Part shown: positions 1-38,546 of the stretch, in pieces
How positions within the stretch are numbered: position 1 is the stretch's first letter
Layout: each line of letters starts with the position of its first letter
Source of the DNA: Clostridia bacterium
GTDB lineage: Bacteria > Bacillota > Clostridia > Christensenellales > Aristaeellaceae
Length of the DNA stretch: 38,546 bases
Reading direction: 5' to 3'
Assembly (NCBI GenBank): GCA_017469025.1
Contig: JAFUHD010000247.1
Location: 1-38,546, forward strand
Made by a program: the position numbers and the translations under genes
Notes under the pieces: generated by a model
The model's input: the letters and a program-made list of their open reading frames with translations, nothing else
Told to the model about the DNA's origin: nothing
Database searches by the model: none

Positions 1-807
1 CAGGCACATAAGGATGATCTGGCTATCCTTGCGGTTCACTCATCCATGGTGGTAGATGATGTCAATGCATTCATCTCTGAAAAGGGATTTGAAATGCCGT
101 TTGCCATAGATACGGAAGAGGATACAATCTGGAACGTGGTTGGCGGCTCATCTGCCATGCCGCAGACGATCGTGCTCAACCGCAAGGGCGAGGTGATCTA
201 TAACCAGACAAAATCAATGACAGCTGAAATGCTGAGTGCCCTGTATGAACAGGCGGCAGGGGACAGCGGGATGGTAAACACGATGCCTGCAGCAGAGGCA
301 GAGCAGAGCATCACATCCTATGAGAGCAGTGCACCGGTCGGGAACGAGCCTGGTATGCAGCTGGCAGATTTTACAGTGCAGTGTCTGGATGGAAGTACAT
401 TCCATCTGGCGGATACACGCGGCAAGGTGACATTTGTTAACCTGTGGGCAACCTACTGTACACCATGCATTCAGGAACTGCCGCATTTCAATGCACTGTA
501 TCAGACACATAAGGATGATATTGCCATGCTGGCAGTTCATTCTTCCATGGTAGTAGACGATGTCAATGAATTTGTTTCAGATAATGGATTTGAGATGCCG
601 TTTACCATTGATACTGAAGAGGATACCGTCTGGAATATTGTGGGTGGATCATCCACTATGCCGCAGACGATTGTACTCAACCGTAAGGGCGAAGTGATTT
701 ATAATCAGACAAAATCGATGACACCTGAGATGCTGAATGTCCTGTATGAACAGGCAGCAGGGGAGAATGTGACTGAAAGACTGAGACCTGCTGCAGAGAC
801 AGAGTAG
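1..807 (+). CDS. Tandem TlpA/ResA-like thioredoxin-repeat protein (5' end outside window)
   Basis: The reading frame is open from base 1, so the start lies upstream; the ATG at 46 is internal. The visible 268 residues contain the C-terminal half of one TlpA-like thioredoxin domain and then a complete second one with the active-site motif WATYCTPC. Both share the same tail with a cis-Pro-type segment (SAMPQTIVLN and STMPQTIVLN). The nucleotide period between the two is exactly 501 bp (167 codons). Proteins of this family catalyse thiol-disulfide exchange outside the membrane, often as membrane-tethered reductases; the anchor would be upstream and is not visible. The stop TAG at 805 sits exactly where the preceding unit has CAG at 304, so the protein looks shortened by a nonsense change. 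The domain call is firm; the number of repeats and the partner are unknown. Confidence 0.85.
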   Translation, partial: QAHKDDLAILAVHSSMVVDDVNAFISEKGFEMPFAIDTEEDTIWNVVGGSSAMPQTIVLNRKGEVIYNQTKSMTAEMLSALYEQAAGDSGMVNTMPAAEAEQSITSYESSAPVGNEPGMQLADFTVQCLDGSTFHLADTRGKVTFVNLWATYCTPCIQELPHFNALYQTHKDDIAMLAVHSSMVVDDVNEFVSDNGFEMPFTIDTEEDTVWNIVGGSSTMPQTIVLNRKGEVIYNQTKSMTPEMLNVLYEQAAGENVTERLRPAAETE

Positions 808-928
808 AATACCGCATCCTTTGAGTGCAGTGCACCAGCTGGAAACGAGCCTGGTATGCGGCTGGCGTTTTACAGCACAGTGCCTGGATGGAAGTGCATT
901 CCATCTGGTGGATATACACGGCAAGGTC
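808..928 (+). pseudogene. Decayed third thioredoxin repeat
   Basis: These bases align with positions 307-429 of the preceding unit, including the sequences encoding the linker and the start of the next thioredoxin domain. A two-base deletion near 865 shifts the frame, and the similarity stops before the CxxC codons. It is a relic of the repeat array, not a gene. No ribosome-binding site or open frame supports separate expression. Confidence 0.8.
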
Positions 929-1259
929 AGGCTTTGAAGGCAGTGGAGATAATCCGCTATCTGTCTTCCGCAGACATACCCTCCATGGATGCTTTCATAT
1001 CCATCATGGTGTTGTCCATGGAGTGCATGTTGCCGGAGCTGTTATAAACAGAAAAGCCCAGCATTTTCAGCTGGGCTGCTGCTTTATCAGCAGACATCGT
1101 CAGGAACAGGATCAATGTTTGAATCCTTTTGTCAGATGACCGAATGTCCAAACCAAAGGGGATGGTAACATAGCATTTCCGACACTGCGCTGTTCAGACA
1201 GGAGTGGACGTGATCAATTTTCGGGTCAAGATGCATTAGTCATTCAATGAGGAAGCGTT
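929..1259. other. Intergenic region without a supported gene
   Basis: Between the decayed repeat and the end of the S51 peptidase gene no reading frame has a ribosome-binding site or recognisable product. The only structure seen is the hairpin at 1055-1077. Short open frames on both strands here (for example 957-1151 leftward) cover that hairpin and look accidental. Confidence 0.5.
1055..1077 (-). terminator. Weak terminator, leftward
   Basis: Perfect 8-bp stem AGCCCAGC/GCTGGGCT with a 7-base loop. Read leftward it is followed by TTTTCTG, a short T tract. It lies about 180 bases beyond the stop of the S51 peptidase gene and could end that transcript. Confidence 0.5.
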
Positions 1260-1991
1260 TTAAAGCAGGCAGGACTGGTTTTCTGAGCATATTCTGGAAA
1301 GCATGCCATTGGACAGAAGGTAAGCTTCACCAAATACTGTTTCACGGCTGTTCTCACTGAGCAGATAGCTGCCGTCCGGCAGAATGAGAAACTGTCGGTT
1401 GTGACTATCGGGATAGGTTATATCTTCAAACAGACGGCGGCCATCCAGTATGCTGTTTCGGACCATCTGGTAATGAGGCAGTATATTGGTACGGGTAAGA
1501 CCGAGTCCCTCAAAAAAACGTATGTAGCCGGGGTTGGTGGATTCTCCTGGAAGCTCCGGCTGGGCATAGACGATATCCGCTGCATTCATGCTGCCGGCGC
1601 TGATACCTATAATGAGACCATTGTAGCCTTTGAGCTTGGCACGCAGGCCGATCTGTTCAAAGAAGGCGTGCTGCGTTGGAACGTGTCCTCCACCGAGCAG
1701 AATCACTGGATACGCGTGAAGTGCTTCACGTGAGATCAGGGGAAAACGTCTGTCCCAGAGATCGAGACATTGAAGCGGAAGACCGCTGCGACGCAGTGCA
1801 TCTTCAAAAAAGGCGCGCATTTCATCATTTGCGGAAGGGTCATCCGGAAATGCGGTGATCATCAGGCAGCGGGGATTGTCCGGCCATCTGCTGGAAAGGT
1901 TCGTCCGCAGATTGTTCCGGGGATCGACACCGTCAACGGTATAACTGTTGTCAAGTGGACCTGTGGGACTGGATGTCAGAAACAGGGTCAT
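1260..1991 (-). CDS. Peptidase S51 (dipeptidase E-like) family protein
   Basis: 243 residues. The fold is that of the class I glutamine-amidotransferase-like S51 peptidases. The segment LLGGGH near residues 98-103 and the nucleophile elbow GISAGSMN (Ser131) are characteristic, and a conserved LPHYQM block follows near residue 175, offering the likely catalytic His. Known members are cytoplasmic serine peptidases that cleave N-terminal Asp-X dipeptides or process cyanophycin fragments; which substrate applies cannot be told. No signal peptide is seen. The start is supported by AGGAGG eight bases upstream of the ATG. It is transcribed leftward from its own region, with the enolase gene behind it also leftward but separated by a terminator. 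Confidence 0.85.
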   Translation of the reverse strand: MTLFLTSSPTGPLDNSYTVDGVDPRNNLRTNLSSRWPDNPRCLMITAFPDDPSANDEMRAFFEDALRRSGLPLQCLDLWDRRFPLISREALHAYPVILLGGGHVPTQHAFFEQIGLRAKLKGYNGLIIGISAGSMNAADIVYAQPELPGESTNPGYIRFFEGLGLTRTNILPHYQMVRNSILDGRRLFEDITYPDSHNRQFLILPDGSYLLSENSRETVFGEAYLLSNGMLSRICSENQSCLL

Positions 1992-2123
1992 GCTGCTTTC
2001 CTCCTGTTATTAAGTGCGGCTGTGGTGTCAGCTTTCTGCATTGTATTACCGGTAAATTGTCTCAGGTCATGGTTTTAGCATTCGGGATTGTATAAAATGC
2101 GTATGCCTGATCTGGTATATGGA

Positions 2124-2153
2124 AAGAGCTCTCCCCATATGGGAAGAGCTCTT
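2124..2153 (-). terminator. Terminator of the enolase transcript
   Basis: Near-perfect palindrome: arms AAGAGCTCTCCCC and GGGAAGAGCTCTT pair over 13 positions with one C-A mismatch around an ATAT loop. Read leftward the stem is followed by TTTCC. It begins 15 bases beyond the enolase stop codon. Confidence 0.8.
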
Positions 2154-2167
2154 GTTGGTTGTAAGGA

Positions 2168-3652
<1,485 letters not shown>

Positions 3653-3682
3653 CTAAAAAAACGGAATAGGATGCAAGTACCT

Positions 3683-3726
3683 CTTTTAACAGGCTGTGCT
3701 GACATGATGTGGCAGCCTGTCAAAAG
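3683..3726. repeat. Long inverted repeat (14-bp arms)
   Basis: Arms CTTTTAACAGGCTG (3683-3696) and CAGCCTGTCAAAAG (3713-3726) pair over 14 positions with a single A-C mismatch, around a 16-base loop that itself contains ACATGATGT. The T tract precedes and the A tract follows the stem on both strands, which is the reverse of an intrinsic terminator. An operator or a structured element is therefore more likely. Confidence 0.7.
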
Positions 3727-3999
3727 ATGAGCAGCGGAAGAGTATGGTGGCGGAAAACGTGCTGATAGAACATAAATGAGGCGCTGCGGTTTTTGATGCC
3801 GGTTCATTTGCATCCAGGGTATTCTGGCAATCCGGCGTAGCTTCGTTTCCTTCAATGTTGCGCCTGCTTTTGGCATCATATTGTTTTTACAGTAACTGTT
3901 TAGTCATGGGGTATGATACTGAGAAAGTGTGTTTTGACAGAACATTGTTTGGCAAACCAGTGCTTCATGCAGTTGTTTTAAATCGTCCGGATTTCATGA

Positions 4000-4028
4000 T
4001 TGACTTCTCTCTGCTGAAAACATATACT
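4000..4028 (+). promoter_or_regulatory. Promoter of the symporter/radical SAM operon
   Basis: TTGACT (4000-4005) and TATACT (4023-4028) are separated by 17 bases. The predicted start of transcription is near 4035, about 80 bases ahead of the symporter ATG. Confidence 0.85.
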
Positions 4029-4115
4029 CAGATTTCAAAACGGTATCAGGCTGCCGGCAGCAGAAATTGTTTCTGGCAGGAAAACCGGTAACAGATAAAA
4101 AGAAGGAGTGTCCGT

Positions 4116-5504
4116 ATGAAATTCACCCGTAAACAGACAGCTGCCTTTGGGCTGGGCGCTGTCGGAAAAGATATGGTGTATGCCTTATCTGCATCCTATG
4201 TACTGTACTATTATCAGGATATTCTGGGATTGCCTGCTGCCTTTGTCGGCCTAATTCTCATGATCGCACGTATATTTGATGCGGTCAATGATCCGTTTAT
4301 GGGAATAGTTGTCGCAAAGACGAACAGCCGCTGGGGACGGTTCCGTCCCTGGCTGTTTACAGGAACAGTACTGAATGCATTTGTTCTGTATTTCCTGTTT
4401 GCGGCACCGGACATCAGCGGTGCGCCGTTGATGGTGTGGTTCTCTGCACTGTATATTCTCTGGGGCGTGACCTATACAATGATGGATATCCCATACTGGT
4501 CCATGATTCCTGCAGTGACAACAGAACCGAAGGAACGAGAAAGTCTTTCTGTAGTCGGCAGGACATGTGCTGCCTTTGGGAATGCACTGATTACCGTTTT
4601 TACCCTGATGGCTGTATCTGCGCTGGGCAGTGGCAGTGAGCGTGCCGGATTTGCCCGCCTGGCGATGATCATTGCAGTGTTTTTTATTGTGGCAGAAATG
4701 ATTCTCGTTGCATCCATTGAAGAAAAACGCAGCGAAAAGACGGCGTCGTCCGGAACCATCCGGGAAATGTTCAGTGCGCTGATGCACAATGATCAGGCAA
4801 TGGTCACAGTTATCAGCATCGTGCTCATCAACAGTGCCATGTATATCACTACGAATCTGATCATTTATTTCTTCAAGTATGATTTCGGCGGAGAAAACTG
4901 GATTGGAAACTATACCTTATTTAATATGGTTGGTGGTCTTGGTCAGATTGCAGGTATGATGATCCTCTACCCGTTTATTCATACAAAATTGAGCAATCAG
5001 ACGATTTTTAAGGGTGCGTTGATTGTATCCATGGCGGGCTATCTTTCTATTATGACAGTATGTCTGACAGGGCTTGGTCACGTTCTTCCGCTTCTGTGCG
5101 GACTTGGCCTGCTGGTTTTCTGTGCAAGCGGTGTTTTGATCGTTCTGACCACCGTGTTCCTGTCAGGAAGCGTTGATTATGGTGAGATGAAGACCGGACG
5201 CCGCGAGGAGAGCGTTATCTTCTCCATGCAGACTTTTGTTGTCAAGGCAGCCTCCGGCCTGAGCGTATTCATTGCCGGCCTTGGAATTTCCCTGATCGGC
5301 CTCAAGGGAAATGCGGACCAGACAGCTGTTGTTACCGAAGTTCAGTCAGCTGGGACAATTCTGGGACTGCGCCTGCTGATGACCCTGCTGCCCATGTTTG
5401 GCCTGGTTGCTGCAATGATTATCTTTACTAAATACTTCAAGCTGACGGATGAGCGGATGAACGAAATTGCCGGACAGCTGAAAGAAAGGCATTATAATTC
5501 ATGA
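4116..5504 (+). CDS. GPH-family (MelB-like) sugar:cation symporter
   Basis: 462 residues with about twelve hydrophobic segments. The loop NDPFMGIVVAKTNSRWGRFRPW near residues 56-77 matches the glycoside-pentoside-hexuronide:cation symporter signature (major facilitator superfamily). These inner-membrane carriers move glycosides, pentosides or glucuronides with H+ or Na+. The substrate cannot be predicted. The ATG follows AAGGAG by eight bases. The stop overlaps the start of the radical SAM gene (ATGA at 5501-5504), so the two are translationally coupled. Confidence 0.9.
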   Translation: MKFTRKQTAAFGLGAVGKDMVYALSASYVLYYYQDILGLPAAFVGLILMIARIFDAVNDPFMGIVVAKTNSRWGRFRPWLFTGTVLNAFVLYFLFAAPDISGAPLMVWFSALYILWGVTYTMMDIPYWSMIPAVTTEPKERESLSVVGRTCAAFGNALITVFTLMAVSALGSGSERAGFARLAMIIAVFFIVAEMILVASIEEKRSEKTASSGTIREMFSALMHNDQAMVTVISIVLINSAMYITTNLIIYFFKYDFGGENWIGNYTLFNMVGGLGQIAGMMILYPFIHTKLSNQTIFKGALIVSMAGYLSIMTVCLTGLGHVLPLLCGLGLLVFCASGVLIVLTTVFLSGSVDYGEMKTGRREESVIFSMQTFVVKAASGLSVFIAGLGISLIGLKGNADQTAVVTEVQSAGTILGLRLLMTLLPMFGLVAAMIIFTKYFKLTDERMNEIAGQLKERHYNS

Positions 5505-6625
5505 AAATCAGTAAACAGGATGCATTAAACTGGTACACATTCTTCAGCGAGCTGCCAGAAGGGGAGGAACTGCTGCCGGTACAGCAGGAGATTGCCCTTG
5601 CCGTGCTGTCCCAGATCGAAACTGCTGTCGAAACGGAGAATGAGAGACGTCTTAAGGCGATTCCAAATCTGCAGTCACTGGACGGTCGGACCTGGTTTGT
5701 GGGCGATCCGGAACGGTTTCCATATGGCTGCCGTTCCTGTCTGACAGGGACGGGGCTTTCTGCTGTCCGGCGGACAAACAAATGTAATCTGAACTGTCCG
5801 TTCTGCTATGATTATGGTGTGCTTAAACAGATCCCGGCCATCGGCGAGGAACTGTGGGAGATTGGCGGCGGCAAATACCGAATAGAGGATATTGATCTGC
5901 TGCTAAGGATCAGCCGGAAACCAACCGGAATTGCCTACGTATATCTTGAGCCGTTTATGGAGATCGGGCTGTATGGTCCCATGATCCGCAAATTTGCAGA
6001 TGCCGGCATTCATCAGCACATGTATACGAATGGTACGCTGTGCACACCGGAAAACCTGCATATGCTGGCGGATGCCGGTCTTCCGGAACTGCGCTTTAAT
6101 CTTGGCGCGACCAATTGCGCGGATTCGGTTATAGAAAACATCCGTCTGGCAAAGACCTGCATTCCAAAGGTAGGCATTGAGACTCCGATGACACCGGCTT
6201 TCCGGGCGGCATTTATGGAAAAGAAGGCCAGGATTCTTGGAACAGGGGTCGATTTCATAAACTGCGCCGAACTGCATCTGAATGAGAATAACCTCTGCAA
6301 TTATCTTGGAGAGAACATGTATATCTTTAGAAACGGTTACCTTTCTCCGGTCAGCAGTCGTCGTATTTCTTTTGAAATGATGGAGATGGCAGTCCGTGAA
6401 TCATGGGGAATTGTTGTACATGACTGTTCAAACCATACGAAGTTTGCCCGCGATCTGCATCAGCGCGCAAAAGAAGGTGGATGGTTTGGTTCAACCAGCT
6501 ATGGTTCCGAATTGTCACATATTCCATATGAAGCGTTCCTTCCTATTCTGTCGGATCCGGAATTTTCCTTCATGGAAGAGGAAACGTTTCCCGAAGCACT
6601 TCTGATGGATGGTCTGATTCTGTAA
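5501..6625 (+). CDS. Radical SAM protein
   Basis: 374 residues. The radical SAM iron-sulfur cluster motif CxxxCxxC is at Cys95, Cys99 and Cys102 (CNLNCPFC). An additional CRSC pair (Cys77, Cys80) lies just before it. The TIM-barrel-like part follows with YLEPFMEIG near 145 and HMYTNGTLC near 173. Members of the superfamily cleave S-adenosylmethionine to start radical chemistry; the substrate here is not recognised, and no C-terminal SPASM cysteine cluster is seen. The start codon overlaps the symporter stop by four bases, which suggests a joint function, perhaps activation or conversion of a compound linked to the imported sugar. A strong terminator follows directly. Confidence 0.88.
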   Translation: MKISKQDALNWYTFFSELPEGEELLPVQQEIALAVLSQIETAVETENERRLKAIPNLQSLDGRTWFVGDPERFPYGCRSCLTGTGLSAVRRTNKCNLNCPFCYDYGVLKQIPAIGEELWEIGGGKYRIEDIDLLLRISRKPTGIAYVYLEPFMEIGLYGPMIRKFADAGIHQHMYTNGTLCTPENLHMLADAGLPELRFNLGATNCADSVIENIRLAKTCIPKVGIETPMTPAFRAAFMEKKARILGTGVDFINCAELHLNENNLCNYLGENMYIFRNGYLSPVSSRRISFEMMEMAVRESWGIVVHDCSNHTKFARDLHQRAKEGGWFGSTSYGSELSHIPYEAFLPILSDPEFSFMEEETFPEALLMDGLIL

Positions 6626-6632
6626 AATAAAA

Positions 6633-6664
6633 CCCTGCTGCAATTTGCAGCAGGGCTTATTTTT
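6633..6664 (+). terminator. Strong intrinsic terminator
   Basis: A 10-bp perfect stem (CCCTGCTGCA/TGCAGCAGGG) with a three-base loop, followed by CTTATTTTTG. It begins eight bases after the radical SAM stop codon. Confidence 0.93.
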
Positions 6665-6844
6665 GTACAATATCACACAATTACATTGAAAATATAGATG
6701 TGTTATCTTATCAACCGGTTCTTGAATGAGTAAATCTGCAATATATTGTACACGAAACTGAAAGCAGGGATTAAATGATACGGGTCAGGTATATTTAGAC
6801 CAGATTTTTGGTTGAAAAATGAGTGGAGAATGGTTATTCTATAT

Positions 6845-6860
6845 AATTGACTTGTCAATT
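6845..6860. promoter_or_regulatory. Perfect palindrome, possible operator
   Basis: AATTGACTTGTCAATT is a perfect inverted repeat (7-bp arms, 2-base centre). It lies 18 bases upstream of the -35 element of the long polysaccharide operon and overlaps a second TATAAT at 6842-6847 for which no -35 is seen. Confidence 0.5.
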
Positions 6861-6877
6861 TTCTCCATCTGGACCTA

Positions 6878-6906
6878 TTCAAATAGAAATGCAATTGTGC
6901 TATAAT
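6878..6906 (+). promoter_or_regulatory. Promoter of the polysaccharide operon
   Basis: TTCAAA (6878-6883, four of six consensus bases) and a perfect TATAAT (6901-6906) with a 17-base spacer. Transcription would begin near 6913, about 130 bases before the first ATG. The rest of the 416-base gap between 6626 and 7041 holds only the terminator and the palindrome. Confidence 0.7.
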
Positions 6907-7041
6907 TACTCGGAAATTTGTGTATTAAACACACAACCGCATCCGTGGATAGCCTCGGTGCGGATCGTTTCCCGGCATCTTTGCTGTAGTAAGAAGAAAA
7001 CGGATACATCTGAGCCGGATCAGAAGTGGAGGAGTTAGAAT

Positions 7042-8715
7042 ATGGCAGGCAGTTTTGGAGAAAACCGGAAACAGTTTCGACTCCATTGGGGCAGATATTA
7101 CCGGAGCCGCGAGGTAGAGCCATATATTCGTTCCCTTGAAAACGAGATCCATGGCAGCTCGAGCAGAATTAACAATATGGAGGACGAAATGGCCGCCCTC
7201 CAGGAGACCATTGATGTTAAGAACCGGAAGATAGATGAGCTGCGCCAGCTGACGGATGATGCCGAAGAAAAGCTTCGTGAAAGCGGGAAAATGCGCGAGG
7301 AAGCTGTGGCACGTCTTGAGCAGATTGAAGAGGAAAGTCAGAAGCTCATGGCGCAGAAGGAAGAACTGCATAAGACCCGTCTTGAGACCAACAAGCGGCT
7401 CGCAGAAGCGGAACAGCGTACCAATCAGGCACGCCAGGAAGCGGAGACAGCTGTCAGTACACGCGCACAGTGCATGGATGCAGTGCGCGAACTTCAGGCA
7501 AAAAGCCAGGAAGCCCAGCAGGCAGCAGAAGCGGCTGAAGCAAGACGTAATGAAGCGGTATCCGAACGCGAAGCAGCTGAAAGCGCGCTGACAGAACTGA
7601 ATGAGACCATAGACAAGCTGAATGCCCAGAGCAAGCACATTTTGGATGATGCAAATGTGCAGGCTGAGGTGGCAATCGGCGAGGCGAAGGATAAAGCTGA
7701 GCGCATTCTTACAGATGCCCGTGCCCAGGCTGAACATCTGATGAACGAAGCAGCCGCGCAGGCAGCGAGCAATCAGGCTACGATTGCACCGTATCAGGCA
7801 CGGATTGATCAGCTGGAACAGGAGATCGGCCGCCTGCAGGGAATCATTGCCTCTGGCGGAAATACGGCGGATGCAGGAACACTGGCACAGTATCAGGGCA
7901 GGATTGCCCAGCTTGAGCAGGAACTTGTCAATGCCAGAAGTACATCCGGGACGGGAAATGGCGCCAGTGAGCAGGAACTGGCCGAGGCACGCAGCAGGAT
8001 TGCTGAGCTTGAACGGCAGGTTCAGTCAATGCAGGCACCTGACGGGGCGGCAGATGCTTCTGCAGCGGATGCGGGGATTCTGGGGGCATACCGTGAGCGG
8101 ATTGCCCAGCTTGAAAATGAGAACAGGTATCTGCAGAGTGCGGGCATGCAGCCGGATCCGGCAATCATTTCAGGGTACCAGAACCGAATTATGCTGCTCG
8201 AACAAGAGCTGCGTGACTTGCAGCAGTATGGTTTGAACCAGCAGATTGCCGGTCAGGATAATGCCATAGAAGCACTGCGCGCGAATCTTGATGAATCCCA
8301 GCGGGCCTATCAGGATATGGCTGATCAGAACCGTGAACTGCATATGCGCATAGAACAGCAGGCACGTGAAATCTCTGAACTTGAAAATGAGGTACAGGGC
8401 AGTTCGGTCAAGGATGCGAACCAGCGTGCGCGCCAGATTATTCAGGATGCGCTCGAGGAGAGCGGCAGGATACTGGATGAGGCAGAGATGGTCCGCTCAC
8501 GTGCGTTTGCTGCGACTAAAGCTGCCTATTTCAATGCGCTGATGTTCCGTCAGCGTCTGGCAGAACAGTTTACGGATATAGAGCAGAGTCTGGATGATTC
8601 CCTTGGTATTCTGAGATCGACTGATATGGTTGCCCTTTCGCCAAGAATGAACAGGGAATATCAGACAGACCCGAGATGGACAGCCTCCGGAGAGGGGAAG
8701 GAAGGAAACAAATGA
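7042..8715 (+). CDS. Cytoplasmic coiled-coil repeat protein
   Basis: 557 residues, Glu/Gln/Ala/Arg-rich, with no signal peptide or membrane segment. Heptad-type coiled coil fills most of residues 25-450. Four imperfect copies of a block of the form YQxRIxQLEQEL are visible near residues 251, 284, 350 and 379, separated by Gly/Ala/Ser-rich linkers. The last 100 residues (ARQIIQDALEESGRILDEAE onward) resemble the helical tail of DivIVA-type proteins, but I do not claim homology. GGAGGAG lies eight bases upstream of the ATG. The stop overlaps the next start (ATGA at 8712-8715). As first gene of the operon it may be a scaffold or positioning factor for the membrane synthase; this is inference. 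Confidence 0.85.
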   Translation: MAGSFGENRKQFRLHWGRYYRSREVEPYIRSLENEIHGSSSRINNMEDEMAALQETIDVKNRKIDELRQLTDDAEEKLRESGKMREEAVARLEQIEEESQKLMAQKEELHKTRLETNKRLAEAEQRTNQARQEAETAVSTRAQCMDAVRELQAKSQEAQQAAEAAEARRNEAVSEREAAESALTELNETIDKLNAQSKHILDDANVQAEVAIGEAKDKAERILTDARAQAEHLMNEAAAQAASNQATIAPYQARIDQLEQEIGRLQGIIASGGNTADAGTLAQYQGRIAQLEQELVNARSTSGTGNGASEQELAEARSRIAELERQVQSMQAPDGAADASAADAGILGAYRERIAQLENENRYLQSAGMQPDPAIISGYQNRIMLLEQELRDLQQYGLNQQIAGQDNAIEALRANLDESQRAYQDMADQNRELHMRIEQQAREISELENEVQGSSVKDANQRARQIIQDALEESGRILDEAEMVRSRAFAATKAAYFNALMFRQRLAEQFTDIEQSLDDSLGILRSTDMVALSPRMNREYQTDPRWTASGEGKEGNK

Positions 8716-10307
8716 AAACCGGACGAAAGTACGGGGTGTTCCTTCTGCTGATGCTTGCTCTGCTGTTTGTTCTGAGCGGATGTACCAACCGGCAGGGGCA
8801 GTTGGACGAAACACCGGAGCCCATCGTTTACATGACACCTACGCCGCAGCCGGTGCTTTCGGAAAATGCGGCCGGTGTTCTGACGGGCATTGAAACCAGT
8901 CAGCTCGTGGTATCCATCATTTTTGAAGGATATGCAGATGACGAGGTGCTTCAGGCTATCTGTGAGGTACTGGATACTTACGATCTGGACGGACTGTTTT
9001 TTGTAGACGGCAATACGGCTTATGAATATCCGAATATGGTCTCGTATCTGGTTCAAGAGGGATACGAGATCGGAAATTCGGGCATGCGCCACCATGCAGC
9101 AGCAGACCGGAGCTCTGTCAGTTCAAACGTACATCAGTTTGAAAGAACACAGCAGCTGATGTACAGCGCCTGCGGTGTGTATCCCAAGTATGCATGTTTC
9201 AATGCAAGCTCATACACGCAGGCAGTTCTCCAGGCAGTTACAGCCAGCGGACTGTCCGGTGTTGTTAAGCCGGATATTTTTCTGAACCATGATAGTTTCG
9301 TGGAAAAGGAAGAAGTCGATACCTTTGTTGAAAGCCTTGTACGGGGCAGTATTATCTCCATTCATCTGGGAAATGCGTCCGGTACATATGAAGAGGCCAA
9401 CTCGGATCTGGTTGGACGTGTTTCGTTGGATCCAACGCCCAGTATTCTCGACGGAGAGGAAAAAGTCAACACGGTGGATCTTCACATCAGTGAAATCCTG
9501 ACCTGGCTGATTGAGTCTCTGACGCTGAACCATTATACTATTGTAACGCCGACAGAGCTTCAGGATGCAAGAGTTAATCTGGTCGGTTCTGAGATCGCGC
9601 TTCCGACCAATTATTCTGAGCGTCTGAATCTCATCAATTATTCGCTTCCAAGGACGGATATACCCCTGGGCGTCACTGTAACGCGGACTGCCACAGCGGG
9701 GGATTTCTATGACACGGTCTTTGTCGGCGATTCGATCATGGCCAACCTGATGAGCTATGTCAACTGGCGGCGGGAGCGTGACCAGCTTTTCTGGGACGGT
9801 GCCCAGTTCCTGGTGTCTTCCAAGCTGACACTGGAAAAGGCTCTGATCTCGGACGAAGGTGCACCGGTACTGCCGATGGTTGAAGAGAGGCGTATTCACA
9901 TAGAGGATGCGCTTAAAATTCTTGGTGCAAGGCGTGTGTATATCTGTCTGAGACCGGAGAACATCAGGGCATACTCTGAGGAGCGGTATCTGACCAATCT
10001 CAAAGTGCTGATATATCTGATCCGGCAGAAGAATCCGAACATTGATGTTGTCATTCTGTCCATTCCGCCTGTTATTTCGGCACGGAATGCGACCCCATCT
10101 AACTGGCAGGTCTTCAATTACAATCTGATGGTTTGCCGGATGTGTGCATCACACGGTATTACGTTCCTTGACATTGCCTATCCGCTGCGCAATGAAAAGG
10201 GAGCACTCAGGGATGATTACTGCCTGGATCCGGACAGCTATGGTTCGCATCTGAACGATGCCGGCTGCGAAGCACTGCTCAATTACATTAACGCCAATAT
10301 TCCGTAA
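8712..10307 (+). CDS. Lipoprotein: degenerate NodB domain fused to SGNH domain
   Basis: 531 residues from the ATG at 8712, chosen over an upstream in-frame codon because it overlaps the preceding stop (ATGA) and follows GGAAGGAA. Residues 1-24 form a lipoprotein signal with lipobox LSGC (Cys24). Residues about 65-290 resemble a NodB polysaccharide deacetylase, but the TFDDG motif is IFEGY (70-74) and the metal-binding His motif is replaced by GNSGMRHHAA (121-130). Residues about 330-531 form an SGNH/GDSL-like hydrolase: FVGDSIM holds Ser341 and the C-terminal GSHLNDAG holds His513. The usual Asp three residues before that His is Tyr; Asp508 is nearby. The protein probably acts on the polymer outside the membrane as a binding protein and perhaps an esterase. 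The deacetylase half is likely inactive. Confidence 0.8.
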   Translation: MKTGRKYGVFLLLMLALLFVLSGCTNRQGQLDETPEPIVYMTPTPQPVLSENAAGVLTGIETSQLVVSIIFEGYADDEVLQAICEVLDTYDLDGLFFVDGNTAYEYPNMVSYLVQEGYEIGNSGMRHHAAADRSSVSSNVHQFERTQQLMYSACGVYPKYACFNASSYTQAVLQAVTASGLSGVVKPDIFLNHDSFVEKEEVDTFVESLVRGSIISIHLGNASGTYEEANSDLVGRVSLDPTPSILDGEEKVNTVDLHISEILTWLIESLTLNHYTIVTPTELQDARVNLVGSEIALPTNYSERLNLINYSLPRTDIPLGVTVTRTATAGDFYDTVFVGDSIMANLMSYVNWRRERDQLFWDGAQFLVSSKLTLEKALISDEGAPVLPMVEERRIHIEDALKILGARRVYICLRPENIRAYSEERYLTNLKVLIYLIRQKNPNIDVVILSIPPVISARNATPSNWQVFNYNLMVCRMCASHGITFLDIAYPLRNEKGALRDDYCLDPDSYGSHLNDAGCEALLNYINANIP

Positions 10308-10355
10308 GAAACGGTTTTATCATGAATCACGAATCAGTGGAAAGGAGGGAAAGAA

Positions 10356-12275
10356 ATGCAGACAGACAATGGGACACAGAGCGAGGAGCGCAGAAAACTG
10401 AAAATCGGCTTTGAGCTTGCTGCACTGACTGTGGTTCTTTTCTTCCATATCTCATTCTTCGGACAGACGCTGAACGAAGAGAAAATCGTGGTAGATACAT
10501 TCCCATACAAGTATGTGGATGCATACGGCGATCATCTGCTGCATGCACCGGATGCCCAGGGATACCTTGAAACTCAGTACGGGCAGCAGCATTTTGCTGC
10601 CATAGCGTATCCGTCTATTGTGGCCAATCCCACCGGGGACCAGGTGAGTATTACGACCTTCAGGGTACAGATGGAGGCGCTGAGGCGTTCAGGCTACACT
10701 TCCATCATGCCGATTGATGCCGAAACATTTTATGAACTTGAAACGGGTCTGCCGGAAAAGGCGGTCATGATTCTTCTGCTGGATGTCCGTGATGAGAGCA
10801 TAGAGCAGGTAGAGGACATCCTGAACGAGGTCGGTTTTTCTGCTGTCGTCTGCAACTATGCAGATGAAATTGGTCCCGAGGGAATTATTTCCTCGGAGAC
10901 AGTTAAACGGCTGTCGGAAACTGGAAGAATCAGGATTGGCACGCGGGGGTACAGCAGGAGATACATCAATGTATTTGACCGCTACGGCAACTATCTTGGC
11001 AGTCTTGATGCGAATGAGTTTGATGAACTTGAGCAGTTCCTGGATGACGACTATGAATTTGCCGAGACAGACTATATCCGGGATTCAGACCGCATTCCGA
11101 CGGAGACTGAATCAGCCATGCGTCTGCGTATTTCAAACACCTACCAGAAAATCCGGGATGTGTATCAGGGTGTCCTGGGGGCACTGCCGCAGATGTTTGT
11201 ATTTACAGCGCCAAATACAGGTTCCTTTGGATATGTAGAACTTGCATCACGGATCAATGGAAACAATATCCGCCAGGACTATCCGATTAACTTTAACCGT
11301 CAGGGCACGGCACTTAACACGATTAACAGTTCGGCGTACGATCTGAGCTATATCTATGTATCAGGCAACCAATCGGTGAACCACCTTCTGATGAGGCTCT
11401 GGGATGATACGAGTGATGAGCTGAGTTTTGCCATTGGAAATGAATCTGAGGCCAACAAGTGGATGCTGGTTGATGGTGTGGCAGAATTCGGCAACACCAA
11501 CATCATTATGACAACAGAGCCTGACGGCAAGGCGACCATAGCCCTGCGCGGTCTGATGATAGATGACTGTGACCTGTCGGTACGAATGCTGGGCAGTGCG
11601 GCTGGCCGTCAGAGTGTTTACCTCAGAACCGACCGCAATACGAAGGCAGGTATTGAGATTTCAATTGAGGACGGTTCAATCTATATCCGGGAAGCTGGCC
11701 AGACACTGGAAACGTGGTTCCAGAGTGAACTGCCGTTCATGCAGTCAACCATATCCATAGAGGAAGAGGAACTGGCCAGCCGGATTGCATATACACAGGC
11801 TGTTCTGGCCAATGAATCCGATCCTGTCTTGCGCAACCAGGCTCAGGAAACGCTGAATCAGTTGAAGCGCATAAAGGTGCAGGGCATTTCTGACGGTGCG
11901 GAATCTGCTGCTGTACATTATTCATCTGCAACGAGAACGAACATCAATCTGCGGGTCAGACTGATCGGTAATTCACTGACGGTGTGGATCAATAACCGCC
12001 TGATCGTAAGTGAGCTTGAAGTTCGTTCAAGCGGCCGCGGCGTCGTGGCGCTTGGTGCGGGTGTTACAGACGGATCTTACAAGGCAACAGATCCTGTAGA
12101 TGTTACAGACGGTATTTTTGAGGGACTCGAGATTACACCGGTTAATTCTGACAGCTCGGTCTACTATACATATACCACGCGTATTGCCACGACAAGCAAG
12201 TCGCTGGCTGACAGGATTTCCGCTGGAGCATCTGCCCTGATTGACAAACTTCGGGTCAGACTGACATTCAAGTAA
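10356..12275 (+). CDS. Membrane-anchored NodB-like protein with lectin-like C-terminus
   Basis: 639 residues. One hydrophobic segment near residues 17-36 anchors the protein with the rest outside. Residues about 95-310 resemble the PgaB-type polysaccharide deacetylase layout (FRVQMEALRRSGYTSIMP, then LPEKAVMILLLD), but VMILLLDVRDE replaces the catalytic TFDDG stretch, so deacetylase activity is unlikely. Residues about 370-610 are beta-rich with paired blocks such as NLRVRLIGNSLTVWINN, like a concanavalin/LamG-type domain that would bind glycan. The ATG follows GGAGGG. The gene is 48 bases after its upstream neighbour in the same operon. The lectin-like call is from pattern, not from a recognised signature. 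Confidence 0.75.
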   Translation: MQTDNGTQSEERRKLKIGFELAALTVVLFFHISFFGQTLNEEKIVVDTFPYKYVDAYGDHLLHAPDAQGYLETQYGQQHFAAIAYPSIVANPTGDQVSITTFRVQMEALRRSGYTSIMPIDAETFYELETGLPEKAVMILLLDVRDESIEQVEDILNEVGFSAVVCNYADEIGPEGIISSETVKRLSETGRIRIGTRGYSRRYINVFDRYGNYLGSLDANEFDELEQFLDDDYEFAETDYIRDSDRIPTETESAMRLRISNTYQKIRDVYQGVLGALPQMFVFTAPNTGSFGYVELASRINGNNIRQDYPINFNRQGTALNTINSSAYDLSYIYVSGNQSVNHLLMRLWDDTSDELSFAIGNESEANKWMLVDGVAEFGNTNIIMTTEPDGKATIALRGLMIDDCDLSVRMLGSAAGRQSVYLRTDRNTKAGIEISIEDGSIYIREAGQTLETWFQSELPFMQSTISIEEEELASRIAYTQAVLANESDPVLRNQAQETLNQLKRIKVQGISDGAESAAVHYSSATRTNINLRVRLIGNSLTVWINNRLIVSELEVRSSGRGVVALGAGVTDGSYKATDPVDVTDGIFEGLEITPVNSDSSVYYTYTTRIATTSKSLADRISAGASALIDKLRVRLTFK

Positions 12276-12318
12276 CAGCACTGCTGTTTTTGTCGGAGAG
12301 AAGAAAGGAGGCAGGGAG

Positions 12319-14667
12319 TTGAGCAAAAAGAAGGCGTTGACACTTGCACTGCTGGTGTCGTTCTTCGTGTGCGCAATAGTCGCATTCATGATGCTCCGCT
12401 CCCGGCCGGCCAGCAGACAGGCCGGCACGGAGGCCAATACACGCGCACTTGTTTCGGTCGTGGACAACATGACAGCAGATGATCTGAATGATGCTCTTGC
12501 CCGTTTTCGTCTGGTGACTGAAGAAGATATCATCGGTATTTCGGAAACCATGCCGCGTTTTACCGGTGAACGTGTAAAGCTGGTCTTTACCGGAACCGGT
12601 TCTGCAGAGATGATGCAGGCGCTTGCAAATGTACTTGAAGAAAGGGAACTGTCCAGTTCATTCTTCTTTACTGAGAGCGAACTGAGAGGCAGCCAGAGAG
12701 CAATTGAGACGCTTCTCGGTCATGGAATTGAAATTGGTCTGCTCTATGACAATCAGGGCGGCAGTATGGCCGGGTCCAGCGGAGAAGAGCTGGTATCCAG
12801 TCTGTGTTCCCTGTCATTCTTGCTCAGAGCAGGTTATAACCTGATCCGCGTTCCCGTAATGAGCCGTGAAACACCCAGTGTAACGGCATTGCGTGCCGCG
12901 ACGGCCTGTGGTTTTTCAGAGGTTGTCGTAACACATTCGGAGATCAGCCTGGATGACTGTACGAGTGCAGATATTTCCCTGCGCCTTCTGCTTGGAGTTG
13001 ACCGCGGTGATATTGTCCGTGTTCATCTGGACGGCGGCAATCCTGAAAAGGTTGTAACGAATCTTACGGCACTTCTTGATGCACTTGCTTCGACCAATTC
13101 ACGTGTAAGAGCCCAGCAGCGTCTGGCCATCTGGACAACAGATTGGGGTCTTGCTTATCCGATCCGCCGTATTGATACGACAGAAGAAGGCGCAATTTTC
13201 TCGTTTGCAGGACTCGGCAATCGTGCTGAGCTTGACGATGTGTTAAAGACCCTTAAATCACTGAACGGAAAAGGTCTGTTCTATGTTACGCTGGACGAGG
13301 CCGTTCATAAAAAGGAGACGGTACGCGAGGTTCTGGCTGACGGACATGATCTGGGTATTTACGTTCCGGATATCGATTCACCGACTGCAGAAGAATATCT
13401 GACGGAAATGATCTCCTGTGATGATGAAATCCGGTTGCAATTCGGTTATAATAATGAATTGCCCGTATATGTACCATACGATCAGGAGTTCAACCTTCTG
13501 AAGGCTGCCTCAGCCGGCGGATTTTCACTGGCGACTGCGTATCTTTTCCCGGTTCGTCCCCAGGATACGCGGAAGGTGGATGATGAAGAGGAGATCATGA
13601 TGGACATCCTGTCCCGGTTTGACCGTACGGTTAACCGTGGTGAACTTGTTCATTTTGACCTCAACCAGTTTATTTACAGCAATGAAATGAGCGGAAAGCT
13701 GATTGAATGCTTTGCTCAGCAGCGCTGTGTGTATCCGCTGCATGGCTATCATGCCATGATCAATAACACGCCGAAACTCTGGCGTTATCCGCTGGATGAC
13801 AGTCTTGTTATTTCGAGTATCCGGAACAAGATCCGCCGCGGTCAGATGCGGACATCACTGATGGATGAGATGATTTCACATTACATCGGTTCACCGTGGC
13901 TCGCAAAAGAAGATACCATGATCGATTTTACAGATCAGGAGCTTCGTTCGATAGACAAGACCGGTATCATCAGGAACAATAATTCAGAAGTTTATCTGAC
14001 ATTTAATGATGCAGATATGGATGCCTTTATAACGCCACTGCTTCATGTACTCAAGAAGCACAATGCGAAGGCGACGTTCTTCGTCCGGACGGAAACCGCA
14101 GACTGGAACCCGAATCTGATGCGTGCAATTGCAGAGGAAGGACATGCTCTGGCTATACGTGCAGACGATACGTTTACCACGGTTTATACGATGGGCGCAC
14201 TGACAAGCAATGCGACAGATGATGTTATGCGCAACCGGGAAGTTGCTGTCCGTGCACTTCAGAATGAATTCAAGACAGCCTATGATACGCTTGTTAAAAT
14301 TGCAGGCGACATCAAATTGAGAGACGGTACGCCGGCTGTCACGACTTTCTTCCGTCCACCATATGATGAGATCAATCCGGTTGGCATGAATGCTGTATTT
14401 GACAGCGGATTTTCATGGTCTGTCGGCGGTGCATATCTCAATATTGAACCGGTAGAGCCGGATCCGCTGGATGAGGATGCGGAAAAATACTGGATATACA
14501 AGGAAAATCAGTTGTCTGAGATGATCGCGGCAACAAAGAGCGGTGCAATTCTGTCTATATCCTATATCATAGATGAAGATGTAGATCTGCCTGATCTCAT
14601 TGACCAGTATCTGAGCAGCATTGGCGGCGCACGTTTTGTACCGCTGACCAATGTTCTGGGACAATAA
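12319..14667 (+). CDS. Membrane-anchored protein with three degenerate NodB domains
   Basis: 782 residues. The start is TTG at 12319, with AAAGGAGG seven bases upstream; no ATG fits the position. A hydrophobic anchor spans residues 6-26. Three NodB-like units follow, each beginning with the strand that should carry TFDDG: KLVFTGTG (87-94), AIFSFAGLG (292-300) and VYLTFNDAD (558-566). Each continues with the usual helix and the FF(V/Y) strand (SSSFFFTES, GKGLFYVTL, KATFFVRTE). The third keeps FFRPPY (677-682), the arginine motif of the family, but lacks the HxxxH metal ligands. The C-terminal unit is clearly paralogous to that of the next gene. Probable role: extracellular glycan binding without hydrolysis. 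Confidence 0.82.
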   Translation: MSKKKALTLALLVSFFVCAIVAFMMLRSRPASRQAGTEANTRALVSVVDNMTADDLNDALARFRLVTEEDIIGISETMPRFTGERVKLVFTGTGSAEMMQALANVLEERELSSSFFFTESELRGSQRAIETLLGHGIEIGLLYDNQGGSMAGSSGEELVSSLCSLSFLLRAGYNLIRVPVMSRETPSVTALRAATACGFSEVVVTHSEISLDDCTSADISLRLLLGVDRGDIVRVHLDGGNPEKVVTNLTALLDALASTNSRVRAQQRLAIWTTDWGLAYPIRRIDTTEEGAIFSFAGLGNRAELDDVLKTLKSLNGKGLFYVTLDEAVHKKETVREVLADGHDLGIYVPDIDSPTAEEYLTEMISCDDEIRLQFGYNNELPVYVPYDQEFNLLKAASAGGFSLATAYLFPVRPQDTRKVDDEEEIMMDILSRFDRTVNRGELVHFDLNQFIYSNEMSGKLIECFAQQRCVYPLHGYHAMINNTPKLWRYPLDDSLVISSIRNKIRRGQMRTSLMDEMISHYIGSPWLAKEDTMIDFTDQELRSIDKTGIIRNNNSEVYLTFNDADMDAFITPLLHVLKKHNAKATFFVRTETADWNPNLMRAIAEEGHALAIRADDTFTTVYTMGALTSNATDDVMRNREVAVRALQNEFKTAYDTLVKIAGDIKLRDGTPAVTTFFRPPYDEINPVGMNAVFDSGFSWSVGGAYLNIEPVEPDPLDEDAEKYWIYKENQLSEMIAATKSGAILSISYIIDEDVDLPDLIDQYLSSIGGARFVPLTNVLGQ

Positions 14668-14670
14668 CTG

Positions 14671-14686
14671 CCCCGTATAAACGGGG
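14671..14686 (+). other. Intercistronic hairpin
   Basis: CCCCGT-ATAA-ACGGGG is a perfect 6-bp hairpin just upstream of the ribosome-binding site of the following gene. No T tract follows, so it is not a terminator. It may stabilise the downstream message. Confidence 0.6.
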
Positions 14687-14704
14687 AGAAAGGGGATAAA
14701 AGTT

Positions 14705-16483
14705 GTGAACGGACTGAAAAAGCAGCTGCGGGTGACTTTGCTTTTGTCTATTGTCTGTATCGCAGCGCTGACAGGCGGGTTTTACCTGCGTTCAAAGCGC
14801 GTGCCGACCACAAAACCGCTCCCTGTATCTGTCCCCTATCAGACGCAGAACGGTGTATCGTTGACACCGATTCCGGCTACCACAACACTGGTGGCGGGAG
14901 TCAATATTACTCCGGTTCCGACTTCTCTGGTCGCCAACCTTTCAAACGCACAGCAGGTGACGCTGTCATCTGTCACCGGAAATGCCAATGCAAAAGCAGT
15001 GAGTCTTGTGGAGGCAAACCAGAATCGTTCTGCGAATATTCTGTCCCATGTATATACCATACAAAAGGGCATTATGTTGACTTTCCAGGGGCTGGGAACT
15101 GCTGAAGAGCTGAGAAATGTTCTGAATGTACTCACTGAGACAGGAAGTGTCGGTACCTTCTTCGTCTCGATGGAAGATCTTGAAAAGAACGCGGATCTGG
15201 TTACTTACATTGCAAGCGCTGGCCAGGCGGTTGGACTTGCGGTAAATACCGGACGTTATCTGACTACGGAAGATTTGCTGTCTGCCATTATAGAGGCAGA
15301 AAACACACTTCGTACGAAAATTGGATTCAGCGGCAGGCTCTGTCTGCGGCAGCTGACCGGAAGCCCCTCTACCATGCTTCGTCTGGCTGCTTCAGCAGGC
15401 GGATATACTGTTCTTTCCCAGACCAGAACCATCGTGACGGATGCAACAGTATCATTGGGCTCTGCTAGTCAGATCTGCAGTTCAGTCATTGGAAACAGCA
15501 TGATCGGGCGGGGTGAAATCCTGCATTTTGAACTCGGACGCACTTCAAGTGATCTGCTGGTTTCAAATGTCGTGCGGCTGATCATGAACTCTTATACGAC
15601 CTTCCCTGCTCTTGGAATCTATGATATGATGACCAATACGCAGTATGCGTATGATTATCCGATTCCGGCATCTTCCGTTCTTTCTTCTGTCAAGGGCAAG
15701 ATCCGTGCCGGTCAGCTGACCGGTGATACAATGGCGGTCATTGAACGGCGCTATATCGGTATCGACTGGATGAAGTCCAAGGGATTCCTGCCAGGTTTTA
15801 CGGATGATGAAATCCGGCGGCTTGACCGGACGGGTGTTATCAAGAATGACCGGGATATGGTGTTCCTGACATTTGACGGATGGGGAACGGATGAACGTGT
15901 TGAGGCGCTTCTGGATGTACTGAAAAAGCACAGTGTCAAAGCTACGTTCTTTATCCGTACAGCGGATGCGGCACGTAATCCTAGCCTGCTTAGAGAGATT
16001 GGTCTTGCGGGCCATACGATTGGCAGCAACACGCATACCGGTTTCTCGCTGGCAAATTACAAGGCTAAAAATACCTTTACGGAACTGACCAGTGCGCAGA
16101 TCAAAGAGCTGCGCGAGGACCTGGTCAAGTCATACGATACTCTGGTTAATATTGTCGGTGATCTGTCAAGTGGCGGACGGCCGGTTCTGTCCACATTGTT
16201 CAGACCTTATCTGCTGGCTGCCAGCAAGAATGGTCTTGAAACCGTGTTCGGCTGTGGATTTACCTACAGCGTTTCCGGCTATTTCACCTTTGAGTATTCC
16301 GGTGTTAAAAGCGCGGAGAATTTTGTCAGCACGCTGAACATGAAGATCAAGAGTGGACAGATTTACATTTTCCATCTGGATGATATGCCTGAATTCATGC
16401 CTGGAGCACTCGATTCATATCTGACCAAGATGGAAGGCCAGCGTAAACAGTACCGCTTTGTCAGTCTGGCAGAAGTTCTGTAA
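14705..16483 (+). CDS. Membrane-anchored protein with two NodB-like domains
   Basis: 592 residues. The start is GTG at 14705, with AAAGGGG about nine bases upstream. A hydrophobic anchor covers residues 8-27 and a Pro/Thr/Val-rich linker runs to about 110. The first NodB-like unit begins IMLTFQGLGT (123-132). The second begins VFLTFDGWGT (386-395), followed by KATFFIRTA, GHTIGSNTHTGFSL (436-449) and LFRPYL (498-503). This second unit is closest to a true deacetylase: the first Asp of TFDDG is kept (Asp391), but the metal-binding second Asp is Gly and the HTxxH pair is Asn/Gly. Activity is doubtful. The preceding gene shares the whole arrangement from the RRGQM/RAGQL segment onward, indicating duplication inside the operon. 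Confidence 0.85.
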   Translation: MNGLKKQLRVTLLLSIVCIAALTGGFYLRSKRVPTTKPLPVSVPYQTQNGVSLTPIPATTTLVAGVNITPVPTSLVANLSNAQQVTLSSVTGNANAKAVSLVEANQNRSANILSHVYTIQKGIMLTFQGLGTAEELRNVLNVLTETGSVGTFFVSMEDLEKNADLVTYIASAGQAVGLAVNTGRYLTTEDLLSAIIEAENTLRTKIGFSGRLCLRQLTGSPSTMLRLAASAGGYTVLSQTRTIVTDATVSLGSASQICSSVIGNSMIGRGEILHFELGRTSSDLLVSNVVRLIMNSYTTFPALGIYDMMTNTQYAYDYPIPASSVLSSVKGKIRAGQLTGDTMAVIERRYIGIDWMKSKGFLPGFTDDEIRRLDRTGVIKNDRDMVFLTFDGWGTDERVEALLDVLKKHSVKATFFIRTADAARNPSLLREIGLAGHTIGSNTHTGFSLANYKAKNTFTELTSAQIKELREDLVKSYDTLVNIVGDLSSGGRPVLSTLFRPYLLAASKNGLETVFGCGFTYSVSGYFTFEYSGVKSAENFVSTLNMKIKSGQIYIFHLDDMPEFMPGALDSYLTKMEGQRKQYRFVSLAEVL

Positions 16484-16682
16484 TCCGGATTGTACTTGTA
16501 CTTGCCGGCATGCGGGGCGGGGAAATACACGCTGGAGCAGGCAGTGGTTTGCCGAAAATGTACAAGCTATAATTGCGTCATAAAAGGAGCTGGCCCAGCT
16601 CAAGCGCTGGTTTGTCAAATAATGACAATTGCGCTGGTTACAGGGCCGAAAGCCTAAATTGCGTCATAAAAGGAGGAGAACA
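16484..16682 (+). other. Longest gap within the operon: nested pairing and direct repeat
   Basis: No gene is supported in these 199 bases. CTTGTAC (16495-16501) can pair with GTACAAG (16560-16566), and inside it CGGCA (16506-16510) with TGCCG (16550-16554), giving a nested stem structure. The 19-base sequence AATTGCGTCATAAAAGGAG occurs twice, at 16571-16589 and 16657-16675; the second copy supplies the ribosome-binding site of the next gene. It matches no riboswitch class that I can recognise. Confidence 0.6.
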
Positions 16683-17375
16683 ATGGAGAAATTTCTGGCA
16701 TCGCTGCATATTACGATGCCTTCGGGGTTTACTCTTGTCCCTTCATTGCCGCATATATTTCTGATTTTTACGTTTATATTATGCAGTGTTATGATCATAT
16801 TCCTGGGCGTTCTTCTGAAGCGGGCAATTCCCTGTATTTATTTCGGTCTGTTCTGCGCATTCCTGTCCATGCAGAACGTTCTTCCGATTTTTGCCGGTGA
16901 AGCAATGTGGATTCCGGTTCTTATGATTCCAGGATGTATCAGTGGAATGCTGCTGTATGCGCTCATGTCATTTGTTCTGTGGCTGATTGATGTGGAAACG
17001 GGTGAAATGACGGATGGTGGCAAAAGGATTCTTGCCGGGCTGAGTGTCGGAACTGGTTCCATTCTTCTGGCCATGTTTTTGTATGTGATCTTTACGCATA
17101 ACTTCTTTATCATTTTTCTGATTTGTGCTACACTGGCAGTTCTCGGCTTTTTGAACCAGAATAAAATTATTGCCAATGGACACCGTTTTAAGGCTTATCC
17201 GGAACTGTATGATCTTAAGATAGATGAGTATGCCATGAAGACACAGAATGACTTTGACCAGATTCTGAGGAGTGGCAGCGGTGTTGCCGGAGAGGTACAG
17301 CGGACATCCAGGGATGACAAGCAGGCAGAAGAGGGCAAACGCAGACGTCTGTTCTCTCTGCCCTGGAAGCGTTAA
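16683..17375 (+). CDS. Multi-pass membrane protein of unknown function
   Basis: 230 residues from the ATG at 16683, which follows AAGGAGGAG by five bases; an earlier in-frame codon lacks such a site. About five hydrophobic segments are visible, near residues 24-44, 46-66, 76-100, 118-138 and 138-156. A soluble, charged C-terminal tail of about 70 residues ends in RRRLFSLPWKR and should be cytoplasmic. I do not recognise a family. Its position just ahead of the VTC and DUF4956 genes, with the stop two bases ahead of a possible VTC start, suggests that it belongs to that module. Confidence 0.8.
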   Translation: MEKFLASLHITMPSGFTLVPSLPHIFLIFTFILCSVMIIFLGVLLKRAIPCIYFGLFCAFLSMQNVLPIFAGEAMWIPVLMIPGCISGMLLYALMSFVLWLIDVETGEMTDGGKRILAGLSVGTGSILLAMFLYVIFTHNFFIIFLICATLAVLGFLNQNKIIANGHRFKAYPELYDLKIDEYAMKTQNDFDQILRSGSGVAGEVQRTSRDDKQAEEGKRRRLFSLPWKR

Positions 17376-17386
17376 TGGAGGCGGGC

Positions 17387-18088
17387 ATGGTTGATATTGA
17401 GCGATATGAATCAAAGTATCAGCTGAACCACGTAGATGCACTGCAGATCCAGGGCAGGCTCAAACGATATATTCAGCCGGATGTTTATTCCGGACCAAAC
17501 GGATATGTGGTAAGGAGCGTATATTTTGATACGCTGTTCAACAAGGACTTTTACGACCGGGTGCAGAGCCTTACAAATCGCAGCCATATAAGGCTTCGCA
17601 CATATCCGCAGAAACCGGATACGATTTCCCTCGAATACAAGGAAAAGAACGGAATTACCGTTCGCAAGCGGATTTTGCCGGTGACACACCAGCAGGCTTT
17701 GCTTCTGCTGCAGTCAGACTATTCACCGCTTAGCAATCACAGGGACCCATTCGCCAGAATGCTGTACCGGAAGATGACCCTGGAGACGTACAGACCGTGC
17801 GTTCTGATTGAATACCAGCGCAGGGCGTATGTGCGGAAGGAGAACAGTATCCGGATTACTTTTGATTCCAACATTCGGGTGAGTGAAGCGAATCTGGATC
17901 TGTTTGATCCGAATATCCCCATGGCACCGGTTGGCATGCAGGGACAGGTGATTATGGAAATCAAATATCAGGACTTCTTCATGAGTGATTTAAAGGCCGC
18001 TATCGGACCGCATCCACTGCGGTCGGAGGCTGCCGGAAAATACCAAAGGGCCAGAATGATATACATGTCAGGGAGGAACTACCTATGA
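17387..18088 (+). CDS. VTC-domain protein (polyphosphate polymerase-like)
   Basis: 233 residues from the ATG at 17387, preceded by GGAGG at a five-base distance; an ATG at 17375 overlapping the previous stop is possible but has a weak site. The VTC fold (triphosphate tunnel superfamily) is shown by RYESKY (6-11), YVVRSVYFDT, RLRTY (69-73), SLEYKEK (81-87), RKR (93-95), IEYQRRAY and EIKY (191-194). These provide the charged residues that line the active-site tunnel. In yeast Vtc4 this domain makes polyphosphate from ATP at the membrane. Bacterial homologues often sit beside DUF4956 and CotH genes, as here, with undefined roles. Its stop overlaps the next start by four bases (ATGA at 18085-18088). 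Confidence 0.9.
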   Translation: MVDIERYESKYQLNHVDALQIQGRLKRYIQPDVYSGPNGYVVRSVYFDTLFNKDFYDRVQSLTNRSHIRLRTYPQKPDTISLEYKEKNGITVRKRILPVTHQQALLLLQSDYSPLSNHRDPFARMLYRKMTLETYRPCVLIEYQRRAYVRKENSIRITFDSNIRVSEANLDLFDPNIPMAPVGMQGQVIMEIKYQDFFMSDLKAAIGPHPLRSEAAGKYQRARMIYMSGRNYL

Positions 18089-18795
18089 ACGCGACGACGA
18101 ATATTCGTGATATTCTGAATGACTTCTTTTTGAGCAATATCAGCGGCGATACGCTGACGGTTACCGAAATACTGCTCAATATGAGTGCTGCCCTGCTGAT
18201 CGGTCTTTTGATCTTTGTGGTATACCGGGTTACGCACACGGGTGAAGTTTACAGCGCCCGATTTAATGTGTCCCTGGTTATGCTTGTGCTTGTTACGACC
18301 ATTGTCATGACGGCGATTGGCAGCAACGTGGCGTTGTCGCTGGGCCTTGTAGGCGCACTTTCCATTGTACGTTTCAGAACTGTTATCAGGGATACACGCG
18401 ATACGATGTTCATTTTCTGGTGCGTGGCTGTCGGCGTGTGCTGCGGCGTTGCCGCTTATGTGCTGGCACTGATCGGTTCAATGTTCATCTTCCTATATCT
18501 GATGGTCTGTGGTATGATTCGTGAAAATGAGCGCTGTCTCATTATTATCCGCGGAACCCCCGCCGCTCTCAGTGATGCCGAAAAGGTGGTTGGCCAGCAT
18601 TATGCACAGAAGGCCGTCCTTCGTGTTTCGAATATCAATGCGGAAGATGGTACCGGCGAATCCATTTATGAAATTGCGTCCAACCTGCGTGAAAAATATG
18701 ACCGGCAGGCCGGTACTGTTGAGAGTCTTCTGTATGGTTCCCGCGGTATCACGTCTATCAGTATCGTTCGTCAGGAGGATGAGGTTTCTGGCTGA
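18085..18795 (+). CDS. DUF4956 family membrane protein
   Basis: 236 residues. The block SLGLVGALSIVRFRTVIRDTRDT (about 85-107) is the hallmark of DUF4956. Hydrophobic segments lie near residues 26-47, 62-80 and 109-142, and a cytoplasmic domain of about 90 residues follows (residues 146-236, ferredoxin-like in pattern). The biochemical role is unknown. The family habitually neighbours VTC-domain genes and may form the membrane partner of the VTC protein. Start and upstream stop overlap (ATGA). Confidence 0.9.
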   Translation: MNATTNIRDILNDFFLSNISGDTLTVTEILLNMSAALLIGLLIFVVYRVTHTGEVYSARFNVSLVMLVLVTTIVMTAIGSNVALSLGLVGALSIVRFRTVIRDTRDTMFIFWCVAVGVCCGVAAYVLALIGSMFIFLYLMVCGMIRENERCLIIIRGTPAALSDAEKVVGQHYAQKAVLRVSNINAEDGTGESIYEIASNLREKYDRQAGTVESLLYGSRGITSISIVRQEDEVSG

Positions 18796-18805
18796 TGAAT
18801 CTGTT

Positions 18806-18822
18806 CCGGCAGGCTCTGCCGG
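18806..18822 (+). other. Intercistronic hairpin
   Basis: CCGGCAG-GCT-CTGCCGG, a perfect 7-bp stem just after the DUF4956 stop. No T tract follows, so it is probably an mRNA-processing or stability element. Confidence 0.6.
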
Positions 18823-18880
18823 TGCCAGGTAGCCAAATATCGCGCCCTTTGTGGTGCGCTTGAAACAATCGGAGTTTAGC

Positions 18881-20395
18881 ATGGTACGATCAAAACGACT
18901 TCTTTTGCCAGTTGCGATTGTGTGCATTGTAGGAGTCTTCCTGATCGCCCTTCTCTATTTTGCACTGCACAGGACAGAAGAAGGGAGATCAGACCCCTTC
19001 ATCTATTATGATGAGAGCCTGCCTGCTGCAGAGGTTTCGCTGGATCCGTTTGCAGCAATGGACGATGACTTCAAGGTAACACAGGAGTTCTCATCCAATC
19101 TTCCGATTTTTGTGTTTACACTTGCGGGGGAGAAGGATAACGGATGGGAAAACGGTATGCTTTCCATCTACAGCTGGAAAAATGAGATGAACAATCTGTA
19201 TGTGTCACCGACACAGTCACTTTCCATACGGCTGCATACGGAGTCTACAGCTGATGGCGTGAAACCGGATTTTGACATGATGACGCTTGATGCAGACGGG
19301 GAAATCAAGGATACAGAAATCCTCGGTATGCCTGCAGATGAGACATGGCATTTGAACAGCTTGCGGAATGATCTCAGCATGCTGAGATCTTATACAGCGT
19401 ACAGGACGGCATCCCAGTTTTTGAATTTTGTTCCGCATGTAGCCTATTGCGAAATCCTGATAGAACGGGAAGGCAATCTTGTTTATCAGGGAATATATGA
19501 AATCTGTGAAACGATAGATGTCAGTCCGACCAAAGTTAACATTGATGCGCCGGAAGGGGATAAGACGCGGGTAGATTACTTTATCGTGAGTGATACAATG
19601 CGTCAGGGACGACTGCTAAGCACAAGGCAGATTGATGGAAAGTATGTGAGAGGATATACTTCTCTGCTGTATCCGGACGAAGCAGATCTGACCCGTGAAC
19701 AGATGGCGTATATCGAGACGGATTACAACACGATTACCGAACGTGTCAGTGCGCTTGATGATTACGGCATTCTGATTGATGTTGACAGCCTTCTGGATTA
19801 CTACATTCTGAATATGTATTTCGGAAAAACAGATGCCGGCAAATCCATGACGTATATGTACAATACGGTGAACGGGAAACTGTCATTCGGACCGGTATAT
19901 GATTTCGATCTTTCCATGGGAAACCTGAATGGAGAGTCAACGGATCCGGATGAAGTCGTCTATGATCAGCAGATATTCCTGAGTGATCTCATACGTGATA
20001 ATGGTTTTGTGACCAAGCTGCTGAGAAGATATGTTGAGCTCAGGCGTACCTATCTGAAGGAAGATACGGTCTATACAATCTTGGATGAAGCGCGGGATTA
20101 CCTCAGAATTGCAAAACAGCGTGATGATGCCCGCTGGCGTCCCAAAGCTCAGGAAGAGGAAGGCGTTAAGGCAATTTACAGAACCGGTACAATTGAGAGT
20201 ACTGAATATGAACGTGACGTCTACCGGATCAAGGCCTATCTGACAGAGCATGCCTCTGCAGTCCGCAATACATTTGCGACGATTGAAGAGGAACAGCGTA
20301 TCGCACTCAGGTTTACCGGTGGAAATACGCTGCTGCTGTTTGTTTCGCTTGTACTGTTTTTCATTCCGTCCATTCTGATTAACCGGAAAGGTTGA
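18881..20395 (+). CDS. CotH-kinase-like protein, membrane-anchored
   Basis: 504 residues from the ATG at 18881 (GGAG six bases upstream); an in-frame GTG at 18851 has no such site. A hydrophobic segment at residues 7-28 and a second at about 480-500 enclose a large external domain. CotH motifs are present: VYQGIYEICETID (201-213) matches the YxGxYxxxE strand-helix, and GPVYDFDLSMGN (337-348) matches the PxDFDxxxG metal-binding motif with Asp341 and Asp343. Spore-coat CotH is an atypical kinase that phosphorylates proteins; other CotH-like proteins accompany exopolysaccharide and VTC/DUF4956 genes. Here it would modify a surface protein or glycan, which is inference. Confidence 0.85.
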   Translation: MVRSKRLLLPVAIVCIVGVFLIALLYFALHRTEEGRSDPFIYYDESLPAAEVSLDPFAAMDDDFKVTQEFSSNLPIFVFTLAGEKDNGWENGMLSIYSWKNEMNNLYVSPTQSLSIRLHTESTADGVKPDFDMMTLDADGEIKDTEILGMPADETWHLNSLRNDLSMLRSYTAYRTASQFLNFVPHVAYCEILIEREGNLVYQGIYEICETIDVSPTKVNIDAPEGDKTRVDYFIVSDTMRQGRLLSTRQIDGKYVRGYTSLLYPDEADLTREQMAYIETDYNTITERVSALDDYGILIDVDSLLDYYILNMYFGKTDAGKSMTYMYNTVNGKLSFGPVYDFDLSMGNLNGESTDPDEVVYDQQIFLSDLIRDNGFVTKLLRRYVELRRTYLKEDTVYTILDEARDYLRIAKQRDDARWRPKAQEEEGVKAIYRTGTIESTEYERDVYRIKAYLTEHASAVRNTFATIEEEQRIALRFTGGNTLLLFVSLVLFFIPSILINRKG

Positions 20396-20526
20396 TCCAG
20401 TTGGGAAATGACTGGAAGAGAAAAATATAAGTTTTGCTGTAGTATTCATCTGACTCAAATGATCCGGTGCTTTGCCGGACAAAGAATAATTATGGAAAGG
20501 AGGAGGCGGAAATACCGCCAGAGAAT

Positions 20527-21936
20527 ATGGATTTAACCAGTATTCCATTTTTAATCTACTTTCTGCCGATCCTCCTGATTCTCTATTATGCAGCTTCTTT
20601 CTCTGCACAGGTTCAGAATGGTGTTCTGTTTGTTGCCTGCATTCTGTTTTATGCATGGGGTGATCCTCAGAGCATCATGCTCCTCATTGCCTGTATCCTG
20701 CTCAGCTCGGTGGCATCGTATCTGATTGTCCGAATGGACGGGTCGATGAAGAAGCTGATGCTCTATGTCGGTGTCGGCGTCAACTTGTTCCTGCTGTTTG
20801 CGACACGGTATATGAGTGACTTCCTGGAACTGCTTGGACCATCCATCGGCGTCGAACTGCATTATTCGGTTCATGAACCGCTTGGAATGCTTGTTTTCAT
20901 TCTGCATGCAGTTTCTTACCTTGTCGATGTCTATCGCGGAAAGGCGGATACAGAGAGTCCGTTTAATGTAGGTATCTACATTGCTTTCTTCCCGTTTCTG
21001 AGGAATGGTCCTCTGCTTTGTTACCGTGAAATTCAGCCGCAGCTGAAGAAAAGGAAAATAGATTACCGTCTTTTGGCATTGGGTGCCTGCCGCCTGATCG
21101 TTGGTCTGGCCAAGCTTGTGATCCTGACAGACCGGTTCCGTGGAATTGCAGACAATGTATTCAGTCTTGCACAGATCGATGCCGGTGAATACAGTGTGCC
21201 GATTCTGCTTTCCTGGCTGGGTATTGGGACATTTACCCTTCAGATCTATTTTGAGTTTTCCGGTTATGCTGATATGGGCATAGGACTCGCGATGCTGCTT
21301 GGCTATCGTGTGGAGGAAAATTTCAACGCACCTTATTCAGCGCAGTCCCTGAAGGATTTCTGGAAACGGTGGGAGGTAGGACTTTCCCAGTGGATGTCCA
21401 GATACCTGAGCAGTCTGTTCAGTGAGACACACTCGGAAAATGATGACATGAGCGTGTTTCAGATATTTACCTTTGCAATTATCGGTCTGTGGCATGGTAC
21501 AAAGTATACCTTTGTCATATGGGGCGTAATCAACGGTATTGTCGTACTGGCAGAGAGCATTATCGACTATCCTTCGCAGATACCGTTCAAAGCGTTGCGC
21601 CGTATGTATACCATGCTGGTAGTTATGATCGGTTTCGTCATGTTCCGTGCGGAGGACATTTATCAGGCCAGCCGTTACTATCTGGATATGTTCGGACTGA
21701 ACAACAACGGATTTTTCAGTGATATCGCACTGCGGCTTATCCGCGAGAACTGGATTTACTATATTGCCGGCATTCTGTTCTGTTTCCCGATTGCCCGAAA
21801 CATGAATGAGCGGATGTTCAAGGATCCCAGCGGTACGCTGAATCAGGTCATGACGCTGGTGTATCCGCTGGCAATGCTGCTGCTGTTTGCAATCTGTCTT
21901 ACCTTTATCGTAGTCGGGGCGTATTTCCCGGCGTAG
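20527..21936 (+). CDS. MBOAT O-acyltransferase (AlgI/DltB-like)
   Basis: 469 residues from the ATG at 20527, with about eleven membrane segments. MBOAT features: YFEFSGYADMGIGLAMLLGY (241-260), FNAPYSAQSLKDFWKRW (266-282) and IGLWHGTKYTFVIWG (319-333), which includes the catalytic-type His323. AlgI-type proteins pass acyl groups across the membrane for O-acetylation of exported polysaccharides. An oddity is WKRWE where the family normally has RRWH: the conserved His is Glu283. The start is uncertain, since the strong AAGGAGGAGG ends 20 bases before this ATG and is optimally placed for an ATA codon at 20512 in the same frame. The gene pairs with the AlgJ/AlgX-like gene downstream. Confidence 0.88.
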   Translation: MDLTSIPFLIYFLPILLILYYAASFSAQVQNGVLFVACILFYAWGDPQSIMLLIACILLSSVASYLIVRMDGSMKKLMLYVGVGVNLFLLFATRYMSDFLELLGPSIGVELHYSVHEPLGMLVFILHAVSYLVDVYRGKADTESPFNVGIYIAFFPFLRNGPLLCYREIQPQLKKRKIDYRLLALGACRLIVGLAKLVILTDRFRGIADNVFSLAQIDAGEYSVPILLSWLGIGTFTLQIYFEFSGYADMGIGLAMLLGYRVEENFNAPYSAQSLKDFWKRWEVGLSQWMSRYLSSLFSETHSENDDMSVFQIFTFAIIGLWHGTKYTFVIWGVINGIVVLAESIIDYPSQIPFKALRRMYTMLVVMIGFVMFRAEDIYQASRYYLDMFGLNNNGFFSDIALRLIRENWIYYIAGILFCFPIARNMNERMFKDPSGTLNQVMTLVYPLAMLLLFAICLTFIVVGAYFPA

Positions 21937-21992
21937 GAATATCAATAAATCATTGATTCTCTGTAGGCGGGAATCAGGAAAGGAGGAACGAA

Positions 21993-23273
21993 GTGAAGTA
22001 TATACTGCGGAAAGTTGTCTTTGGAATTCTGCTGCTTTCGATCCTCCTGATTCTTCTGGCATCCAATATTGGTGTAAACGGTTCCAAGATTATACAGAAT
22101 GTCCGTGGAACCCGGATTTCTTCCGTAGATGATGTAAAAACCATCATTTCAGCAGTGGAGAATACCATGAACGAGGGTTTCATTGGCCGGATGGGTTTTG
22201 TGGAGGCTTATTCACAGGTAGTGAAGCTCCTGGGAAAGAAAGAGTTTTCAGACTTCCTCTATGTTAAGGATGAGGACAATTATCTGCATACGACTGCTTT
22301 TTATTCCGGTTTCGATCCTGAGATGCTGACATATGCCATACGGGTGAAAATTCTGCAGGAAACGGTTGAGGCAAAAGGCGGGAAGCTGCTTTTTGTGATT
22401 CCGCCGATCAAATACCGGACTGGAAATACGGTACTGGATTATGGACTTCCTGCTGCAAATCCGGAAAACAAAATCAGTGAGCTGATGAATGTGCTGACTG
22501 AATATGATATTGATGTCATCGATTTTAATCAGTATTTTCCAAACCAGAGCCTGCCGTATCAGCAGTCCTTCTATCGGACAGAGCGTTACTGGACAATTCC
22601 GGCTGCCTGGATGGCCGCACGCGAAATCGCACACTGGATGGAGGTCACCAAAGGTGTGCAGCTGGATCCGGATGGCAGTCTGATTGGGCCGTCAGCATTT
22701 GACTGGGTAACCTATCCCAATAAAATGCTTGGGACGATGGGACTCAAAACCGGGAAAAACTATATCGGCCTTGAAGATTTTACAGCATTGTGGCCAAAGG
22801 ATCCGGGACTGTATGAATATCTCTGTTACCTGGAGAATGGTGAACGGAATATCATTCGAGGAGACGTGTATGATACGCTGATCAGCAGGAGTACAGTGGA
22901 AGACATGCCTGATTCGCCGGATAAATCAGCATATACTGCATATCTGCCTGGTATTTACCTCCACAACATTATAACCAACAGGAACAATTTTGAAGGTCTC
23001 CGTGTGTTCATGATCCGCGACAGCTATTTTTCACCGGTAACCGTGTTCCTGTCTCCGCTTTGCGGCATTATAGACTCCATCTGGTCAGATCTGGAGGAAA
23101 CGATTTACCAGATGGAAAACTACGTGGAGAATCAGGAGTTTGACTTTGTGATCATGCAGATTGATCCGTACAACATCAATGCAGACACCTTTGATTTTTA
23201 TAAGGAGGAAGCGGAAATCCGGATGGATCTGCTGGGACTTACAAGAACACCTGATGAAAGTACAGGAAACTAA
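21993..23273 (+). CDS. AlgJ/AlgX (DHHW)-like SGNH protein, catalytic dyad altered
   Basis: 426 residues. GTG start at 21993 with AAAGGAGG seven bases upstream. An N-terminal hydrophobic segment (7-24) anchors an external domain laid out like AlgJ/AlgX: a FIGRMGFVEAYS-type N-terminal region, the strand KLLFVIPP (131-138), FYRTERYW (193-200) and VFMIRDSYFSP (338-348). The expected TDxHW motif, which gives the catalytic Asp and His, is TERYW here (Glu197, Tyr199), whereas the Ser of the DS(F/Y) motif is retained (Ser344). In alginate-type systems such proteins accept acyl groups from the MBOAT partner and transfer them to the polymer. This protein may act by a changed mechanism or only bind glycan. 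It is immediately downstream of the MBOAT gene. Confidence 0.8.
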   Translation: MKYILRKVVFGILLLSILLILLASNIGVNGSKIIQNVRGTRISSVDDVKTIISAVENTMNEGFIGRMGFVEAYSQVVKLLGKKEFSDFLYVKDEDNYLHTTAFYSGFDPEMLTYAIRVKILQETVEAKGGKLLFVIPPIKYRTGNTVLDYGLPAANPENKISELMNVLTEYDIDVIDFNQYFPNQSLPYQQSFYRTERYWTIPAAWMAAREIAHWMEVTKGVQLDPDGSLIGPSAFDWVTYPNKMLGTMGLKTGKNYIGLEDFTALWPKDPGLYEYLCYLENGERNIIRGDVYDTLISRSTVEDMPDSPDKSAYTAYLPGIYLHNIITNRNNFEGLRVFMIRDSYFSPVTVFLSPLCGIIDSIWSDLEETIYQMENYVENQEFDFVIMQIDPYNINADTFDFYKEEAEIRMDLLGLTRTPDESTGN

Positions 23274-23342
23274 TCCGTTTTTATTACTCCGGGCAGCTTC
23301 TTACCTGCAGCTGCCGTGGATGAAGGAAAGGAGGACGATTGC

Positions 23343-25664
23343 ATGAATTGGTCGCAGACCAGGAAAAAGGTCTGGTTCGGACTGAACATTATCTTCACGG
23401 CCAATTATCTGATCTGGCGAATTTTCTATACATTTCCGATTCCAGGGCATCCGATTTCCATCTTAGTCTGTGCAGCGCTTCTGTTCTTCGAAGTTCTGGG
23501 TCTTCTGGAGCAGTACATCCATTTCAAGAGCATGTCTGAAATGCGGGAGTATCCGAAGCCGGATGTACCTTATGAACTGTATCCGGATATCGATTTCTTC
23601 ATTTCCACATACAATGAGGATGAGGAACTCCTGACCAAGACGATCAACGGATGTCTGAACGTGGAATATCCGGATCTGGAGAAGGTACATATTTATATCT
23701 GTGATGACGGCAACCGCCCTGCAATCAAGGAATTTGCGAAGAAATTCGGTCCCCGCATTCACTATCTGCATCGTGGCAATCATGACGGTAAAAAGGCAGG
23801 AAACATCAATCACTGCACCCGTCATACAACGTCTCCGTATATTGTTACACTGGATGCAGACATGATCGTGCAAAGCCGTTTCCTGATGGAAATTGTGCCG
23901 TATGTGGTGGATGCGGAGATCAAGAATGCCAACCTGCCCAAGGACAAGCGTATGCCGCTGGGATTCATTCAGACCCCGCAGGCGTTCTACGACCTGGATC
24001 TTTTCCAGTATAACCTCTATCTGGAAAATGATATTCCGAATGAACAGGACTTCTTCCATCGTGGTATTCAGGCTGCCAAGACGAGTACCAATACGGTTAT
24101 TTACGCAGGCAGCAATACCCTGATCTCAAGACGTGCCATGGCAGCTATTGGCGGATTCTATACCGAATCCATTACGGAGGACTTTGCAACTGGATGTCTG
24201 ATGCAGCAGCATGGATTTGTCTGCATGGGTACCGGTGATCCTCTGGCTTCGGGCCTGTCACCGAATACGCTCCACTCGTTGATCCGCCAGCGTGTACGGT
24301 GGGGACGCGGCGTTATTGACACTGCAAAGAAGCAGCATATTTTCTCAGTTCCAGATCTGTCGTTTATTCAGAAACTGATGTACTGGGAATCCATGTTCTA
24401 CTGGTACGCACCGGTTAAGCGTCTTGTATACATTTTCTCGCCGATGCTGTATGCAACATTCGGATTTGAGGTTATGCGATGTTCGCTTCCTCAGGTTCTT
24501 ATGTTCTGGTTGCCGATGTATCTGGTCAGTGCAATCTCCCTGAAATCCATTTCAGCCAATGTTCGGTCGAACAAGTGGACGGCTATCTATGAGACAGCCA
24601 TGTTCCCGTTCATGCTGATCCCGATAATGCTTGAAACCTTTGGTTTCTCGCTTTCTGAATTTAAAGTTACGGTCAAGAGCCGTGTAAAGAACAAGCAGGG
24701 AGACAATCTGGTATATATGATGCCGATGATCATCCTGCTGACGCTCTCGGCTATCGGCATCTGCCGCTCCGTGTGGATCATCCTTTCGACAAACTCCATT
24801 GGTCTTGCGGTTATCGTTTTCTGGATGATTTACAATATGTATGTTATGCTGATGAGTCTGTTCTTCGTTGCCGGACGTGGTATCTACAGAAGCGCTGAAC
24901 GTGTTACGGTTACGATGCCGGCCAAGCTGGTTGTCCGTGGTAAAACATACGACTGTACAACGGTTAACCTTTCAGAAAATGGTGCTGCCATTCAGATGGA
25001 TGATCCTCATCTGGTGAACACGGAGGATGCATATCTGATTCTGGATGACCGGAAATATCACTGCCGGGTGAAAGTGCATCCAATACGTGTCTCGCCCCGC
25101 CGTGCAATGAGAAACGGGAAGGTAACAACGCGCTGGGAATATGCGTTCTCCTTTACGGAAATTCCTGAGGAACGCGGCTATGAGAATCTTTGCGGCATTC
25201 TTTATGACCGGGTTCCGACGCATGCTGAGACCATCAAGAGCAACAACCTGTATAAAGAGCTTAACCGGAACTTTATACAGCGCCAGGATGCCTCTGCGTT
25301 CATGGCCCGTTCCCTGCCGCGTATTATCATGAATACGGAAGTACGGACTGAGGAAATCCGTGAGCCGCTGATCATGCGCGACTTCAACTATCAGTATATG
25401 GCATTTACGACGAAGGGTGTTATGCCCAGACATATGACGATAGATCTTGATGGATTTGCGATTCAGTGTGTCCGGGATAAGACACTTGCGTACGCTACAC
25501 TTTACCGGATTGAGGATATGGATCATCTCTATACCTCTCAGGAAGTGGCGGATTCCATTATGAACTGGATGCTGACACACTCCAAAGGCGAGACGCGCCG
25601 GCAGTCCATGGACCGTGTTTTTGGCCGGGAATTCAACGAAACCGCTGCTGTTCTGTCTTATTAA
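23343..25664 (+). CDS. BcsA-like processive GT2 glycosyltransferase with PilZ domain
   Basis: 773 residues from the ATG at 23343, which follows GGAGG by eight bases; an earlier in-frame ATG lacks this. Membrane segments lie near 12-30 and 36-56. The GT2 domain carries the processive set: STYNED (88-93), DDG (121-123), DAD (171-173), TED (278-280) and QRVRW (316-320). More membrane segments run from about 340 to 510. A PilZ domain follows with RSAER (516-520) and NLSENG (542-547), fitting RxxxR and (D/N)xSxxG, so c-di-GMP activation is likely. The gating-type motif FFCGS of cellulose synthases is VIYAGS (252-257). About 140 further residues (630-773) match nothing I know. It should polymerise a beta-linked glycan and export it; whether glucose is the unit is open. 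Last gene of the operon. Confidence 0.92.
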   Translation: MNWSQTRKKVWFGLNIIFTANYLIWRIFYTFPIPGHPISILVCAALLFFEVLGLLEQYIHFKSMSEMREYPKPDVPYELYPDIDFFISTYNEDEELLTKTINGCLNVEYPDLEKVHIYICDDGNRPAIKEFAKKFGPRIHYLHRGNHDGKKAGNINHCTRHTTSPYIVTLDADMIVQSRFLMEIVPYVVDAEIKNANLPKDKRMPLGFIQTPQAFYDLDLFQYNLYLENDIPNEQDFFHRGIQAAKTSTNTVIYAGSNTLISRRAMAAIGGFYTESITEDFATGCLMQQHGFVCMGTGDPLASGLSPNTLHSLIRQRVRWGRGVIDTAKKQHIFSVPDLSFIQKLMYWESMFYWYAPVKRLVYIFSPMLYATFGFEVMRCSLPQVLMFWLPMYLVSAISLKSISANVRSNKWTAIYETAMFPFMLIPIMLETFGFSLSEFKVTVKSRVKNKQGDNLVYMMPMIILLTLSAIGICRSVWIILSTNSIGLAVIVFWMIYNMYVMLMSLFFVAGRGIYRSAERVTVTMPAKLVVRGKTYDCTTVNLSENGAAIQMDDPHLVNTEDAYLILDDRKYHCRVKVHPIRVSPRRAMRNGKVTTRWEYAFSFTEIPEERGYENLCGILYDRVPTHAETIKSNNLYKELNRNFIQRQDASAFMARSLPRIIMNTEVRTEEIREPLIMRDFNYQYMAFTTKGVMPRHMTIDLDGFAIQCVRDKTLAYATLYRIEDMDHLYTSQEVADSIMNWMLTHSKGETRRQSMDRVFGREFNETAAVLSY

Positions 25665-25669
25665 CAAGT

Positions 25670-25706
25670 AAAAGGGATGCTGTAAATTTTACAGCATCCC
25701 TTTTTT
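25670..25706 (+). terminator. Strong terminator of the polysaccharide operon
   Basis: A stem of about 15 bp (AAAAGGGATGCTGTA pairing with TACAGCATCCCTTTT) with a short loop and a run of six T, starting six bases after the synthase stop codon. Confidence 0.95.
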
Positions 25707-25733
25707 GCAGTTATGCATGAGATTCAAGGTATC

Positions 25734-25762
25734 TTGTTATTTTCAAAATCTGGACATATAAT
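25734..25762 (+). promoter_or_regulatory. Promoter of the AAA-ATPase gene
   Basis: TTGTTA (25734-25739) and a perfect TATAAT (25757-25762) with a 17-base spacer, about 50 bases ahead of the start codon. Confidence 0.7.
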
Positions 25763-25813
25763 AAAACATGAAATACAAATGTGATATACTGAACTGTTGG
25801 GGAGGTCTGACGG

Positions 25814-27409
25814 ATGGAACATGGAAAGTATGTAAATCCTGGAAACACCGGATTTCAACGTATTTTGAAGTCAAAGTATATCGATAAAACAGGACTCATT
25901 GATCAGATCAACCAACGTATGAACAGTACCGAAGGACTGGTTTGCATCAGCAGACCCCGAAGGTTTGGAAAATCTTTCGCTGCGCAGATGCTCTGTGCCT
26001 ATTATGACTGTTCCTGCGATTCGCATGCGCTTTTTGATGATAAGAATATTGCAAAAACGGCTGGATATCGGGAACATGTAAATCAGTATAATGTAGTGTG
26101 TTTTGATGTTACGAGCTTTATATCTGTGGCAAAGAGACTCAGAAAGCCCGTCGGCGATGTCACGAATATGATTGTGGAGGCCATTCATCGGGATTTGATT
26201 GAATTGTTCGATTATCTTGATAAAGAACAGACGCTGATGGAATGCTTTCTGCAGTGTGTTGAAACTGAGGGAAAGCAGTTCGTATTCATTATAGATGAAT
26301 GGGATGCAATATTCAGAGAAGCAAAAGAAGATACAGATACGCAGGAAGAATATCTGAACCTGCTGCGGGAATGGTTCAAAAATATCAGTTTTACACCGAA
26401 AGTTGTTGCTGCCGCATACATGACAGGTATTCTTCCAATAAAGAAGGATGGTTCTCAGTCCGCCATTTCAGATTTTGTGGAATATCCGATTCTTTACCCG
26501 GATGGGTTTGCAGAGTTTACCGGGTTCACAGCAGGCGATGTTCAAGGGCTGTGTCATGAATACGGACGGAATTTTGAAGAATTCAAAACCTGGTATGATG
26601 GATATGAATTCTCCGGCTATGGATCAATTTATAATCCGTATTCAGTGATGCGTGCTATTCGCGATTCCAAATGCCGTTCATACTGGCAGAAGACTTCCGC
26701 AGCTGAGGCACTTTTCACATATATCAATATGGATTTTGAAGGGTTGAGGGAAACAGTTTCACTGATGATAGCCGGAGAATCCATAGAGATTGATGTAGAT
26801 GCTTTTGAAAATGATTTTGAAACATTCAACAGTAAGGATGATGTTCTGACACTTCTTGTTCATCTGGGATATCTGACCTATCATGAGGATGATAAAACGG
26901 TACGGATTCCGAATGAAGAAGTCAGAAATGAGTTTACCAAAGTTCTGAAGGGAGTAAATGTCAGTGACCAATGGCTGGCTTTAATCCGAAGATCACAGAA
27001 ACTACTTGATGATACACTGAAGGGAGACGAAAAGGCAGTTGCTGAGACGATAACCAGGATTCGTGGAACAGAGTATGCGCCAACTCTCTATAATAATGAA
27101 CAGGCACTCAGGTATATTGTAAAGTTTGCGTATATTGTTGCCATAGGACAGTATATGAAGATTGAAGAATTACCTTCCGGACATGGAATTGCAGATATTG
27201 TTTATATCCCTAAGCGTTATTCACGGCTGCCCGGGATGGTTATCGAACTTAAATGGAATCAATCTGCCGGAGGGGCTATTCAGCAGATCAAAGATAAGAA
27301 TTACCCTGCGATCATGGCACAGCTGGATGGAGAAATACTTCTGGTTGGAATTAACTACAATTCCAAATCAAACACTCATACATGTGAAATAGAGCATTTT
27401 CAGGTTTGA
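25814..27409 (+). CDS. AAA-ATPase-like / PD-(D/E)XK nuclease family protein
   Basis: 531 residues. The N-terminal AAA-ATPase-like domain has the usual start of the family (TGFQRILKSKYIDKTGLI), a Walker A-type SRPRRFGKS (46-54) and a Walker B-type FVFIIDEWD near 156-164. The C-terminal part shows the PD-(D/E)XK pattern with GIADIVYIPK followed by MVIELKW. This two-domain family is expanded in gut anaerobes; its function is unknown, with proposals involving mobile or defence-related DNA. GGGGAGG lies eight bases upstream of the ATG. It is a single-gene unit with its own promoter and a probable terminator. The gene is lower in GC than the operon before it. Confidence 0.9.
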   Translation: MEHGKYVNPGNTGFQRILKSKYIDKTGLIDQINQRMNSTEGLVCISRPRRFGKSFAAQMLCAYYDCSCDSHALFDDKNIAKTAGYREHVNQYNVVCFDVTSFISVAKRLRKPVGDVTNMIVEAIHRDLIELFDYLDKEQTLMECFLQCVETEGKQFVFIIDEWDAIFREAKEDTDTQEEYLNLLREWFKNISFTPKVVAAAYMTGILPIKKDGSQSAISDFVEYPILYPDGFAEFTGFTAGDVQGLCHEYGRNFEEFKTWYDGYEFSGYGSIYNPYSVMRAIRDSKCRSYWQKTSAAEALFTYINMDFEGLRETVSLMIAGESIEIDVDAFENDFETFNSKDDVLTLLVHLGYLTYHEDDKTVRIPNEEVRNEFTKVLKGVNVSDQWLALIRRSQKLLDDTLKGDEKAVAETITRIRGTEYAPTLYNNEQALRYIVKFAYIVAIGQYMKIEELPSGHGIADIVYIPKRYSRLPGMVIELKWNQSAGGAIQQIKDKNYPAIMAQLDGEILLVGINYNSKSNTHTCEIEHFQV

Positions 27410-27414
27410 AAAAC

Positions 27415-27483
27415 AGCCTGCTTTGGATCTTTTATCCATTCACTGACAGACGTGAAGGACAGAAGGAACAAAGCGGGCTTTTT
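27415..27483 (+). terminator. Branched terminator after the AAA-ATPase gene
   Basis: AGCCTGCTTTG (27415-27425) pairs with CAAAGCGGGCT (27469-27479) over 11 bp with one G-U, followed by TTTTT. The enclosed bases contain a second hairpin TTCAC/GTGAA. Confidence 0.7.
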
Positions 27484-27712
27484 GTGCTTCCCGATACATG
27501 ATTGCGGTATGGAGAATTCTACTTCTGTTTTTCCTGCCAGCAGGAGAAATACAGGATAAAACCCGATACTGGTTCCCTGACAGAAGTACCGGTCATAGCG
27601 CAATGTCGTCTTCAGGTCACATAAATACCACCATAATCGGCAATGCGGTTTAAGGCTGACAGGTTGTTCTCTGCAGGTGTGCTCAAGCCGGAATAGTCAG
27701 CATGAACCGGGT
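27484..27712. other. Intergenic, no gene seen
   Basis: With the terminator region this makes about 300 bases between two convergent genes. Open frames here lack start signals and any recognisable product, and one overlaps the terminator. Confidence 0.5.
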
Positions 27713-28078
27713 TCATGTCAATTCTTCCTGGCTGACAAATACGCCATTGGTACTTTTCACGCCATCCTTTATACAGCGGTTGTATTCATGTTCCAGGGCC
27801 GTGCGTATATGGTTAAGTGCAATGGCGTCAAGATTGTTAAGGTTCCTCCCAAAGTCAGCAAGACGAGGACCTGTCAGAAGAAGCTGGCCGGCAAAATACT
27901 GGTTGATTCTGAGATGTTTCAGCATTTTGCTCACAAGTCCGTACCCTGAACGGCCGAGTCCTTTTTCAAAACATGCGGCGAGAGTGCTGTAACTGATTCC
28001 GGTAACAGTTGAAAACCGGCTGAGATTTCCATATTGGATCATAATTTCCTGAAAAACATATTGAGACAGTCTATCCAT
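27713..28078 (-). CDS. Small helix-turn-helix protein
   Basis: 121 residues from the ATG at 28078, which follows AAGGTGG by five bases; the longer open frame to 28150 has no such site. The segment YGNLSRFSTVTGISYSTLAACFEKG resembles the HTH of Cro/CI-type or related regulators (short helix, turn, recognition helix with YSTL). The C-terminal half (LLTGPRLADFGRNLNN onward) is not recognised. It is probably a DNA-binding regulator. It is convergent with the AAA-ATPase gene, so no operon partner is visible. Confidence 0.6.
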   Translation of the reverse strand: MDRLSQYVFQEIMIQYGNLSRFSTVTGISYSTLAACFEKGLGRSGYGLVSKMLKHLRINQYFAGQLLLTGPRLADFGRNLNNLDAIALNHIRTALEHEYNRCIKDGVKSTNGVFVSQEELT

Positions 28079-28507
28079 CTTTTCCACCTTTCTGTATCTC
28101 TTACTGCAATAGAACAATTTATCCAAGTTAACGCCCGCTGTGGCTGACACGAAGAAACAGAACAGTTACAGCTGCTGTTTTCGGGCGCTCAAGAGGAATG
28201 GCATCAGTTTATCCTTTTCGGATGATCATTTGGTCGCTTCAAAAGCGACATTTGCCGATACGGGAAGATACCTCTGCTGTCACTTGTGGAAGATACATCT
28301 GGGTGTATGAGATGAACCAGTTCCGGATAACGATTCATATGCTTCAGAAAGGTGATGCGGAACGCATAAACAGGCACGTTAGGTGCGGACATTTGACAGA
28401 GAAACAGATAGTGTCGTGCAATACTTGAAAGGGACTGATTCTGAGTGTAAAATAACAGATGACAAAGGATCTTTTTCTGATCCGAAACAAGGTATGGAGG
28501 GTGAAGA
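28079..28507. other. Intergenic region with epimerase promoter
   Basis: 428 bases between divergent genes. Apart from the promoter at 28425-28453 nothing is seen; a 62-codon leftward frame at 28204-28392 has no support. Confidence 0.5.
28425..28453 (+). promoter_or_regulatory. Promoter of the epimerase-like gene
   Basis: TTGAAA (28425-28430) and TAAAAT (28448-28453), each five of six consensus bases, with a 17-base spacer and about 50 bases of leader. Confidence 0.78.
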
Positions 28508-29350
28508 ATGGTTACTATTTCAAACGATGTATTAAGCGTCGTGATCTCCGAAAAAGGTGCAGAACTTCAGTCTGTAAAAGGAAAAGACGGACATGAGTAT
28601 ATCTGGCAGGCTGATCCGGCATATTGGGCACAGCACGCACCGATCATGTTCCCGATCTGCGGCGGACTCAAGGAGGATGCATACTACCTGGATGGAAAAC
28701 GCTATCCCATGACAAAACATGGATTTGCGAAGCTCTGTGACTGGCAGGTAGAGGAAGCTGGTAAAGACCGTGCGGTGTTTGCACTCTGCCATAAGCAGGA
28801 GGGTTTCCCGTTCGATTATATTTTTAAGGCAGCATATCAGCTGGACGGCAATCATCTTGTGATTACATATACAGTCGAGAACAAGGGCGATACGACATTC
28901 TGGTATGGCATTGGGTCACATGAGGCATACACGACGCCTGGTGGACTTGAGGCATGTACTGTTGTATTTGATGAGACAGAGAAACTGGCAAACTATGAGC
29001 TTGACGGGAATCTGATTAAACCTGAACCTGTGATCATGGCAGAACAGACAAATGAACTTCCGCTGAAAACCGAATATTTTGCTGTTGATGCGCTTGTTTT
29101 CCCGCATCTGAAGAGCCGTGGCGTGACACTTGTAAACAGCAAGGATACTCACAAGGTGAGGGTTGAATATCCGGACGTCAGTGTACTGATGCTGTGGACT
29201 AAGCCAAGGGCTGATTACATCTGCATCGAGCCCTGGTCGAATGCACCGGACTATACGGATACTGATATGCAGATTGAACATAAGCCGGGATGCATCTGCC
29301 TTAAGGCCGGTGAGTCCAACACAGTTACGCATACCATTTCCTTTATGTAA
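28508..29350 (+). CDS. Aldose 1-epimerase family protein (LacX-like)
   Basis: 280 residues. The galactose mutarotase-like fold is indicated by GAELQSVKGKDGHEYIWQ near the N-terminus, PIMFPICGGL (45-54), KHGFA, HEAYTTP and YICIEPW near residue 240. Family members interconvert sugar anomers or act on sugar phosphates in the cytoplasm. The LacX-type pattern is clear; the substrate is not. GGAGGG precedes the ATG by seven bases. Monocistronic. Confidence 0.88.
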   Translation: MVTISNDVLSVVISEKGAELQSVKGKDGHEYIWQADPAYWAQHAPIMFPICGGLKEDAYYLDGKRYPMTKHGFAKLCDWQVEEAGKDRAVFALCHKQEGFPFDYIFKAAYQLDGNHLVITYTVENKGDTTFWYGIGSHEAYTTPGGLEACTVVFDETEKLANYELDGNLIKPEPVIMAEQTNELPLKTEYFAVDALVFPHLKSRGVTLVNSKDTHKVRVEYPDVSVLMLWTKPRADYICIEPWSNAPDYTDTDMQIEHKPGCICLKAGESNTVTHTISFM

Positions 29351-29386
29351 AAAAAAAAACGGGGCCGCTGCTTGCAGCGGTCCCGT
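29349..29386 (-). terminator. Terminator for leftward transcription
   Basis: ACGGGGCCGCTGC/GCAGCGGTCCCGT forms a 13-position stem (one G-U). Read leftward it is followed by eleven T that begin within the epimerase stop codon. It can end the leftward dipeptidase transcript and may also stop the convergent epimerase transcript. Confidence 0.85.
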
Positions 29387-29702
29387 AGCTGTCTTGTATG
29401 GGTGAAGAATACCTGATTGATGAATTGAAGGATGAAAAGACACTGGGTACAGATGGAGAAAATACTCCCCTGAAGTTTTGTACTGGATATTGTATCGCTA
29501 CTGGCCATGTACACGAGGTGAGCGAAGCAAGAAAAATTACCGCCAGTCACCGGTAAAGGCTATATGGCTTTTCACACGTTTGAGCCGGATGCAGTATTGA
29601 CGACCTGATCGAAATTCATCAGCAAAGACAGAAACAGTGATAACGACGACAGAAATCAGCCTTGTTTTCAATCGAGTTGAAAGCGTTTTTGCAGCTGTCT
29701 GT
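29387..29702. other. Intergenic, no supported gene
   Basis: About 315 bases. A 52-codon rightward frame from ATG at 29398 to TAA at 29556 has no ribosome-binding site and starts beside the terminator stem. It may be a relic, but I recognise no family. Confidence 0.45.
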
Positions 29703-31163
29703 TTAATTGTCGGAAAGACGGTAGCCGTTTTTCATTTGTTCACTCGAGGTCTGAAGGACTTTTCCGAGTACGGTGTTTGTTTCAGATTTGGCCATCTCAC
29801 AGATCTTCTGGTTTGCCTCAGAGGCGAGATCAAAGTTCTGTGTTTCCGTCATCATACGGTCATATTTGAGAACGATCTGGCGTCCGCGAACGGCCAGTCC
29901 GTCCTGATAACGTTCAATGTCCTGCATGGTGGAGGCAAAGCTTTTGTCTGCCATGGCGCCGATCAGCCGGCTGCTCCAATACAGGTTTTCTGTGGACGGC
30001 GTCATCTTGACATTCCGCAGATACTCCGGCAGCTGGGGGACATTGGTATATACAGGAATCCATCCGCTGAAAGTTGTAGATCCGAAACAGATCCATTCGA
30101 GCCCCTTGATGGGGTCTGGAACATTGCTGCGGATCTGACAGATAGAGGTGACCCCGGTCCGGTTGATGCCGATGGAACGGTATGTACCGCGCAGGCCGGT
30201 ATCGTGACTGGTATATGGATTATATGGCGTGCCCTGATAATGGCCGGAAAGGAGGTAACGGACGTCCTCGACAGCAATCTTGCGGTCAGGCACCAGTGCC
30301 CAGGGGATGTTATCACTTTCCGGCGTGAATTCAGCATTTTCACCGTCCCAGCGATGGGAGTACGGCGTCAGATAACGTCCCATAAACCACGCACGCGGGG
30401 TATTGTAGATGTGATCCATATCCCGGTGTGAACCAAAGATATCCCGTGTATTGTTTTTTCCATTCTGATTGAGATCCAGATGATTCTCTTCAATGAATGT
30501 GCGAAGATCCGCTGAACAGAGATGTGCTTCCTGAGCACCAAAGGCATCATCGAAATCAAATGCATCCATGCCGAACTGATTCGGGTTGATGACTACAACA
30601 TCATCCGGAACCTTTCTGGCCATCCAGTGATGACCACCGATGGTTTCAAGCCACCAGATTTCATTTTCATCATTGAAGGCGATCCCGTTGGATTCATAGG
30701 TGCCATATTGTTCAAGCAGGGAAGCAAGCCGTAAAACGCCTTCACGGGCACTGTGAATGTATGGAAGGACCAAAAGGACCATATCCTCTTCGCCAATGCC
30801 GCCGATAACTTTTTTTTCACCGTCATGCGCATCCTGATAAACAACCAGTGGATCTGCTGCCAGCACACGTGGATTTGATGTTATGGTTTCAGTCGCAGTC
30901 ATACCGACATTTGCTTCATTGATGCCGGTAGCAGGCCATACACCTTCCTTTGGATCGACGTTGGGACAGGCTGTATAACGCATGGGATTCTCCGGAAGGA
31001 TAATCTCCAGATGAGATGCAACACCCTTGTACTTTTTCGGCTGTTTTGCCGGTGGGACCACTATCATTTTCTTAATGTCAAAATGTCCGTCGTCTGTACG
31101 GGCAATCATTGCAGAACCGTCATTGCTGGCTTTTTTACCAACCAGCACAGTTGTACATGCCAT
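29703..31163 (-). CDS. C69 family dipeptidase
   Basis: 486 residues. It begins MACTTVLVGKKASNDGSAMIARTDD, the conserved N-terminus of peptidase family C69 (PepD/PepDA, N-terminal-nucleophile hydrolases); Cys3 would be the nucleophile after removal of the first residues. Further family blocks include EANVGMTATET, GIGEEDM and NGIAFNDENEIWWLET. These cytoplasmic enzymes split a broad range of dipeptides. AGGAGG lies seven bases upstream of the ATG. It is a single leftward gene with a likely promoter at 31212-31239. Confidence 0.93.
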   Translation of the reverse strand: MACTTVLVGKKASNDGSAMIARTDDGHFDIKKMIVVPPAKQPKKYKGVASHLEIILPENPMRYTACPNVDPKEGVWPATGINEANVGMTATETITSNPRVLAADPLVVYQDAHDGEKKVIGGIGEEDMVLLVLPYIHSAREGVLRLASLLEQYGTYESNGIAFNDENEIWWLETIGGHHWMARKVPDDVVVINPNQFGMDAFDFDDAFGAQEAHLCSADLRTFIEENHLDLNQNGKNNTRDIFGSHRDMDHIYNTPRAWFMGRYLTPYSHRWDGENAEFTPESDNIPWALVPDRKIAVEDVRYLLSGHYQGTPYNPYTSHDTGLRGTYRSIGINRTGVTSICQIRSNVPDPIKGLEWICFGSTTFSGWIPVYTNVPQLPEYLRNVKMTPSTENLYWSSRLIGAMADKSFASTMQDIERYQDGLAVRGRQIVLKYDRMMTETQNFDLASEANQKICEMAKSETNTVLGKVLQTSSEQMKNGYRLSDN

Positions 31164-31205
31164 TTTGTAACCTCCTGAGTGATCGAAGTGCTAAATAGTG
31201 CCTGT

Positions 31206-31239
31206 CCGTCCATTATTGGACGGGGTGTGGAAGCATCAA
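31206..31239 (-). promoter_or_regulatory. Possible dipeptidase promoter with overlapping inverted repeat
   Basis: Leftward TTGATG (31234-31239) and AATAAT (31212-31217) are 16 bases apart. The -10 is the loop of a perfect inverted repeat CCGTCC/GGACGG (31206-31211 and 31218-31223), so a repressor site or a leader hairpin is possible. Confidence 0.5.
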
Positions 31240-31738
31240 CAAGTATGAAGCTTTTTATCGTTTCCATTGAATTGGAACCAGATGGTCAATGACCAGCACA
31301 TCATTATGACAGTTTCCGGTCAATCTTTCAATGCAAATGCATGCGGAAAACAGTTTTTTGTGTGATTCACTTTGCAGTCAGAGTGTTCATGTGGCTTTTT
31401 CTTTGAAAAGGCTTTTCGGTTAAGCCGTGAATCGTAGGGCAGAGGCTAAAGTGTATAAAAACCAGGCAGAACGCTTGATAGACCCGGTTTCATCGGTTAC
31501 ACTTGAGTGTATCAGGGTAGAAGTGCGTTCCTGATGGCTGGGAAGGAATGGAAGATGAAAAAGTCAATTATCAGGTATATCCACCGGAACTAAATACAGG
31601 TAAAAACCCGAGAAACAGATCATTACATGCATAAGAATTATTGCTTTCAGTATGCTTTTCACGCAGCATATTCAAGATGGTCTGGATTTTCTTTCCATAA
31701 TACCTGATATCGGCAGATCATAGGGAGAGGATGGCTTT
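31240..31738. other. Intergenic region
   Basis: About 500 bases without a gene. A perfect 13-base palindrome TGGTCAATGACCA lies at 31283-31295. Nothing else is recognised. Confidence 0.5.
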
Positions 31739-32194
31739 ATGAAAGTCTTCAATACTACAGGCTTATGTTCACCGGCGCTGCATTACATGGCTGGCATTTC
31801 CGAAAACGTGAAAGAGATAAAGAAGCTTGTAGATTCAGGCAAGTATTTCACAATAAATCGTGCGAGGCAGTATGGAAAAACGACGACTTTAAATGCATTG
31901 GAGCGTATGCTTGCAGACAGTTATTACGTTGTTTCAATGGACTTTCAGGATTATGGGGAAGATACTTTTAGCAATGAGGATGCCTTTTGCAGGGATTTTT
32001 CTGTTGATTATTTGTTCCGGCAGGTCTTCCGTGGAAATACAGAAAAAGACAAGAGCAGCCCGGCAAACGGACTGCTCTTGTCTTTTCAACTGAGTCAAAT
32101 GGTGGTCATACCAGAGATGTGTTCATCGCGCAGGGAAAAAGCATTTACTGAGGACTGCCATCCGTTTCGGACTGGGGTTCCCTGGCTTGCGTGA
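31739..32194 (+). pseudogene. Truncated AAA-ATPase fragment
   Basis: The frame starts well: the ATG follows GGGAGAGGATGG, and the protein opens with the conserved N-terminus of an AAA-like ATPase family (MKVFNTTGLC, HYMAGISENVKEIKKLVDSG, then the Walker A-type NRARQYGKTTT at 40-50). After about residue 92 the similarity ends and the frame runs through the terminator at 32044-32086 into the 3' end of the convergent histidine kinase gene. Intact members are several hundred residues long, so this is an N-terminal remnant, probably left by a deletion. Confidence 0.8.
32044..32086 (-). terminator. Terminator of the two-component operon (possibly bidirectional)
   Basis: A perfect 15-bp stem AAAAGACAAGAGCAG/CTGCTCTTGTCTTTT with a 13-base loop; T tracts follow on both strands. 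It lies about 60 bases beyond the histidine kinase stop. Confidence 0.92.
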
Positions 32195-33377
32195 GCGGCA
32201 GGCGAATATGGAAAGTGTTTCTGGATTTTCCATCAGATTCCGCCGAGATGCTGCCACCGTGCCGTGCGGCTATTTCAGCAGCGATGGAGAGCCCCAGCCC
32301 GTATCCCTGAATGGCTTCGCGGGAGGTATCGGTCCGATAAAAGCGCTCAAAGACGGCTTTGCATTCCTGGCGGGTAAGCGGTGTCCCGAAACTTGATACA
32401 TCCAGCAGTACTTCTTTTTTGGATACTGTGTCCAGCTGCAGACAGATTTCACTCCCGGCAAGGCTGTATTTGCATGCATTATCGATCAGGATTTCTATCA
32501 TCTGGGTGATATCCTGTGCACTGGCGTATACATATAGATCTGGTTTGATATTGGAAACGAGCTGATGGCCTGAATCATATACGGTCGGTTCAAGCGTCAG
32601 AACTGCTGAACTGACCTGATAGGAAAGGTTAATCAGTGTTTTTGGGGCTACTTTCGGCGCACTGTCGGATCTGGCCAGTGACAGCAGGGATTCAACGAGC
32701 GAACGCATGCGCTGGGATTCGGCACGAATGTTGTCAAGGCGCTGGGCATTTCGGACATCAGTGATGACGCCAGAGGCAGTCAGCATGGCAGTGTTGGAAA
32801 GGATGACGGTCAATGGTGTCTTAAGTTCATGAGAGGCATCGGCGATGAACTGGCGCTGTTTGTTCCATGCGCTTGATACAGGACGGACAAGCCACTGCGC
32901 CAAAAGAAAGGAGGTGATCAGAAAAAGGATGACAGCAAGTGCAGATACGAGGAGAATTGTTTGAACCTGGGAAAGCGCAAAAGCCCGTTCTGTCTGAGTG
33001 TCAGCGAAGACATAAACCGTGCCGTTTTTTCCGGGATGGCGCAGATACGTCAGATGCTCTGATCCTATCTCCCCGCTCTCATTTTCTGTTTCGGCGAGCT
33101 GCCCGATATAGCCGTTAATCTTTTCCTCTGTCAGATCGCTGATATGATTGGATTCAATGGTAATTTCGCCGCTTTCAGACTGCGTGGCGATAGCCACGGG
33201 CGGCTGATAGGGGGTCATCCGGTTTTCCTTTTCCATGTGGACGCCCATAAAGCGTCTTGTCTGACTGATATAGGACCGGCGGACGGAGAAGAGTGAAAAA
33301 CCGAGAATAACCGCCAGAAAGATGCACATGACCGTCATCAGGACAAGAATGATTTTTCTGCGAAGCCTGGAAATCAT
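32145..33377 (-). CDS. Sensor histidine kinase
   Basis: 410 residues. Membrane segments at about 8-31 and 139-160 frame an external sensor domain of about 105 residues. The H box is FIADASHELKTPLT with His183; the N box EILIDNACKYS and the G2 box GYGLGLSIA are present. The G1 box reads DVSSFGTPL, so the usual Asp (or Asn) of DxGxG is Ser. Autophosphorylation at His183 and transfer to the regulator encoded upstream is the expected reaction. Start and regulator stop overlap (ATGA at 33374-33377). The signal is unknown. Confidence 0.93.
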   Translation of the reverse strand: MISRLRRKIILVLMTVMCIFLAVILGFSLFSVRRSYISQTRRFMGVHMEKENRMTPYQPPVAIATQSESGEITIESNHISDLTEEKINGYIGQLAETENESGEIGSEHLTYLRHPGKNGTVYVFADTQTERAFALSQVQTILLVSALAVILFLITSFLLAQWLVRPVSSAWNKQRQFIADASHELKTPLTVILSNTAMLTASGVITDVRNAQRLDNIRAESQRMRSLVESLLSLARSDSAPKVAPKTLINLSYQVSSAVLTLEPTVYDSGHQLVSNIKPDLYVYASAQDITQMIEILIDNACKYSLAGSEICLQLDTVSKKEVLLDVSSFGTPLTRQECKAVFERFYRTDTSREAIQGYGLGLSIAAEIAARHGGSISAESDGKSRNTFHIRLPLTQAREPQSETDGSPQ

Positions 33378-34051
33378 GAATGGGATGCCTCCAGTCGATA
33401 CCCGATACGCCGCTGTGCGGTAATCTGAACATTGGATCCCAGCAGTGTCAGTTTTTTTCTGAGAAAGGAAATATAGGCTTCGACATTGTTGTCACCTGCA
33501 TCCGAATCAAATCCCCAGACTTTTGTTATGATGATTTCCTTGGAAACGGGTACCTGTGGATTCAGAAACAACAGTGAGATGATATCCTTTTCTTTACTGC
33601 TTAATACGAGCGAGCGGCTGCCGCAGGACAGACGTCCGTCCGTCAGGGAAAGAGAAAGGTCATCAAACTGCTTTATTTCCGGAATAATCTGTCCCTGTCT
33701 GCGGATAACGGCGCGCAGACAGGCCTGAAATTCGGGAATTTCAAACGGTTTTGTCAGGTAATAATCAGCGCCTGAATTCAGGCCTTCAACACGGTCCGCA
33801 AGTTCTGAGCGTGCAGTGAGCATAAGCACAGGTGTTTCAATCTTGGCCTGGCGGAGCTGCCGCAGAATTTCAAAGCCGTTCATTCCGGGCAGCATTACAT
33901 CAAGCACAATGGCATCATATATGCCGGTCATGGCTTCATCCAGTCCCTGTATGCCGTCTGTACGTATGGCAGAACCATATCCCATTTCTTCTATTATATC
34001 TGCCAGTGTGCCGGCCAGCCGGCGTTCATCTTCGATAACAAGTACACGCAT
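33374..34051 (-). CDS. OmpR-family response regulator
   Basis: 225 residues from the ATG at 34051; the longer frame to 34069 would place the ribosome-binding site GGGGAGG inside the gene. The receiver domain has the acidic pair IEDE, phospho-acceptor Asp51 (VLDVMLPG), Thr79 and Lys101 (TKPF). The C-terminal winged helix (residues about 125-225) ends with the typical RRIGYRLE wing. It should bind 11-bp direct repeats. Matching TTTAAG repeats lie just upstream of this gene and of the divergent operon. Confidence 0.95.
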   Translation of the reverse strand: MRVLVIEDERRLAGTLADIIEEMGYGSAIRTDGIQGLDEAMTGIYDAIVLDVMLPGMNGFEILRQLRQAKIETPVLMLTARSELADRVEGLNSGADYYLTKPFEIPEFQACLRAVIRRQGQIIPEIKQFDDLSLSLTDGRLSCGSRSLVLSSKEKDIISLLFLNPQVPVSKEIIITKVWGFDSDAGDNNVEAYISFLRKKLTLLGSNVQITAQRRIGYRLEASHS

Positions 34052-34071
34052 CCATTGGCACCTCCCCAATT

Positions 34072-34107
34072 ATTATTGTGCCATGAAATCCTTAAATAAA
34101 CCTTAAA
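34072..34107 (-). promoter_or_regulatory. Two-component promoter with direct-repeat operator
   Basis: On the leftward strand TTTAAG occurs twice with five bases between (34102-34107 and 34091-34096), an 11-bp period typical of OmpR/PhoB-family sites. The proximal copy sits where a -35 would be, and a -10-like AATAAT lies at 34072-34077. Confidence 0.65.
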
Positions 34108-34167
34108 TGCCCGAAGCAGGGAACGATTTCCCAACCGGATTTCTGAATACTGATTTCCATGGAAATG

Positions 34168-34200
34168 TTTAAGTTTCATTTCAGGTTGAAAGGGTATACT
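34168..34200 (+). promoter_or_regulatory. Export-operon promoter with direct-repeat operator
   Basis: TTTAAG (34168-34173) and TTTCAG (34179-34184) have the same 11-bp period, followed ten bases later by the -10 element TATACT (34195-34200). No good -35 hexamer is present, as expected for an activator-dependent promoter. Confidence 0.65.
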
Positions 34201-34235
34201 GCGAAAGACAAAAGGCAAAAGCGGAGGGGATGCAT

Positions 34236-35711
34236 GTGAGCCGGAAAAAGACAGGAACCCGGGGGAAATGGCTCCGGATTTTTGCAGTCATGTTGATTGT
34301 GCTTGCGGCAGCTGTTGCCGCAGGCAGGCTGTTTGTCGCGGATCCAGAGCAGGAGATGACGGGGTATACAGTGACTGTCGGGAATATTGAGACGAAAAAA
34401 TCGTTCAGTGCGGTGCTCAGTGTGGAAGACAGTGAAACAATTACGAATACAGAAGGGGTTACAACCATAAAAGAACTCTATGTAACCTCAGGACAGGAAG
34501 TCAGAAAAGGTGACCAGATTCTGACCCTTGGAACGGGCAAGACATATGTTGCTTCCATTAATGGAACCGTCAATGAAATACGGTTCAAGAAAGGTGACTT
34601 CGTATGGCCGAATATTAATCTTGCCCAGGTATGTGATCTTGAACACCTGGAGGTCCAGCTTCAGGTAGATGAATATGACGTCAAAAAAGTGGAAGTTGGG
34701 CAGAAGTGCACGGTCTGCATAGTTCCATTGTCTCTTGAATATGAGACGGTTATCACACACGTGAACCGGATGTCAGCAAGCAGTGGACGTGTGGCATACT
34801 ATCCCGTAACGGCACAGCTGACTGTTCCGGAGTATGTTCTGCCCGGAATGACAGTCAGTGTTCAGATAGCGGATGAAAGTGCAGAGAATGTACTGACGCT
34901 GCCGGCTGCAGCACTATCATTCACGGAGGACGGCGAACCGTATGTACTGGTCCGGAAGCAGACGGAATATGAACAGGTTCCGGTAACTGTCGGCCTGTCA
35001 GATGGAATGACCGTTGAAATCAGGTCAGGCTTGTCAGAGGGAGATCTGGTTTTTGCACCTGCTTTGGCAGGCGCGGATACAGAAACGACCATGCTGACAC
35101 GCATTCTTCGCAGTATCTTTGGTACCAGAACGGTCATCAATGAAGAGGCCGCTGAGCGTGGGAGCCGTGGCGGCCGGAACGGCAGTGCCCAGAATATGCC
35201 GGAAAATCAGCCGGGAATGGGTCCTGAGGGTGAAGGCGTTCCGGAGATACGTCAGGGGAACAGAGACGGTCAGGCGGCATTGCCGGAGAATGAAGCAGAG
35301 CAGACAGCAATGGCTGCTGAAAAACAGATTCCCACTGACTCAGCTGAGGATTCAGAAGACAGGGAAACTTCAAAGCAGGCCGAACTGAAACAGGCAGATG
35401 GAGATTCCAAAGCGCCGGGACAGTCCGAAGATGGTCAGACTGGTCCGGATTCAGAAAATATGGAACATGCCCAATCGGACCGGGAGGCAGCAAACAGAGG
35501 ATCTTTGAGGCAGACTGAACCGGAACAGGCAGATGGAGAGATGGAAACACGGAAGCGGCCTGAGCGCAGACAGTCAGACATTGGGGCTGCAGGTGATGGC
35601 GAAGAAAGAACGCAAAGGGGAACGCGTGACGGGACTTCGTCATCCGGCTCTGAACGTGAAACCAGAACGAACAGCAGTGGAATGACAGAGGGGGAGGAAC
35701 AGACAAAGTGA
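34236..35711 (+). CDS. MacA/HlyD-like membrane fusion protein with long disordered tail
   Basis: 491 residues from a GTG at 34236; the ATG at 34230 lies directly against GGAGGGG and is too close. A membrane anchor lies at residues 12-33. The adaptor core (44-290) has a lipoyl-like part split as IKELYVTSGQEVRKGDQILTL and ASINGTVNEIRFKKGDFV, with only a very short link in place of the coiled-coil hairpin, then beta-barrel and membrane-proximal domains (LPAAALSFTEDG, GLSEGDLV). Residues about 300-491 are a Gln/Glu/Asp/Ser/Arg-rich tail with loose repeats such as QADGDSK and QADGEME. Such proteins join an inner-membrane ABC or RND pump to the outside. The stop overlaps the next start (GTGA). Confidence 0.85.
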   Translation: MSRKKTGTRGKWLRIFAVMLIVLAAAVAAGRLFVADPEQEMTGYTVTVGNIETKKSFSAVLSVEDSETITNTEGVTTIKELYVTSGQEVRKGDQILTLGTGKTYVASINGTVNEIRFKKGDFVWPNINLAQVCDLEHLEVQLQVDEYDVKKVEVGQKCTVCIVPLSLEYETVITHVNRMSASSGRVAYYPVTAQLTVPEYVLPGMTVSVQIADESAENVLTLPAAALSFTEDGEPYVLVRKQTEYEQVPVTVGLSDGMTVEIRSGLSEGDLVFAPALAGADTETTMLTRILRSIFGTRTVINEEAAERGSRGGRNGSAQNMPENQPGMGPEGEGVPEIRQGNRDGQAALPENEAEQTAMAAEKQIPTDSAEDSEDRETSKQAELKQADGDSKAPGQSEDGQTGPDSENMEHAQSDREAANRGSLRQTEPEQADGEMETRKRPERRQSDIGAAGDGEERTQRGTRDGTSSSGSERETRTNSSGMTEGEEQTK

Positions 35712-36760
35712 AGAAAAGATGGGGATGGGTGGTTTTTCTCCTGACAGCCTTGCTGTCGATGTCTGCGCAGGCCGATCAGATGCTTTCGGGACGGGTTGTA
35801 CCATCGGATACGGTCAGTATGCAGGCGCCCTTTGGTGGTGTTGTCAAACGGGCAGAACTCAGGGCAGGAACCCGGATACAGATTGGCAGCCCGGTTGCAG
35901 AGATGGCAGTCACAAAAGTTATGGCTTCCGAGGATGGTGTTGTAACCGGCATATTTGCAGAACCCGGGGACAGTGCGGAACAGACAGTATTATATCTGGC
36001 TCCGGTAAGCAGATTTACTGTAAGCGCGACTGTATCCAAAGCGTACAGTTCTCCGGAAACAAAGTATGTATTACCAGGAGAAACCGTATACATCAAGTGT
36101 GCCAAGGACGGATCCCATAAGGCGGTAGGAACAATTACAGCCGTTGACGGTTCTGCCTATACAGTAGAAACGACGGCGGGCGAGCTGTATATGGAAGAGA
36201 CGGTATATATTTACCGTTCGCCGACCTACCTCAGCAAAACATGTATCGGTTCAGGAACCGTTTCCAGAACAGATGTTCTTTCGGTTTCAGGAACGGGGAG
36301 CCTCATACGGATGTGTGTTGAGGATGGAGAAGAGGTAGAACGCGGGCAGACACTTTTTGAAACCGTTGAAGGGGATATAGATGCGTTGCTGGCACTGGAA
36401 CCGACACTTCGTTCTACGGTCAGCGGCATAGTGGCAGAAGTGACTGCATCTGCCGGACAAAAGGTGTCAAAAGGAGACACACTGTTTACGGTGTATCCAG
36501 ATAATTCCCTGATGGTTGAGTTCGACATCCCCCAGGCAAGTCTGTCCTCGGTAAGTCCTGGAGACAGTGTACAGCTGTATTTTGACTGGCAGGAACAAAA
36601 GGTGCCCGTTTCAGGCGTTGTGACGGATATCTCTTATATGGCGCATGAAAATGCAGAGGGAGATCCAGTCTATTATGGTTATCTGACATTTGAAAACGAC
36701 AGCTGGGTTCGTGAGGGTATGAATGTCTATGTTCAGATTCAGACGGAGGTAGAGCCATGA
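35708..36760 (+). CDS. Second HlyD-like adaptor protein
   Basis: 350 residues with a GTG start at 35708, GGAGG ten bases upstream. A signal peptide or anchor lies at residues 5-22 (VVFLLTALLSMSAQA). Two lipoyl/beta-barrel modules are visible. One is near residues 25-105 (VSMQAPFGGVVKRAELRAG). The second, near 195-350, has GSLIRMCVEDGEEVERGQTLF and TVSGIVAEVTASAGQKVSKG. It is paralogous in layout to the preceding protein but has no acidic tail. Overlaps on both sides (GTGA and ATGA) show tight coupling. Together with its neighbours it probably forms the extracytoplasmic part of an exporter whose pump genes should follow beyond the window. Confidence 0.82.
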   Translation: MKKRWGWVVFLLTALLSMSAQADQMLSGRVVPSDTVSMQAPFGGVVKRAELRAGTRIQIGSPVAEMAVTKVMASEDGVVTGIFAEPGDSAEQTVLYLAPVSRFTVSATVSKAYSSPETKYVLPGETVYIKCAKDGSHKAVGTITAVDGSAYTVETTAGELYMEETVYIYRSPTYLSKTCIGSGTVSRTDVLSVSGTGSLIRMCVEDGEEVERGQTLFETVEGDIDALLALEPTLRSTVSGIVAEVTASAGQKVSKGDTLFTVYPDNSLMVEFDIPQASLSSVSPGDSVQLYFDWQEQKVPVSGVVTDISYMAHENAEGDPVYYGYLTFENDSWVREGMNVYVQIQTEVEP

Positions 36761-38546
36761 AAAAAAAGATATGCATCTTTCTGATGCTCATGATGCTTTG
36801 CAGCTGTGTTCAGGTCTTTGGTGAAGAATTTGAGGAAATCGAAAATATCGAACCGGAAGAATGGGAAGAAGAATCCTATGATGACAATGACTATTCAGAT
36901 GAGACGTATTCTTCAAATGAGAATGTAGAAAAGGAAAACGATACACCAGAGCAGAGCGAAGAACCATCCGGAAATACAAGTGATCCTGAACCACAGGAGA
37001 ACAATGAAAAACAGGAGGCGTCTCAAAGTTCTCCGGAACCGGAAAGTCAGAATGAACCGGAGGCTGCCCCAAATACATCTGAGCCCCAGGCTCAGAACGA
37101 ACCGGAGGCATCCCAGAATTCAAACGAGCCGGAAGCTCAGAATGAACCGGAGGCATCCCAGGAACAGCATGAGGAGAGCCAGAATGAATCTGAAAATAAA
37201 CCTGGGACAGCAGAGACTGTTCAGGAAGAAGAAAAAACTTCAGAGGATTCTGTAACGAATACACCGGTTCAAACCGATCCTGAACCCGTTAATACCCCTG
37301 CCGGACAGGAAAATGATACAGATGGAAGCGGACAACAGGCTCCGGTACCGGAGCAGACGAATGATACACAGGCTTCTGTCCAGAATGAAGAAGCGGGTGA
37401 CATAAATCTGGATGGACAGGATGAGCCAGAGATGATTGCACCCGATTTGGCAGAAACGGGGAACACAGAACCGCAGGAACAACAGGATTCCGAGGGGACT
37501 GTTGAAGTAGAGATGGAAATCCATCTTGAAACCGGAGACAACGGTGTCAGGGTTACGATTTATGCATATGGAGCACCGGAGGATGCTGTATTTGCTGCTG
37601 TTTATCCGGATGGTGCTACCAGAAAAATGGACGGTGGAACGGCTTTTCTGACTGTCAGCGGTACGTACCGCTTTATGATACTGGACAGTGATGAAACTGT
37701 ATTGTGTTCGCAGAGCAGAACCGTAGAGTGTCCTGCAGTCAGGGTGGCAGAAGAGCCCGAGGACGAGAACGATGATACGGTGAATGGAAATGATGATCCG
37801 GAGGAAATCATTCAGGATCCGGTTCCTGATTCTGAAGATGAGCAAACTGTGAACAGGCAGTCAGGTTCCGAGCATGATGATGCAGAGCAGATTCACAATA
37901 CAGAGAAGCAGGTAAATGAACCGGCTGGTGAAGATGATGTTCCGGTTGAATTTATTGGTGAAGCTGGACCGGAGCAGGGAAATGAACCGAAAACGGACCG
38001 GAAGTCCAATTTCGAAATGGAAAATGAGAATGAATCCGCTCCATCTGAGATGGATGGGGAGGATGAAATTGAAACAATACCGCTTCCAGCCCGTCAGGCG
38101 AACAAGAATGCAGCTGTTTCTGATCCAGACAATCCGGATTCAGATTTGACTGGCAGCACAGAAGTGGATAATCCGATGAATATCATTCCGGATGAAACAC
38201 GCCTGCCAGAAGAGAATGAATCAGAAAATCAAGACGAGGATGATGATCTGCTGAATCAGGAGGAGGCATCGCCTGAGGTTTCTGGGGACAGCCAGCTTTT
38301 GTTCATGTATCAGAAACTGGCAGCGGCACCTGCCAAAACAGCAAATACAAAAGGAACGCTTTCCGGCTCCAGTTTACTGAATATGACAGAAAATCCGGTT
38401 TCGAAGCGTGTGATTCCGGATGACGATAATGATGATACGAACACCCTTTTGGGAAAGGCTGCTTCTCCGATGACCCAGCAGAATCAGACTCAGCCGGACG
38501 ATGACGAAGACGACAATGCAGATGCGCAGCAGGATGATACGAAGAA
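36757..38546 (+). CDS. Very acidic repeat-containing secreted protein (3' end outside window)
   Basis: The frame is open from the ATG at 36757 to the window end (at least 596 residues). GGAGG lies seven bases upstream, and the start overlaps the previous stop (ATGA). A signal sequence spans about residues 1-22: MLCSCV may be a lipobox, or cleavage may follow VFG. Nearly all the rest is Glu/Asp/Gln/Asn/Pro-rich and should be disordered. A 15-residue repeat with the core QNEPEA lies near residues 98-142. One folded-looking beta domain occurs near residues 250-330 (TVEVEMEIHLETGDNGVRVTIYAYG to TVECPAV). I do not recognise a family. It may be a surface or wall-associated cation-binding protein served by the two adaptors. 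Confidence 0.8.
   Translation, partial: MKKKICIFLMLMMLCSCVQVFGEEFEEIENIEPEEWEEESYDDNDYSDETYSSNENVEKENDTPEQSEEPSGNTSDPEPQENNEKQEASQSSPEPESQNEPEAAPNTSEPQAQNEPEASQNSNEPEAQNEPEASQEQHEESQNESENKPGTAETVQEEEKTSEDSVTNTPVQTDPEPVNTPAGQENDTDGSGQQAPVPEQTNDTQASVQNEEAGDINLDGQDEPEMIAPDLAETGNTEPQEQQDSEGTVEVEMEIHLETGDNGVRVTIYAYGAPEDAVFAAVYPDGATRKMDGGTAFLTVSGTYRFMILDSDETVLCSQSRTVECPAVRVAEEPEDENDDTVNGNDDPEEIIQDPVPDSEDEQTVNRQSGSEHDDAEQIHNTEKQVNEPAGEDDVPVEFIGEAGPEQGNEPKTDRKSNFEMENENESAPSEMDGEDEIETIPLPARQANKNAAVSDPDNPDSDLTGSTEVDNPMNIIPDETRLPEENESENQDEDDDLLNQEEASPEVSGDSQLLFMYQKLAAAPAKTANTKGTLSGSSLLNMTENPVSKRVIPDDDNDDTNTLLGKAASPMTQQNQTQPDDDEDDNADAQQDDTK
37048..37182 (+). repeat. 45-bp tandem repeat, three units
   Basis: CAGAATGAACCGGAGGC occurs at 37048, 37093 (one base changed) and 37138, exactly 45 bp apart. 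This encodes a 15-residue unit with the core QNEPEA in the acidic protein. The third unit is less complete. Confidence 0.85.

Follow-up and report, generated by a model that had tools for sequence, protein, structure and literature searches.

A 12-gene locus of uncultured Christensenellales in which NodB proteins with lost metal sites stand beside a BcsA-like synthase

Known exopolysaccharide systems and the gene content of the locus

The Ccs cellulose locus ccsZABHI, as described in PMC7710045, encodes a BcsA-like PilZ synthase and an MBOAT plus DHHW pair and has no BcsB homolog, and according to the same source clostridial cellulose loci are normally without BcsB. Gram-positive Pel loci carry an accessory set of CotH, PPP and DUF4956 genes (PMC7112168, PMC12345266); S. 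intermedius aggregated less when either the CotH gene or SIR_1592, an MgtC-like four-TM gene, was mutated, and the authors report that CotH/PPP/DUF4956 synteny was not found outside Pel (PMC12345266). The PNAG loci pga/ica (PMC7112194) encode PgaB/IcaB-like and NodB proteins, and NodB activity is reported to need an Asp pair in MT1 and a His pair in MT2 (PMC10967932). In C. perfringens, the chromosomal locus NELoc-2 (PMC2879425) has VTC, CotH and a GT2 gene; the genes beside VTC annotated there as 'tubulin/FtsZ GTPase' may be DUF4956 genes.

The window, a stretch of 38,546 nucleotides from a MAG of an uncultured gut Clostridia bacterium (contig JAFUHD010000247.1), contains 12 ORFs (genes A to L) between 7042 and 25664, all on the + strand and with small gaps or overlaps between neighbours. 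The operon is a variant among synthase-dependent exopolysaccharide loci. It has in common with Ccs the BcsA-like PilZ synthase, the acyltransferase pair and the lack of a BcsB homolog, but differs from the locus described in PMC7710045 in having no GH5 CcsZ and no evident CcsB, and in adding VTC/DUF4956/CotH and genes A to E. The absence of BcsB was rejected as an unusual feature, since it is normal for Ccs in that description. All three families of the Pel accessory set are present, but they lie beside a BcsA-like synthase, and a PelG search of the window genome (MAG, 93.7% complete) gave no match. The PgaB/IcaB-like protein C (by profile) and the NodB proteins are shared with the PNAG loci of PMC7112194, whereas the synthase is not PgaC-type and the catalytic motif of C and the NodB metal sites are lost. 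VTC, CotH and a GT2 gene are shared with NELoc-2, in whose gene table neither a deacetylase gene nor a BcsA-like PilZ synthase appears. Every module is related to something known (Ccs, the Pel accessory set or PNAG proteins), and the combination is new in the literature searched: open-licence PMC yielded no paper on the 12-gene combination, in keeping with the preliminary description of this stretch, which had called the gene set unusual, and none on a VTC/DUF4956/CotH/MBOAT/DHHW/BcsA-like locus. The coordinates, strand and gene types given in that description were borne out by ORF and Pfam/profile analysis, whereas its eleven genes are 12, the number to which its own gene list also sums.

Gene A (7042-8715) encodes a 557 aa coiled-coil protein without a TM-like segment, for which all matches were of coiled-coil type. 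By Pfam, gene B (8712-10307; ORF as listed from 8676) combines a degenerate NodB domain with a GDSL/SGNH domain, and it carries GDS and GSHLND motifs, which we take to be SGNH-type. The 639 aa product of gene C (10356-12275) is membrane-anchored and PgaB/IcaB-like with its catalytic motif lost; the family profile matches PgaB N-deacetylases (1.3e-13), and the C-terminal part is weakly like 3keto-disac_hyd. C has a single N-terminal TM-like segment, CcsB being a two-TM, CBM-like extracellular protein (compared by architecture), and C is a candidate synthase partner. Genes D (12319-14667), a multi-NodB protein, and E (14705-16483), a NodB-repeat protein, have lost the metal site, as read from Pfam and alignment. 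Of four NodB-repeat proteins originally proposed, B, D and E pass the NodB Pfam cut-off, whereas the single sequence of C has no NodB match and its family profile is PgaB-like.

Gene F (16683-17375) encodes a small membrane protein; its ORF as listed begins at 16629, and a AAAGGAGGAG site suits the start at 16683. In the gap between E and F (16484-16682), TTGCGTCATAAAAGGAG is found as a direct repeat, the second copy being, by eye, the likely ribosome-binding site of F. There follow gene G (17375-18088), a VTC (polyphosphate polymerase-like) protein (PF09359, 120 bits, cut-off 23), gene H (18085-18795), a DUF4956 membrane protein (PF16316, 50.6 bits, cut-off 30.6), and gene I (18851-20395), a CotH kinase-family protein with TM-like segments at its N- and C-termini (PF08757, 125 bits); phmmer searches of PDB with the VTC and CotH proteins gave no matches. 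The acyltransferase pair consists of gene J (20467-21936), an AlgI/DltB-like MBOAT acyltransferase by Pfam with a WHG motif, and gene K (21993-23273), which is AlgX-type SGNH acetyltransferase-like (PF16822, 40 bits, with one further weak line). K of the window matches ALGX only, and its orthologs in the two genomes of other families described below match DHHW. A Pfam scan of the 12 operon proteins gave no match to the Gram-negative Bcs markers BcsB and BcsZ (GH8), to GH5 or to any other endoglucanase, as the preliminary description had stated for BcsB-like and endoglucanase genes.

Gene L (23316-25664) encodes a BcsA-like GT2 synthase with the catalytic motifs D,D / TED / QxxRW (here QRVRW). 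All six of its PDB matches are cellulose synthases (best 222 bits). Its score against the CelA equivalog is 330 bits, under the cut-off of 699, which counts against the cellulose-type reading set out below; against the PgaC/IcaA-type TIGR03937 it scores 68 bits, below the cut-off of 422. The C-terminal PilZ domain (PF07238, 31.9 bits; RSAER..NLSENG) has the complete RxxxR / NxSxxG motif in all four window-type genomes where the synthase was found, and L is predicted to be c-di-GMP-responsive. Among the relatives of L, of which the best-scoring ones were considered, one (G079, 42%) is about 1070 aa and has a fused GH5 cellulase, and another (G266) is also about 1070 aa. In a class-wide search of 391 genomes, three besides the window's pass E 1e-170, and among plasmids the synthase matched 516 records, each at <60% identity.

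Occurrence of the two halves in other genomes

Both halves of the locus have homologs elsewhere. In a genome of another family (G873), an F' membrane protein is followed by VTC, DUF4956, CotH, MBOAT, DHHW and L, in the order of F to L; in a genome of a second other family (G823), the order is VTC, DUF4956, F' small membrane protein, DUF4956, CotH, MBOAT, DHHW, L and GH5. From VTC through L, identity to the window proteins is 29-46%. A third genome (G828) has an L relative (40%), a 357 aa protein whose two ends look hydrophobic, MBOAT and DHHW, and the 20 kb stretches of all three gave no matches to A-E, to GH18 or to X, the synthase introduced below. Across 12 loci of non-window-type L relatives (these three and nine from family and order searches), VTC, DUF4956, CotH and MBOAT stand together beside L only in G873 and G823, which counts against the cellulose-type reading; of the nine, one (G023) has CotH and MBOAT beside the L relative, and the remaining eight have none of the set with these HMMs. 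The F-L set is conserved, yet only a minority of this synthase family has it as a partner. F had been described as an orphan membrane protein, a label that we dropped because F matches the small membrane protein of G873 weakly (E 0.001) and sits at the same position there. The counterpart in G823 gave no match; all three share a C-terminal F..Y..[LI] motif, by eye, and a neighbourhood, and F is probably not an orphan.

The three accessory families are also common in the window's own family. DUF4956 was present in 117 of 120 family genomes, and VTC adjoins DUF4956 in all 20 loci picked from the family list (L173-L192). CotH, for which the model is narrow, lies beside the pair in five of the 20; in one locus (L178) a CotH match is about 4 kb from it. 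This family-wide occurrence led us to reject the idea that VTC/DUF4956/CotH is specific to the operon. PelG was found in one of 14 genomes (the window's and 13 of the 19 source genomes), on another contig than the DUF4956 loci; since 12 of the 13 source genomes tested are without PelG, the set lives outside Pel loci.

Homologs of A-E were collected in an alignment-based scan with C, from which the best 80 of 103 relatives were kept, three of window type and 77 at canonical loci (L055-L131). The neighbourhoods were read with HMMs that were built on the same loci, with window proteins, one X and one GH18 as seeds. A PilZ-GT2 synthase, X, lies directly before C in 76 of the 77, the exception beginning at a contig end, and a GH18-like gene lies directly after C in 71; of the six without it, two end there (L064, L121) and four have room yet no match (L072, L098, L099, L114). 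D/E-type NodB proteins were found in 64 of the 77 loci, with none within reach in the other 13, B-type proteins in 34, and A-type proteins and MBOAT in eight each. VTC/DUF4956/CotH was found in none, a count that may be too low given flanks of at most 10 kb and many contig ends. The hosts, mainly Bacillota, include Selenomonas, Butyrivibrio, Anaerocolumna, Lacrimispora, Tissierella, Acetobacterium, Thermotalea, Megasphaera and Pectinatus, together with two MAGs labelled Chloroflexi; no paper on this X-C-GH18 locus was found in open-licence PMC. X has QQ[MI]RW and GDDR in all 73 proteins scored, and the best matches of the one X searched (from L037) are hyaluronan synthases; because X is hyaluronan-synthase-like and the C profile matches PgaB, the canonical locus looks PNAG-like, the polymer class being putative. 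By pattern, the c-di-GMP motif was matched in 2 of 73 canonical X proteins, and most of ten inspected rows are without the first Arg; no c-di-GMP response is claimed for these loci, since the motif is mostly absent. The GH18 pattern DxxDxDxE was matched in one of 69 canonical GH18-like proteins, and GDS is present in 14 of 19 long canonical B proteins.

From these comparisons, A-E look derived from the widespread canonical locus, with its X synthase and GH18 gene gone. In a tree of C (L121 excluded as too short), the window-type rows make up a single clade, which is placed with 15 rows of the lineage and apart from 61 others (99 SH-aLRT); however, its branch is very long (2.29), and for branches of this kind the tree tool cautions that the grouping may be spurious. 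Canonical C is also present in all three sister genomes tested, in one (G514) as a 63% fragment, whereas no canonical X was found in the window's own assembly (MAG, 93.7% complete), which counts against the cellulose-type reading set out below. The preliminary description had taken all modules for a single system. A neighbourhood search does not bear this out and gives the outcome which that description had itself named as refuting, C and NodB proteins standing with another synthase and GH18 in most of the 77 loci, and VTC/DUF4956/CotH/MBOAT/DHHW/synthase occurring without NodB genes in G873 and G823. Of the further proposal of a new c-di-GMP-controlled system, the c-di-GMP part agrees with the PilZ motif in four of four genomes and with 48 GGDEF matches in the 4.25 Mb MAG of the window genome, whereas the modules as one system type find no support.

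Within the genus, window-type D was found in 6 of 29 genomes, all MAGs: the window's, Christensenella sp. UBA4263 (L052), goat rumen RGIG3625 (L053), RUG11251 (L054), G524 and apparently RGIG4336 (L066). The complete A-L order is present in two, the window and UBA4263, and most other copies end at contig ends: RGIG3625 and G524 run from A to CotH and RUG11251 from A to F before the contig stops, with L on another contig in RGIG3625 (87%) and RUG11251 (82%). The gene order is the same in several genomes up to contig limits. The RGIG4336 genome (apparently G517/G523 as one; 75% complete) has pieces of D and E and no L match, which counts against the cellulose-type reading.

NodB metal sites

A complete DD/HxxxH metal site is missing from every NodB domain of the window. 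The D-D-H-H site is present in 64 of 65 C-terminal domains of canonical D/E-type proteins (n = 67, two of which are without the needed columns), compared to none of eight aligned window-type D/E proteins from four genomes; four more were read by motif. At the D,D,H,H positions, D has N,D,R,T and E has D,G,N,G in all four genomes, and both MT2 histidines are missing from every window-type D and E examined. Such changes were also found in G524 and G523, whereas canonical-type proteins of G518 and G519 keep HxxxH. In canonical loci, too, B (by pattern) and C (on seven sequences) are without a full site. E retains the MT5 His and, of the MT1 pair, the first Asp, and may therefore have another activity. 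A catalytically active NodB array was rejected because the metal sites of the window domains are lost, and the array probably has no deacetylase activity.

In a tree of D/E proteins, E belongs to a 15-row clade (support 97), and as the 11 canonical members of that clade all keep the metal site, its loss in E is derived in the window-type group. D falls in a lineage clade of 23 (100), in which all 15 canonical rows have the metal site except the D protein of L067 (D,G,L,R), the sole canonical exception among the 65. This protein is next to D (92), itself degenerate and long-branched, and stands beside an intact E, a combination that is possibly an intermediate state. The loss in D arose within the lineage and may be shared with L067 or reflect a long-branch effect, and since the nearest row to D is itself degenerate, the loss may predate the change of synthase or be unrelated to it. 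Elsewhere in the window genome (contig C61, L040), a lone E-like NodB protein without a metal site (TFEG / RTHTD) is encoded a few kb downstream of an EAL-domain gene.

A cellulose-type reading of the locus and its rivals

We consider it moderately probable that two loci were joined in one lineage of uncultured Christensenellales to give a system for an O-acylated, cellulose-like polymer, responsive to c-di-GMP, in which dead deacetylases serve to handle the glycan without catalysis. F-L would have been a ready-made cellulose-type locus, with its synthase, O-acylation pair and VTC/DUF4956/CotH/membrane-protein set, and A-E a duplicated, fast-evolved copy of the PNAG-like locus from which the original synthase and GH18 were lost. 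Without N-acetyl sugars as substrate, D and E would have lost their metal sites and stayed as extracellular glycan-handling proteins; this order of events, like the polymer identity and the roles that follow, we infer from sequence. On binding of c-di-GMP to its PilZ domain, L would extrude a beta-glucan, most likely O-acylated cellulose, to which J and K would add acyl groups outside the cell. The anchored, PgaB-like C would assist L, D and E would bind or guide the glucan chain, and B, in which the SGNH motifs are present, may use that site to edit acyl groups. C and B would probably replace CcsB and CcsZ as synthase partner and editing protein. A may serve as a cytosolic scaffold. For VTC/DUF4956/CotH, phosphate-linked regulation or surface phosphorylation is proposed, based on the role in Pel-dependent aggregation reported for S. 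intermedius (PMC12345266). That the whole PNAG-type module for secretion and modification has lost catalysis and turned into a non-enzymatic assembly apparatus outside the cell for a phosphorylated, O-acylated cellulose-like polymer, with VTC/DUF4956/CotH as a polyphosphate-linked surface phosphorylation machine, seems very unlikely.

Unlikely, too, is the reading that A-E and F-L are promoter-sharing neighbours in separate pathways, A-E being a decaying duplicate. Each half is found apart elsewhere, the metal sites are lost and the largest intergenic gap of the operon lies between E and F, all of which would fit. However, a conserved promoter and terminator enclose both halves. An extended -10 promoter, TTCAAA-N17-TGnTATAAT (TTCAAA-17-TGCTATAAT), lies at 6878-6906 on the + strand, and TTYAAA and TGnTATAAT are found upstream of gene A in four of four aligned loci (the window and three relatives), the remaining leader sequence not being conserved; an Rfam scan of the leader gave no c-di-GMP riboswitch and no family at gathering scores. 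The intrinsic terminator hairpin at 25670-25704 (+ strand; folding z -7.1 against shuffles) is found 3' of L in the same number of aligned loci, as read by eye. Directly after it, at 25814-27409, lies an AAA-ATPase_like plus PDDEXK_9 gene. Internal promoters were looked for, and promoter-like sites in the region are at about chance level (30 found, 27.8 expected). Terminator-like sites are above chance (26 found, 16.5 expected, sd 4.5), some of them internal and on the + strand, so internal transcript ends may occur and would fit separate pathways. One full-length transcript is likely, and the promoter-to-terminator unit of the preliminary description stands as to its two ends, with the internal terminator-like sites as a qualification. 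The GC of the two halves (0.504 and 0.472) shows no clear separation, which counts against the cellulose-type reading. Decay of A-E is opposed, together with the gene order kept in several genomes up to contig limits, by dN/dS ratios of 0.09-0.11 for D and E against the window and 0.06 between two sisters. Where computable, dN/dS between the window and its sisters is 0.05-0.19; these ratios are rough, dS being near saturation in many pairs. D and E are kept under purifying selection despite their lost metal sites.

An amino-sugar polymer, PNAG- or chitosan-like, made by a synthase of changed donor specificity and processed by atypically active NodB proteins, would account for the resemblance of A-E to the PNAG-like locus, for the SGNH motifs kept by B and for the first Asp and MT5 His kept by E. 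We think this quite unlikely, since the synthase is BcsA-like (TED, QRVRW) with GH5-linked relatives and the MT2 histidines are missing throughout the window-type D and E proteins examined. The single novel c-di-GMP-controlled system with active deacetylation and O-acylation of the preliminary description agrees with the gene content and the PilZ motif, but is hardly credible given the lost metal sites and the independence of the modules elsewhere.

On the cellulose-type reading, an exopolysaccharide locus has seemingly swapped its class of synthase and kept its helper genes, the trace of this being the metal sites lost in two paralogs. The comparison has brought to light a widespread PNAG-like locus and places VTC/DUF4956/CotH in a cellulose-type locus, compared to the report in PMC12345266 of none outside Pel. 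A genome that has paralogous loci, one with metal sites and one without, offers a natural comparison for non-deacetylase roles of the NodB fold, and the locus suggests that enzymes have been given a structural or guiding role for a surface glycan.
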